From Ignavibacteriales bacterium (lineage in GTDB: Bacteria > Bacteroidota > Ignavibacteria > Ignavibacteriales > Melioribacteraceae), in NCBI GenBank assembly GCA_020061355.1, contig JAGUYK010000014.1:1-64000 (forward strand): a DNA stretch of 64,000 nucleotides, written 5' to 3'. The notes under the pieces are model-generated. The model ran no database searches, was not told the origin of the DNA, and was given only the letters and a program-made list of their open reading frames with translations. Below are positions 1-64,000 of this stretch, one piece after another. The stretch's first letter is position 1, and each line of letters starts with the position of its first letter. The position numbers and the translations under genes are program-made.

Positions 1-1859
1 CACCATATTTTTACTTTTCCATTTTCAACCTGACCGGCAATATCGAGCCATCCATCCTTATTCAAATCCATTAAAAGCTGACCGCGAATACTTTTTCCGG
101 AAAAATGCAATACTGTACGGTTCTTAAAACTGTACCCTTTTTCTGAACCCCAGAATATCGGGAACCCATGTTTATCAGAATTGTTAAGATCAACACATCG
201 GCCACCGCTAAGAATATCCAGGTATCCATCTTTATTTATATCAGCAATTCGTACACCACCATAACCAAATTCCATAGTTAAGTGTGTTGGATTTTTAAGT
301 TTACCACTATCATTCCATTGAATTATTAAACCGGATTGTGTATGCGGGATATTGGAAACAAAATTCTGCTGTGCTAATACCAGGTCTACAAAACTGTCAT
401 CATCCAGATCCGCATGACCGAACCCAAAAATCTGGTGAGTATAAAATTCAGTCCTGTTATTAAAAGAATAGTTTCGGGTACCATCACCCCAATATATATA
501 AGAAAGTTTAGGACCATCACGGAAAAAACCTTCATCATTAAAGAAGGCTATATCAAGCAAACCATCATTATTAACATCACCAATTGTATTTGCCATTGAT
601 CCTTGTGTCGGCAACTGAGTGTGGTTTTCAAAACGTAAATTCCCTTTATCATTCCAATAGATGTATGATAATAAATTCTGCTGATTTGTAATTCTAAGAT
701 TACTGAATACTATCTCTGGGTAACAATCATTATTTAAATCTCCGCAGCTAACACCGGAAGCTCCTAATGTCGGAAGGCTTAAAACTTTTGCAGAAGAAAA
801 ATCATTGCCATCTGAATAATAGACATAAGAATCTGTCCACGAGGCTCCGCCCATGCTGGTAAGATTCGCAACAATTACATCATCAAGCCCATCTTTATTA
901 ACATCTTCTAAAACAACATCAGAAGGATTATCCACCTTCAATAGAATCGCTTTTTGCTTATCATAAATTCCGCTCTGTTCTCCTTTAATTACTATTACAC
1001 CTTTTTTACTACAAATTGCAATATCAATTAACTTATCATTATTAATATCACCCGTTGCAACAGCATTTCCTATAATATCAATTTCGATTGCATTTTTTAA
1101 ATCGTCAAATGCTTTTCTAGAAGAGAGTAAAAGATAAGTGTTTTCTTTTGTCAAAAAGATCAAATCATCTATTCCATCGTAATCTAAATCTGCTGCGGTA
1201 AGAGCATTTGCACCAACGTTTTTGAGTGAAATAATTAATTTATTTTGAGGAGTAAAGCCATTGGGTGAATTCCAGTAGATAAAACTTCTGCGGGGTGAAT
1301 CTTCGGTTTCATTTTCTCCCCAATATTGGCAACCAACAGCAAGATCAATCCAGGAGTCGTTATTAAAATCGCCGGCAGCAACAGCAGTTCCTTGAGCAGA
1401 AGGCAAACTCGTTCGATTATAAGGTGAAAAGCCAGAATCAGAACCCCAGTAAATCCAGAAAGGTGGTTTGGGGTTATGTCCATCGAACTGATTGACAATT
1501 ACAATATCGTTGTAACCATCTTTATTCAGGTCGATAATTAATCCATCACGTGATCCAGCTCCGGGTAATTCGATTCTCGAACGGGCATCAATATCAAAAC
1601 CATTGTTGAGATAGATATATGTATTTTCCTTTTCAGTATGACTATGACTTGCAGGAATTAAAAGATCGAGAAAACCATCATTATTAAAATCCCAGCGGGT
1701 TATCATTTGAATACGACCCTTTGCTGATACATATGCATTACTTCCGGCATCTAAAAATTTTCCGTCTGCAAAATCTTTAAAACTATTTTCCTTCCAAACC
1801 GATTGGCCGGATACAAGACCGGAAATTATTATCATTACTATCATTAATCGATTTAACAT
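1..1859 (-). CDS. secreted FG-GAP/VCBS repeat protein, 3' end cut by window edge
   Basis: The reading frame is open from an ATG at 1859 to the left edge (about 619 codons) with no stop, so the C-terminus lies outside. The N-terminus is a signal peptide (MLNRLMIVMIIISGLVSGQS). The mature part is a run of FG-GAP/VCBS blades with Ca-binding-like loops of the DxNxDGxxD type (for example DFNNDGFLD and DVNNDGLLD). It is a close paralogue of the next gene upstream (1883-4672): the order of blades matches and many stretches are identical, such as the start of the mature protein around KFLDAGSNAYVSAKGRIQMI. Only 23 bases separate the two genes, so this is a tandem duplication in one operon. No strong Shine-Dalgarno is visible. 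Such propellers usually serve as surface or extracellular binding scaffolds; no catalytic residues are recognised and the ligand is unknown. Confidence 0.85.
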   Translation of the reverse strand, partial: MLNRLMIVMIIISGLVSGQSVWKENSFKDFADGKFLDAGSNAYVSAKGRIQMITRWDFNNDGFLDLLIPASHSHTEKENTYIYLNNGFDIDARSRIELPGAGSRDGLIIDLNKDGYNDIVIVNQFDGHNPKPPFWIYWGSDSGFSPYNRTSLPSAQGTAVAAGDFNNDSWIDLAVGCQYWGENETEDSPRRSFIYWNSPNGFTPQNKLIISLKNVGANALTAADLDYDGIDDLIFLTKENTYLLLSSRKAFDDLKNAIEIDIIGNAVATGDINNDKLIDIAICSKKGVIVIKGEQSGIYDKQKAILLKVDNPSDVVLEDVNKDGLDDVIVANLTSMGGASWTDSYVYYSDGNDFSSAKVLSLPTLGASGVSCGDLNNDCYPEIVFSNLRITNQQNLLSYIYWNDKGNLRFENHTQLPTQGSMANTIGDVNNDGLLDIAFFNDEGFFRDGPKLSYIYWGDGTRNYSFNNRTEFYTHQIFGFGHADLDDDSFVDLVLAQQNFVSNIPHTQSGLIIQWNDSGKLKNPTHLTMEFGYGGVRIADINKDGYLDILSGGRCVDLNNSDKHGFPIFWGSEKGYSFKNRTVLHFSGKSIRGQLLMDLNKDGWLDIAGQVENGKVKIW

Positions 1860-1882
1860 TCAGTTCTATACTTTACTTATAA

Positions 1883-4672
1883 TCATTTTTTAACAAAGGA
1901 GATTTCTACAGATGTTAAATAAGGTGTTGCTGCTCCATTAGGAGTAATTAATCTTGCACGGTATTGAATGAATTTCCCCTTAACATTTTTTATTGAACCA
2001 CCGCTTTTTTTGAACCAGGAATTTTTTCCATCCTGTCCAATCCAATCAGAATTTTCAAATGATTGTTCGCTATCGGCAATCCTTATTTGAAAATGGACTT
2101 CTGTTCCATGAGGAGTTTCGGCTTCCCATTTTATTTTAGATGGAATTTCATTATCAGGAATTGTAAAGAGTGAAGAAAAATAATCCTCGTATAATTTTCT
2201 ATCGTAGCTGTTGCCGGTGTCGCGTAGACTTAAGCCGCTTGGACCGACTGCAATAAATTCTTTCCGGTTCTCTTTAGAAAATCCATTCGGACCACCCCAA
2301 TAGAGTAAAGTTGGACATATATGCCGGTGGGGCTGCGCTTCATTATAAGATCCGGATTTACGATGATTAGTAATAAGAAGATCGAGCCAGCCATCGCCAT
2401 CGAAATCGAGGATTTGCGAGCCGGATGAACCATATGATTCTATTTCAACCGGTTTTGTTTTGTATCCATCTTTACTTCCATAATAAAGTAACGAAGGACG
2501 GTTACCACTTACTTCACCGCCATAACTTGTTACAAAAAGATCGAGCCAGCCATCTTTGTTTATATCTGCAAATGTATTTTGATATGGAACATAAGTGGCA
2601 ATTTCATCTTTGTTATTTATACTGAATCCTTTTTCTGAGCCATATAATATTAGTGATGTACTTAATCTTCCATCCGGAGCGCCTCGATTTGGGAGAAAGA
2701 GATCGAGCCAGCCGTCATTATTTATATCCGCTCCTTTGATGTACATTAAATGATCTTTTCGTCCGAGGTCAAGATCTTCAAATCTTTCGTTAGTGAAACC
2801 ATTCTTATCTCCCCACCAGAATCTAATCTTACCATCCTGAACCTGTCCGACAATATCGAGCCAGCCATCTTTGTTTAAATCCATTAACAGAGGTCCTCGC
2901 ATTCTCTGTCCAAGCGCATGTATAACAAATCTGTTCTTAATACTATAACCTTTTTCAGAACCCCAGAAAATCGGAAATCCGTTTTTATCTGGATTATCGA
3001 GATCAACACATATACCGCTTCCAAGAATATCGAGGTAGCCGTCGCGATTAATATCTGCAATACGAACTCCTCCATAACCGCGTTCCATTGTAAGTTGTGT
3101 TGGAGTCTTAAAATTACCTTTATCGTTCCATTCAATCTGTAAACCACTCTGTTCGTGATCAATTCCATTATAAAATTTTTGTCGTGCAATAATCAGTTCA
3201 ACAAAACCGTCATCATCAAGATCGGCATTACCGAATCCGAAAATCTGATGTGTATGAAATTCAGTACTGTTATTTTTCGAATAATTCCTTGAACCATCAC
3301 CCCAGTAAATATGAGATAGTGAAGGTCCATCAAGAAAATATCCTTCATAATTAAAAAAGACTACATCGGGAAGACCGTCGTTGTTTACATCTCCTATTGT
3401 ATTTCCATGAGGACCCTGAGTAGCTAACTGAGTATGGTTCTCAAAACGGAAATTTCCTTTATCATTCCAGTAAACATATGAAGCAAGATTCATCTGATTG
3501 AGTACTCTCTGATTGCTGAATACTATTTCAGGATAACCATCTTTGTTAAGATCTTCACAACTAACTCCCGCAGCACCGAATGTTGGAAGTGCAACAAATT
3601 TATTTGATGTAAAGTCTCGGCCATCAGAGTAATAAACGTAGGAGTCTGTCCAGTTAGCGCCACCGGAATTAGATTTGCTGGCAACTATAACATCATCAAA
3701 TCCATCCCGATTAACATCTTTGAGCACAACATCAGAAGGATTATCGACTTTAAGAATTATTGCTTTTCCGGGATCATAAATTCTATCCTTCCCTCCTTTA
3801 ATAAGCATAATTCCTTGCCTGGTACAAAATGCAAGGTCAATTATTTTGTCGTTGTTAACATCGCCAATTGCTGCAGAATTACTTTTTATATTGAGTTCAA
3901 TGGTATTGGTGAGATTTATAAACGCATTATTTGAAGACAATAGAAGGTAAGTTTTATCCTGTGTCATGAAAATGAGATCATCAATACCATCATAATCAAG
4001 ATCACCAGATGCAAGCGAGGTTGCACCTTTGCCATTAAATGAAATTTCTAAATTCCTATCGGCTGAAAATCCTTCCGGAGAATTCCAGTATATAAAGGAT
4101 TTTTTCGGAGCGTTTTCATCATCACCATCGTAATACTGGCATCCGATAGCAAGATCGATCCAGGAATCATTGTTGAAATCACCGGCAGCCAGTGAAGTAC
4201 CATTTGCTGCCGGTAATTCAGCCCTTTGGGAGGGAGTGAAACCTTTTTCCGTTCCATAGTAAATCCATGCCGGAACTTTTGGATAATGGCTATCGGCATA
4301 GTTTACAACTGCAAGATCATTAAAGCCGTCTTTATTAAAATCCAGAATCAAACCATCCCTGGATCCTCCACCAGGAATTTCAATTCTTGAACGTCCGTCT
4401 ATATCAATCCCGTTATTTAAATAGATATAGATATTTTCTTTTTCATTAGAACCATGACCAGATGGGATATAAATATCAAGGAAACCATCGTTATTATAAT
4501 CCCACCGTGAGATCATCTGAATTCTTCCTTTTGCAGAAACGTATGCATTGCTGCCGGCATCCAGAAATTTTCCGTCTTTGAAATCATCATAACCGGATTC
4601 TCTCCAGACCGATTGAGCTGAAAGATTTGCTGAAATAATTATTGAAAGAATGATGATCTTTTTAAACATCAT
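1883..4672 (-). CDS. secreted FG-GAP/VCBS repeat beta-propeller protein
   Basis: 929 residues with a signal peptide (about residues 1-20, ending near LSAQS). Residues about 30-840 are repeated FG-GAP/VCBS units with Ca-binding-like motifs such as DFNKDGFND, DVNRDGFDD and DLNKDGWLD. The last ~90 residues form a different, beta-rich domain typical of the C-termini of secreted carbohydrate-active proteins. Its start overlaps the stop of the upstream phosphatase gene by one base, which indicates translational coupling; a second ATG directly follows the first. The gene below it (1-1859) is a tandem copy. Function is unknown; probably an extracellular binding protein of the same polysaccharide-related operon. 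Confidence 0.9.
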   Translation of the reverse strand: MMFKKIIILSIIISANLSAQSVWRESGYDDFKDGKFLDAGSNAYVSAKGRIQMISRWDYNNDGFLDIYIPSGHGSNEKENIYIYLNNGIDIDGRSRIEIPGGGSRDGLILDFNKDGFNDLAVVNYADSHYPKVPAWIYYGTEKGFTPSQRAELPAANGTSLAAGDFNNDSWIDLAIGCQYYDGDDENAPKKSFIYWNSPEGFSADRNLEISFNGKGATSLASGDLDYDGIDDLIFMTQDKTYLLLSSNNAFINLTNTIELNIKSNSAAIGDVNNDKIIDLAFCTRQGIMLIKGGKDRIYDPGKAIILKVDNPSDVVLKDVNRDGFDDVIVASKSNSGGANWTDSYVYYSDGRDFTSNKFVALPTFGAAGVSCEDLNKDGYPEIVFSNQRVLNQMNLASYVYWNDKGNFRFENHTQLATQGPHGNTIGDVNNDGLPDVVFFNYEGYFLDGPSLSHIYWGDGSRNYSKNNSTEFHTHQIFGFGNADLDDDGFVELIIARQKFYNGIDHEQSGLQIEWNDKGNFKTPTQLTMERGYGGVRIADINRDGYLDILGSGICVDLDNPDKNGFPIFWGSEKGYSIKNRFVIHALGQRMRGPLLMDLNKDGWLDIVGQVQDGKIRFWWGDKNGFTNERFEDLDLGRKDHLMYIKGADINNDGWLDLFLPNRGAPDGRLSTSLILYGSEKGFSINNKDEIATYVPYQNTFADINKDGWLDLFVTSYGGEVSGNRPSLLYYGSKDGYKTKPVEIESYGSSGSQILDFDGDGWLDLLITNHRKSGSYNEAQPHRHICPTLLYWGGPNGFSKENRKEFIAVGPSGLSLRDTGNSYDRKLYEDYFSSLFTIPDNEIPSKIKWEAETPHGTEVHFQIRIADSEQSFENSDWIGQDGKNSWFKKSGGSIKNVKGKFIQYRARLITPNGAATPYLTSVEISFVKK

Positions 4673-6390
4673 TATTTTCCCTTTTCAGATAACTGGCTAA
4701 GTTTTAATTTATGTTCGTAAAGTTTTTCATTATCAATACTCATCGGTTCAAAGGTTACAGTTGGATCCGGAAGCGTTGTGTCAAATTTTATTATTCCGAA
4801 AGTTTGTTTGTCATTATATTCAAAGATTGCTCCATGTTCTAAAGGAGCGACATGAGTGTTTGTTAATCTGCAGCTTTCCCAATCATACAATGTATAACTT
4901 TTATCACGATCAATCTTACGTATATCGGTTCTATGACGATCGCCGGAAAGAAGTACTACACCATTAATATTATTATTGGCAAGGAAATCGAAAATTTCTT
5001 TCCGCTCCTCTTTGAATCCATTCCAGGTGTCTTTCGAATCGGCTTTAGCATCGAATGCCCATGGTACACCCGATGCAATTACTTTAAATTTTGCTGTCGA
5101 TTTTTTAAGAACATCCAATAACCATGCTTTTTGATTCGGTCCTAACATTGATGGTTTCTCTTCGAAAGGATTTGTCCGGTAAAAACGAACATCGAGCATA
5201 AAGAAATCGACATCGCCAATTGTAAAATTGAAATATGTACCGGGCCAATCCTGCATACCATAAAATGGATTTATAAAGTTCTGTTTGAAGTTTTCGAGCA
5301 GAGGGATTTTCCATCCCGGCTTATCTTTATAGGGACCCAACCATACGTCATCTGTCGCCGCGTCGTGGTCGTCCCAGATTGCATAGTTGGCAGTTGAAGA
5401 GACAAGATTCCTGAATTCACGTTGAGATTGCCTTCGGTAATAAGTGTAATAATGAACTGCATTAGGATAGGTAGGCATATTTATATAAACATTATCGCCC
5501 ATCCATAAGAAAGCTAATGGATTATGAACTTTGATTGTATCCCAAATCCTTTCATTCCAATAGGCGTAACCCGCACAACCGCCGAATACAATTTGAAACT
5601 TTGCAGGTTTACCTTCAACGGGATATGTCTGGAACGAATGAATTTTTGAACGGGATTCCTTTTTACCATCAACCAAAATTTCATAATAATATTTAGTATC
5701 GGGGGAAAGGTCATCAATCGTCATTATCGCTGTAAAATCATCTACGGCTTTACTTCTATAGATTTTAGATTTAATCGAAGAAGTCATATTCGAATTTGTG
5801 CTGAGGTTAACACTTATATTAACTTCATTAAGCGTCCTGACCCAAAAGCTTGCACTTTTATCAGAAACCTTGCCAAGCATAGGACCATGTAAAATCTCTA
5901 CTTTGTATTTTGAGGCATATACTTTAAATGGTTCAGATTGTGATAGATGTTTTAATATATCTCGCGGACCGGCAAGAAATCTTTCGAACGGCAGACCTTT
6001 CTTAATTGCAACTTTCAAAGTATCCATAGCTTCATCAATTTTATTAAGATGTGCTAAAGCAACTGTAAGATTGAAGTAGGATTCTAGATCATTAGGATCT
6101 TCATTAATCAATTCGCGGCAATACTTCTCTGTGTCCTGAGGCTTTCCCTCCATCAAATCGATCATCTGCCTTTGACCGCGGCGTTTATATTCATCTTTCA
6201 ACTGAGTGGTAAAAAATCTTCTGTCCCAGGCATTTTCACTTCCGTAATATGGATGTTTGCTCCCTTCAAGGTAAGCATCAGGCGGAGCGAACTCTCCCAT
6301 TTCCTGTCCAACGTAATAAGATTTTTTCTCACATCCGTTAAAGAATATTATTAAGATTAATGGCAATAGAGATAAATATTTTTTTTTCAT
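4672..6390 (-). CDS. PhoD-like metallophosphatase lipoprotein with N-terminal TPR-like segment
   Basis: 572 residues. A lipoprotein signal ends with FFNGC (Cys20). Residues about 85-135 look like a TPR helix pair. Residues about 165-255 form the beta-rich PhoD N-terminal domain, and the rest is a PhoD-type metallophosphatase. Metal-binding motifs are visible: FGGCAG near 269, MGDN at 297-300, WDDHD, LDVRF and the late GDRH. The PhoD family (alkaline phosphatase D/phospholipase D-like) hydrolyses phosphomono- or diesters with Fe/Ca or related metals. It lies inside an operon of carbohydrate proteins, 13 bases after the propeller gene upstream and overlapping the FG-GAP gene downstream. The substrate may be a phosphorylated glycan, but that is inference. 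Confidence 0.88.
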   Translation of the reverse strand: MKKKYLSLLPLILIIFFNGCEKKSYYVGQEMGEFAPPDAYLEGSKHPYYGSENAWDRRFFTTQLKDEYKRRGQRQMIDLMEGKPQDTEKYCRELINEDPNDLESYFNLTVALAHLNKIDEAMDTLKVAIKKGLPFERFLAGPRDILKHLSQSEPFKVYASKYKVEILHGPMLGKVSDKSASFWVRTLNEVNISVNLSTNSNMTSSIKSKIYRSKAVDDFTAIMTIDDLSPDTKYYYEILVDGKKESRSKIHSFQTYPVEGKPAKFQIVFGGCAGYAYWNERIWDTIKVHNPLAFLWMGDNVYINMPTYPNAVHYYTYYRRQSQREFRNLVSSTANYAIWDDHDAATDDVWLGPYKDKPGWKIPLLENFKQNFINPFYGMQDWPGTYFNFTIGDVDFFMLDVRFYRTNPFEEKPSMLGPNQKAWLLDVLKKSTAKFKVIASGVPWAFDAKADSKDTWNGFKEERKEIFDFLANNNINGVVLLSGDRHRTDIRKIDRDKSYTLYDWESCRLTNTHVAPLEHGAIFEYNDKQTFGIIKFDTTLPDPTVTFEPMSIDNEKLYEHKLKLSQLSEKGK

Positions 6391-6403
6391 ACATATCCTC
6401 CCA

Positions 6404-8017
6404 CTAATTAAAATAGAGCTGATAGATCTTGGCCATTCTCATTTTAAATCTCAGAAAAACCGGTTTCCCTTTTGCAACTCCTAATTCCTTATTGTTTTTC
6501 CAGGTAACAATTTTTTTATACTGGTCTCCAATTATAGGAATTGAGTCTTCAAAAGAATGTCCTTCAACTGGATTGCCATCCATACCAACCACTTCAACTT
6601 TTATATAACCGGTGCGATGAGTAAGTGCGTTTATCTTCATTATTGAACCGGGAACAACAAATGCAATGGTGGCGAATTCTCCCTCGCCTTCAGCTTCAAT
6701 TCCGCACAACCTACCTTTCGGCCATACAAGTAAACCTGGTTCAAATCGGTAAGCACCCCGCGGATATTTGTGAGGCACATTGTATCCTGTATACGGTAGG
6801 ATCCAATCACCATCCGGCCGCTCAACCAGGTTTGGCTGGGCAAATACTGTCCCGCCATCTGGCTCACCAAAATTCTGAGTTGAATAGATCGGTGAACCCG
6901 GAAGCTTATGCCAGGTTTTTCCATTGTAACTAGAATATAAATTGATAGTTGTTTCATCATTCGAGATTTTGTACATAGATGGAAACATAAGATGATGATC
7001 GGGAGAGTTAGGAATAGTTGTATAACAATTAGTATAAAATTGCTCAGTAGGATCCATATCCGGTGTAGTTTCAAGTATTATTTCAGATAATGGTAGATTA
7101 CCAAACTGTTCACTTTCAATTCTTGATACTGCCCGCCGCATAATATATTGATGAAATTTTTCTTCAGGATATGAAAAACCCGCAGCTCTCGGGCCAATCA
7201 TAAAACCCCTGACGTAAAAAACATATTTTTTTAAAGATTGATCGTAGTACCCAACATTCTGTGTGTCGAAATGTTCAAAGCCGATAGGTTCATCAAGAAC
7301 TTTCCAGTTTAATCCATCGGGAGAAACGGCACCTCTCATTACATGGACATCCGGGGGATCCAACTCTGTAGCATACACAGACCAAGGTCTGGAATTTTTA
7401 TACTTTTCAAATTGGTCTCCAGATATTTTGCCATGACTAATAGTTTTATACCTTTCATCTGCAGGAGCGGAAGGATCAATAAAAATAGAAATACCTATTT
7501 CTTTTTTAAATAAATTATTTTTTTTATTGCCATTGAATTCTACAATGTTCAATTCGGGTTTAGTCCAATTAATTCCATCTTTGGATTCGAAGTAACAATA
7601 ATATTCATCAAGGAAATTCGAATTACATGCACCCCATAAACGGTAAATACCATTTTCAAATAGTAGCGTACTTGGTTTGATACCCCATTTATCCCAGTCT
7701 TTATCAGTTTTAATTATCGGAATTTCTCTTCGGGGCTTTTCTACGAATAACTTAATTCCCATTGGTATATCAAGAGGAACAAAAGTAGCGTCTAATTCCC
7801 TCAAATGAGCTTTTTTAGCATAAACACTTGCGCCGGTGCTGTCTATCCAATCAAAATGTCCCGGACGGACGAAGTACCAGTTAGTGAATGCAATCGTTTT
7901 GCTGGGCAGTTCATACGGTTCGCTCGCAGGCAAGGTTGGGGCAACTGACTGTCCTCTTAAATTAGTTGCAATTAATAGCAGAAATAAAATCAGTTTCCAT
8001 TTATAAAATTTATTCAT
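6404..8017 (-). CDS. secreted glycosidase-like five-bladed beta-propeller protein
   Basis: The probable start is the ATG at 8017, giving 537 residues with a signal peptide (MNKFYKWKLILFLLLIATNL). A GTG at 8059 would add a polar leader before the signal and overlap the upstream stop, so it is less likely. The protein contains repeated propeller-like signatures of GH32/43/68-type folds, such as LWGACNSNF, YFESKDGINW, VSPDGLNW and PNLVERPDGDW. I cannot assign a GH family or point to the acid/base residues. It resembles the gene at 9792-11216 in general architecture, including the SPDG/SDDG-INW blade motif and a short beta-sandwich C-terminus. Probably acts on, or binds, a glycan outside the inner membrane. 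Confidence 0.8.
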   Translation of the reverse strand: MNKFYKWKLILFLLLIATNLRGQSVAPTLPASEPYELPSKTIAFTNWYFVRPGHFDWIDSTGASVYAKKAHLRELDATFVPLDIPMGIKLFVEKPRREIPIIKTDKDWDKWGIKPSTLLFENGIYRLWGACNSNFLDEYYCYFESKDGINWTKPELNIVEFNGNKKNNLFKKEIGISIFIDPSAPADERYKTISHGKISGDQFEKYKNSRPWSVYATELDPPDVHVMRGAVSPDGLNWKVLDEPIGFEHFDTQNVGYYDQSLKKYVFYVRGFMIGPRAAGFSYPEEKFHQYIMRRAVSRIESEQFGNLPLSEIILETTPDMDPTEQFYTNCYTTIPNSPDHHLMFPSMYKISNDETTINLYSSYNGKTWHKLPGSPIYSTQNFGEPDGGTVFAQPNLVERPDGDWILPYTGYNVPHKYPRGAYRFEPGLLVWPKGRLCGIEAEGEGEFATIAFVVPGSIMKINALTHRTGYIKVEVVGMDGNPVEGHSFEDSIPIIGDQYKKIVTWKNNKELGVAKGKPVFLRFKMRMAKIYQLYFN

Positions 8018-8039
8018 GATTTCCATTCGCGCATTCAGA

Positions 8040-9755
8040 TTAATAATATTTTCTTCCACCTTCAGGATAAGGTTCGATAATAGTTTCTTGTTTATGTTTT
8101 TCAGTTTTCTCTTTTGGTATACGTGAAGAATAAATCAGGTCGTCAAAATAAACATCAACATATTTTCCACCCTTACGCGGATTTACAAGGCCGAATCTGT
8201 CAAAATTAGATCCCGTTTTTCTTTGTTCTTCCTTTAGATCATAAGAGAATGTTTCGTTATCGAATTGAACCGTAACTCTTCCGAATTTTCCGGCTGCGGG
8301 ATCGTATTCAAATGTAAATGGTCTCGAAATTCTATCGGGAATAATTATCGGACCACGTTTTTCTTCAGATATGTCCTGGCGTGGCGATACTACTGTAGTT
8401 AGATTGTAGCCATTTTTTGTCTGATCCATCACTTCAAGACCTAAAAAATTATGCGGTGGATTACCTTTATATTCTCCTTTAATAGGAGCCATTTTTAATT
8501 CTTTGTTGAAATATCCGATCAACATTCTTCCATCTACAGCTCCTTCAGGAAAACAAATACTACCTGTGAATTTAATTGGATCTTCAAGCGTAAGATCACC
8601 AATATCAGTTGCATAATAACCGTGCAACGGATCAATTACTTCGGTACCCCAGAATCTTCCGCCAATTTCTCCCGGTTTTTCACCAGCCCAGTTTGTCTGT
8701 GTATATCCGTAATTATGTCTTGAGTGAAAATCTTTTTCAACAAATGTTATCTGATTATTTAGACCTTGCCAGTAAGGATCCTGAGAAAGGTCAATTTTTT
8801 TATCATTAATTATTAGATCGGAAAGGTAAAATTCCAGATTACCGGTGTACATCTGCCAGTTAAACACTCCAAACCGATTCATAAAAGTTGGCACATCCTG
8901 ATGACCAGGAAGTAAATAGTAACTGACAGATTCATTATTAAATGTAAAAGTGATTTTCCCTTTTATCTCTTCCGGATTTCTTTCAAGTGTCCATAAATGC
9001 CACAATCCTTTTCTGTACCAGTCATCAACAAGACCAAGGTCACGAGCTTTAAGTAAAAGTTCTTCCAATTTTTCAAATGTAATTGTTGGGTCATCTTTTA
9101 TAAACTGATCAAGAATTTCTTTAGTTGGAACATTATCTTTTTTATTTTGGAAATATTTTGGTAACCTTGTATCCGGCCAGGGATTATCAGCTACACATGC
9201 ATCCGGATCATATTCGAGCTTCCAGGAATTTACAGATCCATCACCCTTGATCTCCGTATCGGGGAATAAGTTTGCACCATTTGCTAATCCAGTTTTATAA
9301 TCAATAAAGAATCGGGCTTTACCATCTTTAAATTCACCAATTCTGAAGCCGCATGAGGACCAGACACGCCATCCCTGACGTTCAGCATTAAAAAATCCGA
9401 TGTAAAATCCGGCACCATCCTTAGGGGGATTTATAACAGCTAATTTTCCAGAAGCAGAAAAACGATTTTTAAAATTAAGCGGTTTACCTAATGGCATAGC
9501 ATAAAATGCCGGTGTAGTTGATTTCCAGATTATTCCGCCAATTTCACCGGGTCCGAATCCAGTTCTATTTGTTGGAGCCCAACCGAAGTTTTGTGTAACA
9601 GTTGGACAATCGCTGCATTCAACTCTATTATTTACACCTTCCCATTTGGGATTAGTATCAAAATTTTCTACTATAGTTATTATTTCGGATTTAGTCTGTG
9701 CAAATGAAGTAACCGTTACAAAAAGCAAAATTATTTTACATAGTCCTTTAATCAT
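8040..9755 (-). CDS. secreted two-domain protein of unknown function (duplicated jelly-roll-like domains)
   Basis: The ATG at 9755 is chosen because GGAGG sits 8 bases upstream and a signal peptide follows directly (MIKGLCKIILLFVTVTSFAQ); a TTG at 9770 would place that ribosome site inside the gene. About 571 residues. Two halves share a pattern: a W-G-NN segment, then NFGW or NYGYTQTNW, then PGEIGG, a W/FW, and a block ending GFYIGFFN or RMLIGYFN. The duplication suggests two lectin- or LamG-like beta-sandwiches. The second half starts near residue 325. I do not recognise a catalytic motif or a named family. It sits between the two propeller glycosidase-like genes and is likely part of the same substrate-specific set. 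Confidence 0.8.
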   Translation of the reverse strand: MIKGLCKIILLFVTVTSFAQTKSEIITIVENFDTNPKWEGVNNRVECSDCPTVTQNFGWAPTNRTGFGPGEIGGIIWKSTTPAFYAMPLGKPLNFKNRFSASGKLAVINPPKDGAGFYIGFFNAERQGWRVWSSCGFRIGEFKDGKARFFIDYKTGLANGANLFPDTEIKGDGSVNSWKLEYDPDACVADNPWPDTRLPKYFQNKKDNVPTKEILDQFIKDDPTITFEKLEELLLKARDLGLVDDWYRKGLWHLWTLERNPEEIKGKITFTFNNESVSYYLLPGHQDVPTFMNRFGVFNWQMYTGNLEFYLSDLIINDKKIDLSQDPYWQGLNNQITFVEKDFHSRHNYGYTQTNWAGEKPGEIGGRFWGTEVIDPLHGYYATDIGDLTLEDPIKFTGSICFPEGAVDGRMLIGYFNKELKMAPIKGEYKGNPPHNFLGLEVMDQTKNGYNLTTVVSPRQDISEEKRGPIIIPDRISRPFTFEYDPAAGKFGRVTVQFDNETFSYDLKEEQRKTGSNFDRFGLVNPRKGGKYVDVYFDDLIYSSRIPKEKTEKHKQETIIEPYPEGGRKYY

Positions 9756-9791
9756 TCTACAATCCTCCAAATCTATTTAATAGATCAATCT

Positions 9792-11216
9792 TTAATTTAA
9801 ATTGAAGCTGAATAACTGGGCATGTTTAAATTGAAACTCGAGACAGACAGTTTTCCCGCTAAGCGAGCTTAGTTTCCCTTTCCATTTAACCTCATGATTT
9901 ATTGAATCACCTTTTAATTCAACCCAGCCAAAATCATTCAATGGATTCCTCTCACTATCTAATAATCTAACTCTCATTTCACCTTTAATATTTGCATTCA
10001 CCGATAATTGTTCTGAATTGAATAGAACAGGTTTGGTAATTAAATATCCTGTATTTAGATCTGCATCACGGCTTACATATCTATCAACCGGCATTCTTGC
10101 AAGACATAAGTGCCGTTCTTCAAAACGATTTACCTTATGACCGCGCTGATAACCTCCGTAATAAAGAAATGTTTCATTACCAACAATTACTTGTTCATCT
10201 CCCCATGCCATTGCATGATCCCACGAACCCGGAACTGGATTATTAGGAATGAAGGGTTCATAATCTCTCTGCCATGTATATCCATCACGGCTCCATGCAA
10301 GAACCGTATATCCAAGGCCCGCAGCTTTTCTATCCATATCAGCCATTTCATAAGTAGAAGCACCTGCGGTGGCATTTATATCATCTCTAAGAATTTTAAC
10401 CAGTCCAATCAACAAGCCGCCTCTGGCAATAACACCTGACATAGCATAAAACTGTGTTTCCCCTTTTTCAATCGGCGCGCCAACTTTCGGCCAGAAGATC
10501 GGCTTGATCGGTTCCCAGTTAATTAAATCTTTACTTACTGTTTGATGAGGAATCCTTCTCTGTTCGTCCATCTTTGGATTATTCGGATCGCTGAATCCGG
10601 GGAGTCTGTGAGAAACAACTGCCAGATAATGTTTTCTGATTGGATCCCAGTGGAGTGTTGTTATATCATGGTTATGAAGAAAAACAGGGTCCTTGGAAAT
10701 CGGTTTCCACTTTATTCCATCAGGTGAAGTAGCAATTCTAAAGCCGGGTTTAAGATATGTTGCAAATAAATATCTTTCTTGAGGATTGATAAAATCTTGG
10801 CCTCGATCGAGAACAGTGCATCCGAATTGTATCTCTTCCGGATAATCACAAACATGAAAAGGTCGGTGCCAGTTTATTCCATCATCAGATTCAATATAAC
10901 TCAATTTGCACCGGCTTATATTCATTGACTCAACAAAAGTATTGTACCACATTTTAAATCTTTTTGTCTCCGGGTCCTGGATAACTGAAAAGTAGGGCTG
11001 CCATACCTGGTCTTTACTTTGACCTCCATATAAAATCGGTTTGTCCATCTTCTTAGGATTATTGACCGTTCTGGTAAGAAAGGATTGTTCAGCAATCAGG
11101 TAATCATCAATAAAAAGCTGAGGACCTTTATTTAGCTGAACTGGTTCGGTTTTATATTGAGCGAATGTAGTAATCGATGCGATTAAAATAAAAGTTATCA
11201 CAAAAAGGTTTTTCAT
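9792..11216 (-). CDS. secreted glycosidase-like beta-propeller protein
   Basis: 474 residues with a signal peptide (first ~19 residues, ending TTFAQ). AAGGAG lies 5 bases before the ATG. The N-terminal motif GPQLFIDDYLIAE and the repeated blade motifs (ESDDGINW, TSPDGIKW, WSRDGYTW) are typical of five-bladed propeller glycoside hydrolases and related proteins common in Planctomycetes and Bacteroidota. The C-terminal ~90 residues form a small beta-sandwich (MRVRLLDSERNPL). The exact GH family is not assigned. It follows the DHDPS-family lyase gene by 13 bases, so one transcript is very likely. Confidence 0.82.
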   Translation of the reverse strand: MKNLFVITFILIASITTFAQYKTEPVQLNKGPQLFIDDYLIAEQSFLTRTVNNPKKMDKPILYGGQSKDQVWQPYFSVIQDPETKRFKMWYNTFVESMNISRCKLSYIESDDGINWHRPFHVCDYPEEIQFGCTVLDRGQDFINPQERYLFATYLKPGFRIATSPDGIKWKPISKDPVFLHNHDITTLHWDPIRKHYLAVVSHRLPGFSDPNNPKMDEQRRIPHQTVSKDLINWEPIKPIFWPKVGAPIEKGETQFYAMSGVIARGGLLIGLVKILRDDINATAGASTYEMADMDRKAAGLGYTVLAWSRDGYTWQRDYEPFIPNNPVPGSWDHAMAWGDEQVIVGNETFLYYGGYQRGHKVNRFEERHLCLARMPVDRYVSRDADLNTGYLITKPVLFNSEQLSVNANIKGEMRVRLLDSERNPLNDFGWVELKGDSINHEVKWKGKLSSLSGKTVCLEFQFKHAQLFSFNLN

Positions 11217-11229
11217 CTAAACTCCTTGA

Positions 11230-12129
11230 TTATAAACTCAGTTTAGAATATTCATTTATTAAAATTTTATTTTCTTCTTCAGTTAAAGGAACAAGCGGCA
11301 TTTGAACATAAGGCTTACAAATATTCAGATGATTCAGTATTGCTTTTATTTCCGGAATTGTTCTTGTCATTGCTTTATTGTTTTGAACAAGCACTGATAA
11401 TGTTTCTGCCCTTTCCTGGAATTCCATTGCGGTTTTTTCATCACCTTTTATTGCGGCTTCATATAGTGATTGGAATAAACCGGGAGTTACGTTTGTAGTG
11501 TTTGGGATAATACCATCAAATCCCATAAGTAGCGCCTGACTTGATTTATTAGTCCAGCCGATAAATAATGAGAAGTCTTCTCTATTTTTAAACAGCTGTG
11601 CCAATTTTTCAACTCTTTCGTAATCGCGTTCGGAATCTTTCAATGCAACAATGTTAGGATGAAGACTCAGCTTTTCGATTATATCAACAGGAATTGACAT
11701 ATTTGTAATTGATTTGATATTATAAATAATAATCGGTCTCGGCGAATTATCAGCAACGAACTCAAAATATTTCATCATTAAATCAGGAGTAAGGGGGAAG
11801 AAATAAGGTAAGTGAACCACAAAAACATCAACACCGTAATCAGAATATTTTTTTGCCGTATTAATTGTTGTTTCAACGCAATTATCGGTTATACCGGCAT
11901 ATAGCGTTGTTTTATCATTAACAATTTTAACTGCTAATTTGGTCAGATGATCTCTATTGGATACCGGGTTTAATGCAATCTCTCCGGTTGTACCAAGAAT
12001 GAATGGGAAATTGTTATGTTTTAGAACTAATCTGAATAATTTTTCAACCGAGCCGTCATCAATCTTTCCGGATTTTTCAATTGGTGTGATTAATGGGGCT
12101 ATTACACCGTGATATTTTTTCTTTGTCAT
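11230..12129 (-). CDS. DHDPS/N-acetylneuraminate lyase family aldolase
   Basis: 299 residues, the normal size for the DapA/NanA/KdgA family of class I (beta/alpha)8 aldolases and dehydratases. The phosphate/carboxylate-binding GTTGE is at 46-50, the catalytic Tyr in IIIYN at about 136, and the Schiff-base Lys in VALKDS at about 164. The family includes dihydrodipicolinate synthase, sialic acid lyase, 2-keto-3-deoxygluconate aldolase and 5-dehydro-4-deoxyglucarate dehydratase. Being first in an operon of secreted sugar-active proteins, not among lysine genes, it is more likely a sugar-acid lyase than DapA. It has its own start region after the terminator of the TonB receptor gene. Confidence 0.85.
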   Translation of the reverse strand: MTKKKYHGVIAPLITPIEKSGKIDDGSVEKLFRLVLKHNNFPFILGTTGEIALNPVSNRDHLTKLAVKIVNDKTTLYAGITDNCVETTINTAKKYSDYGVDVFVVHLPYFFPLTPDLMMKYFEFVADNSPRPIIIYNIKSITNMSIPVDIIEKLSLHPNIVALKDSERDYERVEKLAQLFKNREDFSLFIGWTNKSSQALLMGFDGIIPNTTNVTPGLFQSLYEAAIKGDEKTAMEFQERAETLSVLVQNNKAMTRTIPEIKAILNHLNICKPYVQMPLVPLTEEENKILINEYSKLSL

Positions 12130-12162
12130 AATTTCTCTAGATATTATTGATATGAATTATTT

Positions 12163-12190
12163 AAAAAACGAGGCGGCATTTAACCGCCTC
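12163..12190 (-). terminator. Rho-independent terminator after the TonB receptor gene
   Basis: On the minus strand a perfect 7-bp stem (GAGGCGG/CCGCCTC, 12170-12190) is followed by G and six T. It lies 14 bases after the stop of the TonB-dependent receptor gene and separates that transcript from the DHDPS-led operon. Confidence 0.85.
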
Positions 12191-12203
12191 ATAAATTAAC
12201 AAC

Positions 12204-14996
12204 TTACAAACCCCACTTTATTCCAGCTCTGGTCCACCATGAGTAAAATTCCTGAAGATAAGGACGCCACTCAACTCCGAGATATTGTCGTTCCGGAGCA
12301 TTTGTGATATTGTTAACTTCAACAAATGCTTCGAGATTCTTCCAGAAATTATACGATGCTGAAAAATCTAATTGGGCATGACTGTCAACAAATACATCGA
12401 ATAAGGTGTTCTTACCGACCAATCTCAAGAACTTACCCTGGAATGCATAAGCTAAACGTGCTTTGAAATTATCTTTTTCATAAGCGAGAGCTATATTTCC
12501 AACATCACCAGCCTGACCGGGTAAGAATCCTTTACGACCCTGTAAATCAGCTTCTGCCCATGTATGAGTATAATTGAAGTAGATACCAAAACCCGATAAG
12601 AATCCTGGTAAGAAGGTTAATTCCTGCTGCCAGTTAAATTCCATTCCAAACAACTCTGCATCTCCACCGTTTACGGGCATTCTTTCTTCATAACCGATAT
12701 AAGCACCGGTTGTAGTAATCTTTCTACTTTCAAAAATAATTCCCTTTAGAGATTTGTAGAAAAAGCTTGCCGAAGCCTGACCGATTCCGCTAAAGTAATG
12801 TTCAACCATAAAATCAAGATTTGTTGATTCAGTCGGTTTCAGATCCGGGTTACCGCTGCGGTATCTTTTGTTTCTCGGTTCAAGGAAAAAAGTAGGTGCT
12901 AAATCAAAGAAGTTAGGACGGGCAATTGACTGGGTAATTGATGCTCGGAACTTAGTCATTTCAAAAAGGTCATAACGGAAGTGAACCATAGGAAACAGGT
13001 TGTTATAATCTCTCGTTTCATTTGTTGGGGTTAAGCTGGAGAAATTACCCGCGGCATCAAATACTAATAAGTTACCTTTATAATCCGTTGAAGTAAATTC
13101 ATGACGGAAACCGGCTAACAAAGAAGCTTTGCCAAAATTAATATCTGTCATTAAGAAGTATGCTAAAATGTCCTCATTAGATTCATAAGTTGCTCCTTCT
13201 GAATCATACCAGTTAAGGGTTTCGCGCAAAACGGTTGCGTCAGTTCTGTTAGCCTTAACAAAATCCTCAACCTTTTTATAGTCTGTTTGCGGACCGAATA
13301 CATAATTCCCTTCCATAAAATCAGTTCTATTTCTATCACCTAAAAAGTAAGCAAGATTTAGCTTTGGTGATTTTACATAACTATAAGACCATCGATCATC
13401 ATCTCTATCTTTAAAGGTTGTTGTGTATTTGAAACCGGCTTTTAATTTAGATGGATATTCGAAAAAATTATATGGTAGTTCAAAGTTAAGTCTGCCAACC
13501 GTATACTTAGTAGTACTTAACATATCACGGTAATCAAAAGCATTAAGATCATATTTCGTAGGGTCAAGACGGGCATCTACAGGAATATTTGTGTTTGTAA
13601 TAGTATACTTTGGAAAATCTTTATCAGCAAAATCAAATGCAAGATTTACTCTTTGGTAAAAATCATAGGATGTAATTATATCACCATAATGATTTTCTTC
13701 ACCATAAGTGTGAGCAATGTGGTAATTTAAGTTGAGATTTCCCAACTGATGAACACCGCCAAAACTGTATTGATTCTGGTATAATTGTTCAAGACGTGCT
13801 CTTTGTTCAAGAGCGATTCTCGAATTTTGTGTTAGAGTTCCGGTAGCATTTAAATAATTTCCGCTATCAACACGCAAACGCATTCTTCCTCTATTCTGCC
13901 AATCGTCAAACTGGTTCCATAAAATATTTGCGTAGATTCTATGGAAATCGTTAAACCTGTATTCAACACCGCCGCCAAGTCCATAACGGTCTTTCTTATT
14001 AACGTAATCCATGAAATTAACTTCAGCGAGTGCAAACGGGATTACATTTTTATTTGCATCCTGCTTTTCATCCCATGTGAATTCCATATTGTCAGTACCA
14101 CGTTCTCTTGAATCATAGTTTGCAGTTAAAGAGATACCGAAATTCTTATTCTCGCCGAAACGGGTGCTGAAAGTAAAATTTCCATGATATGATGGTTTAC
14201 TGCTAAGATCAACATATCCGGAAGCGGCAACTACTTTTAGATTCATTCCCGGATAATCGAATGCACTTTTTGTAATAATGTTTACGGAACCGCCGATCGC
14301 GTTAGCATCCATTTCCGGTGTAATGGCTTTATTAACTTCAATGAAAGACATCTGGTTAGAACCGACGATATCAAGTTGAGAATATCTTTCCTGATTACGT
14401 GTTGATGCTAGAACTTCGCCATTAACAGTTATAGCACTTAAGCGTGGTTCGGTACCGCGAATCAAAGCATATCTTCCATCTCCAAGTGAACGACCAATAT
14501 ACACACCCGGTATACGTTGAATGACTTCGGCAACGTTTGCATCTGGAAAACTTTCCATCTGTTCTCTTGAAACAACATTTTTAATATTTTCAGCTTCACG
14601 CTGAACACTTAGAGCTTTAACCTGACCTTGTCTTAACCCTTCAACAACCACATCTTCAAGGTTAACATAACCTGGCTTTAGTTGAATCATAACTTCTAGA
14701 GTCCTTCCGGCAACAACAGTTACATCGGTCAAAAAATCTTCATAACCGATATATTTTACCTGCAGTTTATAACTTCCCGGAGGAACATTTACAATACGAT
14801 ACGTTCCTTGAAGATCAGTAGCGGTGCCAATTCTTGTCCCTTGAAGAATAACATTTGCACTTGGCAAGAACTCCCCTGATTGAGAATCAGTAACTTTTCC
14901 GGATAAATTACCGGTTTGTGCAAAAATTTCTGTGAACGATAAAATAAAGATTAGGAGGAATAGTTTAGATAAAGATGCAATTAGTTTTTCTTTCAT
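12204..14996 (-). CDS. TonB-dependent outer membrane receptor with CarboxypepD_reg-like domain
   Basis: 930 residues. Signal peptide (1-26), then a carboxypeptidase-regulatory-like domain (about 28-112), a plug domain (about 130-250, with MESFPDANVAEVIQRIPGV and the IGGSVNIITK end) and a ~650-residue beta-barrel ending in an aromatic strand (WWTRAGIKWGL). The plug wording matches the TIGR01782-type receptors linked with glycan uptake in Xanthomonads and Bacteroidota. No SusD partner is encoded nearby, unlike a classic PUL. GGAG lies 8 bases before the start codon. It probably imports oligosaccharides produced by the secreted enzymes around it; the substrate is not visible from sequence. Confidence 0.93.
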   Translation of the reverse strand: MKEKLIASLSKLFLLIFILSFTEIFAQTGNLSGKVTDSQSGEFLPSANVILQGTRIGTATDLQGTYRIVNVPPGSYKLQVKYIGYEDFLTDVTVVAGRTLEVMIQLKPGYVNLEDVVVEGLRQGQVKALSVQREAENIKNVVSREQMESFPDANVAEVIQRIPGVYIGRSLGDGRYALIRGTEPRLSAITVNGEVLASTRNQERYSQLDIVGSNQMSFIEVNKAITPEMDANAIGGSVNIITKSAFDYPGMNLKVVAASGYVDLSSKPSYHGNFTFSTRFGENKNFGISLTANYDSRERGTDNMEFTWDEKQDANKNVIPFALAEVNFMDYVNKKDRYGLGGGVEYRFNDFHRIYANILWNQFDDWQNRGRMRLRVDSGNYLNATGTLTQNSRIALEQRARLEQLYQNQYSFGGVHQLGNLNLNYHIAHTYGEENHYGDIITSYDFYQRVNLAFDFADKDFPKYTITNTNIPVDARLDPTKYDLNAFDYRDMLSTTKYTVGRLNFELPYNFFEYPSKLKAGFKYTTTFKDRDDDRWSYSYVKSPKLNLAYFLGDRNRTDFMEGNYVFGPQTDYKKVEDFVKANRTDATVLRETLNWYDSEGATYESNEDILAYFLMTDINFGKASLLAGFRHEFTSTDYKGNLLVFDAAGNFSSLTPTNETRDYNNLFPMVHFRYDLFEMTKFRASITQSIARPNFFDLAPTFFLEPRNKRYRSGNPDLKPTESTNLDFMVEHYFSGIGQASASFFYKSLKGIIFESRKITTTGAYIGYEERMPVNGGDAELFGMEFNWQQELTFLPGFLSGFGIYFNYTHTWAEADLQGRKGFLPGQAGDVGNIALAYEKDNFKARLAYAFQGKFLRLVGKNTLFDVFVDSHAQLDFSASYNFWKNLEAFVEVNNITNAPERQYLGVEWRPYLQEFYSWWTRAGIKWGL

Positions 14997-15096
14997 TTGT
15001 TTTACTCCTCGATTGTTAGTTTGTAACTTTGTTATTTGAGTGATTAAAAAATGTAATCTTTTTCATTTCATACCCGCCCTCCAAAAGATTTTATTG

Positions 15097-16893
15097 TTAT
15101 TTGAGTAATAGCATTTTATTAACGAGAATTTTATTATTCGTTTTTAATACACAGAAGTAAATACCACTTACCATTCCATCAGAGTTAAACGCCACTGAAT
15201 AATTTCCAGCGGATTTAATTCCTTTTTCAAGAGTTAAAATTTTCTGTCCAAGAATATTTTGAATGCTTAGTTCAATATTTGTTTGTTGATTAAGCTTATA
15301 GGAGATCTTTGTCTGGTTGTTGAATGGATTCGGATAGTTTTGATAAAGAACTATTTCAATTGGAATGCTACCATCATCTGATTTTTCAACATTTGTTATT
15401 TGTCCTGACGAGTTAATATTTAGAAAATAAGCTTCACCCCTTGCGCTATAACTACCGGTTGAGCCTGCAATAACACAGTGTCCATCGGAATTCACTATCA
15501 AACCTCCTACACCTTCACTTTCATTTCCTCCAAATTGTGACCGCCAGATTTCATTACCGCTAAAATCCGTTTTAATAACGAGCATATCATTAATTGTCCG
15601 GGGCAGAATTTCCAAATCTTTTGTTCCGGCTATAACAAAACCGTCATTTGCAACTGCAATTCTAGCTGCATAATCCTGATATTGCGCACCGAAGACTTTA
15701 CGCCACACAAAATCTCCGGATTCATTTACTTTAAGTAGCAGCCAGTCATGACCACCGGCGATACTGTAACTAAGACTGTAACCGGAAATTATAAATGAAC
15801 CGTCCGATAGTTCGGCTATATCTGTTCCTTCATCCCACATTGAACCACCATGTGTTTTATCCCAGATTATATCACCATTTACATTAACCTTCATTAAGTA
15901 AACGTCAAAATCACCGCTTCCTTTACTGGAAGTTGTTCCCAGGATCATATAGTTGCCGTCTTTAGTCGGAATAATTTTCTTACCGGCATCTCCACCGGTA
16001 CCACCAAAATTCTTTTCCCAAATCTTCTTTCCGTTTTGATCTACTTTAATTAGGTAAACTTGAGTAGAAGTAGTGAAGCTTCTTGTTGTCCCGGCAAGTA
16101 AGAATCCTCCGTCAGATGTGTGAACAAATGATCCGGAATTTTCTGCATCTGAACCGCCAAATATATTTTGCCAGACAATTGATTTGTCAGGATTTAATTT
16201 TGCAAAGTATAAATCGTTCAGACCACCTTTGTAAGTCTGCTTTTCTCCAAATAATAAAAAACTTCCGTCAGGATTTTGCTCGAGCTGACCGATGCCTTCA
16301 CCAAGATCCTCATCACCGAAGCTGTGTGTCCATTGAATTTCACCAAGATTATTTGTTCTTACCAAGTAAAAATCTGAATACTCTCTATCCGGTAATTGCG
16401 TAGATCCTCCAAGAAGATATCCCCCATCAGATAATTGCTGAATTGACCCTACACCATCCGATTCAACGCCACCGAAAATTCTTTCAAAACTTGGTTTAGC
16501 TCCACCGGTTCCATATCCGCTTATAGAATATTTGTTTGGACTTGTTGATGCATTGCTAACAATTGTAAGCTCGGTTGTGAATTGACCGGTACCCGTTGGA
16601 AGGAATTCAATTTCTAGAATAAAATATTCAGCGAGCCCAACTGTTTTTGTACCCGGGTTATTAAGGATTTTAAATTGAGGAGCTGCAGCTAAACTTATTG
16701 AAGATATGTTCAGATTAGTGACATCAAGATTATATATTGATATCTGCCTGACAGCTTTACTTCCTACCGGGATCTTACCCATGTACGGCTGCTGAGGGAC
16801 AACTGAGATTGATTGTGCAATTGATTGAGAAGAAAAAATTAAGATGATACTAAATATTATAAATAAAGATTTCAAAGATGATCTGGTAATCAT
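15097..16893 (-). CDS. secreted choice-of-anchor-D/propeller protein with type IX C-terminal sorting domain
   Basis: 598 residues. Signal peptide (to about residue 26), then an ASH/choice-of-anchor-D-like beta-sandwich (about 30-125), then about seven repeats of the pattern SDGGYLLGGST / TKDGNYMILGTTSS (about 130-500), and a ~85-residue T9SS type A sorting domain containing NYPNPFN and ending KMLLLK. AGGAGGGATT precedes the ATG. The sorting domain implies secretion by the type IX system and attachment or release at the cell surface. Repeats of this kind form beta-propellers; function unknown. It is upstream of the TonB receptor with a gap of 100 bases. Confidence 0.87.
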   Translation of the reverse strand: MITRSSLKSLFIIFSIILIFSSQSIAQSISVVPQQPYMGKIPVGSKAVRQISIYNLDVTNLNISSISLAAAPQFKILNNPGTKTVGLAEYFILEIEFLPTGTGQFTTELTIVSNASTSPNKYSISGYGTGGAKPSFERIFGGVESDGVGSIQQLSDGGYLLGGSTQLPDREYSDFYLVRTNNLGEIQWTHSFGDEDLGEGIGQLEQNPDGSFLLFGEKQTYKGGLNDLYFAKLNPDKSIVWQNIFGGSDAENSGSFVHTSDGGFLLAGTTRSFTTSTQVYLIKVDQNGKKIWEKNFGGTGGDAGKKIIPTKDGNYMILGTTSSKGSGDFDVYLMKVNVNGDIIWDKTHGGSMWDEGTDIAELSDGSFIISGYSLSYSIAGGHDWLLLKVNESGDFVWRKVFGAQYQDYAARIAVANDGFVIAGTKDLEILPRTINDMLVIKTDFSGNEIWRSQFGGNESEGVGGLIVNSDGHCVIAGSTGSYSARGEAYFLNINSSGQITNVEKSDDGSIPIEIVLYQNYPNPFNNQTKISYKLNQQTNIELSIQNILGQKILTLEKGIKSAGNYSVAFNSDGMVSGIYFCVLKTNNKILVNKMLLLK

Positions 16894-16988
16894 AATCCCT
16901 CCTAATTATAAAAGCTTTTTGTGCAAGTCGGTATGTTTAACACGTAACTTTTGTATGAGTTAAATAAACTTATTACTTATAAAATCGA

Positions 16989-17783
16989 TTACTTTTTAAA
17001 TTTGGGATCGAACCCAAGACTCCTTGAAATTCGATCAGCATACTTTATTACTTTATTACCGATTTTGTCAAAATCTTTTTCCTTAATACGAAACGAGGGA
17101 CCTGAAATCCATATTGAAGCAAAAGGATATCCTTTATAATTAAAAATTGGAGCGGCAATACAGATCATACCTTCTATTTCTTCGGCATAATCAATACCAA
17201 ATCCTTTTTGCTGTACAGTTAGCAAATGTTTTTTATATTCAGGTGCACTTAAAATCGTCCTTTCGTTATACTTTTGAAATTCTATTGTAGAAATAATTTT
17301 ATTTTTTTCATCTTCTTTCAGAAAAGCAATTATTGATTTTGCCGGTGCCGATGTATGAAGATGAAATTTTCGACCAGGTTCTAAAACAAATCTGAAAGAA
17401 TGTTTACCGGGTACTTCTTCAACAATCAAACCTTCGTTACCATGAAGGATACCTAACGGCACAGTCTCTCCTAACTCATCTCTAAGTTCTCTCATAACAG
17501 GCAAAGCTTTTTCAATAAGCGTCTGTTCTCCAAGTGCTGAATATCCCATCGTTAATAACTTTTGAGAGAGCTGGTATTTCTTGGTTTCATCATCCCTTAT
17601 TAAATAATTGGTATCAACTAATGTTGATGTAATTCTAAAAATACTGTTGCGGGGAATTTTTAATTGTTCGGAGATTTCGGAAGCAGTTAGTCCAGCAGGA
17701 TGCTGTGAGAGATGTTCCATTATTGTTAAAGCACGTTCAAGATTAGGAACATGATATTTCGAATTATCAGACTTCTTTACCAT
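16989..17783 (-). CDS. IclR-family transcriptional regulator
   Basis: 264 residues. An N-terminal winged helix-turn-helix (about 14-75; ERALTIMEHLSQH, then SEISEQLKIPRNSIFRI) and a C-terminal IclR effector domain (about 80-255). IclR proteins such as KdgR bind small sugar acids or aromatic acids and control nearby catabolic operons. It is placed upstream of the TonB receptor and polysaccharide operon on the same strand, so it may control them; the ligand could be 2-keto-3-deoxygluconate by analogy with KdgR, which is inference. No operator was identified. Confidence 0.9.
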   Translation of the reverse strand: MVKKSDNSKYHVPNLERALTIMEHLSQHPAGLTASEISEQLKIPRNSIFRITSTLVDTNYLIRDDETKKYQLSQKLLTMGYSALGEQTLIEKALPVMRELRDELGETVPLGILHGNEGLIVEEVPGKHSFRFVLEPGRKFHLHTSAPAKSIIAFLKEDEKNKIISTIEFQKYNERTILSAPEYKKHLLTVQQKGFGIDYAEEIEGMICIAAPIFNYKGYPFASIWISGPSFRIKEKDFDKIGNKVIKYADRISRSLGFDPKFKK

Positions 17784-18458
17784 ACTGATAACCTACTCTA
17801 CTTGTCAAATGTGTTTAATATATAGACTGCACGACCAAATATAAAACACGAAAAACGTTGTGTCAAGCAAAATCGGAGACCGGTTTCTATTTTTTCATTT
17901 GAGAATTAAGTAGCTGAAGTCGTAAGTAAATATAAAATCTTGCCCTTCCTTTATATGTCCTTGAGAAGGATTTTAAGACAACTATTCTAAAATCACTTCG
18001 TTTTATGAGGGTGTGAAATTTTCCACATCCATTATTAGATTCAAAACTAAGATTTGATCTCTCTTTGAATTAACTGAACAATTATAAATTCCGAAGAGTT
18101 TTTCATATAGAGGTCCCAACAATTTAGTTATAATTAGAATTGGCAATATGAATTTTTTTCTGATTATCATGAATCGATAATTTAAATTCCTGCACAAATG
18201 CTATATTTTGTGAAAGTATTATTAAACTAAATTGCTATTCAAAAATTAAATTCTAAATAGGGATAATCAATTAGGTGTTAATGATATGGTATGGTTATTA
18301 ATCTGCACTTTGAAGAAGATTAAATTTTATTAAACAACTGTGGTGGACTAAAGCAACCGGGAAAGCTATGGAGACCATTAATACCTGCATTGATTTCCGA
18401 AATGCGATTCATGAATTAATTTTCAATTCAAATAAAAAAGTGTAAAGGGTGTTTTTCA
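17784..18458. other. intergenic region between divergent iclR-type regulator and GH20 gene
   Basis: 675 bases of AT-rich sequence between divergently transcribed genes. It should carry both promoters. The only long frame (18003-18197, minus) has no ribosome site or recognisable product. A TTGACA-like hexamer stands about 32 bases before the IclR start. No repeat, tRNA or riboswitch is seen. Confidence 0.5.
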
Positions 18459-20128
18459 ATGAGAAACCTAAAGTTCATCGCATCTTTATTTTTCCTTATT
18501 ACAACCGGTCTTGCGATATCAACCTCCGCTGATGTAAATACTTCTCGAAATCATTTGATAATCTATCATATGGATTTTAATTCCGTTTCCCTTCGTGAAG
18601 ATTATATAAAAACAACTCTTAAGAAAGCTTCTGACATGGGGTACAACGCGGTCTTGTGGGAAATTGAAGACGATGTTAAATGGGAAATCTGCCCTGAGTC
18701 TTCGAGCCCGGATGCATTTTCAAAAGAGACATTTAAAGACATCTTACGTTATTCCAGAGATCTAGGCCTTGAACCGATTCCACTTCTCCAGACAATTGGG
18801 CATGCTGAATATGTGTTGATGAATGAAAAATATTTGATGTTCAGGGAAGACCCCAAGAGGTATGATTGTTATTGCACAAGTAATGCAAGAGTGCGCCAGT
18901 TTATAAAGAGTTGGATAAAGGAATACCTAAACCTTTTCGGAGATGTGCAATATTTCCACCTTGGTGGAGATGAAGCAAATGTATTTGCAACCTGTGCTGT
19001 CTGTTCAAAAAAAGCAAGGGAAATTGGAAGAAATAGATTGTATGCAGAATACTTAACAGATATTGCCACCCCATTACTTGAAAAGGGAATTAGACCGGGA
19101 ATCTGGTGCGATATGATTCTTCACAATCCAAAAGATCTGGAAGTGGTTCCAAAAGATTTTATTATCTGGGATTGGAACTACTGGGATGGCGATAAAACGC
19201 CGCAGAGAGTAATGGTGTGGAATAAAATGAAGCGTTTGAAAAAAGATGAGATAGCTTGGCAGATCTGGAATCTATGCCTGAGATAATAGATGGCGCAGGC
19301 AACTTAAAACCTTTTTATACTGTCGATATTCTTAAAAAATCTGGATTCGATATAATACTTTGCAGTTCATCTCGCTCGCACGGAGATGCAGTATTCGCGG
19401 GCAGGCAAGACGTTCATGCACCTAATATAATAGGAGCTGCAAAAAAAACAGTGGAAGAAGGGCTTTTAGGTACATGCGTAACAAGCTGGGCAGTTAGAGT
19501 ACATAATCATGAAACTCAGCAACCCTGGCTCTATCTGGCACCACTAACTATAAAAAATCACACACTTTCATCTGACCAATTGTATGCTCTTTGCTCCGAA
19601 TATTTTTTCGGAGTAAAAAACAAAGAGATCTTCGACGCTTTCAGTCTCATCGGTTTCCCCTTTCCATTCGCCGATCAACTATCGACAGGGATAATGTGGA
19701 CAGGAATGAAAGATTCCAAACCTGTTCCCAAAAATTATCTTACTGATCTAATGAATAAATGGAAATCGGGTAACGGTACTCAGTGGAAAGAAAATAAAAA
19801 GATTATTCAAGAGGCATCTGGAAAAATAAACCTTGGTATCAATTTGCTCAATGTTTTTATGCTGAAGGCAACAAATGGATTCGAGATCCTTAATGCCTGG
19901 TCGATAGCGGGATATCATCAGTATTGGAGGGCAGTTATTGCAAATAAAATTGTTTTAAGAGAACAAGGTAAATGTTCGAGTATAAATGAGCGGATCATTA
20001 CTCTACTGGGACTATTAGAGACAGATTATCTGAACTGGGCAAGTTCATGGATGACGCCTTGTTCTGCAAAACAGAATACGGGATTAATCTTTGATGCATT
20101 CACTGATTATTTCTCCTCTAAAAATTAA
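18459..20128 (+). pseudogene. GH20 beta-N-acetylhexosaminidase-like gene, frameshifted
   Basis: Two overlapping frames together make one ~556-residue GH20-like enzyme. The first (18459-19286) has a signal peptide, the TIM-barrel start and the GH20 signature HLGGDE with the catalytic Asp-Glu at residues 171-172. The second (open from 19250 to 20128) continues the barrel (SRSHGDAVFAGR, TSWAVRVHNHE) and the C-terminal helices. One base appears to be missing between 19250 and 19286. Ribosome site AAAGGG precedes the ATG. If real, the mutation removes the C-terminal half; it could also be an assembly error. GH20 enzymes release terminal GlcNAc or GalNAc. It is the only plus-strand gene in the first 24 kb. 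Confidence 0.8.
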
Positions 20129-20175
20129 AAAGCCATGAAATGCAGTGTTGATTATCCCGGGAGATTCGATTTAGT

Positions 20176-22095
20176 TTACAGTTTTTGTTGTTCAATTAAT
20201 TCATTCACCATTCTTATGTAAAGTGAAGAGCTCCATCCAAATTCATAAATAGCGCCGAATGTTTTTTTCCTTGGAAGTAATTTGGGAGATTTTATGTTCA
20301 GCGGATCAAAAAACTCAAAAATAGTACCTTCTTGATAATACCATTTTGTAATTGCCTCAATATTTTTATTAAGGAGTTCTAATGCCATGTCGCGATATCC
20401 ATAATTAAGCAGACTGATGTAATTGAAATAGGAATAATTTATCCAAACAGGTCCTCGCCACATATTAGATCCAAAGGTTTCATCCTTAAGAGAAACAGAT
20501 GGCAAAGGTTGATGAGTCCACCATAAATCTACAGCTTTTAATTCGGAAATAATTATATCTGCTTTCTGCTTATCCGCCACACCAGCAAATAACGGGAGAA
20601 AACTTGAGACTGCCTTAACATCTGAAAATGTTCCATCAAAATATTTATCATAATAAAATGAACGGGCACTATCCCATAAAATTTCATTTATATTTCTAAT
20701 AAGAATCTTCTTTTTACTTTTATATAAAGACGCGGCTTCTCTATCACCAATCTCTGTTGCTATTTTTTCTATATAATTATAGTCGTTAACTACAAAGCAA
20801 GAAAAGTCAATTGCATCAAACACTTTATCACTATCGAACCGGGGTGAATTATCCATGCCGGATTCATCTCCATTATACCATTCAAACAATCCGTTATTAT
20901 TTTTATCTCTATTCTTCTCAATCCAGTCTAAGAATTTTTTTAATCTTGGAAGTGAGTATTCTAAAAACACTTTATCCTTTATTGTTTGATAAACGTCCCA
21001 AACTGACCATGCAAGAATAGGGGGTTGTGTAATATTCGAATGTTTATCCGGTTCCATTATATGAGGTATAAACCCATCATCCATTTGATATTCAAGTACT
21101 GCTTTAATTGCATTTTTTGCCCACTCTTTATCAAAATATTTTATTCCCATAGCATGGAATCCGCTGTCCCACAACCACATTTTCCGGTGAGGTATTCTAT
21201 CGGGAGTGGTCCACATTGTTTTTATTCTACCAATTGCCGATTCGGTATTTGCTCTTAATACACTATAGGCTTTAAGATATGTTCGTTTTATCTTTTCATT
21301 TTGATTCCCCTTGAGAGAATTAAGTATGTATGGTTCCAATCTTTTTGTGAATAATGAATCAAAATTATAAGGAGTATAATCAACTGTTTGAGTGCCATAT
21401 TCAATTCTATAACTAAAATTAATAATCTTTTGTTCTCTCTCTCTTATCGAAACTTTGGCTTTATAATTCTCAAATAGAAAATATTCTTCAAAACTGAGAA
21501 CTGTTTTATAATTCTCCTTTTCAAGTACAATTGAGTTATTAAATATTTTGCAAGTTGAATCAGATGTATTATTTATATGTAGAATTACATCTTTATTAGA
21601 TTGATTATTAACTAAAACACTTCCGGCAATAGTATTTCTATCAGCAAAAACCAATTTTATTTCAATATCTATATCCTTTTTACGAATTACAGTATGAATA
21701 ATAGATGAAGCAATTATTCTACTCGAAATTTCATCGAATGAATTAATTCCTTTACCTGGGATCTCATCGTAATACTGCCCTTCTGTTTCAAACCCGAACC
21801 ATAGCGGATGTTTCTCGTTTAATCTTTCAATTGGTAAATTTTCATTTATGTAACCGGAGTTCTGTAACCTTATGCCGACATGTGAACCAAGTAAGACCGT
21901 CGTAAACGGTTCGTTATAATTTGTTTGACCATCCAGCGCACTGAAAGCAAATATTTGTTTTTCAGACCATATATTAGGAAAGAATGTATTAGTAGATTCA
22001 ATATTGTTCTGTTCACAATTACACGAAACGAACATCAAACAAAAAATAATTACCATTAACGATAAAGAAGCTTTAGGGAAACCTTTGAAGTGCAT
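20176..22095 (-). CDS. GH63-like (alpha/alpha)6 glycosidase lipoprotein
   Basis: 639 residues with a lipoprotein signal (MVIIFCLMFVSCN; Cys about 25). The N-terminal ~260 residues are a beta-sandwich. The C-terminal part is an (alpha/alpha)6 barrel with motifs of the GH63/GH37 trehalase-glucosidase clan: KMWLWDSGFHAMG, DGFIPH, ESGMDNSPRFD, GPVWINYSYF and FGWSSSLY. Bacterial GH63 members hydrolyse alpha-glucosides, mannosylglycerate or glucosylglycerate; the substrate here is not certain. It converges with the GH20 gene. No close upstream gene, so probably monocistronic. Confidence 0.85.
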   Translation of the reverse strand: MHFKGFPKASLSLMVIIFCLMFVSCNCEQNNIESTNTFFPNIWSEKQIFAFSALDGQTNYNEPFTTVLLGSHVGIRLQNSGYINENLPIERLNEKHPLWFGFETEGQYYDEIPGKGINSFDEISSRIIASSIIHTVIRKKDIDIEIKLVFADRNTIAGSVLVNNQSNKDVILHINNTSDSTCKIFNNSIVLEKENYKTVLSFEEYFLFENYKAKVSIREREQKIINFSYRIEYGTQTVDYTPYNFDSLFTKRLEPYILNSLKGNQNEKIKRTYLKAYSVLRANTESAIGRIKTMWTTPDRIPHRKMWLWDSGFHAMGIKYFDKEWAKNAIKAVLEYQMDDGFIPHIMEPDKHSNITQPPILAWSVWDVYQTIKDKVFLEYSLPRLKKFLDWIEKNRDKNNNGLFEWYNGDESGMDNSPRFDSDKVFDAIDFSCFVVNDYNYIEKIATEIGDREAASLYKSKKKILIRNINEILWDSARSFYYDKYFDGTFSDVKAVSSFLPLFAGVADKQKADIIISELKAVDLWWTHQPLPSVSLKDETFGSNMWRGPVWINYSYFNYISLLNYGYRDMALELLNKNIEAITKWYYQEGTIFEFFDPLNIKSPKLLPRKKTFGAIYEFGWSSSLYIRMVNELIEQQKL

Positions 22096-22476
22096 CTAAT
22101 TGCCTCTTTGATTATACAAAAATTTATTTGAAATAAATATAAGGACTACAAGATACAAACACTATTTACCATCTTACATTAATATGTAAAATTATTATGC
22201 TAAAGTTACTTATCAAATTTCTTCTCAGTTTCTTCCAATACAAAAATAATTATATGAGGAAATGTTTTTAATTGAACGAAGTTAGGAATTCTGAATGTAT
22301 TAAATAATTAACGAAGTTATATAATTCAATAGATATCAAACCTTTCCACAAAATTACAATCACCAGAAAAAAAGTTTATATTAGTTTTATGTTTATAAAG
22401 TGACCAAGAATTTAGAATACAGCCCAATAAGCCGACTACACAGACCCCTAAAAAACAAAAAACCTCGAAAACAGCA
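22096..22476. other. intergenic region, no feature recognised
   Basis: 381 bases between two minus-strand genes. Very AT-rich, presumably holding the promoter of the GH63-like gene and the 3' end of the phosphoesterase transcript. No stable hairpin with a T-run, repeat or small gene could be supported. Confidence 0.4.
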
Positions 22477-24354
22477 TTAATTTTTATTTGATTCAAGAAG
22501 CATTACTTCCCCATCCGCATTTGTAATAATAATTTTGTTATTATCCACCGCTGCGACAGTATTCACAAGTGTAACCCCGGTTTTATATTTCCACATCACT
22601 TCCAGTTTGTGTTTGTCTATTGCAATAACTAACCCGTTCTTTGTTCCAAAATAAACAACACCTTCTTTTTCTTGAGGCATTGAGGGAGCTATGTCGTAAC
22701 CAAATTTGCAGTCGATTGCTTTAATAAGTTTTGCTTCATTGGAACTTGCTGAAAAAACAAATAGAGAATCATTCATTCCCTTTGCATAAACAAATTCTCC
22801 ATCTTCTGAAATACCGATCGATTCGCGCACTTGATGCTTATTTGTTCTCCAGATTGTTTTTCCCGTTTCTGCATCAATCGCAGTTGCCACTCTATCCGGC
22901 GCAACAATAAATATTTTTCCATTTGAAGCAACAGGCCAACAAGCCGCTGGTGAATAGAGAAATCCTTCGGTTCCCTGCCATTTCCAGGCAAGTGTTCCAT
23001 CTTTTATATTCAATGCATATAAGTAACTATCCCACGCACCGAAAATGACTTTGTCATTATACACAACAGGTTTTGTTTCAATAAATTCGCCAATCTCTGA
23101 AAATTCCCAAATCAATTTTCCAGTAGCAAGCTCAAACGCTCTAAATTTTCCATCTCCACCGCCAATGTAAACAACATCATCAAATATTTCCGGAACAGCT
23201 ACTACAGGTGCTTCGGTTTGATATTTCCATTCTAATTTCCCTGTCGAAGCATTGACGCAATAAATATTCTGATCGTTGGAACCAAATACAACTTTATTTT
23301 TTGATACATCCGGTGAGCCAAATATTGCACCATCAGTCTTGAATTTCCAAAGAAGTTCTTCACCGCTCGATGACAAACAATAAGCATATCCACTTCCGCT
23401 TGTCACAAATACATTTTCTGTGTTTACAACCGGAGCTGATGTTAATGTATAATTCGTTTTGAAATTCCATTTTACTTTTATATCCGGATAGCGTGAGTTG
23501 ATAGAAAAATCGGGACGCGCATATTTTGTGGTATCCGCCTCATAGTCAATATCCTTAAGGGCTACTTTATTCCAGAAAGGCTTAGTGATTTTACCTGGAA
23601 TTCTTTCAGTAAAGGAGATACTCTCTTCCGTTATTTCTACAATATTGTACCCACCGGCATTCTCTTTTACACTTAAATTTGATCTTCCCATTACTCCCGG
23701 AATGCCTTCGAAATTGAAGAAATGATTTGAATGTCCGTGTCCGCACAAAATTACTTTTGTATTAAATTTTTTCAACCGATCCAAAGCTTCATACCAATTA
23801 TCGATCTGGTTATTAACAGGGTAATGGGTTATAAAAATTATGGGCTGATTTTTATTTGTAATTTTAAATAGAGTTGTATCAAGCCATCGCAAGTCTTCCG
23901 GTGAAAAATGCCCATCTCCCATTCGCATAATCGGTCCTTCATGCATACCGATAAAACGGATTCCTTCATAATCAAAAACAAACTTCTCACTTCCAAATAC
24001 TTGAGAGAATTTTGTGCATCCTGATTCCGACCATTTTGTATCATGATTACCAGGAATTACATAATAAGGCATGCTCAGATTTTCTAAGATTTTCTTTGCT
24101 ACTACAAGATCCGTTGTCTTTCCAGTTTCTGTAATGTCACCCGATAGAATAACGAAGTCGATATCATTTAACGTGTTTATATCACGAACAGTATTTATCA
24201 AATCGTTTTCCCCGGTTGTGTTACCAACGTGTGTATCGGTTATCCATGCAAATTTAAATTGCTGCGGATAAAGTTCACCATTATAGAGAAAGCATATTAT
24301 TGCAAAAAGAAAAATGGATACAATTCGTTTGCTGGTTGCTCTTATTATTTGCAT
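22477..24354 (-). CDS. metallophosphoesterase fused to PQQ-like beta-propeller
   Basis: 625 residues with an N-terminal signal/anchor helix (to about residue 31). Residues about 33-265 are a calcineurin-like phosphoesterase with the complete metal motifs: D-x-H in ITDTHVG, SGDIT, GNHD, H in ITHYP and GHGH. Residues about 285-620 are a PQQ_2-type eight-bladed propeller with repeated blades such as VFVTSGSGYAYCLSSSG and VYFGTKNGLVIAIDKHK. Both halves appear intact. The protein probably acts in the periplasm or at the surface, with the propeller giving binding or scaffolding; PQQ cofactor use is not implied, since these repeats also occur in BamB-like proteins. The substrate is unknown. Confidence 0.88.
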   Translation of the reverse strand: MQIIRATSKRIVSIFLFAIICFLYNGELYPQQFKFAWITDTHVGNTTGENDLINTVRDINTLNDIDFVILSGDITETGKTTDLVVAKKILENLSMPYYVIPGNHDTKWSESGCTKFSQVFGSEKFVFDYEGIRFIGMHEGPIMRMGDGHFSPEDLRWLDTTLFKITNKNQPIIFITHYPVNNQIDNWYEALDRLKKFNTKVILCGHGHSNHFFNFEGIPGVMGRSNLSVKENAGGYNIVEITEESISFTERIPGKITKPFWNKVALKDIDYEADTTKYARPDFSINSRYPDIKVKWNFKTNYTLTSAPVVNTENVFVTSGSGYAYCLSSSGEELLWKFKTDGAIFGSPDVSKNKVVFGSNDQNIYCVNASTGKLEWKYQTEAPVVAVPEIFDDVVYIGGGDGKFRAFELATGKLIWEFSEIGEFIETKPVVYNDKVIFGAWDSYLYALNIKDGTLAWKWQGTEGFLYSPAACWPVASNGKIFIVAPDRVATAIDAETGKTIWRTNKHQVRESIGISEDGEFVYAKGMNDSLFVFSASSNEAKLIKAIDCKFGYDIAPSMPQEKEGVVYFGTKNGLVIAIDKHKLEVMWKYKTGVTLVNTVAAVDNNKIIITNADGEVMLLESNKN

Positions 24355-24738
24355 AATTTATTTGTTCTCTTAATATGCTGATTATGATCTTGTCCTTAGA
24401 CTCTTCATTGTCTTTACTTAATAAAAATAATGAATTCGTTTTAAAATAAATACCTTTACTCTAATCTTTTACTTCTCATTTTCAAAACAAAATCCCGGTT
24501 ACAAATTGAAAAAATATTTTCTTGAATTGAGTATTTTTATTCTTCCCTTTGATAATTACAGGTCCATGTTTTTATGAATGCCGGAACATCAATTAGATAG
24601 CTGATGATATAAATAAGTATTAAGTGTCAAAGATTGAGTCTGGAAGAGGGACAATTATTATATGTATCTGAAACTTGATATTTTATTTATAAATATGTAT
24701 TCTAGTTGAGAATAATTCCTATTTAATAATAATTGTCT
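24355..24738. other. divergent intergenic region with the Fur/PerR-like gene promoter
   Basis: About 384 AT-rich bases between the divergent phosphoesterase and Fur-family genes. It contains one clear inverted repeat at 24698-24714 (separate entry). No gene or RNA is seen in the remainder. Confidence 0.5.
24698..24714. promoter_or_regulatory. inverted repeat, candidate autoregulatory Fur/PerR-type box
   Basis: TATTCT-AGTTG-AGAATA is a perfect 6-5-6 inverted repeat, 25 bases before the ATG of the Fur-family regulator. Fur/PerR proteins usually repress their own genes through AT-rich palindromes of about 15-19 bp near the promoter. Spacing and sequence differ from the textbook 7-1-7 boxes, so assignment is tentative. 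Confidence 0.4.
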
Positions 24739-25164
24739 ATGGAAAAAGAAAAACAAGGAATCAGCTTAAAAATTAGCAATCTAAAGGTTACGTCTCAAAG
24801 GATGGCTGTTCTTGAAGCCTTAAGCAGTCTGAAAAATCATCCCACTGTCGATAAAATAAAAGAATATGTTGCTAAAAATCATCCTAACATAGCTGTTGGT
24901 ACAATCTATAAAACACTGGAAACATTTGTTGACAAAGGATTGGTCAAGAAGGTGAAGACCGAAAAAGATGTAATGAGATATGATCCGATACTTGAAAAAC
25001 ATCATCATTTGTATTGTGAAAAGTCTGAACATATTGAGGACTTTTTTTATGACGAATTGAATAATATGCTTGAAGAATATTTTAAGAAAAAGAGAATACC
25101 CAATTTCAAAGTAAATGATGTAAAGCTTCAGATTATCGGCACCTTTAAAAATAAAAAAGTCTAA
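24739..25164 (+). CDS. Fur-family regulator, PerR-like
   Basis: The ATG at 24739 is preferred over a TTG two codons upstream, giving 141 residues. An N-terminal winged helix (about 10-80, with TSQRMAVLEAL and AVGTIYKTLETF) and a C-terminal metal-binding dimerisation domain with HHHLYC. The two CxxC pairs that bind structural zinc in most Fur/PerR proteins are absent; only one Cys remains in that region. It lies 192 bases upstream of katG on the same strand, which supports a peroxide-sensing (PerR) role rather than iron uptake. The metal and redox chemistry may differ from classic PerR. Confidence 0.87.
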   Translation: MEKEKQGISLKISNLKVTSQRMAVLEALSSLKNHPTVDKIKEYVAKNHPNIAVGTIYKTLETFVDKGLVKKVKTEKDVMRYDPILEKHHHLYCEKSEHIEDFFYDELNNMLEEYFKKKRIPNFKVNDVKLQIIGTFKNKKV

Positions 25165-25281
25165 TCGAAGAATTTATTATTAATAAAAATAGAATCGTGT
25201 AAATAGATACAAAGTTGTTTGTTTAAGTGAGATTGAAATAATAATTTATAAAAAAATGCTATGTTAAAAGTAAAGTATGGA

Positions 25282-25304
25282 ACCGTCTGGGGTTTATAGG
25301 CGGT
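25282..25304 (+). promoter_or_regulatory. hairpin in the katG leader
   Basis: ACCGTCT and AGGCGGT can pair (one G-U) around a 9-base loop about 55 bases before the katG start. TTATAGG within it could alternatively pair with CCTATAA just before the ribosome site. It may be a leader structure, or chance. Confidence 0.25.
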
Positions 25305-25332
25305 CATAGCACGACAACATTTGTTTTGCTAA

Positions 25333-27567
<2,235 letters not shown>

Positions 27568-27896
27568 ATTTCGTATTGAAGGCTTTATCTATTCATGACT
27601 AAGCGAAAAAAACAATAAACTTGCATTCGGTTTCAGCGGACGGCTTACCACCGCCGCTGAACCAAAAATTTAAAAGTATTTATTTCTCTTCTCCACACCA
27701 CAAAATTTATTATTCCATTTGAGTCATTAAAAAACTTTTATCATAAAGAGTTTTAAATAAAAAATTATAACGCTGCGTAGAGTTATTATTGAAAAGATAT
27801 AGACACTAATAAAACCCCATCAACCATAAAAAAGTTTAGTATGACTTTTAGTTTTGGATTTAATAATGAATAGATCCACCTAGATGATGTGCGTCA
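27568..27896. other. convergent intergenic region after katG
   Basis: About 330 bases between convergent genes. The katG terminator-like hairpin (27629-27663) is the only recognised element; the rest is AT-rich with no supported gene. Confidence 0.4.
27629..27663 (+). terminator. hairpin downstream of katG, probable terminator
   Basis: Left arm GGTTTCAGCGG(A)CGG and right arm CCGCCGCTGAACC form a strong GC-rich stem with one or two bulges, 62 bases after the katG stop. It is followed by an A-rich stretch rather than a T-run, so termination strength on the plus strand is uncertain. Confidence 0.45.
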
Positions 27897-28487
27897 CTAT
27901 GGTTTCGCTTGTTCCATCCCAGCATTACGAAACAACAATGCTGAAGCTGACCAAAGAACTGCGAAGAATCCATTTACACCTAAGATCTCGACTACTGAAC
28001 TTTCCGGAGACAGGTGCAAGCGGGCGATAAGTGCAATTACGACTATCAACACATGAGCGAATGCCATAGCAAACAACACACGAGACATTCCCTTTGGTTG
28101 TAACCGGGCGATTATAGCACCTAAGAAACCGACGGAAAGTACTCCCATATACATCCAGTTGGCAGGATTGTCCTCACTCCCGATTAGACCAACGGCAAGA
28201 TTCGCCCAGACGAGGAAAAGCGCTGTCCCGACCGTAACGCCAACGGCAGCCCGGTACGTGATATTGTCCATCTTTCTCGCTACCATTCTATACGTGAAAC
28301 CGGCGCCGAACAAAAGGGTCCAGGCAAATATGAAATCAAAAAAACTCCAGTTCACTTCACCTGTAAACAGCATTGCAGCAAATGGTAGGAGTAATACGAG
28401 AGCTGCCGGAATTGCAACGCTTATGGCAGAAAGAAGTGTGGAATTGGGCATTTTCATCGAATTGTAAAACTCACCTAGTAATTTCAT
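27897..28487 (-). CDS. multi-pass membrane protein of unknown function
   Basis: The ATG at 28487 is favoured because GGAGG lies 8 bases upstream; the ATG at 28502 would contain that site. About 196 residues with six or more hydrophobic segments (for example AIPAALVLLLPFAAMLF, FFDFIFAWTLLFGAGF and VLFAMAFAHVLIVVIALIA). The family is not recognised. It stands alone, convergent with katG. Confidence 0.75.
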   Translation of the reverse strand: MKLLGEFYNSMKMPNSTLLSAISVAIPAALVLLLPFAAMLFTGEVNWSFFDFIFAWTLLFGAGFTYRMVARKMDNITYRAAVGVTVGTALFLVWANLAVGLIGSEDNPANWMYMGVLSVGFLGAIIARLQPKGMSRVLFAMAFAHVLIVVIALIARLHLSPESSVVEILGVNGFFAVLWSASALLFRNAGMEQAKP

Positions 28488-28675
28488 AGTAATTACCTCC
28501 ATATTTTTATTTGTTATTTGATTCTACTTTGTAATGCAAAGTTAAATGTTAAAAAAATTCATTGCTTGAATCGGTATTGACTTGTTTAATTGTATTAGCA
28601 CTCATAATTATTTTTCTAATTCAATTATCCTTTCCGGACATAGCTAGAATTCTCAATTTCTTTCAATTCCATTAC

Positions 28676-28879
28676 CTATTGGGAGGATAAGTGCTGCTTC
28701 CGAATTTGACCTCGTGTAATAAGATACCCTCCAGCACCTAATAAAATCAAAAGTAATGGAATTGCACCTGGTTCACTATCCTCATATATTTTCATCAGCA
28801 TTGATAAGATCCCAATCACAATGGTTAGTACCGATATAAGTTCTTTTATTTTTAGCTTCTTACTGTTATCTGTTTTCAT
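28676..28879 (-). CDS. small two-helix membrane protein
   Basis: 67 residues: a charged N-terminus, a first hydrophobic helix (ISVLTIVIGILSMLMKIY), a second (PLLLILLGAGGYLITRG) and a basic tail. It follows the winged-helix gene by 14 bases in the same orientation, which supports it as a real gene. Function unknown. Confidence 0.6.
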   Translation of the reverse strand: MKTDNSKKLKIKELISVLTIVIGILSMLMKIYEDSEPGAIPLLLILLGAGGYLITRGQIRKQHLSSQ

Positions 28880-28893
28880 AAGTGTATTTATAT

Positions 28894-29202
28894 CTATTTC
28901 TGCGTGTCTAATATATTTTTCAATACGTTAAGATGAACATCGAACGCTTTTTTACCCTCTTTGGTCATGAAATATTTTGTATTGGGTTTTCTGTCAACAA
29001 AGGATTTTTCAATCCCAATAAATTTTTCCTTCTCCAACATTTTAATGTGACTTGCCAGATTACCGTCGGATACATTAAGGTATTCCCGAAGTGAAGTGAA
29101 ATCGAGAGAGTCATTCACCGCCAGAGCTGCCATAATCCCAAGTCTTATGCGGCTCTCGAATGCTTTGTGTATATCATCGAAAGATACTTTAGCACTTTTC
29201 AC
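28894..29202 (-). CDS. winged helix-turn-helix DNA-binding protein (HTH_34-like)
   Basis: 102 residues covering a single winged helix: FESRIRLGIMAAL, LREYLNVSDGNLASHIKML and the wing DRKPNTKYFMTKEGKKAF. This matches the small ArsR/MarR-like regulators of the HTH_34 family, usually encoded beside a membrane protein of the kind found here. Its start overlaps the stop of the upstream membrane gene by four bases (ATGA), indicating coupling. It probably regulates its own operon; the signal is unknown. Confidence 0.85.
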   Translation of the reverse strand: MKSAKVSFDDIHKAFESRIRLGIMAALAVNDSLDFTSLREYLNVSDGNLASHIKMLEKEKFIGIEKSFVDRKPNTKYFMTKEGKKAFDVHLNVLKNILDTQK

Positions 29203-29825
29203 CGATCGTACCTTAAATACATATAAATGCCGTAAATAATATGGACAATTCCAAAACCAATAGACCAGAATATTAAACTATATTCAATGAAGTAGGCCCC
29301 AAAAAGTCCAAGTACCATCTGGACTATGCCTAACAACTTTACCTCGTCATATGTAAATTTGCCGGCATTAAATAAAGCAAGTCCATAAAACAGCAGCGTT
29401 GAAGGTGCCAGCAAACCTATTAGATCATTTGAAAGTAACACCAAAATGAAAATTCCACCCGTTAGGAGAGGAACTGCCATATTTGTAAGAAGTCGTCTCG
29501 ATGTTGCATTCCATATTTTTTCACCTTTTTTATGAGACTTTTTATAAGAGAATAAAATTGCTGTTCCAATAGCCAGGATCAAAACTAATACGGCTATAAT
29601 AATAACCATCGACAGGTCTGATAATTCTTGCGCTGAGTCGATGATGTTGTAGACGATTTTATCAGGATTAAAACCAAAAAAGTAATAAGCAATCCAGGCT
29701 CCTGCCAATGCATAAATACCAGCCATTATACCTGCCCAGCCGGAAAGTGATAAAAATTTGGAAGAACGCTCCATCATAGAGCGTATCTCAGCTAAATCCT
29801 CGATGTAATTCTGTTCTTTTCCCAT
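29199..29825 (-). CDS. membrane protein co-encoded with winged-helix regulator
   Basis: The ATG at 29825 is preferred to a TTG at 29846, giving about 208 residues. After a cytoplasmic N-terminal helix (EDLAEIRSMMERSSKF) there are about five to six transmembrane segments. The combination of an N-terminal soluble helix, a multi-pass domain and a following HTH_34 regulator is a recurrent pair in Bacteroidota and Ignavibacteriota; the biochemical role is not known. Confidence 0.8.
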   Translation of the reverse strand: MGKEQNYIEDLAEIRSMMERSSKFLSLSGWAGIMAGIYALAGAWIAYYFFGFNPDKIVYNIIDSAQELSDLSMVIIIAVLVLILAIGTAILFSYKKSHKKGEKIWNATSRRLLTNMAVPLLTGGIFILVLLSNDLIGLLAPSTLLFYGLALFNAGKFTYDEVKLLGIVQMVLGLFGAYFIEYSLIFWSIGFGIVHIIYGIYMYLRYDR

Positions 29826-30061
29826 ACAAAGTTCTTTTTGTTGCAAAGTTATGACAAATCATAGAATCATACAATAGTTTCTGGAATTATTTATTTGGAA
29901 TTTTCCACATCTTCAAATAAGAAAGCTCAATAGTATTGAAGTTGTAGCGGTTGAGAAAATGTGGGGAACCTAAATTTAGAATCTCAAAAACTAGATGTAA
30001 CCATAGAAACTGATTGGAAGAAAAAGTTCATAATCGAATTATCATGCGCTTTAATTTGTAA

Positions 30062-30079
30062 GCGGGGAATCAGGGATTC
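30062..30079 (+). repeat. tRNA-Ser 3'-end-like repeat (att-like), left copy
   Basis: GCGGGGAATCAGGGATTC matches the right-flank copy at 52546-52563 in 16 of 18 positions. Its complement reads as a tRNA-Ser 3' acceptor/T-arm end (…AATCCCTGA-TC-CCGC). Similarity to the right flank continues on both sides: before it a decayed terminator-like block, after it ATAAAATGCT-like and GTTGTGAC…ACCAA…TTATTT blocks. No complete tRNA is present. Likely a remnant of an integration junction. Confidence 0.6.
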
Positions 30080-30216
30080 TATACCATGTCTAAAATGCTC
30101 CGTTTTAACTCAAACACCCAACAATTCTATAAGTTGTGACTAAACTGTAACCAATTTATTTTCAGATGCATGAGACCATACTGGCTAAACTATTTTGGTT
30201 TCAGATGATGTTTTGA

Positions 30217-30442
30217 ATAGCGACAAGCATTCGCAGAGAATTTCTTGACCATGTTATCATAATAACTGAAAATCATTTGCGAAAACTTTAACAAATATTT
30301 TCATTATTACAATAATCAGCGGACTCAACTGGGACTAGACAAGGATTCACCATAATCGAGAGAGGTTCCTGTAATTGGAAAGATAGAGAAAGTTTCTGTT
30401 GCCAATGGTTTGCACAACTATTACTTCAGAAAAGCTGCATAA
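30217..30442 (+). pseudogene. decayed integrase-core (rve) transposase, 3' end
   Basis: Translating with one frameshift and stops gives IRREFLDHVIIITENHLRKL, then YFHYYNNQRTQLGLDKDSP, and a final NGLHNYYFRKAA before TAA. This is the conserved C-terminus of DDE integrase-core transposases of the type with IRRECLDHV and YYN-RTHLGL-KD-P. The upstream catalytic region is not recognisable. A second, separately decayed copy in the same orientation lies at 51903-52103. Confidence 0.75.
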
Positions 30443-30662
30443 TTAATTTCCACATATTTTATTTCAATCTAAGTCGTATTTGATCTACCAAAGCTCATAT
30501 CCTTTTTAACTAAAAAGGCAACCCGTCAAGAATTTTTTGACTAATTTATATTAGTACTTCTCGAAATCTATTATCCTTACAACTAACTGAAGCAATAATT
30601 ATCTGAATATTCAGTCTAAATTTGAAGCGGATTGGATTTTGAATATGGACAGAACAATTTTT

Positions 30663-31376
30663 TTATAATCCAATAACTTGAACGGCAAATCCGCAAAGAA
30701 ATACCAGAGCGCCCGCAAAAGCATGGGAGTACTTTTCGTATTTTTCTATTGATAGAAATTTGATCCCCTTTAAAGCCAGCATTACAATTATCAGCATTGT
30801 AAGAATTGTAGTTATTGCAAATGCACATGTAACAAGTATAAGTCCCCCAATTCCGATATTGACAGCAGGATACATTAAAATTGGAATTAAGGCTTCGCAC
30901 GGACCAAAAATAAATATGGTAAATAAAATCCATGGAGTCAGACTCGCAGTTTTTGTCTCTTCATGAACGTGGCAATGGTCTCCGTGGTGAGAATGATTAT
31001 GTTGATGCTTAATACTATCTGCATGGAAATGAAAATGAGTATGTTTTTTATTTTTGACAAAATAGCGTATTCCCCAGATAAAATAGATCAGTCCAAAACA
31101 CATTAATGCCCAACCGGCAATATTGCCCCGCGCTGATTCAATATCTTCAAGAACATGAAGAGCCAGACCGAATGTAATGCCAATCATTCCGATTACAATG
31201 GAGCTTAAGACATGACCGGCTCCGGCGATGATTGTAATAAAAATTGTTTTTGTCATCGACCAATTCCCCGCTTTGGACATAGCTATAAACGGCACATAAT
31301 GATCGGGTCCGAATATTGTGTGAAGAAAACCAAGTGATACTGCAGTTATAAAAAGTATTGAAAGTTCATTCGACAT
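30663..31376 (-). CDS. HupE/UreJ-like nickel permease with His-rich loop
   Basis: 237 residues, about six transmembrane helices. The first helix has HTIFGPDH, close to the HupE/UreJ signature HPxxGxDH, and a later helix has FGPCEALIP. Between them a cytoplasmic or periplasmic loop (about 107-145) is extremely rich in His (HTHFHFH, HQHNHSHHGDHCHVH) and should bind Ni2+. It is the last gene of the hydrogenase-maturation operon after hypE (54 bases), so it most likely imports or buffers nickel for the [NiFe] centre. The sequence also resembles the TauE/SafE and UreH families, an alternative label. Confidence 0.82.
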   Translation of the reverse strand: MSNELSILFITAVSLGFLHTIFGPDHYVPFIAMSKAGNWSMTKTIFITIIAGAGHVLSSIVIGMIGITFGLALHVLEDIESARGNIAGWALMCFGLIYFIWGIRYFVKNKKHTHFHFHADSIKHQHNHSHHGDHCHVHEETKTASLTPWILFTIFIFGPCEALIPILMYPAVNIGIGGLILVTCAFAITTILTMLIIVMLALKGIKFLSIEKYEKYSHAFAGALVFLCGFAVQVIGL

Positions 31377-31430
31377 TTAGTAACCTCAAGTATTTATCTC
31401 TAACCAAAGGTGAAATTCTACTCAGTCTAT

Positions 31431-32489
31431 TCAACATATCCTGGGAAGCTGTTCGCCGGAAATCATATCAATAATTCTTTTAGTACCGATAATTGTCTTC
31501 ATCAAAACTCTTACAGAATTCTGATCAGTAACTTCACCGATTATCTGAGCATCTCTTCCCATAGGATGATTTTTAATAACACCGAGAACTTTTTCTGATT
31601 CACTTCTGGGTAAGCAGATCAATAATTTACCCTCGTTTGCTATATATAGCGGATCGAAGCCAAGTATTTCGCAAGCTCCTTTAACCTCTTCGCTAATTGG
31701 AATGTTTAGTTCATCAATTACGATCTCTTTTTTTGCACTTTTTACAATTTCATTTAATGCGCTTGCAATACCGCCTCGTGTTGGATCTCTCATCACATGA
31801 ATATTTTTAGTAACCTTAAATACTTCCTCAACCAATCCATTAAGAGGGGCAGCATCACTTACAATTTTCGTTTCAAATTCGAGTGATTCGCGTGATGACA
31901 TTATTGCTATTCCGTGTTCGGCAATTTTCCCGCTCAATATTATTTTATCGCCGATCGCTAAGTTCTTCGGAGAGATATTTACTTCATCATATACCAGTCC
32001 AATTCCAGATGTATTAATAAAAATCTGGTCACCTTTCCCTTTCTCTACAACTTTAGTATCACCTGTTATTATTTTCACCCTGGCGAATTCAGCCGCTTCC
32101 CTCATTGAAGCAATTACTTTTTTGAAATCTTCAATTGGAAATCCTTCTTCAATAATAAACGCTACAGAGATGTAAAGTGGTTTCGCTCCGGCACAAACAA
32201 GATCATTTACCGTTCCATACACAGATAATTTTCCAATATCTCCTCCGGGAAAAAATATCGGCTTCACTACATATGAATCAGTCGTGAATGCAAATCTTTG
32301 TTTGTTGATTCCAAACACGGCACTATCATGCATTACATCAAGATATTCATTCGAAAACTGGGGCTGTATCAATTTCGTGATTAAATCATGAGATAATATC
32401 CCGCCTCCGCCATGAGCAATTAATATTTTTTCATATTCACCGGAAGAAATCGGACAATTCAACTTTGCAGAGAGATTGGTATCATTCAT
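31431..32489 (-). CDS. hypE: hydrogenase maturation protein HypE
   Basis: 352 residues, full length. The PurM-like ATP-binding core starts with LIAHGGGG, and MRDPTRGGIASALNE is present. The C-terminus is PRIC: the terminal Cys is the residue that receives carbamoyl from HypF and is dehydrated to thiocyanate, the source of the CN ligands of the active site. It follows hypD by 17 bases. Confidence 0.96.
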   Translation of the reverse strand: MNDTNLSAKLNCPISSGEYEKILIAHGGGGILSHDLITKLIQPQFSNEYLDVMHDSAVFGINKQRFAFTTDSYVVKPIFFPGGDIGKLSVYGTVNDLVCAGAKPLYISVAFIIEEGFPIEDFKKVIASMREAAEFARVKIITGDTKVVEKGKGDQIFINTSGIGLVYDEVNISPKNLAIGDKIILSGKIAEHGIAIMSSRESLEFETKIVSDAAPLNGLVEEVFKVTKNIHVMRDPTRGGIASALNEIVKSAKKEIVIDELNIPISEEVKGACEILGFDPLYIANEGKLLICLPRSESEKVLGVIKNHPMGRDAQIIGEVTDQNSVRVLMKTIIGTKRIIDMISGEQLPRIC

Positions 32490-32506
32490 ATTTTGTTAAT
32501 ATAATA

Positions 32507-33613
32507 TTATTGTCTATTGAAATTCGCCGTTTGCACTTTGTATTGATAATAAGCCGCACAAGCACCTTCTGAAGATACCATCGGAGCGCCGAGAGGATGT
32601 TCCGGATTACACTGATTTCCGAAAGCAGGGCAATCTATCGGTTTAGATATCCCCTGGAGTACTTCTCCCGAAATACACATGTTTGATTCAACAGTTGAAA
32701 TATTTTCCAAGAAGAAAATTCTTTCCGCGTCAAATTTAGAAAATGATTCGGATAATTCTAATCCGCTATTAGTTATTAACCCTATGCCGCGCCAATTTCT
32801 ATCAACAACATTAAATACATCGCGCATTATTTTTTGAGCATGTGTATTGCCTTCATTTGTAACTACCCGGCTGTATTGATTCTCCACTTCATGTTTATTT
32901 TGTTCTAGTTGAAGAACTGCATAGTAAATTCCTTTCATAATATCATAGGGCTCAAAGCCTGTTATTACGATTGGTACTTTATATCTATTTGAGATTTGAT
33001 AATATTCTTTCATTCCCATTACCGTGCAGACATGTCCGGCAGCGAGAACTCCATCGACCTTATTTTGAGGAGAAGAAAGCAACAACTCAATTGCAGGCGG
33101 AACCAAGACATGCGCACAAAGAATGGAATAGTTCTCTAATTCCTTCTGTTTTGCAAGCCGTACTGCCATTGCAGTTGCCGGGGCAGTCGTTTCAAATCCG
33201 ATTGCTAAGAAAACAATTTGTTTTACTGGATTTTGTTCGGCAATCTTAACTGAGTCAATCGGTGAATAGATTATTCGAACATCGCTTCCATTAGCTTTTA
33301 TACTAAGCAAATCATTTTTTGAGCCAGGCACACGAAGCATATCTCCGTATGAAGTAAAGATAACGTCTTTCCGAGAAGCTATTTCTATCGCTTTATCAAT
33401 AATCTGTAAAGGAGTTACACATACAGGACAACCGGGGCCATGAATCAAATTTACGTTGTGAGGCAGCAACGATTCGAGATTATATTTCATTATTGTATGT
33501 GTTTGCCCGCCACAGATTTCCATGATGTTCCAATTGTGAGTGGTAACTTCAAATATCTTTTGGGATATTATTTCGATTGTTGATGCATCACGGTATTCGT
33601 CGATGAATTTCAT
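32507..33613 (-). CDS. hypD: hydrogenase maturation protein HypD
   Basis: The ATG at 33613 (MKFIDEYRD) matches the usual HypD N-terminus; an upstream TTG is unlikely. 368 residues. It contains the conserved motifs [20 protein letters not shown] and the C-terminal Cys-rich [17 protein letters not shown] that binds the [4Fe-4S] cluster. With HypC it assembles the Fe(CN)2CO unit. The gap to hypC is about 110 bases, with no gene inside. Confidence 0.96.
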
Positions 33614-33722
33614 ATCATAAAATATCTGTTTGAACAATAATCATATTCTTAATCTTCATCATACTCTTATTCTAAATCTGATTTACCATAATGAAATTAA
33701 GAATTAGAACAAGGAATAAATA

Positions 33723-33944
33723 CTACACTTCATTTATTATTCTAAATGTTTCTTCCGCTTCCCTTGCATCAACCTTATTTAATGCGAATCCGACATGAAC
33801 TAATACATATTCTCCTACTTCTGGATTTTCAATCCATGCAAGACACACTTCTTTTATTATTCCTCCGAAACTAACCTTGGCCATTTTAATTCCATCCTTC
33901 TCGTCTTCAATAGAAATTATTTTCCCGGGAATAGCAAGGCACAT
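33723..33944 (-). CDS. hypC: hydrogenase maturation chaperone HypC
   Basis: Starting at ATG 33944 gives MCLAIPGK, the essential N-terminal Met-Cys of HypC; starting upstream would bury this Cys. 73 residues, normal length, with one conserved beta-barrel (VSFGGIIKEVCLAWI, VGEYVLVHVGFAL). It carries the Fe unit between HypD and the large-subunit precursor. AGG in the ribosome site overlaps the hypF stop; the gap is one base. Confidence 0.95.
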   Translation of the reverse strand: MCLAIPGKIISIEDEKDGIKMAKVSFGGIIKEVCLAWIENPEVGEYVLVHVGFALNKVDAREAEETFRIINEV

Positions 33945-33945
33945 T

Positions 33946-36315
33946 TTATACCTCAATAAATATTTTTTTCTCTTTGTATTGAACTATATCAAACGATTCA
34001 TATTCCAGATGACACGCTGCAATTTGTCCGAGTGATATTCCGCCATCATTAGTAGGAACTTTTTGATGAGTGTAAACCCTGAATCCTGATGAATTCAGCA
34101 AGTTAATCGTTCTACTTAAAAGAAAAATGTTTTGAAAACATCCACCACTCAACAGAACTTTTTCCTCTCCTATTAACTCACACAGATTTTGAATTACCCG
34201 CGCAAGCGTGTTATGATATTTGGCTGACATTTTTGAATTGTTTTCGCCTGCAGCAATATCTTCCATTATTCCTTCAATTATTGGCTGCCAATCGCAGATA
34301 AAAATGTTCTCCCCAAGAATTCTGAAACTATATTCGGCTGATTCATTCTTATCGGCAACAAATTCTAATTTCATTGCCGACTGACCTTCGTATTTCGAAA
34401 TTTGTGATATACCGAGCAAAGAGGAAACTGCATCAAATAATCTTCCTGCGCTTGATGTACGATGCGTGTTAAAGTCTTTTTCAAGCACCTGCTTAAGTAT
34501 AATTATTTCCTTTTCGTTAAATCTATTCCCGATTATCTCTTTCCATTTAGTAAATATTTCATCACCATACATTTCGTAAAGTATTCCTAAAAGAGCCCTT
34601 CTAGATTCCTTTGCAGATTTGTCCCCGCCTGGCAACGTGAAATTTCTAAATTGTCCTACATGCGAGAATTTATTATCATCAAGCAGGAAAAATTCGCTAC
34701 CCCAAATATTGCCGTCCAATCCATAACCTGTTCCATCCCAAGAAATTCCCAAAACTTTTCCAGCAACTTGATTTTCTGCTTTGCACGATGCAACATGGGC
34801 AAGATGATGCTGAACGGAAATTGTCTGCACATTCTGACCTAAAGCATATTTTGTCGAGAGATATTCAGGATGAGAATCATGAATAATTAATTCAGCTGTG
34901 CAGTCATAAATGCTTGAAAGATCTTTAACAGATTCGCTGAAAGAATCATATGCAGAGGAAGTTGATAGATCACCGATATGCTGACTGATAAAAATATTTT
35001 CATCTTTGTTAAGAGCAACGGTATTTTTAAAATGTCCGCCAACCGCAATTTTTACGATATCACTCTTTGATCTATCAGTACCGGATTTTATTTGTACGGG
35101 AAATGGTGCATAGCCCCGAGCTCTTCTTAAAACCATTTGTCTATCATTAAATATCCTCACAATAGAATCATCTACATGCCGGGCTATCGTGCGATTGTGA
35201 ACCAAAAAGTAATCTGCAATTGTACCTAACTTAATAAGTGCCTCTACCTCATTTATGCACATTGGCTCTTCTGCAATATTGCCGCTGGTTGCAACAATAG
35301 GAAAATTTAATTTTCTCATTATCAAATGATGTAACGGAGTATAAGGAAGCATAACGCCAAGGTATGGATTATCAGGTGCTATTGAATCACACAACAAAAT
35401 ATTGTCTATTTCAATCTTCTTTTTCAGCAAGACAATTGGTGATTCAGAAGAAAGAAGCAGACGCTTTTCAAGGATCGAAACTTCGACTAGTTCTTGTATC
35501 ATTGATATAGATGGGAACATTAAAGCAAATGGTTTTTCTTCACGCTGTTTTCTAAATCGCAATTTTCGAACAGCCTCATCATTTCGAGCGTCAACAAGAA
35601 GTTGATATCCGCCAAGTCCTTTTAATGTAACTATTTTTCCATCACGAATAAGTTCGCATGATTTAGAAATTGCTTTTTCTTTTTCATATATTTTTTCACC
35701 ATGGATATTCCACAATTCAACATGAGGGCCACAATTCTTACATGCGATTGGTTGTGCATGAAATCTTCTATCCGAAGGATTCATATATTCTTCATAGCAA
35801 TCTCCGCACATCACAAACTTTTTCATCGAAGTGTTATTTCTATCGTAAGGGAGTGATTCGATAATAGAAAAACGGGGACCGCAATTTATGCAATTAATAA
35901 ACGGGTAAAGATAACGGCGGTTGGTCGGATTGAACATTTCTTTTAGGCAATCATTACAGACAACTATATCAGGCATTATGAATGCTGTTTTTACAGAAGT
36001 ATTTTCACTTTCACGGATTTCAAAATTTTGATATCCTACAGCGTCAAGAAAATTAAACTCCATACCGCAGATTTGGGCTAAATCGGGTTTATCTTGTTCG
36101 ATCCTAATAATAAATTCATTTAGAATTTCTTTTGAACCTTCCGCTTCAATTAAAACTCCAAAACAGGAATTGCTGACATATCCAGTAAGGTGGAAACCAC
36201 TTGCCAGCTTATAAATGAATGGCCTAAATCCAACGCCCTGAACCGCGCCGCGAATGATTATTTTAATTCTAGAATTCAATGGGAACTTACTTTGTTTATT
36301 AACCAGCAGCACCAT
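33946..36315 (-). CDS. hypF: carbamoyltransferase HypF
   Basis: 789 residues, full length. Domains in order: acylphosphatase (about 18-105; RGAVQGVGFRPF), two Zn-finger pairs with CNDC and CINC, then CGDC and CKNC (about 118-190), a YrdC-like domain (about 205-395) and a Kae1-like domain (about 410-780; VQHHLAHVASC, ISWDGTGYG). It transfers carbamoyl from carbamoyl phosphate to HypE. The ATG overlaps hypB by 40 bases; a TTG overlapping the hypB stop (near 36279) is an alternative start and would lose 12 residues. Confidence 0.95.
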   Translation of the reverse strand: MVLLVNKQSKFPLNSRIKIIIRGAVQGVGFRPFIYKLASGFHLTGYVSNSCFGVLIEAEGSKEILNEFIIRIEQDKPDLAQICGMEFNFLDAVGYQNFEIRESENTSVKTAFIMPDIVVCNDCLKEMFNPTNRRYLYPFINCINCGPRFSIIESLPYDRNNTSMKKFVMCGDCYEEYMNPSDRRFHAQPIACKNCGPHVELWNIHGEKIYEKEKAISKSCELIRDGKIVTLKGLGGYQLLVDARNDEAVRKLRFRKQREEKPFALMFPSISMIQELVEVSILEKRLLLSSESPIVLLKKKIEIDNILLCDSIAPDNPYLGVMLPYTPLHHLIMRKLNFPIVATSGNIAEEPMCINEVEALIKLGTIADYFLVHNRTIARHVDDSIVRIFNDRQMVLRRARGYAPFPVQIKSGTDRSKSDIVKIAVGGHFKNTVALNKDENIFISQHIGDLSTSSAYDSFSESVKDLSSIYDCTAELIIHDSHPEYLSTKYALGQNVQTISVQHHLAHVASCKAENQVAGKVLGISWDGTGYGLDGNIWGSEFFLLDDNKFSHVGQFRNFTLPGGDKSAKESRRALLGILYEMYGDEIFTKWKEIIGNRFNEKEIIILKQVLEKDFNTHRTSSAGRLFDAVSSLLGISQISKYEGQSAMKLEFVADKNESAEYSFRILGENIFICDWQPIIEGIMEDIAAGENNSKMSAKYHNTLARVIQNLCELIGEEKVLLSGGCFQNIFLLSRTINLLNSSGFRVYTHQKVPTNDGGISLGQIAACHLEYESFDIVQYKEKKIFIEV

Positions 36316-36932
36316 TCTTCAATCCCTTCGCTAGTGGTGCATGATGTTTCAAATATGTGCAATTTAGGATTAATTTTTAGTGCGTTCGATTTTAAAGTAT
36401 CCAATCTGCAATTTGTGTAAGGAATCAAATCAATTTTATTGATAATCAGATAATCTGATTTCCTAAACATAGCAGGGTATTTGAGCGGTTTATCATCTCC
36501 TTCCGTTACACTGAGTATAACAACTTTTTCATTCTCTCCTAAATCATATGCAGCCGGGCAAACAAGATTACCTACATTCTCTATTATTAATAAATCGCTC
36601 CCGGTATTTTGAATCTTGTCAAAAGCATCTCTTACAAGGTTTGCTTCAAGATGGCACGCTCCGTTTGTTACAATCTGAATGACCGGAATATTTAATTTGC
36701 TTATTCTTTGTGCATCCAGATCGGTTTGTACATCACCTTCTATTACAGCAATTTTTACTTTTCCTGTCAGCATTTCAATTGTTTTTTCTATTATACTTGT
36801 TTTACCGGAGCCCGGTGAGCTGAGCATGTTAATCACAAATATTTTTTTATTTCGAAATATCTCCCTGTTCTGCTCGGCGACTTGATCATTCTTTTCAAGT
36901 ACTTTTCTTTCAATAGTTATAATGCTCATCAT
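36276..36932 (-). CDS. hypB: nickel-insertion GTPase HypB
   Basis: 218 residues. G1/P-loop SSPGSGKT at 38-45, EGDVQTD, and the G4-like NKIDLIPY. The metal-binding G-domain site is present (ACH in TNGACHLEA, Cys in NLVCPAA). The short N-terminus has neither a His-rich stretch nor the CxxCGC motif, so nickel storage may be done by the His-rich permease instead. It overlaps hypA by four bases. Confidence 0.95.
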   Translation of the reverse strand: MMSIITIERKVLEKNDQVAEQNREIFRNKKIFVINMLSSPGSGKTSIIEKTIEMLTGKVKIAVIEGDVQTDLDAQRISKLNIPVIQIVTNGACHLEANLVRDAFDKIQNTGSDLLIIENVGNLVCPAAYDLGENEKVVILSVTEGDDKPLKYPAMFRKSDYLIINKIDLIPYTNCRLDTLKSNALKINPKLHIFETSCTTSEGIEEWCCWLINKVSSH

Positions 36933-37282
36933 TCCTCCGGTTTATCATATAGCTCTATTTCAACAATTTGCATTTCATCTCCACCCGTTACTTCGATATC
37001 GATACTTCCACAATTTGGACAGACATTGTCAATCACATCGAGCAGAATTTCTTCCAAACAATTTTTACAGTTAATTATGATCGGAGCTCTCTCAATCACC
37101 AGCGTTGAATCATGCAATAAAGTATTTTTTACAGCTGCTTCATAACAATAGATCAATGAGTCAACTAGTATATTACTAAGTGTTCCAATTTTTAATTTAA
37201 TGATCTTTACACGACCCGAATTATCCGGCAAGTATTGGCTGGCAATGTTTATTATCTCATTTGCCACAGAAAGTTCATGCAT
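36929..37282 (-). CDS. hypA: nickel metallochaperone HypA
   Basis: 117 residues, normal length. Begins MHELS, with His2 as the nickel ligand. Zn-binding Cys pairs at 72/75 (CKNC) and 88/91 (CPNC). Works with HypB to insert Ni into the hydrogenase large subunit. Confidence 0.95.
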   Translation of the reverse strand: MHELSVANEIINIASQYLPDNSGRVKIIKLKIGTLSNILVDSLIYCYEAAVKNTLLHDSTLVIERAPIIINCKNCLEEILLDVIDNVCPNCGSIDIEVTGGDEMQIVEIELYDKPEE

Positions 37283-37365
37283 ACATTAATCTTAAGTTAA
37301 TATGTGATAATAGTGATTAATAATTATATCGCTCATTTTAATTTTCTTAAATATTATTACTCAAT

Positions 37366-38727
37366 TCAGCTAGTATAATTCAAAATATAATCGGGTTGAA
37401 GCGAAAATTTTACACTAAAAATGCTTCCTTTACCCGGTTTACTTCGGACATTAATCTGTCCGCCGTTTTTTCCCACGATTTCTTTTACCATATTTAATCC
37501 AAGACCCGTACCAATCTGTTCCATTAGTTTCGCCTCTTTCGTCCTATAGAATTCCTGAAATATTTTCGGCAGATCTTCCTCCGCTATTCCGATTCCAGAA
37601 TCTTTCACGATGAATTCGTAACCCAAATTCGTGATTACTAACTTGATCGAAATTTTTCCATCTTCCGGTGTGTACCTTATGGCATTGCTGATTAAATTAC
37701 CAATTACTTTTTCCATTCCAGGTTTATCTAATTCGACTTCGAATAAAAGAGAAGGAACAGATATATTATAAAGAATATTTTTTTTCTTTGCGATGGTCTG
37801 ATAAAGATTTGCTTGATTGAAAACCCATTCACAAAGATTAACTTTTTCCTTTATCACCTCTTTCATTTCGAGATTATATTGAGTAATAGTAATCATTTCC
37901 CGCACCATGTTTAAAACTTGATCGGTACGTTTCTCAGCACGTTCCAGCATATCCATTGCATCAGAGTCCAGTTTATTTTTACAAACATCTTTAACAACTC
38001 CGATTGTACTGTGTATAGCTGTTATTGGCGATTTAAGTTCATGAGCGGCATACCGGAAAACTCGGCCTCGCTCTTCCATTAATTTCTCGAGTTGTTCATT
38101 CTTTTGATCGATTATTGTTTTCATAGAACAGAAACGGACTAGAAAATTTGTGATGATATATATTGCTGCAATGCTTGTAAAATAAAAAGCGATTAAAGAA
38201 ATAATAATTTTTGACAGAGATACCGGTTCGCGTTCTAGTTCGAACCGAGAAATCAATCCTGAATGTTCTGCGAAAGACAAAAACGTAAGAAGCAGCGCCG
38301 CAAAACCTGCATTAAAGTATGGAAGTTTAATACCGGGAAATAATATTCCGGAAAGTATTACATGAACAAAGTAAAGAAAGTAAAATGGATTATTGATACC
38401 TCCACCATAATGAAGCAGGAGTGCAATTATCAGAAAATCAATGAGTATTTGCACTTCGCAAAAAACCAATTCCTGGAATTCATTATTAATGGGGGCATGA
38501 CGGATTATAAAAAAATAAATCAGATTGAGAAATATTAAAACGGATGATATCGACATCAACTGCGGATAACCAAGTTTGAAACCAAACATATACTGGGAAA
38601 TAGGAACGGAAATATAAATTCCGATTGCGGCAAACCATCGTAAATTTATGAACCAGGCGATTCTTAAGCGTAGAGACTCTACGGTTTGAAACGGGAAAAT
38701 CTTTTGTGATGCGGAGTGGTATTTCAT
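37366..38727 (-). CDS. RegB/PrrB-like membrane sensor histidine kinase
   Basis: 453 residues. Six transmembrane segments (about 25-200), a HisKA dimerisation domain with the phospho-acceptor His229 (YAAHELKSP), and a HATPase domain (NLISNAIRYTP; DSGIGIAEEDLP; GTGLGLNMV). The sequence GGINNPF at 109-115 fits GGxxNPF, the quinone-binding heptapeptide of RegB. Cys200 and Cys249-region Cys could be redox active. RegB/PrrB senses quinone redox state and controls hydrogenase and respiratory genes in purple bacteria. The gene sits between the maturation protease gene and hypA, with 13 and 83 bases on either side. No response regulator is encoded in the window. Confidence 0.85.
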   Translation of the reverse strand: MKYHSASQKIFPFQTVESLRLRIAWFINLRWFAAIGIYISVPISQYMFGFKLGYPQLMSISSVLIFLNLIYFFIIRHAPINNEFQELVFCEVQILIDFLIIALLLHYGGGINNPFYFLYFVHVILSGILFPGIKLPYFNAGFAALLLTFLSFAEHSGLISRFELEREPVSLSKIIISLIAFYFTSIAAIYIITNFLVRFCSMKTIIDQKNEQLEKLMEERGRVFRYAAHELKSPITAIHSTIGVVKDVCKNKLDSDAMDMLERAEKRTDQVLNMVREMITITQYNLEMKEVIKEKVNLCEWVFNQANLYQTIAKKKNILYNISVPSLLFEVELDKPGMEKVIGNLISNAIRYTPEDGKISIKLVITNLGYEFIVKDSGIGIAEEDLPKIFQEFYRTKEAKLMEQIGTGLGLNMVKEIVGKNGGQINVRSKPGKGSIFSVKFSLQPDYILNYTS

Positions 38728-38739
38728 AATATTAAGAGA

Positions 38740-39216
38740 TTAGTGAGAACTATATTCATCAACAAAATTTTTTATTCCTTCCGATACTTCTTTACTCATT
38801 TCTTCACCGAAATCCGTTGAAAGCGGTTGAATACCGATGTAAAGGAATTTCATTTTCAGCGACGCAGCTAGATATTCTTCTATCATTTTAATTGAGAATG
38901 CATGTGTGCTAATGCTTACTGAATTCAATTGATCTTGCTCGATGAATTTTACTTCACCAGGGAACCCTCCGAATCTTGCAGCATCAATGAAGACAACTAG
39001 TTCAGGACCATACATGAGAATCTGTTCCAAATAATTTTCTGGATTGGTGCCTGAGTTAATAAAATTAGCTTTTTTAAAATAATCGGTTTCTTTAAGCAAG
39101 CTTAACAGCACTAACCCTGCTGAATCATCCTGCCGGTATTTGTTTCCCAATCCAACAAAAACCACTTTGGAGATGTCGGCTCCTTCCAATATTTTCTGCC
39201 AAGTATCAAAACTCAT
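38740..39216 (-). CDS. [NiFe]-hydrogenase maturation protease (HycI/HoxM family)
   Basis: The ATG at 39216 is preferred to TTG codons upstream, giving 158 residues. The N-terminal GLGNKYRQDDSAG and FIDAARFGGFPGE contain the Asp residues that bind nickel in the HybD/HycI family. It cleaves the C-terminal peptide of the large subunit after nickel insertion. The large subunit here has a 34-residue tail after the last Cys motif, consistent with a need for such a protease. Overlaps the upstream ferredoxin gene by 11 bases. Confidence 0.86.
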   Translation of the reverse strand: MSFDTWQKILEGADISKVVFVGLGNKYRQDDSAGLVLLSLLKETDYFKKANFINSGTNPENYLEQILMYGPELVVFIDAARFGGFPGEVKFIEQDQLNSVSISTHAFSIKMIEEYLAASLKMKFLYIGIQPLSTDFGEEMSKEVSEGIKNFVDEYSSH

Positions 39217-39808
39217 CCGCAACAACAATTTTGTAACGAATTTTCGGATGTACTTCTTTTATTTGATCTTCTCGCCGGATTCGGTCCTTGGGTTTTGAGG
39301 GCTCCAGATTGAAGAATTGTTTTTGTGTCAGCAGTAATAAATTTGGATGAGCATAAGCTTTACCGCCAAGTCGTTCTTTGATAAATAATAAATGATCGCG
39401 GCACGCGACAAACTGACCGCTTACTTCGCACAGCGCTATTTCCTTTTCGATAGATTCAAAATTTTCCGGAGCGCTAAGGTTCATAGTGGCTGTTGAGTGC
39501 TCATTTGAAAGTTGTATGCCAAGTGAGGTGATGCATTTTTCTTCGCACTGCCCGCAGTACATACACATAGTATAATTTACAGTTAATTGCCTTATCCTAT
39601 TTACCAGATTATCAGTTATTGAAATCGCATTTGTGGGACAAACCTGTGCGCAAGTTCCACAACCAACGCAATAATCGGTATGATATTTCGGTTTACCTCT
39701 GAATTCTGTAATTGCGCTATAAGGTGTTTTAGGAAATTTCGTTGTATATGGTTTCGAAAAAAACGAAGTCAATGCTTCTTTCAATTCCCGTATTTTCGGT
39801 AAATACAT
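39206..39808 (-). CDS. NuoI/MbhN-like 2[4Fe-4S] ferredoxin subunit
   Basis: 200 residues. Two clusters: Cys47, 50, 53, 57 (CVGCGTCAQVC) and Cys82, 85, 88, 92 (CMYCGQCEEKC). It is the last gene of the hydrogenase structural cluster, the same place as mbhN in Pyrococcus-type Mbh operons. It should pass electrons between ferredoxin and the hydrogenase small subunit. The C-terminal ~100 residues are longer than in simple ferredoxins. Confidence 0.88.
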   Translation of the reverse strand: MYLPKIRELKEALTSFFSKPYTTKFPKTPYSAITEFRGKPKYHTDYCVGCGTCAQVCPTNAISITDNLVNRIRQLTVNYTMCMYCGQCEEKCITSLGIQLSNEHSTATMNLSAPENFESIEKEIALCEVSGQFVACRDHLLFIKERLGGKAYAHPNLLLLTQKQFFNLEPSKPKDRIRREDQIKEVHPKIRYKIVVADEF

Positions 39809-39831
39809 TTATTCCTCCGCACTGCTAACGT

Positions 39832-40209
39832 TTAATTATTAGTTTCTTCCACAGAAGTCATATCAACTCCTTTATCCAGCAGTTCATTATCTTCCTGATA
39901 TCTATCGATGATTGTTTCATCGCATAATTTAATTTTACTTCGGTGAGATGCGCGCGCAATCGCATGCGCAGCAACTGGTGATGTAAGAAAAATAAAAAAT
40001 ATTCCTAATAGCGCCTTAATGCCCAAATCAGAGAATCCATGGATAATCAAAACACCTAAAAGAATTCCAGCCGAGCCGAACGTAACGCATTTAGTTGCGG
40101 CTTGAAGACGGTTGTAAACATCGGGCAACCGGATTAGACCGAGTACACCGAAAAAATCGAATGTGATCCCCACACAAATTAAAACCATTCCAACAATTTC
40201 ATTAATCAT
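39832..40209 (-). CDS. mnhG: Mrp antiporter subunit G (MnhG/MbhC-like)
   Basis: 125 residues with three transmembrane helices and the family motif RLPDVYNRLQAATK. Part of the cation/proton antiporter module of a membrane-bound hydrogenase. Overlaps mnhF by 8 bases. Confidence 0.9.
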   Translation of the reverse strand: MINEIVGMVLICVGITFDFFGVLGLIRLPDVYNRLQAATKCVTFGSAGILLGVLIIHGFSDLGIKALLGIFFIFLTSPVAAHAIARASHRSKIKLCDETIIDRYQEDNELLDKGVDMTSVEETNN

Positions 40210-40540
40210 CTAGCCGCCTCCCTTCTAAAATTTTTGAGAACGCAAGTGAAGCAATGAAACTTAGAAGCGCCCATATTAATCCTATATCCATAAAAAATGA
40301 TTGATCATAGAATAACCCGATCAGCGCGAGAAGGCCGATAATTAATACTCCTAGGATATCTACTGCTACAATCCGGTCAGCCGCACTTGGTCCACGCATT
40401 ACACGGAACAGAATAAACAATGATAAAAAGAGAACAACATTTATCAACTTTATTAATAATGCGCCTTCGTAAACAAAAAAATTAAAATAAGTGCAGACAC
40501 TTATGATGGTAATTCCGATTAACCAGCGAATTAATTTCAT
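40202..40540 (-). CDS. mnhF: Mrp antiporter subunit F (MnhF/MbhB-like)
   Basis: 112 residues, three helices, with RGPSAADRIVAVDILG, the signature of the PhaF/MnhF family. Overlaps the mnhE stop by four bases. Confidence 0.9.
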   Translation of the reverse strand: MKLIRWLIGITIISVCTYFNFFVYEGALLIKLINVVLFLSLFILFRVMRGPSAADRIVAVDILGVLIIGLLALIGLFYDQSFFMDIGLIWALLSFIASLAFSKILEGRRLDD

Positions 40541-41043
40541 TCGAACACCTCAACCAGATTTTTCTCAAACTTACCGCCTATTTCCTTTGTTGCTTGATCC
40601 GTATCGATTGTGAATGTATCAATCCAATGGATATAGATTTCACCCGCTTGTTTATCAACATCAATCGTGAGTGTTCCGGGTGTAAGAGTAATTGAATTTG
40701 TTAGAACGGTAATAGCGATGTCTTTTGTAAGCCTTGTTTTTATTTTAACAATCCCCGGTTTTATAGGTAAATTAGGATGAAGCACAATATATGCTACATG
40801 GATATTAGCTTTTATCATTTCCCAGAGGAATTTGAATAAATAAATTACTGCTGATTTAAAACGCATTATTGGACTTTTAGATTTTTCAGTTGTGACAAGC
40901 ATATGACCGGCAATTAAGCTAACTAGGAATGATATAACGATACCCGCAGCTACTTCTTCAAACTTTTTAATATCTGTTAAAGCAAACCAAATCAGTAATG
41001 AGAGAATGTAAACAGTTAATCTACTCCGCCACTTAATACTCAT
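40537..41043 (-). CDS. mnhE: Mrp antiporter subunit E (MnhE/MbhA-like)
   Basis: 168 residues: a few N-terminal transmembrane helices, then a soluble domain with LTNSITLTPGTLTIDVD, the family signature. Starts one base after the mnhD stop. Confidence 0.92.
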   Translation of the reverse strand: MSIKWRSRLTVYILSLLIWFALTDIKKFEEVAAGIVISFLVSLIAGHMLVTTEKSKSPIMRFKSAVIYLFKFLWEMIKANIHVAYIVLHPNLPIKPGIVKIKTRLTKDIAITVLTNSITLTPGTLTIDVDKQAGEIYIHWIDTFTIDTDQATKEIGGKFEKNLVEVFE

Positions 41044-41044
41044 T

Positions 41045-42520
41045 TTACCTCCCCGTCATTAAATTGAAATACTGTGCTTTCTGTACAATTACATTAACAA
41101 CAGGATCCAGTGTAACTTCTTTTATTCCCGGAATTATTAACAGACTTGTTAGCAGACATAGAAATGCAAGTAATATCATAGCTATATTCATCTGCCAACC
41201 GATTTTTTCTTTTACTATTTCAATTATATTTTCGCCTCTGAATCCGTATCTCTGTACTTTCATAAAGGACGCAAGTGTAAATAAACTTCCCACAACAGCA
41301 AAAAATGCAAACCAAAATTCACCTGCTTGAATAGATGCAATAATAATTATCAACTTGCTGAAGAATCCATTGAACGGCGGAATACCGGATATCGATAGCG
41401 AAGCTATCATTGACGTTTGGGCGGTCACGGGTAAAATCTTTACAACATTGCCCATCTTTTGCAAATCTCTTGTTCCGAGTGCTAATTCAACCGAACCTGC
41501 GTTATAGAATAACAACGATTTGAACATGGCATGATTAAATAAATGATAAACTCCTCCCAGAATTCCCAGTGGTGTTGCTAATCCTAAACCCAAGAGCATA
41601 TAACCTATTTGACTTACGCTGTGATATGCAAGCAGCCGTTTTAAATCCCACTGACCTATTGCGAGGAAAACGCCTAATAAAATTGAAATTGCCCCGAGTA
41701 TTAAAAATGCTTTTGTGAATATTATTGGAGCGTCAAGTACATTAAAAAATATTCTTATAATAACATAAAGTCCTAGAGCTTTGATCAACACACCTGAGAG
41801 CATTGCCGATATTGGCGCCGGTGCAGATGAGTGAGCATCCGGCAGCCATGCATGGAACGGCATAACTGCCGCTTTCAATCCAAATCCTACGAGGAATAAT
41901 CCGCCAACCCAGAGAGTAATTTTCGGATTCAACAATTTTAATTCTTCCGCCACTTTAGCCATAGTCAAAGTGGATGTAGCACTATATAAAATTGCAATTC
42001 CTAATAATACTAATATTGACGAGACTCCGCCCATCACAGCATATTTGAATGCGGCTTCAAACTCCTCCGCCTTTCTACCGTAGGCAACTAATATAAACGC
42101 GGCGAAGAGAGCAATTTCCATAAACACAAATAGGTTGAATAAATCACCTGTAATAATCACTCCATTCATACCTGTAACCAGCAGCATAAATAACGAATAA
42201 TATTTCCAATCCATATCGATATAACGGATATACTGGACTGAAAATATAATTGAGGTTAGAGAAATAATACTCACCATCACAAGCATGAAAGATGTTAGAG
42301 CATCCATCACGAGTACAATACCGAATGGGAATTTCCAACCGGACATATTGTAAATGAGAGTTTCTTTTTGAAAAATGATAAAACTATAAACCGATAAAAC
42401 CAGAACCGCAATAATAGCTATCAGCGACAATGAAATTGCCCATTGATCTTTTTTGCCGGCAATTAACGAAATAAGAAATGCCGCTATCAATGGAATTATA
42501 ATAAAATATGGGAGGATCAT
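41045..42520 (-). CDS. mnhD: Mrp antiporter subunit D-like, NuoM/N-type proton translocator (MbhH-like)
   Basis: 491 residues with about 14 transmembrane helices. Conserved features include the Glu in LFNLFVFMEIALFAAF, Lys in VGFGLKAAVMPFH, WLPDAHSSAPAPISAMLSG, and KRLLAYHSVSQIGY. Acts as the ion-translocating antiporter-like subunit. Overlaps mnhC by four bases. Confidence 0.92.
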   Translation of the reverse strand: MILPYFIIIPLIAAFLISLIAGKKDQWAISLSLIAIIAVLVLSVYSFIIFQKETLIYNMSGWKFPFGIVLVMDALTSFMLVMVSIISLTSIIFSVQYIRYIDMDWKYYSLFMLLVTGMNGVIITGDLFNLFVFMEIALFAAFILVAYGRKAEEFEAAFKYAVMGGVSSILVLLGIAILYSATSTLTMAKVAEELKLLNPKITLWVGGLFLVGFGLKAAVMPFHAWLPDAHSSAPAPISAMLSGVLIKALGLYVIIRIFFNVLDAPIIFTKAFLILGAISILLGVFLAIGQWDLKRLLAYHSVSQIGYMLLGLGLATPLGILGGVYHLFNHAMFKSLLFYNAGSVELALGTRDLQKMGNVVKILPVTAQTSMIASLSISGIPPFNGFFSKLIIIIASIQAGEFWFAFFAVVGSLFTLASFMKVQRYGFRGENIIEIVKEKIGWQMNIAMILLAFLCLLTSLLIIPGIKEVTLDPVVNVIVQKAQYFNLMTGR

Positions 42521-42855
42521 CCTGATAGCCTCCTTATTTTTGTAATATCAAATGTGCTATATTTTTGAAATAATTTAATTGCGAGAGAAACGAGTAAAGC
42601 AGTAGTTCCAAGCTCAATTACAATGGATGTAAGTACAAGCGCCTGCGGTAGTGGGTCAACCATTGGCTGAATACACTTGCCTTCGCTGAGTATCGGGTAG
42701 ATTGCCCCAGATTTATATCCCACGAATACTAAAAAAAGGTTAGTTGCATAACCCATAATACCAATCGAGAGAATAATTTTTACAATGTCACGTTTTGTTA
42801 GAACTCCATAAAGTCCCACAAGGAAAAGTGCAAAACAAAGCAGATAAATTGTCAT
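42517..42855 (-). CDS. mnhC: Mrp antiporter subunit C (MnhC/MbhG-like, NuoK-type)
   Basis: 112 residues, three helices, with the typical DPLPQALVLTSIVIELGTTA segment of the NuoK/MnhC family. It overlaps the mnhB stop by one base. Confidence 0.92.
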   Translation of the reverse strand: MTIYLLCFALFLVGLYGVLTKRDIVKIILSIGIMGYATNLFLVFVGYKSGAIYPILSEGKCIQPMVDPLPQALVLTSIVIELGTTALLVSLAIKLFQKYSTFDITKIRRLSG

Positions 42856-43310
42856 TATTCGTCCTCCTCTTCAGGATTAATTCCGGCAAGAAGCCAAACA
42901 ACAAGGAATAGAGATATTCCCACTTTTATACCGATGAGAATATTAAACACCGGAATAACACCGGCACTATATAATTCGAATAGATCTCCCTTCGATAAAA
43001 AATTGGCAAGAAAAGCGCCACCCAATGATATACCTAAAATTCCAACAACAAGAAAAACCGTTACGCTTGATGATTCGATATCGTGCAGCAACTGGAAATT
43101 AAGCCACTTTTCTGTAAACTCTTTTCCGTATGCAAGCATTACATTTAAGAATGCGAGTGCGATTACAACTCCTCCTCCAAAGCCTCCGCCAGGGGTTAAA
43201 TGACCATGCACAATAATATAAATTCCGTAAAGAATTATTAACCATACGCTTATTCGAGTAACAGTTTTTACAATTATGGACATACCTTTGTCAGTTTTCA
43301 TCATCATCAC
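42855..43310 (-). CDS. mnhB: Mrp antiporter subunit B (MnhB/MbhF-like)
   Basis: 151 residues, four helices, with YIIVHGHLTPGGGFGGGVV, the MnhB signature. Overlaps the upstream MbhD/E-type gene by 20 bases. An ATG a few codons in (MSIIVKT) is an alternative start. Confidence 0.92.
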   Translation of the reverse strand: MMMMKTDKGMSIIVKTVTRISVWLIILYGIYIIVHGHLTPGGGFGGGVVIALAFLNVMLAYGKEFTEKWLNFQLLHDIESSSVTVFLVVGILGISLGGAFLANFLSKGDLFELYSAGVIPVFNILIGIKVGISLFLVVWLLAGINPEEEDE

Positions 43311-43851
43311 CTGCTGTTACTTTTTTTACTTTGGATTTGATTCGGAGAATAGTGAATACACCAAGTACCGATGTAAATAAAATCGTTATTTCACCAAGAG
43401 TATCATACGCGCGGTAATCGAGAATAATTGCTGAAACGAAGTTTGCTGCACCCGTTTGCTCTACACCGTTATCAATGTAGTACTGTGCGGTCTTCATCAA
43501 TGGCTCGCCAAATGGCGGCAGCAGTTCGAATAATTTAATACTTAGTAGAAAGACAGCGCAAAGAGTAATTACTGTTATACCAATTAAAATTTTATTCACT
43601 ATCCTTGGTTCCTCTACATGGTAATCTTTTTTAATGAATGCGCGGATGAGAATGATTAACGCAAATATTTCGAAAAGAAATTGTACGATTGCCAGGTCCG
43701 GAGCTTGCAAGAAGAGAAAAGAAAGTGATACTCCCAAACCGACTACACCAATAGCAATTATTGAGGAAAGGATATCTTTAATTTCAAGCGAAATGATTGA
43801 GCCGAGAATCATAAATACAAGAATAAATGTCAACCATGTTTCAATAGGCAT
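43291..43851 (-). CDS. fused MbhD (DUF4040) and MbhE-like membrane subunit
   Basis: GGAGG five bases before the ATG at 43851 decides the start (MPIETWLTF); the longer frame to 43902 would translate a dispersed repeat. About 186 residues. The first part (about 1-75) is the DUF4040/MbhD unit (VGLGVSLSFLFLQAPDLAIV); the second (about 90-175) matches MbhE, including the DYRAYDTLGE motif. In Pyrococcus these are separate proteins; in Mrp they form the C-terminal part of MrpA. The fusion here recreates that part of MrpA. Confidence 0.88.
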   Translation of the reverse strand: MPIETWLTFILVFMILGSIISLEIKDILSSIIAIGVVGLGVSLSFLFLQAPDLAIVQFLFEIFALIILIRAFIKKDYHVEEPRIVNKILIGITVITLCAVFLLSIKLFELLPPFGEPLMKTAQYYIDNGVEQTGAANFVSAIILDYRAYDTLGEITILFTSVLGVFTILRIKSKVKKVTAGDDDEN

Positions 43852-43870
43852 TTCTACCTCCGTCATTTTT

Positions 43871-43925
43871 CTTTGAGTCTTTGTAGTGTTTTCTTTTGCC
43901 ACAAAAGCACTAAATCACAATAATT
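43871..43925. repeat. TTGTGGCAAA-type dispersed intergenic repeat, copy 1
   Basis: On the minus strand: TTTGTGATTTAGTGCTTTTG, then TGGCAAAAGAAAACACTACA, then AAGACTCAAAG. It lies between the NuoL-like and MbhD/E genes and resembles copy 2 at 47787-47840. It looks like a widespread type of non-coding repeat with GTGxCTTxGTGGCAAA. Confidence 0.45.
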
Positions 43926-43926
43926 T

Positions 43927-45741
43927 TTAAATCAGCGCTATAAAAACCAATAGACCGATAATTATATATAAAATGTATAGCTGTAACTGTCCTGGATGCC
44001 CTTTTTGCAATACTCTTGATAAGGCAAATGTTGATTTGGAACCCATCTCATAAATATCAAAGTATTTTTTCTCCGCCATATCATAAATGGTTTTTAGTGG
44101 TTTCATATTTCTTATTTCATTATAGAATTCCGTTCCTGCAACACGGAATTTTTCCAATGGTTCCGAACCGCCTAAATACACCTCATCATACCTAACCTTC
44201 TTTGTGAAAAGATAAATCCCCATTCCAACTATAAACCCGATTAGGAATAACATTACAATTAGCTGGGGAATATATAATCCGAGAAATTCTGGAACGATTA
44301 TTCCGTTACTTTCAATGGCCGGAAAAATAATTTTTGACAAAGGGAATCTCAGTGCAAAAATTCCAAATCCAATACAAAGAAGTGAAAGCGCAGAAGTTGC
44401 AAGCCACTGATTGATAGGAGCTTCTTTGACATCGTCATAAATTTTTGGACGCCGGCCAAGATAAATAGCATGTAAAAATTTCATGAAGCTCGCCAGAGTC
44501 AATGCGCTTCCAAAAACTGCAAGGATTATACATACTAATAACCATAACTGATAGACCGGCTGCAGCAGCGCTGCCTTTTCAATTAGTCCTTGATAAATCA
44601 TCCATTTAGAGAAAAAACCATTAAAGGGAGGTATTCCAGAAATTGATAACGCACCTATCAATGCCATCACAAAGGTGATTGGCATTTTTTTGCCAAGTCC
44701 ACCTAGGTTATCGAGTTCAGCAGTTTTCGTTTGTTTTTCAACAGAACCAAGAGTTAAAAACAAATCCGATTTATAAATAGTATGATTTACAAGATGGAAT
44801 AACCCTCCGGCGAAAGCGAGAGCACTTCCGCTTCCTATACCCATTATCATATATCCAACCTGACTAACCGCATGATACCCGAGCAATTTTTTACCATTGT
44901 GCTGATTCATCGCCATCATTACAGCAGTAATAACTGTAAGAGTACCGAGAGAAATTATTATCATGTTAACAAGAAGTCCGATCTCAAATAAAATAGTTAC
45001 CATTAAAGTTAAAAGATAAATTCCCAACAATTTATCGAGAGAAGCCGGCAGAAATGCTGCACTTTCAATCGGTGCATCTAAGGCAAAATCGGGAACCCAT
45101 GTATGAAATGGAAATCCGCCCGCTTTAGCGAACGCAGCTATCAATAAAAACGTCAGGGCGATTATTGAAGCAGGATTGTCCAATGCTGTCTTCAATTCAA
45201 AAATCGACCAAGAAGTAGTTCCCTTTAATAACCAGATAATTACAAATCCCATTATCAATAGAGCATCGCTGCCGCCGATAATTATAAATGTTTTTTTTGC
45301 TGTCTTCGGCGCTTCTTTTGTTTTACCAAGCAATCCAAATAAATACAGTGTAAGTCCTGACAATCCCCAAAAAATTAAAAAGCTGAATACATGATTGCTG
45401 AGTACTACTCCGTTGCAAAATGCTACCGTCAGCGGGTAAAGGATGAAAAACATTTTTTCGATTGAACTTTCAACTCCTTTTAATGAGAAAAATAATATTA
45501 TAAAACTGAGAAGCTGGATGAAGATGAGTGAGAAAAATCCCATCTGTGAAAAGGAAAGAATAAGTGTATCGAAAAATGCGAAGGGGGCGTTATCACCTAG
45601 ATAAACAAGGTAAATCAAATAAAAGTTAATGCATAAGCTTACAACTGCAGATAGCTTAGCTATAACTCGCGGCAGTATTATATTAATGATTCCTGCCGCA
45701 AGAGGAATGAAGATCAGTAACAACAAATTATTATAAACCAT
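43927..45741 (-). CDS. NuoL-like proton antiporter subunit of group 4 hydrogenase
   Basis: 604 residues with about 14-16 transmembrane helices. Core features: FAKAGGFPFHTWVPDFALDA, KKLLGYHAVSQVGY, LVNHTIYKSDLF and SISGIPPFNGFFSKW. After the core, a ~60-residue amphipathic stretch (about 540-585) and a last helix (LYILYIIIGLLVFIAL) look like the lateral helix and terminal anchor of NuoL. This would cover the role of the small MbhI protein in Pyrococcus, which has no separate gene here. Follows the large-subunit gene with an 11-base overlap. Confidence 0.9.
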   Translation of the reverse strand: MVYNNLLLLIFIPLAAGIINIILPRVIAKLSAVVSLCINFYLIYLVYLGDNAPFAFFDTLILSFSQMGFFSLIFIQLLSFIILFFSLKGVESSIEKMFFILYPLTVAFCNGVVLSNHVFSFLIFWGLSGLTLYLFGLLGKTKEAPKTAKKTFIIIGGSDALLIMGFVIIWLLKGTTSWSIFELKTALDNPASIIALTFLLIAAFAKAGGFPFHTWVPDFALDAPIESAAFLPASLDKLLGIYLLTLMVTILFEIGLLVNMIIISLGTLTVITAVMMAMNQHNGKKLLGYHAVSQVGYMIMGIGSGSALAFAGGLFHLVNHTIYKSDLFLTLGSVEKQTKTAELDNLGGLGKKMPITFVMALIGALSISGIPPFNGFFSKWMIYQGLIEKAALLQPVYQLWLLVCIILAVFGSALTLASFMKFLHAIYLGRRPKIYDDVKEAPINQWLATSALSLLCIGFGIFALRFPLSKIIFPAIESNGIIVPEFLGLYIPQLIVMLFLIGFIVGMGIYLFTKKVRYDEVYLGGSEPLEKFRVAGTEFYNEIRNMKPLKTIYDMAEKKYFDIYEMGSKSTFALSRVLQKGHPGQLQLYILYIIIGLLVFIALI

Positions 45742-46918
45742 TAATTTGCCTCCTGAAGCTTTCTGTTTTTTCTCTCGAAATTTTTAGCAAGTCATATTTT
45801 AAAGGATCATGATTTATATCGATAAATTTCAGCGATCTCTCTGTACAACAATAACATGGATCAACTGCAGCAAGAGTTATCAATGCATCTGCTATGGGTA
45901 TTCCTTTGCATGATGCTTGAAATGTGGGAATGTTAACATAACTTGGGGCGCGGACCTTATGCCTGATTGGTCTGTTTGTGCCGTCAGTTCGGACATAATG
46001 AAATACTTCCCCTCTAGGGGCTTCGTATCTTCCAATGCCTTCGCCGGGTTTAATTTCTTTAATATCATTTAATATTGGACTATTGTTCTCTGCAAGTTTA
46101 TCCAAACATTGTTTAACAATTTTGATAGATTCAAAAGTCTCGAGTACTCTCAATACAAGTTTGTCGTAAACGTCCCCGTTCTGAAGAACAATCACTTTGA
46201 AATCAACCATTCCATATGCGTCTTTTGGATCGGTCTTTCGAACATCGGCTGGTATGCCTGATGCGCGGGATGTTGGACCAACTGCACAGAAATCAATTGC
46301 AGCTTGTTTGGTTAATACACCCACACCCTTTAATCTTGATTTCAAAACAGGATCGTCGTTAACTGCCTTGGCAATCATCTCAAGTTTGGTTTGAATCATA
46401 TCCAGATTTTTTGCGAGTTCTGAAATCTTTGCCGGTTCAACATCTTTGGATACTCCTCCAACTCTCATCATACCGTAATGGTTTCTATTGCCCGAAATAA
46501 CTTCAAACATTTCGAGAACCGGCTCGCGGTATTTCCAAGCCCACATCCAAACAGTATCGTACCCAATGAAATGTCCAGCTAATCCAAGCCAAAGTAAATG
46601 ACTATGAATTCTTTCAAGTTCCCCGATCAATGTTCTTATATAAGCGGCTCTTTCCGGAATTTCAATATTATCAACATCTTCAATAGCATGAACGAGAGCA
46701 AGAGGGTGCGAAGTGGAACAGATTCCGCAAATACGTTCAACAAGAAAAATTGATTGTGTGAAAGTCTTTTGCTCGGATATAAATTCGTGTCCGCGGTGCA
46801 TCCAGCCAATATCGAGTTCGATGTCGACAACAGTTTCACCATCGACTGTAAGTGTAAAATACTCGGCTTCTTCAAGCAGTGGATGAAATGGCCCGACCGG
46901 TATAACATTTTTATTCAT
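45731..46918 (-). CDS. group 4 [NiFe]-hydrogenase large (catalytic) subunit, NuoD-like
   Basis: 395 residues. The N-terminal active-site motif ERICGICSTSH has Cys64, Cys67 and His71; the C-terminal motif DPCYCCTER has Cys355 and Cys358. All four Ni ligands are present, so this is a true hydrogenase and not a complex I or Mbs subunit. An extra Cys357 lies directly beside a ligand. 34 residues follow the last motif and may be removed by the protease at 38740. Overlaps the NuoC-like gene by eight bases. It is the MbhL/EchE/HycE-type subunit. Confidence 0.94.
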   Translation of the reverse strand: MNKNVIPVGPFHPLLEEAEYFTLTVDGETVVDIELDIGWMHRGHEFISEQKTFTQSIFLVERICGICSTSHPLALVHAIEDVDNIEIPERAAYIRTLIGELERIHSHLLWLGLAGHFIGYDTVWMWAWKYREPVLEMFEVISGNRNHYGMMRVGGVSKDVEPAKISELAKNLDMIQTKLEMIAKAVNDDPVLKSRLKGVGVLTKQAAIDFCAVGPTSRASGIPADVRKTDPKDAYGMVDFKVIVLQNGDVYDKLVLRVLETFESIKIVKQCLDKLAENNSPILNDIKEIKPGEGIGRYEAPRGEVFHYVRTDGTNRPIRHKVRAPSYVNIPTFQASCKGIPIADALITLAAVDPCYCCTERSLKFIDINHDPLKYDLLKISREKTESFRRQINGL

Positions 46919-47354
46919 GCTCTACTCTCTTGAATCTGAATTGATTTTTTCGCTCTGCTCCTTTTGGGTGATCGCCAATCATTAACGGTTCGAGACGGGG
47001 ATGCCCAATGAAATTAACTCCCCAGAAATCGTGAATTTCTCTCTCAATCCATTCTGCACCAATTACCAGCTGTGTAATTGAATTCATTGTTGGATTATTT
47101 TTATCCGGCATTATAACACGAGGACAAAAGTATTGTCCCGATTCATCATGTGAGAAATGATAAAGAACTTCAACATGATGATATGTTTCCATTCCGGTGG
47201 CAGTCGATAGCCGGCAGCCTAAATCGTTAATCAGATGATTTACAACTTCGAGAAAGTCTTCATTCTTCACATTGAAATAGAGACGTTCATGCTTGTCAAT
47301 TATTTTTTCGATTTTACTTTCAAACTTTTGGAGAAATTTTTCTTTTTTATCCAT
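46911..47354 (-). CDS. NuoC-like subunit (MbhK-type)
   Basis: 147 residues, with the conserved GAEWIEREIHDFWGVNFIGHP and a C-terminal RFKRVE. A NuoC/30-kDa-like component that holds the large subunit. Overlaps the small-subunit gene by eight bases. Confidence 0.92.
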   Translation of the reverse strand: MDKKEKFLQKFESKIEKIIDKHERLYFNVKNEDFLEVVNHLINDLGCRLSTATGMETYHHVEVLYHFSHDESGQYFCPRVIMPDKNNPTMNSITQLVIGAEWIEREIHDFWGVNFIGHPRLEPLMIGDHPKGAERKNQFRFKRVEHE

Positions 47355-47766
47355 TGAGTACTCCTATAAGTTTTGCTACTCCTTCTATCATGGCTTCTGG
47401 CTTTGGCGGGCAGCCGGGGATATACATATCAATTGGAATAACATCTTCTCTTTTCTCAACAATATTATAGCTGTCGTTGAAACAACACCCGCCTGAAGGA
47501 CAAGTTCCAACTCCAACAACAAAACATGGTTTTGCAGCTTGTTCATAAATCTTTTTTACTCTGGGTGCAACTTTTTGATTTATTACTCCCGAAAGCAGAA
47601 TTACATCAGCATGTCTAACCGAACCAACGAGTTTAATTCCTAATCTTTCAATATCATATTTCGGAGTGAGTAAATCGAGTATTTCGATATCGCAGTTGTT
47701 ACATGGAGATGCGCTCATGTGAAATACCCAAATTGATTTTGCCAGTCTCTTGTTGTACCAGCCCAT
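47347..47766 (-). CDS. group 4 [NiFe]-hydrogenase small subunit, NuoB-like (MbhJ-type)
   Basis: 139 residues. The proximal [4Fe-4S] ligands are present: Cys22 and Cys25 (CNNC), Cys89 (GTCPSGG) and Cys119 (GCPPKPE). Short, without a signal peptide, as in Ech/Mbh enzymes. GAGGT precedes the ATG. Confidence 0.94.
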   Translation of the reverse strand: MGWYNKRLAKSIWVFHMSASPCNNCDIEILDLLTPKYDIERLGIKLVGSVRHADVILLSGVINQKVAPRVKKIYEQAAKPCFVVGVGTCPSGGCCFNDSYNIVEKREDVIPIDMYIPGCPPKPEAMIEGVAKLIGVLNG

Positions 47767-47786
47767 TTATTAACCTCATCTTTTAT

Positions 47787-47840
47787 TTGCCACAAAGTCA
47801 CCAGGACACGAAATAATAAAACTTTGTAACTTCGCGCCTT
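47787..47840. repeat. TTGTGGCAAA-type dispersed intergenic repeat, copy 2
   Basis: Between the NuoB- and NuoH-like genes. Plus strand begins TTTGCCACAAAGTCACCAGG and contains ACACGAA and ACTTTGTAACTTCGCGCC. It shares TTTGCCACAAA with copy 1 at 43871-43925 and lies in the only sizable gap (86 bases) of the structural operon. Confidence 0.45.
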
Positions 47841-47853
47841 ATTGGCTATTTTA

Positions 47854-48783
47854 TTAATATCCAAACACAGCAAGAATAATTGCAATAAATGCTAAAGGTG
47901 TTGCTATTTTCCAGAAAAAATGAAGTGCTGTGTCAATTCTAATTCTTGGATTAGTATTTTTTATAATTATCATCAAAACAACTATTGATAGATATTTAAG
48001 TACGGCCCAGAGAATTCCGATTCCAATTAATTCGAACCCTCCCCAAAAGAGAAGAATGAGTAAAAACGGAAAAGCCACGTACATCATTAGTTGATTTAAT
48101 TTCCAGAAAGCCAGAGGCGGACCACTATATTCCATTAGCGGACCTTCAACCAATTCTGTCTCTGCTTCGGGGATACTAAACGGTGTTAAAGCCATCTTTG
48201 CCTGGATGCATAATATCCCGATAATAAATGCAATTAATCCGGAGAAGGAGCCAATGAAAGCACCATTTGTAACTTGAGCCATTAAGATGGAATCGAGCTT
48301 AATTTGATAACCGGATTTGATTATAGGGACCAGGCATATTAAAATGAACGCAAGCTCATCCGCAAGAAGTAATTTGATCTCCCTGCCTGCACCTACACTC
48401 GAATAAACATTTCCAGTTGATGCGCCTCCAAGGATTATCATCACTGAATAAATCATCAGCAAATACATCACTACTATTATATCGGCGCCCAAATCATATT
48501 GATAAAAAAGTGCCGTTCCGATAATTGCAGAGATTAAAACCATTACTCCGAATGCAATAAATGGTGCAACAATAAAAAGTGAATGAACTCCTTCTTTAAC
48601 AATGATCGTTTCTTTTCCGAGCAGTTTGAAAAAATCATTAAAATTTTGAAACAGCGGCGGACCTACCCGGTAAGTAAATCTGGCCGTAACTTTTCTATCA
48701 ACCCAGCCAATCAATAAACCAAGAACAGATGTAAATAATAATCCCGGGAAAACGAGTAAGTAAAAAACGAATTCCGGTTTCAT
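47854..48783 (-). CDS. NuoH-like membrane subunit (MbhM/EchB-type)
   Basis: The ATG at 48783 with GGAGG seven bases upstream gives 309 residues; it overlaps the preceding stop by four bases. Eight or so helices with GWVDRKVTARFTYRVGPPLF and the loop IPEAETELVEGPLMEYSG, the conserved charged motifs of NuoH. Anchors the hydrogenase and links it with the ion pump. Confidence 0.93.
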   Translation of the reverse strand: MKPEFVFYLLVFPGLLFTSVLGLLIGWVDRKVTARFTYRVGPPLFQNFNDFFKLLGKETIIVKEGVHSLFIVAPFIAFGVMVLISAIIGTALFYQYDLGADIIVVMYLLMIYSVMIILGGASTGNVYSSVGAGREIKLLLADELAFILICLVPIIKSGYQIKLDSILMAQVTNGAFIGSFSGLIAFIIGILCIQAKMALTPFSIPEAETELVEGPLMEYSGPPLAFWKLNQLMMYVAFPFLLILLFWGGFELIGIGILWAVLKYLSIVVLMIIIKNTNPRIRIDTALHFFWKIATPLAFIAIILAVFGY

Positions 48784-49289
48784 ACTCGTTCCTCCTTCAT
48801 TCTCCAACTCGGACTTTTCACAGCGACATTTTCACCGCAGAAATAAACATGATTCTTTTTATCTTCATTGACCATAGCTACAATTTTCAAAGTGTTTGGC
48901 GGTGCGGTTTTTACACAGAGCGGCTGGAAGTCCGGGTCAGCTTCAAACTGATTAATACAGAAATCGCAATTGGCAGAAATATAATTTATTACTTCGGGGA
49001 AAATTGTTCCGAATGGACAAGCAAGAACGCAGCTTTTGCAGCCGACACAACGCATGTTCCATCTTTTAATTACACCAGATTCCAGATGTTCGAGCGCATC
49101 TTTGGGACATGCTGCAACACAAAAAGCATCTTTACATTGTCTGCAGTAGGATGCAAACTCTGCAATTTCAAGTAATGAAAAAGCACCATGATTCTTTCGA
49201 TGATATATATATTCACATTCAATTTCTTCAGCTGAAATACCGGAATCAATAAGTGCAGGAATATCAATCAATAATTTTTTTAATCCCAT
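48780..49289 (-). CDS. polyferredoxin, HycB/CooF-like 4Fe-4S protein
   Basis: 169 residues with several Cys groups: CRQCKDAFCVAAC, CVGCKSCVLAC, CDFC and a later C in PLCVK. This arrangement matches HycB/HydN/CooF electron-transfer proteins. It lies between the flavoprotein gamma gene (10-base overlap) and the NuoH-like gene, so it may carry electrons from the flavin module to the hydrogenase. Confidence 0.88.
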   Translation of the reverse strand: MGLKKLLIDIPALIDSGISAEEIECEYIYHRKNHGAFSLLEIAEFASYCRQCKDAFCVAACPKDALEHLESGVIKRWNMRCVGCKSCVLACPFGTIFPEVINYISANCDFCINQFEADPDFQPLCVKTAPPNTLKIVAMVNEDKKNHVYFCGENVAVKSPSWRMKEERV

Positions 49290-50134
49290 ATCTCCTCCTC
49301 ATCCTTAATTTGGTTGTAGGTAAATACAGGTCCGTCTTTGCAAGCGAAGTAGGGACCAATAACACAATGCCGGCATTGCCCAAATCCACAATACATTTTC
49401 TTTTCCATGGAGAGATAGAGGTTTTCTTCTTTATAACCGTATTTAAGCAAATCAAGAGTTCCGAATTTCATCATAATGGGAGGACCACAGACAACAGCCG
49501 GATTGTTTTCTGGATCAATATTTAGCTGTTTGAGAAGAACCGTAACAACTCCAACATCTTCATTCCATTCTTCTCCTTCGGGAACAACATCAACAGAACG
49601 TATGAATTTAACTTTAGGATATTTTCGCCATCCGGTAACTTCATCTTTATAGATGCAATCCTTCGGAGTTTTAGCTCCAGCATAGAAAGTTATGCTATTA
49701 TACTTTTCCACTTCATGAAGTAAGGTTAAAAACAATGAGCGTAAAGGAGCCAATCCGCATCCGCCGCCTAGAATTAATAAATCCTTACCTTCAAATTTTT
49801 CTAATGGGTAATGTGAACCATACGGACCCCGCAAGCCGACAATATCCCCAATTTTTACCTTATGCACATACTCGGTAACAAAACCGGTTTTCATAACCGT
49901 CACATCGAGAGTCTCGTCGATAAAATGCGAAGAGGAAGGAGTAAAAGGTCCTTCACCTATTCCGGGAATTGTAAGTTCAATAAACTGCCCGGTTTTAAAT
50001 GGAAATTTTCGTTCAGGCTTTAGTCGAAGAGTTTTTATTAGCGGCGATTCCTGAATTACCTCGTAAACTTCGGCGGGAACTACCTCATAAGGATTAACAA
50101 TCGGTTCGGCAACTTCTTGATTAAATTGATTCAT
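49280..50134 (-). CDS. sulfhydrogenase-type gamma subunit (FAD/NAD(P)-binding oxidoreductase)
   Basis: 284 residues. An FAD-binding beta-barrel (about 15-105; TPSSSHF and GPYGSHYPL), an NAD(P)-binding Rossmann half (about 110-225; ILGGGCGLAPLRSL, VVCGPPIMM), and a C-terminal [2Fe-2S] motif CGFGQCRHCVIGPYFAC. It belongs to the HydG/AsrB family of sulfhydrogenase gamma and anaerobic sulfite reductase B subunits. It would exchange electrons between NAD(P)H and the FeS chain. Confidence 0.9.
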   Translation of the reverse strand: MNQFNQEVAEPIVNPYEVVPAEVYEVIQESPLIKTLRLKPERKFPFKTGQFIELTIPGIGEGPFTPSSSHFIDETLDVTVMKTGFVTEYVHKVKIGDIVGLRGPYGSHYPLEKFEGKDLLILGGGCGLAPLRSLFLTLLHEVEKYNSITFYAGAKTPKDCIYKDEVTGWRKYPKVKFIRSVDVVPEGEEWNEDVGVVTVLLKQLNIDPENNPAVVCGPPIMMKFGTLDLLKYGYKEENLYLSMEKKMYCGFGQCRHCVIGPYFACKDGPVFTYNQIKDEEEIWD

Positions 50135-50181
50135 CCGGTGATATCCTTTTTTAATATTGTTTCAAAATCTTTATTGTTGAA

Positions 50182-51219
50182 TCACTGCGCAACTTCAGAA
50201 AAATTTTCAGCAGTATTTTTCACAACTTTCATAAAACTAATTTTACCGGGACACGCTTCAGTGCAACGTCCGCATCCAGTGCAACCATATAAACCGAAGT
50301 TACTTTTCATATATAGATACTTACAGAGATAACGATTTCGGAACCGTTCAAACATTTTTGGCCGCGGCGTACCTCCACCGGCTACCCGCGCATAACCATT
50401 CCATTGACATGAGTCATAACTTCTTACTTTCATAAATTCTTGTGCTTCTGTTTCATCATTCAAGATAAGGCAATAACAGGTAGGACAAATATTGGTACAT
50501 GCACCGCATCCGACACATGAAGTTGATTCATCCTTCCATAATTCCAGATCACTCAATTTTAGATTTATAAAATCCCTCTTCGCACGTAATGATAAATTAC
50601 GTTCTTCGAGGGATGCGAATATTTTTTCACGCTTTTTTTGAATCTCAGAGGTGTCCACATCTTTGCAAGTCTCAAACCCTATATGGGAACTCATAGTAAC
50701 GAGAAATTTTTCACCTCCGGGACTTCCAGCTTGAAGAAAATAATTATCATAAATAGAGCTGATATTAATGTCAAAACCTTTACCGGGATAAGGTTTACCA
50801 TCCATTAGGTTGCATGAACAATTCTCTCCTATCTCACCACAGTCGCTGCTGATGATTAAAGTATTTTCCCTCCAATGTTTGTAGCCTGGGTCGATAAAAT
50901 TTTTATTTATCAAAGCAATGTCAGTTAGTTCAAGGGCTTTCAAATCGCATTGTTTAACACCAACAATAATTCTTTTAGTGTTTCTAGTTTTTTCTGAATT
51001 CATTGATTCACGAACCAAATAGAAGAGTATTTTAATTGGGTCGACTGTTCGAAAAGAATCAAGAACAATTTCGTTGTCTTCTGATATTCTGTGAAAATAA
51101 GTATGCCCGTTCGTGGAATATTTTGGTTTTGCGGGAACAATTACTTCAGAGAATCCATCAATCTTTTCTTTATCAACTTTTTTAAGAAAGGAAATAAAAT
51201 CATTAGCTTTTACTATCAT
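50182..51219 (-). CDS. sulfhydrogenase-type beta subunit, 4Fe-4S protein (HydB/AsrA-like)
   Basis: GGAG seven bases before the ATG at 51219 sets the start, giving 345 residues. Two C-terminal ferredoxin sites, CVGCGACTNICPTC and CTGCGRCTEACP, plus a Cys group in the middle (DCGEIGENCSC). It matches the beta subunit of archaeal sulfhydrogenases and AsrA. Being first in the hydrogenase operon with the gamma gene next (47 bases), the pair forms a NAD(P)-linked module, here joined to a group 4 hydrogenase rather than to the usual group 3b alpha/delta subunits. Confidence 0.88.
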   Translation of the reverse strand: MIVKANDFISFLKKVDKEKIDGFSEVIVPAKPKYSTNGHTYFHRISEDNEIVLDSFRTVDPIKILFYLVRESMNSEKTRNTKRIIVGVKQCDLKALELTDIALINKNFIDPGYKHWRENTLIISSDCGEIGENCSCNLMDGKPYPGKGFDINISSIYDNYFLQAGSPGGEKFLVTMSSHIGFETCKDVDTSEIQKKREKIFASLEERNLSLRAKRDFINLKLSDLELWKDESTSCVGCGACTNICPTCYCLILNDETEAQEFMKVRSYDSCQWNGYARVAGGGTPRPKMFERFRNRYLCKYLYMKSNFGLYGCTGCGRCTEACPGKISFMKVVKNTAENFSEVAQ

Positions 51220-51902
51220 TAAAGTTCTCCGATAATTTATAAATACTCGGATTAAATCATCATTCAATCAGAATAACAACTATATGAACAGTAAACGGCC
51301 AAGAATATTTTTGTGCAATTAGCGAAGAATGAGTAAAAATTTAATATTTATTTTTTTGCTACATTCTTATGAGAGGCCTGTTAATAATAGTATACCTAAA
51401 ATCTCTTCCATACAAGGCCTTGCGGAAAATGCAAGATTGTTGAACAATTCGAATGAGGTCTATAGTGAATTGAGATATAAGAGTTGATAGAATAAAGAGA
51501 AGGGGAACTAAGTATATTACATAACAGGTCGTTTCGAGGTGAAGAATTCTTTCAGGTAGTGCCATAAAATGAAAATCAGAATATGTAATAATTTATTATA
51601 ATTAAAACTATGTCCAATTTCGAAAGAATTTTGATCACAACAATAACAGCAATTGCAACTTAATTTATTCCGAGAATAATATCAACTTTTTTTATATGGA
51701 AGCGTACCCGATTGTGATGGCTCTTTTAAAATGTAAGTAATTAAAACTCCATAGAAATGTCATAGATAGATGTCGCTAGTTACATCATCATCAACCATCA
51801 AGTCTATAATTTTGAAATAATAACACCTTTTTGCACTTCGTGATAAGGAGTATTGATCATAGATTTTTATGACCAAAATATAACCAACAATCTGTCGTGT
51901 TT

Positions 51903-52103
51903 GAAAACCATGTGATTATTATTAATAAAAAGCATTTGCGATAACTTCTAAAAGAATATTTTCATTACTATTATAATCAACGAACACATCTCGGGTTGAA
52001 TAAAGACTCGCCTGAGTCTCGTCCGGTGCAGATAATTTGCAAAATAGAAAAATTGGGTGTAGCGAACGGACTTCATAATTACTATTACCGGCAAGCTGCT
52101 TAA
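51903..52103 (+). pseudogene. decayed integrase-core (rve) transposase, 3' end, second copy
   Basis: In one frame with a single internal TAA (51942) it reads ENHVIIINKKHLR, LLKEYFHYYYNQRTHLGL, NKDSPESRPV and NGLHNYYYRQAA before a natural TAA. Clearly homologous to the remnant at 30217-30442, in the same orientation but with independent decay. The 5' part is not recognisable. Confidence 0.8.
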
Positions 52104-52339
52104 ATTATCCTTTCAGATTTCCTTCCAACCAAGTCTTAACTGACGGATACATTTCTATATCAATTTTCTGTAAAATCACTTCTGTTATGTAAATTCTAGA
52201 ATAAAATTCTCTCTTTGCGACCTAAGTTTTTGGTTCACAACCATCAGTATCATTTCAAAATTCAGATTAATCACTTAATTTTCACTTCGGATTGAGTTTT
52301 GACTAATGACAGGTGTCATTCAGGAGAACAGAAGTTAAG

Positions 52340-52373
52340 AAAAAAGCCCAAAATCGTAAGATCTCAGGCTTTT
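52340..52373 (-). terminator. terminator-like hairpin next to tRNA-like repeat 1
   Basis: On the minus strand AAAAGCC pairs with GGCTTTT around an 18-base loop, followed by TT and C. It lies ten bases after the tRNA-Ser-3'-like repeat in that direction, as expected for a tRNA terminator. Confidence 0.4.
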
Positions 52374-52382
52374 ATTTTAAGG

Positions 52383-52399
52383 GCGGAGAGTCAGGGATT
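52383..52399 (+). repeat. tRNA-Ser 3'-end-like repeat (att-like), right copy 1
   Basis: GCGGAGAGTCAGGGATT; identical over 17 bases to copy 2 at 52546. The complement reads AATCCCTGACTCTCCGC, the usual 3' end of tRNA-Ser genes. Only the 3' end is present. Confidence 0.65.
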
Positions 52400-52475
52400 A
52401 ATTTTATTGATCCCTAGAGGGAGAGGTTAAAACAAATGATGCCCGTGCCGCTGCGCGGCACTCCTTTTATTCATA

Positions 52476-52500
52476 GCGATTGTAAACAAGTTTACATCGC
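52476..52500. repeat. inverted repeat hairpin in the 163-bp unit between tRNA-like repeats
   Basis: GCGATTGTAAAC and GTTTACATCGC pair (one bulge) around a 2-base loop. A second small GC hairpin (GTGCCGCTGCGCGGCAC) lies just before it at 52445-52461. Possibly ends of a mini-element. Confidence 0.4.
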
Positions 52501-52508
52501 CATAAAAC

Positions 52509-52532
52509 AAAAAACCCCGAATTACTTCGGGG
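52509..52532 (-). terminator. Rho-independent terminator beside tRNA-like repeat 2
   Basis: On the minus strand CCCCGAA-GTAA-TTCGGGG is followed by TTTTTTG. It is 13 bases after the tRNA-Ser-3'-like repeat and about 200 bases downstream of the uronate operon, so it can end transcription from that operon too. Confidence 0.75.
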
Positions 52533-52545
52533 CATTATTTGTTTT

Positions 52546-52563
52546 GCGGAGAGTCAGGGATTC
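52546..52563 (+). repeat. tRNA-Ser 3'-end-like repeat (att-like), right copy 2
   Basis: GCGGAGAGTCAGGGATTC. The sequence that follows (TATAAAATGCTTCG…GTTGTGACCAAAAAGTGACC…TTATTTACAGACG) aligns with that after the left copy at 30062, although about 22.5 kb away. GTGACCAAAAAGTGACC is a short direct repeat such as often precedes tyrosine integrase genes. Confidence 0.65.
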
Positions 52564-52730
52564 TGTGACACCTATAAAATGCTTCGAATTTAGCTTGTAA
52601 TCGCAGCTTTTCAAAATGTTGTGACCAAAAAGTGACCAAATTATTTACAGACGTATAAGATTAAACCGGTAAAACTATAATGGTTTCACATATTGTTTTA
52701 ACCAACAACAAGCTATTGATTACCCGGTGG

Positions 52731-55046
52731 TCAATACAAAAGAAATTTTAAAACATCCAGAGATTTTAAATGTATATTATCCCCGCATACTAATTCAGTC
52801 TGATTTAAAATGACACCTTTATAGTTATTCAAATTCAATGCGGTATCAAATCCACTCATTAATTTTATTATTAGTTCATTTTCACAAACCTGTATATAAA
52901 CATTAATCCGCTCATAGAATTCTAAAATAAAGTTACCTACATTTATTTTATTTGTACTTATAAGAATGAATATTTCATCCCTTTTTAGGTAATAATTTGC
53001 ATTTGTTTTTAAATTATACTTTCCTTCAATTTGAGTCGTTCTATTTCTGTTCTTAATAATTTTCCAATTCAATATTGATAAATCGTTTGTCTCTGAATCA
53101 ATAATCCTTGTTTCAAAATTCTTAAACGGATAAAGCAGAGTTTCGAAGATGTAATTATTTTTTTCATCGGTGATAAATGCACTTGAACCCTTGCCTCTGA
53201 ATGAGTTTTTCAAGATCCTATCAGGATTTTGACTTAACTGAACAATATCAAGACCGGCTCCATTTTGAAATGTTGATCTAATATGTTTATTACCTTTTTC
53301 AGAATCGTAGTGACCCTGCCAGATCTGATAATAATTGTGATTACTGGAGCTGAGGAACTTATCGCGCACAACCCAAAATCCGTCCTTAATAAAAAACACC
53401 TCTCTTGAATATTCTACGCCAAGAGAATCATAACCGTTATGGGCTCCGCAATAGTAATCCAGATTATCATCCGAAAACCAGGCTAACGTTTTCGGTAGAG
53501 GAATAAAATTCCATTTACCGAAACCGGATTCTCCTTGATTCTTTTTCCATCCTCTTGCCTGGGGAATTGAATCAACTATTGCGACATTTTTAACAAAAGA
53601 GTTTTTAAAAAATTCGTAATCAGTTAAATTATATCTCACCTGATAGTTTGGAAGGATCTGATTGCCATAAGCATATGCAGTTATTCCGAGCATATCGCCA
53701 TGTTGATGATCCGGTTTCTGTTTCGATAGCCCTGCCGTTATAATCAAATGCCGGTCGTTCTCTTCCCATCCGTCGCGCATAACATAATATCCAGTTTCCT
53801 CGAGCGATTCGGATCGATAACTGGGTTTTCGTCCTTTGTCATTCAAAAATTCCGACTGAGGTTGAGTAAGAAACCAGGAGAGTTCCGCACCCGTGCTCTC
53901 GGAAGCGAAGTAGCGGTAAACAGGATCGGCAAAAAGGACTGCTCCTATTGTCATCGCATTTCTGATCTCGTTATACTCACCCCATGGTAGATCAGTATCG
54001 TCCTGAAGCACCGGCAGCTTTTTTCCCGGCTGAGCCATTTTAACCAAGGCATCGAACATTGAACGGAAACGTGTCTTGAATTCCTCTGGCAAATCGACTT
54101 TGTTGATCAGTCCAAGCTGATAGACATAAAAGTAGTTGTCGATATCACCCATATGATAGTGAACCGATCTCTCGAATTGAAAACCATCGTCGTTTACTTC
54201 TCTTTGAAGGTGCAGAACCAACCCGTCCAGAGCCATTTTTTGCCAATCGCTGCTTGGTATAAATTCAGGGAATAGGATTGAAATGAGAAAGAGCGCCGTC
54301 AATCCTTTCGTATGATGATTACCATAGTTGAATTTCTTGGCGCGCTTCGCAATTTGAGCTCCGGTATGAAGAAACGTCCGGATCAATTCGATCTGATCAT
54401 TCTGTGAATACTCTTCGCTTGCAAGATAAATGGAATGAACAAAGAGCCAGTTCTGAATTCTGTATCCCGCATGGAATACTTCGTAAATCGCATTTCCCTT
54501 GTCATCATATTTTTTCCCTTTGAAGGCTTCGTTAAGCGACCGGGCTTGTTCTACAAAATATTTTATTCGATCTGATTTTTCATCCTCATAATAAAATGAA
54601 AAAGCAGCGTTAATTGATTTGTGTTGTCGGGCAAGATGTCTCAATTCATATGCAGTTACATTTTCACCCTTTAGATTTTTAGAAGGTAATTCCCATTCTG
54701 CTGTGGCAGGAAAGAGAGAACTATGTTCGTCAGCTCTTCTTATATGAGAAGATTTTTCATTTGGATATTTTTTCGAATATACTGAAAAACGTTCTCTGAA
54801 ATTTTCCCAACTGAAATAATATCTCTCGGAGAATTTCTCTTTGAAATAATCCGTTAATAACCTGATCCCCTTTTCCGTATTCCCTCTATCCCGTTCAATG
54901 TAGACCTGATCTAATTCAGGAAGACCGGGCTTAAGCGAATAAAGTAGATCTTCATCAGAAGGAATTTTATCCGGGATTATTTTATTCACCTGCGAAAATG
55001 AATAAGAGCTTAAGATAAGAACTGAAATGAATAGTAATTTTTTCAT
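52731..55046 (-). CDS. secreted heparinase II/III-family polysaccharide lyase
   Basis: 771 residues with a signal peptide (ending SYSFSQ). N-terminal (alpha/alpha) toroid with KFNYGNHHTKGLTALF and GFQFERSVHYHMGD, then a C-terminal beta-sandwich domain with KPDHQHGDMLGITAYAYG. These are the conserved Asn/His/Tyr motifs of the PL12/PL15/PL17/PL21-like heparinase superfamily. It cleaves uronic-acid-containing polysaccharides by beta-elimination. Exact PL family not assigned. Last gene of the uronate operon, 29 bases after the esterase gene. Confidence 0.85.
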   Translation of the reverse strand: MKKLLFISVLILSSYSFSQVNKIIPDKIPSDEDLLYSLKPGLPELDQVYIERDRGNTEKGIRLLTDYFKEKFSERYYFSWENFRERFSVYSKKYPNEKSSHIRRADEHSSLFPATAEWELPSKNLKGENVTAYELRHLARQHKSINAAFSFYYEDEKSDRIKYFVEQARSLNEAFKGKKYDDKGNAIYEVFHAGYRIQNWLFVHSIYLASEEYSQNDQIELIRTFLHTGAQIAKRAKKFNYGNHHTKGLTALFLISILFPEFIPSSDWQKMALDGLVLHLQREVNDDGFQFERSVHYHMGDIDNYFYVYQLGLINKVDLPEEFKTRFRSMFDALVKMAQPGKKLPVLQDDTDLPWGEYNEIRNAMTIGAVLFADPVYRYFASESTGAELSWFLTQPQSEFLNDKGRKPSYRSESLEETGYYVMRDGWEENDRHLIITAGLSKQKPDHQHGDMLGITAYAYGNQILPNYQVRYNLTDYEFFKNSFVKNVAIVDSIPQARGWKKNQGESGFGKWNFIPLPKTLAWFSDDNLDYYCGAHNGYDSLGVEYSREVFFIKDGFWVVRDKFLSSSNHNYYQIWQGHYDSEKGNKHIRSTFQNGAGLDIVQLSQNPDRILKNSFRGKGSSAFITDEKNNYIFETLLYPFKNFETRIIDSETNDLSILNWKIIKNRNRTTQIEGKYNLKTNANYYLKRDEIFILISTNKINVGNFILEFYERINVYIQVCENELIIKLMSGFDTALNLNNYKGVILNQTELVCGDNIHLKSLDVLKFLLY

Positions 55047-55075
55047 TTAAGACTTTCCCTGCAAAGAATTGGAAA

Positions 55076-56617
55076 TCACTTTAACCAAACATCTGTTCTG
55101 AACGGTGAAGCAGGAAGTCCGGCTTTATTATAAAGATTACAATTCGGATTATCACCCCATGCATACCTTACAGCAGCCGGTTTATCGACAAGATCTGACC
55201 ATATTACAACTTTATTATTTTCAATTACTGCTTCGGCATCAACAAATTCCTGGTCTTTGTAAGCAATGCGGAAGCCCTTTAACTTACCATCACCCTTTGC
55301 AGTTAATCCTTCGCTGAAATCGAATTCCAGAATAATTTTATTATCATCGATACGATATGATTTATAGATCGGTCCGGAGAAAACCAGATTTTTCTTACCA
55401 TAAATATTTGCGAGTGCGATCAGTGCAAGTCTGTAACCGACATCGGTTTTGTTCTTCGGATGGAGATCCATCGGATCGCCGACATCGATAGTTACAGCCA
55501 TTCCTGTATTAGGAACCGAAAGAGTATTAAGCTGTGCTTCTCTTAATTCAGGCCAGCCGCTGCCGAATGGCTCCGGCTCCCTTGCAAAATTCGGAAGCTG
55601 AACAAAATAGAACGGGAATTCTCCTATATCCCAGAGATTCCTCCAGTTTTTAATGAGCGCGGGAAATAGTTTTTTATATTCACCGGGTCTTCCGACATTT
55701 GATTCCCCCTGGTACCAGATCACTCCCCTGATACCATATGGGACCAGAGGATAGATCATTCCGTTATAGAGTCCATAAGGCGTATTCCTGCCGCCGGGAG
55801 CCGTGGGAAGTCCGGGTTTTCTCGGAGGAGCAAATCCGAGCGATACCGACTTTGAAGAATCCTCTTTCCACTTCAGCAGCAGTTTTTCTTTATTCAGATT
55901 ATAATCGTTTAAAACCCCCGGATACTCTTCAACAACTCTATTCCATCTTTCAAACACTTTATTAAATTCAGTATCGGACTCAAGAATTTCTTTCGAAATC
56001 CATGCTTCAATTGGAGTTCCACCCCAGGATGAATGAATCAAACCTACAGGAACATTTATTTCTTTTATCAGATTTTTTGCAAAATGGTAAGCAACTGCCG
56101 AGAAATTTTTTACATTTTCCGGTGAGCAGATCTCCCAGCGACCTTCACAGTTCTCTACGGGAACCGGAGAGGATTTATGAGCTACTGTAAATAGTTTTAT
56201 ACGGGAGTCGGTTGCTTTTTCAATCTCGTCATCTCCGTTCAATGATTTTCTTAACTGGAATTCCATGTTGCTTTGACCGGAGCAGAGCCAGACTTCGCCA
56301 ATCGAAACATTTCGGAATACTAACGTATCCTTACCCGCTGAAACAGTTAATACATTATTTTCACCAGCTTCCATTTTATCAAGAATTATTTTCCACTTAC
56401 CTGATGAATCTGTTAAAGCCGATTTAACCATTGAATTAATTTTCACTTCAACCCCGGTTCCCGGAACTGCATTCCCCCAGACAGGTAGATTCATATTTCT
56501 CTGCAGAATCATATTGTCTGAAAAAAGAGAAGGGAGCTTCAAAGCAGACTGGGCCTCAGTATCGAACTGTAAAATGAATAGAATTACCAGAACAGATGAA
56601 AATAAAAACCGCTTCAT
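55076..56617 (-). CDS. secreted sialate O-acetylesterase-type carbohydrate esterase
   Basis: 513 residues with a signal peptide (to about residue 22). Starts with LPSLFSDNMILQRNMNLPVW, the SIAE family N-terminus; SGN-H hydrolase motifs GQSNMEF (nucleophile Ser) and GIRGVIWYQGESN follow, and DLHPKNKTDVG supplies the Asp-His pair. Removes O-acetyl groups from glycans, here probably an acetylated uronate polymer such as bacterial alginate. In the uronate operon. Confidence 0.9.
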   Translation of the reverse strand: MKRFLFSSVLVILFILQFDTEAQSALKLPSLFSDNMILQRNMNLPVWGNAVPGTGVEVKINSMVKSALTDSSGKWKIILDKMEAGENNVLTVSAGKDTLVFRNVSIGEVWLCSGQSNMEFQLRKSLNGDDEIEKATDSRIKLFTVAHKSSPVPVENCEGRWEICSPENVKNFSAVAYHFAKNLIKEINVPVGLIHSSWGGTPIEAWISKEILESDTEFNKVFERWNRVVEEYPGVLNDYNLNKEKLLLKWKEDSSKSVSLGFAPPRKPGLPTAPGGRNTPYGLYNGMIYPLVPYGIRGVIWYQGESNVGRPGEYKKLFPALIKNWRNLWDIGEFPFYFVQLPNFAREPEPFGSGWPELREAQLNTLSVPNTGMAVTIDVGDPMDLHPKNKTDVGYRLALIALANIYGKKNLVFSGPIYKSYRIDDNKIILEFDFSEGLTAKGDGKLKGFRIAYKDQEFVDAEAVIENNKVVIWSDLVDKPAAVRYAWGDNPNCNLYNKAGLPASPFRTDVWLK

Positions 56618-56631
56618 AGATATCCTCTTAA

Positions 56632-57900
56632 TTAACTCTTTTCAACAGGAGAAATATTTTTAGCTAAAGTATAAATTGCCAGCACACCAAGCGGTACGAA
56701 GACCGCGATCATAACAAATATCGGTATGTAGGAGATCTTAGATACAACGGGCACGAGAAAATTCATTATGATAACAGCAAAGACTCCCACCATTCCTCCC
56801 AAACCGGCAAGCGATCCCACTGATTTACCGCTGAAAAGATCGCTCGGGATTGTCTGAATATTACCGATTGCAAATTGGAATCCGAACAGTACGAATGCAA
56901 CAATGATAACAAACTTAAGAGGTGTATCGGCAAAGAATATTGTTGCCAGCAATCCGGTAAACATCATAGCGGCACCGATTACAATAGCAGTTTTCCTGGC
57001 TCTGTTAATTGTAAATCCTTTTACAATCAATTTACCTGCATAATAACCACCTGATAAACTTCCGATGGCAGCGCCAACATACGGAACCCATGCAAAAAAT
57101 CCGATCTCCTTAACATTGAAACCGTATACATCAGCAAGATAGAGAGGCATCCATCCTACGAAGAGCCACCAGATCGGTTCAAGAAAAAATCTGGACACCA
57201 GGACAGCCCACGATTCCCTGAACGATAAGATCTGTTTAAGAGTAAGTCCTTTTCTGCCCGGATCTTTTTTATCGAGTGCGTGCTGGCCTTCGAGAATAAA
57301 CTCTTTTTCCTTTTCTGTAATCCAGGGATGCTGCGAAGGAAGTTTTTTATTGATTATCAGCCATGGAATGATCCATAATATTCCGAATGACCCGACAATC
57401 ATAAATGTTGTCTGCCAGCCGAATGCAGCCCATAAAGTTGCGATTAGTGGAGGTGCTATTACGGATCCTATCGATGCGCCGGAATTGAAGATCCCCTGGG
57501 CAACAGCACGTTCCTTAATCGGAAACCATTCTGCATTGCTCTTAACCGCGCCGGGCCAGTTACCGGCTTCACCGAGTCCGAGTGTTATTCTCAAAAACCC
57601 GAATGAGAAAATACTCCGTGCGAATGAATGTAAAAATGAGGAAATACCCCAGAGTGTTATGGTCATAACATAACCGATCCGGGTTCCAACTTTATCGAAA
57701 ATCTTTCCGGATAGGAGCTGACCGATTGCATAAGCAACCATAAAGAGGTTGAGTATAATCGCATAATCACCTTTGTCCATTCCCAGGTCTTCGGAAATAC
57801 TCGGCCACATGAGACTAAGAGAACTTCGATCTATATAATTGATTATAGTAGCAAGTGCGATTAAACCGATAATCCACCAGCGGAGACCTTTAATTTTCAT
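56632..57900 (-). CDS. MFS transporter, hexuronate/sugar acid (ACS/ExuT family)
   Basis: 422 residues, 12 transmembrane helices. N-terminal RWWIIGLIALATIINYIDRS is typical of the anion:cation symporter family (ExuT, GudP, KdgT-like), and LGLGEAGNWPGAVKSNAEWF and NSGASIGSVIAPP are conserved. Proton symport of uronates into the cytoplasm. 31 bases before the cupin gene upstream. Confidence 0.9.
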   Translation of the reverse strand: MKIKGLRWWIIGLIALATIINYIDRSSLSLMWPSISEDLGMDKGDYAIILNLFMVAYAIGQLLSGKIFDKVGTRIGYVMTITLWGISSFLHSFARSIFSFGFLRITLGLGEAGNWPGAVKSNAEWFPIKERAVAQGIFNSGASIGSVIAPPLIATLWAAFGWQTTFMIVGSFGILWIIPWLIINKKLPSQHPWITEKEKEFILEGQHALDKKDPGRKGLTLKQILSFRESWAVLVSRFFLEPIWWLFVGWMPLYLADVYGFNVKEIGFFAWVPYVGAAIGSLSGGYYAGKLIVKGFTINRARKTAIVIGAAMMFTGLLATIFFADTPLKFVIIVAFVLFGFQFAIGNIQTIPSDLFSGKSVGSLAGLGGMVGVFAVIIMNFLVPVVSKISYIPIFVMIAVFVPLGVLAIYTLAKNISPVEKS

Positions 57901-57925
57901 TTTGATTTCCCGATTAGTTAAATAA

Positions 57926-58288
57926 TTATTTTGTATAGCCGGAAATTCCCGCCATAAAATCCTCTCTTATAGGGCTGAATACATCTATCAGCATTCCTTC
58001 TTCAAGACAAAGCGCTCCGTGTTCAATTTCAGGAGGAATATAAAATCCATCTCCGCCGGAAAGTATTTTCGTCTCATTACCGATTGTCACTTCAAATTTT
58101 CCGTTAACTACATAAGTAGTCTGACTGTGTCTGTGTTTATGACGCGCCCCAATTCCACCTTTATCGAAATGGACCTGGACCATCATTATTTCATCATTAT
58201 AACCCATAAATTTTCTTTTCATACCGGGTGCTACTTGTTCCCATTCCATCCCGGCAGTTTCTATAAAAAGATTGCTTTCGAATTTCAT
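57926..58288 (-). CDS. kdgF: KdgF-like cupin, unsaturated uronate ring-opening protein
   Basis: 120 residues, one cupin barrel. Metal-binding HKHRHSQ (His50, His52, Gln56 region) and His90 (PPEIEHGAL). KdgF speeds the conversion of 4,5-unsaturated uronates from alginate or pectin lyases into the linear 5-keto form (DEH or DKI). The position between two lyase genes and a uronate transporter supports that role. Confidence 0.82.
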   Translation of the reverse strand: MKFESNLFIETAGMEWEQVAPGMKRKFMGYNDEIMMVQVHFDKGGIGARHKHRHSQTTYVVNGKFEVTIGNETKILSGGDGFYIPPEIEHGALCLEEGMLIDVFSPIREDFMAGISGYTK

Positions 58289-58300
58289 ATTTACCTCGTT

Positions 58301-60487
58301 TTATTTTTGTAAGAAAATTGGACCCTGCCATTTATATTTAATTCCGCCGTATTCTATTTCATGTTCCTTATTCCGGTCAGCATTTATATTAGAGAGCATA
58401 AGAGTCCAGTTAATTCCCTTGTTGCCGTTAATTTTTACGACAGTATATTCTTCGCTGTCGTAAACAACAGATACTTTTTGAATTGTGCTGTAAGAATCTT
58501 TTGTAAACTCGAGCGTAGGATTAAACACTCCGTGCGGTTCAATCACCGTAGCGAACGTATAATCCTTAGCATTTTTTCTGATCAGAATACCCGGTTCATT
58601 TCTCAGGTTGAAATTCGGATCGCTTCCGCCTATCCTTGTAAAAATTATCTTAGCAGTTGAATCGGCAGAGTTAATAAGCGAATAGAAACGGTTTTTATTC
58701 CACCATGTAATAATAAATCCGTCTTTTGTTATCCCTTCAGCCTCTTTCCAAAGATGCTGGTAGCCGTTCTTTTTGCCGAGCAGATTCCGTTCGGATGTAA
58801 ACGGATTGTATTCAAAACTGGAACTGATGAAATGCCCCATATAATAGTAAGGAAGATCGTACTGATGTTCTTTTTCAGAAAGGACTTTTAATACATCTAT
58901 AACAACAGGTCTGTAAAGGTTTTTATCGTTTACTAGAATCATTGTCCTCTGCATTTTAACTCCGGGGTAGGCATCCTTATCAACGGCGCTCATATACTGG
59001 AAATCCGGATTTGAAGAGTCGTAGAGATATTTCTCAGGGTGATATTTTTCTGATACTTCCTGTTTACCGTTGAAGTGGGATTTTTCATCAACTACAAGAG
59101 TGTTGTGGGCGATAGTCTGGAGCGCATAAGATTTATTTTCCGGCAGATACCTTCCGCCGAATTTCTGTTCAATATTAATAAACCTCGCCGCACCGTAATC
59201 CTGAATGATTTCCTCTCCCTGATCATAAAAGAGAAAGTGGAGTTTATCATAATGCCCGTGTGACAATCCGTGCGATGTGTATTTGAAAAGAAGTGTCTGC
59301 ATATCATCTTTGTTTCCATGCCGGAAGATTCCAACTCCACCCTGCAAACCATCACCGCCGTCGGTATATTGAACGCTCTTCCACTCGAAATCCGGGATCA
59401 CTTCAGTTTCCTGAAAACCTTTCGCCACAAGAAGTCCCGCCCCGGTCAATGAAACCCTGTTGTGTTGTCTTGCAAGACTTAATAATTGTTTATCCTGTCC
59501 ATACCGTTCATATACAAAATTCAGTCCGAGAATTATTTCCGGAGAGAGCCATGTCTTTTCTTTGAGTGCATCATTTATTGGCATGAATGCGCCGTTCGAG
59601 TACGTCATTTGAAGCGCCGAATAGAATGCTTTCTTAATTATCTGATCGCGGTAATCGTAAATATTCAAATCGGTAAGATTGTTCGCAAGGGCTTCAGCGA
59701 AGATAAAAAACGGCCAGAGTGCGTAACGGACGTAATAACCGCCCTCGGTGTAATATCCGTCGGGAGAGAATAACTGATCGAGCTGTGGAATAAATCCGCC
59801 GTGTTTATCCAGCTTCGATCCGTAAAGAGCTTTCTGTACATATTCATCTATACCGAGTACAAGACCTGTCATGCCTACTGCGGTAACAGTCCACGTTCCG
59901 TGGTTATGGATTCTGTCGAACTCCTCCTCACAGTCGATCATAAAAAAACGGGCCATCGGTATAAAAATATTTTTTTCATATTTTGCTCTTTCCTCACTCG
60001 AAAGCCAATCATAAATACAATCATATGCCTGAATAGTATGTGTAAGCCAGACTGTTTCGTTAAGAGTCTGCCAGAAGAGCCTTCCTCCCGATTCAATCTT
60101 TGCTTCGGGATGGGCTTTGAGTCCGGGATACATATCCGCATATTTATCGAGCATGCTTTTAATAAAGCGGGCATATTTTTCATCACCGGTTACCTGGTAC
60201 ATAAAACCGGCGATATGCATTTCGTTATAATTCTGTTTGTGCTTTTCGTGAGTATAACCCCCGCCCGCATCTTTTGGATAAGGCACGTCGATCGGTTTAG
60301 AGAGAGCCTCATCAAGCGCCTTCTTTGCATCATTAAATGATTTTGTGAAGAGGTCATATTTATTCAGACTCTCCTTTATCTTCACAACATCGGATTTCGT
60401 AAGAAGAAGATTCGGATGAGTTTTTTGAGCAAAGAGAAGAGGAACAATTATTAAAAACAGAAACGTTATTTTTTTTATTGAGGTCAT
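58301..60487 (-). CDS. PL17-like oligoalginate lyase
   Basis: 728 residues with a signal peptide (to about residue 20). Alginate-lyase N-terminal domain with the catalytic-type HNHGTW at 194-199 and GYYTEGGYYVRYALWPF, then a heparinase II/III C-terminal domain with SHGHYDKLHFLFYDQG. These motifs fit PL17, exolytic enzymes that release unsaturated monouronate (DEH) from alginate oligomers. Gap of 12 bases to kdgF. Confidence 0.87.
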   Translation of the reverse strand: MTSIKKITFLFLIIVPLLFAQKTHPNLLLTKSDVVKIKESLNKYDLFTKSFNDAKKALDEALSKPIDVPYPKDAGGGYTHEKHKQNYNEMHIAGFMYQVTGDEKYARFIKSMLDKYADMYPGLKAHPEAKIESGGRLFWQTLNETVWLTHTIQAYDCIYDWLSSEERAKYEKNIFIPMARFFMIDCEEEFDRIHNHGTWTVTAVGMTGLVLGIDEYVQKALYGSKLDKHGGFIPQLDQLFSPDGYYTEGGYYVRYALWPFFIFAEALANNLTDLNIYDYRDQIIKKAFYSALQMTYSNGAFMPINDALKEKTWLSPEIILGLNFVYERYGQDKQLLSLARQHNRVSLTGAGLLVAKGFQETEVIPDFEWKSVQYTDGGDGLQGGVGIFRHGNKDDMQTLLFKYTSHGLSHGHYDKLHFLFYDQGEEIIQDYGAARFINIEQKFGGRYLPENKSYALQTIAHNTLVVDEKSHFNGKQEVSEKYHPEKYLYDSSNPDFQYMSAVDKDAYPGVKMQRTMILVNDKNLYRPVVIDVLKVLSEKEHQYDLPYYYMGHFISSSFEYNPFTSERNLLGKKNGYQHLWKEAEGITKDGFIITWWNKNRFYSLINSADSTAKIIFTRIGGSDPNFNLRNEPGILIRKNAKDYTFATVIEPHGVFNPTLEFTKDSYSTIQKVSVVYDSEEYTVVKINGNKGINWTLMLSNINADRNKEHEIEYGGIKYKWQGPIFLQK

Positions 60488-60502
60488 TATTGCTCCGTTT
60501 GA

Positions 60503-61258
60503 TTATACAAAATAAGTACCGCCGTTTATATCTACAGAAGCGCCTGTAATAAACGAAGAAGCATCCGATGCGAGGAATGCAACGAGCTGTGCTACTTCCG
60601 GGGCTTCCCCTTCTCTTCTGAGAGGTGTGGCGGCAGCCACATTTTTTCTAACTTCAGGTTTAGTAAAAGTATTATGAAAAGTTGTGTTTATCATTCCCGG
60701 TGAAACAGCATTAACCCTAATCTTCTGAGGCCCGAGTTCCTTGGCGAGACTTCTGGTATATGTAAGAACACCGCCTTTAGAAGTTGCATACGCAGAAGCT
60801 CCCGGTCCGCCGCCATCGCGAGCAGCCTGAGACGTAAAATTTACTATAGAACCGCCTTCACCCATATAAGGGAGAACTGCTTTTGTAACAAGAAATACGG
60901 ATGTGAGATTAAGTGTAATTACAAAATTCCAGAAACCGGCATCCATCTCTAATGTTGATTTTCGCCCCACTAATCCGCCTGCGACGTTTACAAGTACATC
61001 GATCCGGTTACCGAATTCTTTAACGCAACTATCTACAAGGTTTTTAATATCAGCTTCATTAGTCATATCGCCCTGTACAATAATTGCCTTTCCTTTTTTA
61101 CCCTGTATCAGTTTAAGTGTTTCTTCAGCGTCCTCTTTGTTATCAAAATAATTTATGCAGACCGAAGCACCTCTTTCGGTAAGCAGAAGAGAGACCTCCC
61201 TACCTATATCTCGTGCACCTCCTGTTACAACTGCAACCCTGCCCATCAAATCGTTCAT
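60503..61258 (-). CDS. SDR oxidoreductase, probable DEH reductase
   Basis: 251 residues, classical short-chain dehydrogenase. Cofactor motif TGGARDIGRE (12-21), NVAGG, catalytic Ser in VNFTSQAA, and YATSKGG. The family also includes FabG and gluconate dehydrogenases. Between a PL17-like lyase and KdgK, the likely role is reduction of DEH to 2-keto-3-deoxygluconate (KDG). Confidence 0.85.
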   Translation of the reverse strand: MNDLMGRVAVVTGGARDIGREVSLLLTERGASVCINYFDNKEDAEETLKLIQGKKGKAIIVQGDMTNEADIKNLVDSCVKEFGNRIDVLVNVAGGLVGRKSTLEMDAGFWNFVITLNLTSVFLVTKAVLPYMGEGGSIVNFTSQAARDGGGPGASAYATSKGGVLTYTRSLAKELGPQKIRVNAVSPGMINTTFHNTFTKPEVRKNVAAATPLRREGEAPEVAQLVAFLASDASSFITGASVDINGGTYFV

Positions 61259-61312
61259 TTCAAAATCTCCTTGTTAAAAAATGATATTTAGTTATTAATA
61301 ATTTATTATTTA

Positions 61313-62347
61313 TCAACGTTCAACTCTTCCGGATCCACCGCTCTTTATAATTTTTTCCACCTCGTCTGAGGAAACATGATTGAAATCCCCGGGAATAGTC
61401 TGCTTAAGACAGGAAGCAGCTACGGCAAATTCGAGGGCATCCTTCGAATTGCTCTTAGTCAGCAGACCGTAGATTAACCCCGATGCAAATGCATCACCGC
61501 CACCTACACGGTCTACAATCTGAATATCATACCTGGCTGAGCGGTAAGGCTCGATGCAATCTTTTGAGTCAACCAGTAATGCGCTCCACCCATTTCTGGA
61601 TGCTGAAAAACTTTCTCTCAAGGTGATTGCAACAGTTTCAAAATTGAATTTAGACTTAAGCGATTTTGCCAGTTCGAAATATCCAGATTCATCGAGTTCA
61701 GCTTTATGTATATCAGTATTATGAGGTTTCATGCCGAGGCTTTTTTCGGCATCCTCCTCATTTGCAATGCATACATCAACATATTCCATCATAGGAATCA
61801 TAACTGCCTGAGCTTCTTTTTCAGTCCAGAGTTTAGCCCTGAAATTCAAATCACAGCTTATCTTAACCGATTTTTCTTTTGCCTTTTTACATGCCGCAAA
61901 TAAACATTCCTGTGCATTTTTGCCAAGCGCCGGTGTAATTCCGGTAAAATGAAACCATGCAGCACCTTCAAGAACTTTTTCCCAGTCTATTTCAGTATGC
62001 TGAATCTGACTTATCGAAGAATTAGAACGGTCGTATATAACTTTTGAAGCGCGCTGACTTGCACCTGTCTCTAAAAAGTAAATGCCTATTCTTTCTCCGC
62101 CGCGAACTATAAAATCAGTTTTTACTCCGTATCTTCTTAAATGATTTACTGCCGACTGCCCGATCTCATGCTTAGGGAGTTTCGTAACGAAATAACTTTC
62201 CATTCCAAAATTTGAGAGAGAAGCTGCAACATTTGCTTCACCGCCGCCATACGTTACATCAAAACTTTGTGATTGAACAAATCTTTCAAAATTTGGAGTG
62301 CTCAATCGCAACATAATCTCTCCGAATGTCACGATTTTATTCGACAT
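61313..62347 (-). CDS. kdgK: 2-keto-3-deoxygluconate kinase (PfkB family)
   Basis: 344 residues. PfkB features: N-terminal GGGEANVAASLSNFG, and the C-terminal VGGGDAFASGLIYG with the catalytic Asp. HFTGITPALG is typical of KDG kinases. Phosphorylates KDG to KDPG after the SDR step. The KDPG aldolase (Eda) is not in the window. Confidence 0.88.
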   Translation of the reverse strand: MSNKIVTFGEIMLRLSTPNFERFVQSQSFDVTYGGGEANVAASLSNFGMESYFVTKLPKHEIGQSAVNHLRRYGVKTDFIVRGGERIGIYFLETGASQRASKVIYDRSNSSISQIQHTEIDWEKVLEGAAWFHFTGITPALGKNAQECLFAACKKAKEKSVKISCDLNFRAKLWTEKEAQAVMIPMMEYVDVCIANEEDAEKSLGMKPHNTDIHKAELDESGYFELAKSLKSKFNFETVAITLRESFSASRNGWSALLVDSKDCIEPYRSARYDIQIVDRVGGGDAFASGLIYGLLTKSNSKDALEFAVAASCLKQTIPGDFNHVSSDEVEKIIKSGGSGRVER

Positions 62348-62407
62348 AACTGATTTCTCCCTTTTTATTTTGCTTTTATTAAATCCTTAAAATCGGCTTA
62401 GTATTTT

Positions 62408-63655
62408 TTATTTGGAAGCTGATGCAATCAGACTCATATTTAGCAGTATAATAAATGCTTCTGTTTCTTCTTTTCCGGAATTTGATTTATCCATTAATAA
62501 TTTATAAATATTGATATATTCTGCTTTGTCTAAGTCCAGACCGGCCAATGCAAGAAATCTCCTTCCGGAAATTTCAAGCGTGGATATCTGTTGTTTCTCC
62601 CATGACCCGGGATCTTTGAGATACGGAAGAACGTACTCTACAGATTGAATTACGCTCCCTCCTTTTTTATTTTGATAATTCCAGAGATTAATGCCGTTCA
62701 TTTTAGCAAGACGGAGTATCATAGAATATGCATCAAGATTAAAAAATGAATATCCCAGAGAATTGGTTCTTGCCTCTTCTTTGGGCTGACTTCCATCAGC
62801 TTCGATTTGTTTTTCGATCAAAACATTTTTTACATAATCAAAAGTCGTACTTAATATTTCAGTTTCATTTAGAAAATCTGCAATTGCACCGACCTGAACT
62901 GACCACCAGGTTGAGTGATTATTACCGCCCTTCTTTTCATCCAGTCCGTTTTTGCTTTGGGTTAGCCATTCGAGATATTCTTTAAACCAGGATTTAATCT
63001 GCCTGTCTATAGTATCGTTCCAGTTATTAGAAGCTTTTAAGAAGTTTATTCCCTCCAGAACATAAACGAAAGAACGGGAATCAATAATTCCGACACCTCT
63101 TCCATCGCTTCTATTTCTTATCGCCTGAGCATACTGCATGTGCGGATTCATTCTGGTTGATTGATTAATGAACCAGGCTTTCATAAACCCGATTGCCCGG
63201 TCAGCGAATTTGGGTGAATCTAATAAATATGAAGAGATGCTAAGAGCAAGCACGCTTTGACTCATCCACTCAAGATCACGGCGGTGTTTATCGAAGCGGT
63301 CGGGATTTCTTTCCCCATCTTTTCTGATATAAGGTTTTTTCGGGTCAGATGGATCCGGCCACCAATATGAACCTTCTGAAAAATAATCGTTAGGATTTCC
63401 GCTTGCTGCCGGGGAAGGAGTAAACGTTACGCTCCAGGGACCTTTTTTCATTAATGATTTAGATATTATTTTTAATCGTTCAATAAAAGGAACAATCGCC
63501 GGATCCTCATTTGCCACAAGCTGTTTGACATTTTGAATCTCCGTTGTAGAAAAGAATAAAAAGTCCCGTACTCTTTCAGTCTGTGAAATTGATACACCCG
63601 AAGAAAAAAGTAGAATAGCAAACAACAAAAATTGTTTTATTGATTTTGTTTTCAT
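62408..63655 (-). CDS. alginate lyase family protein (PL38-like)
   Basis: 415 residues with a signal peptide (to about residue 25). The alginate-lyase (alpha/alpha) fold has SEGSYWWPDPSDPKKPYIRK (about 93-112), GIIDSR and NNHSTWW (245-251), the catalytic-type Asn-His motif. This matches PL38 enzymes. It should cut alginate or glucuronan by beta-elimination. Its ATG overlaps the stop of the upstream gene by one base. Confidence 0.85.
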   Translation of the reverse strand: MKTKSIKQFLLFAILLFSSGVSISQTERVRDFLFFSTTEIQNVKQLVANEDPAIVPFIERLKIISKSLMKKGPWSVTFTPSPAASGNPNDYFSEGSYWWPDPSDPKKPYIRKDGERNPDRFDKHRRDLEWMSQSVLALSISSYLLDSPKFADRAIGFMKAWFINQSTRMNPHMQYAQAIRNRSDGRGVGIIDSRSFVYVLEGINFLKASNNWNDTIDRQIKSWFKEYLEWLTQSKNGLDEKKGGNNHSTWWSVQVGAIADFLNETEILSTTFDYVKNVLIEKQIEADGSQPKEEARTNSLGYSFFNLDAYSMILRLAKMNGINLWNYQNKKGGSVIQSVEYVLPYLKDPGSWEKQQISTLEISGRRFLALAGLDLDKAEYINIYKLLMDKSNSGKEETEAFIILLNMSLIASASK

Positions 63656-64000
63656 TAGTCTCCCGGAATTTTTAAATAGCTCCCTTTGAAATCCTGATTG
63701 CGGGCTTCAATCACTGCGTCTTCCGAGGGAACCGGTTTGAGTTCAATCTGTGCTTTGCCATTAGCCATTTCTAATACAGAACTGCCTGTAGGAGTCCCCA
63801 TATTCTGAATAAATTTACCGCTACTGAGTGAAGAGAAGTAAATTCTTTTATTATAGTCGAGAGCTCTGTTACCGTTTTGATCAACAGCGACTGCTGTTAT
63901 TAAATAATTTCCGTTTTTCATTTTATGATATGATAAGATAATTTTATCTGCCGAGCCGCCCTTTTCAAACTTATAATTCACTTCTATCAAATGCTCTGTG
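63655..64000 (-). CDS. C-terminal part of a GH2-like glycosidase, 5' end outside window
   Basis: Open to the right edge with no start needed (upstream codons continue in frame). The visible ~115 residues have the layout of a C-terminal Ig-like domain of GH2 enzymes: ITAVAVDQNGNRALDYNKRI and SVLEMANGKAQIEL. Probably a beta-galactosidase- or beta-glucuronidase-like protein that heads or belongs to the uronate operon. Function uncertain because only the end is seen. Confidence 0.6.
   Translation of the reverse strand, partial: TEHLIEVNYKFEKGGSADKIILSYHKMKNGNYLITAVAVDQNGNRALDYNKRIYFSSLSSGKFIQNMGTPTGSSVLEMANGKAQIELKPVPSEDAVIEARNQDFKGSYLKIPGD

Follow-up and report, generated by a model that had tools for sequence, protein, structure and literature searches.

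A membrane hydrogenase locus in a probable tandem array of genomic islands at tRNA-Ser(TGA)

Gene content and borders of the hydrogenase locus

The window, i.e. the whole 64,000-nucleotide stretch of Ignavibacteriales DNA that was analysed, carries a hydrogenase gene set on the minus strand between short direct repeats, with pieces of a transposase gene at both ends of this cargo and a further group of genes to the right. The features, numbered from the first letter of the window, are as follows.

30062..30225, plus strand: left border, consisting of a tRNA-Ser(TGA) 3'-end repeat (30062-30079, antisense reading) followed by an island-end arm
30133-30152, plus strand: GTTGTGACTAAACTGTAACC in the left island-end arm
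30199-30225, plus strand: look-alike of an insertion sequence (IS) terminus closing the left arm (up to 8/27 mismatches allowed)
30226..30651, plus strand: left remnant of the element called IS A here, with ~75 codons from the 3' end of the transposase gene (to 30442), the 3' flank and the right terminus TTTTGAATATGGACA ending at 30651
30663..51267, minus strand: cargo, with a membrane [NiFe] hydrogenase of NuoD/Mrp type, HypA, B, D, E and F maturation genes, a histidine kinase and sulfhydrogenase-like electron-transfer subunits
51822..52311, plus strand: second IS A remnant, with transposase residues 259-340 to 52103 and the right terminus at 52311
52383..52399, plus strand: tRNA-Ser 3'-end repeat of an older junction, the exact start of homology to the congener G015
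52400..52545, plus strand: past downstream flank of tRNA-Ser with the terminator CCCCGAATTACTTCGGGG, directly before the tRNA in G015
52546..52713, plus strand: repeat and island-end arm, distal end of the neighbouring segment that extends to the intact tRNA-Ser at 82705
52618-52637, plus strand: GTTGTGACCAAAAAGTGACC in the arm of the next segment
52731..63655, minus strand: in-window part of the next segment, with heparinase II/III-like, acetylesterase, MFS transporter, alginate lyase, dehydrogenase and sugar-kinase genes

The hydrogenase gene set that the initial annotation placed between the repeats is real. HypE, HypD and HypF exceed their NCBIfam cut-offs, alone among the cargo proteins, and the large subunit contains RICGICSTSHP and DPCYCCTER, presumably the two CxxC motifs of the [NiFe] hydrogenase large subunit; motifs and Hyp genes together identify a membrane hydrogenase of the Mrp/complex-I-like [NiFe] type. 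The Nuo/Mrp-like, kinase and sulfhydrogenase-like proteins gave matches below the NCBIfam cut-off, and the genes at 36276-37282 are presumed from their sequence to be HypA and HypB. The next segment has a G+C content of 38.5%; its protein scan covered the genes apart from the open reading frame at 57926-58288 and the proteins at 63.7-72.1 kb.

Repeat copies and junctions at tRNA-Ser(TGA)

Read directly from the sequence, the repeat is GCGGGGAATCAGGGATTC at 30062-30079 and GCGGAGAGTCAGGGATT at both 52383 and 52546, the copies at 30062 and 52546 being direct and 16/18 identical. Similarity runs onward from the repeat, 30062-30228 and 52546-52713 agreeing at 119/168 positions (71%, E 7e-18), while among 200 random 168-bp pieces 1 matched a second place in the contig at least as well. 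The initial annotation had recognised both the repeats, as direct copies of a tRNA-Ser 3' end, and the similarity past them, and had proposed a genome search for the intact gene. That gene, tRNA-Ser(TGA), lies on the minus strand of the same contig (C28) at 82705-82792, beyond the window and ~30 kb past the right border then claimed, and its 3' end is the fourth copy of the repeat, so that one of the direct copies belongs to a whole tRNA. Nor are the repeats scattered over the genome, as they would be if the island reading were wrong: the 3.69-Mb genome holds four copies, at 30062, 52383, 52546 and 82705, on one contig and a single strand. Searched against the whole genome, a degenerate 17-mer of the repeat hit the forward strand 4 times and the reverse strand and the control 0 times each. 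When up to 2 mismatches were tolerated, a scan over 132 kb of the contig recovered the identical four sites and nothing further, and 30 first-order resamplings yielded 0 matches. A looser 18-mer reaching into the tRNA (3 mismatches) matched 7 forward sites genome-wide, further tRNA-Ser genes included, and 1 site in the control. Since the fourth of the four copies is an intact tRNA-Ser, the hydrogenase stretch and at least one further segment appear to be stacked at this gene.

In G015 the flank corresponding to 52383-52563 is joined straight to tRNA-Ser (84% identical over 182 columns), and 52546-82704 is therefore an insertion relative to G015. The first base of the repeat at 52383 marks the exact edge of the homology. 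The repeats at 52383 and 52546 represent separate old junctions, both of which G015 has at its tRNA, and a close relative thus displays the empty site or junction for the 52546-82704 segment and for the 52383 junction. The terminator now at the tRNA-Ser of the window's genome is a different one, of a type seen beside the tRNA-Ser arrays of relatives. On the other side of tRNA-Ser(TGA) an alpha-amylase gene starts within 600 bp at 15/29 loci, the 3' side being variable (30 loci were tried, and G022:C132, which has no full tRNA, was dropped).

For the left border, an empty site joining the sequence at 29.8 kb to the tRNA side, suggested as a check by the initial annotation, was not found in the family genomes searched. 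The left-neighbour gene (29.2-29.8 kb) is present in 6/79 other family genomes, in one of them weakly (7/80 counting its own), and in 0/4 congeners (66-98% complete). A synteny check of the 80 genomes never placed it at the 3' side of tRNA-Ser: in 5/6 genomes the two are on separate contigs, and in G061 the gene is 72 kb off, on the 5' side.

Insertion sequence remnants and island integrases

The transposase pieces had been read as integrase-core remnants. As rve pieces they are genuine, a tblastn search with an intact rve homologue placing them at 30217-30442 (two frames) and 51822-52103; however, they are probably remnants of a separate insertion sequence, IS A, and not of a recombinase acting on the repeats. 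IS A is a ~1.3-kb rve-type element with 27-bp terminal inverted repeats (matched with up to 8/27 mismatches) that is common in island arms and has copies away from the repeats too. Inverted repeats enclose one DDE gene at G028:C4:136713-138040, in two copies on G029:C4 and in one copy on G021:C124. The element exceeds the cut-off of Pfam rve_3 PF13683 (53 against 26.5 bits) and does not reach the NCBIfam cut-offs of IS3 (98.4 of 160 bits) or IS481 (96.1 of 224 bits). Five IS A junctions at arms have the shape GGACA followed, across the junction, by (C/A)G(T/A)CTAnnCAGAC.

Direct copies of IS A could in principle have carried the hydrogenase as a composite transposon, the tRNA repeats merely marking a favoured IS A landing place, as remnants in the same orientation do lie at both cargo ends, the left terminus 12 bp from the first gene. 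However, the two rve pieces (30248-30442 and 51907-52103) are only 68.5% identical and so hardly stem from one composite event, and no target duplication is evident on inspection by eye. The right remnant, moreover, keeps the spacing of its relatives (280 bp from transposase stop to repeat, against 277-289 bp in four relatives) and therefore belongs to the island end; a composite transposon is quite improbable. That the rve protein itself was the island integrase, i.e. a DDE enzyme in the role usual for tyrosine integrases at tRNA genes, was an early reading, consistent with the tRNA-Ser(TGA) arrays of G028, G029 and G043, which contain rve 277-289 bp from the repeat without a Phage_integrase match. 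It was set back by the inverted repeats, which rve copies have as termini of their own ~1.3 kb apart, by the occurrence of rve copies away from the tRNA repeats, and by islands at tRNA-Ser in relatives that bear tyrosine integrases, one such island ending distally in the window's arm; in G043 itself a piece of the gene for the integrase's partner survives next to the tRNA, and this reading must be considered most improbable. The related proposal that some tRNA-Ser islands in the family are moved by an rve (DDE) recombinase located at a constant distance of 277-289 bp from the repeat, and not by a tyrosine integrase, is very improbable; if true, a transposase-fold enzyme would perform precise tRNA-directed island integration. 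A milder version is better supported, in which IS A homes to island arms and the tyrosine integrase acts together with a protein descended from an IS1595 transposase.

Among the relatives, G030 has a 63-kb stretch with the window's arm at its distal end (G030:C3:2073722) and an intact tyrosine integrase at the other end, on the tRNA side. Tyrosine integrases occur at 5/29 mapped tRNA-Ser(TGA) loci, several loci having little 3'-side DNA, and in G027 and G066 the integrase lies beside 56- and 71-base tRNA copies; in the islands of G061 (69 kb) and G031 (28 kb, contig end), which bear an integrase too, no distal repeat was recognised. Counting the window's own genome, 12/80 have arms, that of G022 being recognised through a 32-base match; the count omits 6/18 matched genomes with the repeat only (positions 1-25), one of which, G068, also matches in a stretch beyond the arm. 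On contig C28 there is no PF00589 match (8 occur elsewhere in the genome) and no integrase inside the segment, and six island integrases and four partner proteins used as queries against 132 kb of the contig recovered no remnant (best E 0.87). The integrase's partner protein in relatives is IS1595-like, without the conserved acidic triad, and its pairing with a tyrosine integrase next to tRNA-Ser genes offers a lead for integrase research. Viral contigs searched with the integrase alignment yielded 1 weak relative (26%), and plasmids searched with one partner protein yielded none.

Proposed history of the array and origin of the hydrogenase segment

The window probably (about 0.8) cuts a tandem array of genomic islands built at the tRNA-Ser(TGA) at 82705-82792. 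A site-specific recombinase, likely a tyrosine integrase like those of relatives, would have joined each incoming circle to the tRNA 3' end; every integration would leave the tRNA whole, duplicate its last ~17 bases on the distal side of the insert and move the past flank outward. On the basis of the comparison with G015, 52546-82704 would be one such segment. Because its ends match (repeat and arm at the left; IS remnant, terminator and repeat at the right) and it holds the hydrogenase genes, 30062-52383 is likely an older, decayed segment, with its right junction shown and its left one suggested by sequence. The integrase would since have been lost, and IS A was apparently a parasite of the array. 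Of the order att, rve, hydrogenase, rve, att in the initial annotation, the att-like borders and island layout hold, but in place of one simple island there is a tandem array, with the hydrogenase piece as its distal segment.

The contrary view, that the hydrogenase genes are long-standing residents and that islands which landed on either side of them merely resemble brackets, is unlikely. It draws on the flat G+C, which does not set the segment apart from its host (36.5% versus 36.7% and 36.9% outside), on trees, in which descent within Ignavibacteriota is not rejected (p-AU 0.344 when placed with the copy of the congener), and on the homologous cluster of G015 (67% DNA identity, different contig), whose large subunit lies past the end of its contig. 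However, homology to G015 ends exactly at the 52383 repeat, the left arm and the right IS-terminator-repeat around the cargo have the order of one island, and HypD is present in only 17/80 family genomes. Acquisition of the segment, as first proposed, is thus partly supported, by its position and the patchy HypD but not by G+C or gene trees. As for transfer between lineages, HypD is patchy, yet AU tests do not reject vertical groupings. KSB1, suggested as source by the first LSU gene tree (97/87), was withdrawn because an Ignavibacteriota grouping was not rejected (AU, p 0.124) and the four-gene set rejects KSB1 (p-AU 0.029). The analysis drew on 80 of 136 relatives, of which 39/80 were mapped for gene order; the trees comprised 42 (first LSU), 33 (second LSU) and 29 (four-gene set) of them. 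Flat G+C and a missing integrase do not exclude an island.

Tandem tRNA islands are of an ordinary kind. Tyrosine-integrase islands at tRNA genes generate a direct repeat of the tRNA 3' end, restore the tRNA and displace the old flank; repeat, restored tRNA and displaced flank (relative to G015) are the same here, the difference being that no integrase was found on the window's contig. As described in the available text on the ssrA islands of Dehalococcoides, tandem segments there are likewise bounded by copies (20 bp) of an RNA gene 3' end and carry respiratory-enzyme cargo, and some segments without integration module are discussed as accreted or fixed (PMC3146451). Those islands sit at tmRNA and use a serine recombinase, DsiB, which belongs to a module of six genes (PMC3146451); here the gene is tRNA-Ser, and the relatives have a tyrosine integrase whose partner is IS1595-like. 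Hydrogenovibrio SP-41 similarly has hydrogenase and maturation genes in a strain-specific region under island prediction, but organism and cargo context differ, and the available text describes no tRNA 3'-end repeat array (PMC6501319). A search of titles and abstract openings found no description of this array in this lineage. The locus offers a worked case of an Ignavibacteriota-like lineage collecting whole gene modules at one tRNA-Ser, with one insertion proven by a congener's flank. For annotation, the array borders lie at 30 kb and 82.7 kb, the tRNA being outside the window.

Repeats, target tRNA and segment order

The hydrogenase locus had been described in the initial annotation as bracketed by tRNA-Ser repeats and transposase debris, as in an acquired island, and its positions for the repeats and the integrase-core (rve) pieces were borne out when both flanks were read directly and then aligned. 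Starting at the repeat itself, the stretches 30062-30228 and 52546-52713 match at 71% over 168 columns (E 7e-18), and pairwise alignment of the rve pieces gives 68.5% identity over 197 columns. Genome-wide (3,687,816 bases, 47 contigs), a degenerate 17-mer matches at four sites, each forward and on contig C28 (JAGUYK010000014.1), and has no control match; with two mismatches permitted, the same four sites and no more are found in 132 kb of C28, including 68 kb beyond the window, and 30 resamplings of these 132 kb give no match. A looser 18-mer reaching into the tRNA, with three mismatches, has seven forward sites and one control match genome-wide, and two of the seven are other tRNA-Ser genes (GGA, GCT).

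No tRNA was found in the 64-kb window; an intact tRNA-Ser with the kind of 3' end that the initial annotation had recognized in the repeat lies outside it. The 3' end of this gene is the fourth repeat, and the segment order therefore reads leftwards from the tRNA.

Features of contig C28, in order from the tRNA
82705-82792, minus strand: intact tRNA-Ser(TGA), its 3' end being the fourth repeat at 82705
82704-52546: segment 1, with alginate lyase, heparinase II/III-like, acetylesterase, sugar kinase, dehydrogenase, MFS transporter, TonB-dependent receptor and GntR regulator (protein scan outside 63.7-72.1 kb)
52545-52383: second piece, 163 bp
52382-30062: third segment, hydrogenase genes

The tRNA at 82705 now has a different terminator, CCTCGAAAACAGCATTCATTTGCTATAATCGAGG, found in the same or nearly the same form beside the tRNA-Ser repeats of two family genomes (G029, G030). 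Further along, C28 84.7-105.7 kb lacks a DNA match (E 1e-4) in the contig of congener G014 that spans the amylase gene to tRNA-Asp, and is perhaps another variable region.

In congener G015 the stretch preceding tRNA-Ser (contig C281, locus L140, 10943-11030) is 84% identical (152/182) to 52383-52563, the alignment beginning exactly with the 52383 repeat; both right-hand repeats are present, spaced 164 bp as against 163 bp in the window, and the tRNA adjoins this flank directly. Left of the 52383 equivalent G015 has five other genes, one of which we take to resemble a beta-glucosidase, where the window has an IS remnant and the hydrogenase genes. A flank so arranged means that 52546-82704 is either an insertion in the window's lineage or an exact loss from G015, and that 52383 is an older junction common to that lineage and G015. 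From this layout and the G015 junction, the hydrogenase genes probably arrived by the 30062/52383 event (probability about 0.6), with 30062 as the putative left junction of their segment. The repeat also occurs twice, at a distance of 125 bp, on a short contig of a second congener, G016, and 61 bases there match window 52504-52564 at 80%. The displaced flank also contains a GC-rich palindrome, GTGCCGCTGCGCGGCAC (52445-52461), that is absent at the same place in G015 and is perhaps a small repeat element.

IS debris and the candidate recombinase

An intact relative of the rve pieces (340 aa, rve_3) sits in an IS of ~1.3 kb (e.g. G028:C4:136713-138040) bounded by imperfect inverted repeats of 27 bp, TGTsCmTATTCAAAAT... 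and ...TTTTGAATAkGGACA, and the distance from rve stop codon to repeat is 277 bp in G028, 287 in G030, 289 in G029, 289 in G043 and 280 in the window. At five places (G043 twice, G030, G029 twice) the IS ends on its right directly at a GTCTAnnCAGAC-like site that precedes the terminator; other copies, including those of G021 and the window, are without such a junction. By comparison of coordinates, five of the six rve matches of G030 lie within its tRNA-Ser array or adjoin the outermost repeat. The window's left arm, the island-end sequence after the repeat, ends in an IS-terminus look-alike, meets the transposase gene near codon 265 and is a nested remnant. From the IS structure and the positions of the copies, the rve pieces are thus IS debris, as the term transposase debris had implied, and probably do not derive from the island's integrase.

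By analogy with relatives, the window's junctions may instead have been made by a tyrosine integrase. Such integrases stand at at least five of 29 mapped tRNA-Ser(TGA) loci, a lower bound because several loci had little or no 3'-side DNA. Those of G030, G031 and G061 form one group (mutual identity 44-49%); those of G027 and G066 form another (67% identical) and lie beside incomplete tRNA copies (56 and 71 bases). Arm-like repeats, judged by eye, precede the tRNA in G030, G031 and G061 (e.g. GTGACTAAAAAGTGTCC in G061). In G030, 63 kb separate the tRNA (2010438) from the next repeat (2073722). The integrase lies at the tRNA end of this stretch, and the opposite end carries an arm that shares 74% identity with the window's across 104 bases. 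With 52540-52720 as DNA query, 18 of 80 family genomes match; six match the repeat alone (G068 also a stretch beyond the arm) and were excluded, so that the arm is present in 12 of 80, the window's own genome included. Weighing against the tyrosine-integrase reading, no far repeat was recognized for the G061 island in 69 kb, a 15-base match with three mismatches being dismissed as chance, nor for that of G031 in the 28 kb to the contig end. Phage_integrase matches number none on the window's contig and eight elsewhere in the genome.

Integrases of another group (66% identity between the two) at G066:C19 near 180278 and at locus L049 818-862 (G000:C8:98189) adjoin a 45-46-base copy of the 5' half of a tRNA-Ser, a pattern that would fit island entry at the anticodon side as well.

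A protein of ~240-256 aa with weak IS1595-type matches (zinc ribbon; DDE domain below cut-off) adjoins tRNA-Ser genes (TGA, GGA, GCT) at loci L322, L323 and L324 (G031, G030, G061), with further loci L321 (G029), L326 (G034) and L333 (G018); a four-member alignment has no invariant acidic residues past position 56. It is matched in 16 of 395 phylum genomes, six of them in the window's family and all six with the protein beside tRNA-Ser, G034 and G018 counting as partial matches. Five of these six also have a tyrosine integrase of one group, separated from it by other genes in G029 and G030. A fragment of this protein (aa 111-222, 41%) at locus L124 17571-17963 (G043:C5) lies close to the tRNA-Ser of an array in which the rve IS is otherwise the only element seen, hinting at a lost tyrosine-integrase module.

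Hydrogenase cargo, its origin and comparable islands

HypE, HypD and HypF score over NCBIfam cut-offs and the Nuo/Mrp-like, kinase and sulfhydrogenase-like proteins below them; both CxxC motifs are kept in the large subunit. Among 39 named loci mapped, many from Ignavibacteriota, KSB1 and Neomarinimicrobiota retain the gene order between HydB and the histidine kinase, so that the hydrogenase set is a stable module. HypD is patchy in the family (17 of 80 genomes); in the two congeners that have it, identity is 62% and 59%, no closer than in other genera (up to 64%). G+C is flat across the segment.

A KSB1 MAG is the window's partner in the one-gene tree (support 97/87), but the one-gene AU test rejects neither an Ignavibacteriota grouping (p 0.124) nor one with two Melioribacter-like rows (p 0.169). 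With a four-gene set the KSB1 pairing is rejected (p 0.029) and grouping with congener G015 is not (p 0.344); transfer from another phylum is therefore not demonstrated. With 100/100 support, the hydrogenase genes of the congener cluster with those of a MAG titled Melioribacter sp., which points to Ignavibacteriota.

The tandem ssrA islands of Dehalococcoides appear to be the nearest described case, and passages of that account report repeated RNA-gene 3' ends and a number of segments, not all of which have an integration module (PMC3146451). In Hydrogenovibrio, a portion of the published description places a hydrogenase cluster within a region covered by island prediction (PMC6501319), and in parts of the Melioribacter roseus paper [FeFe] hydrogenases are the only kind mentioned (PMC3534657). 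Other cargo is seen in G043:C5 (L124 12054-14481), where genes for primase-like and helicase-like proteins beside a Fic-like gene are carried by a 5.5-kb repeat-bounded segment. This set presumably resembles the TOTE conflict systems.
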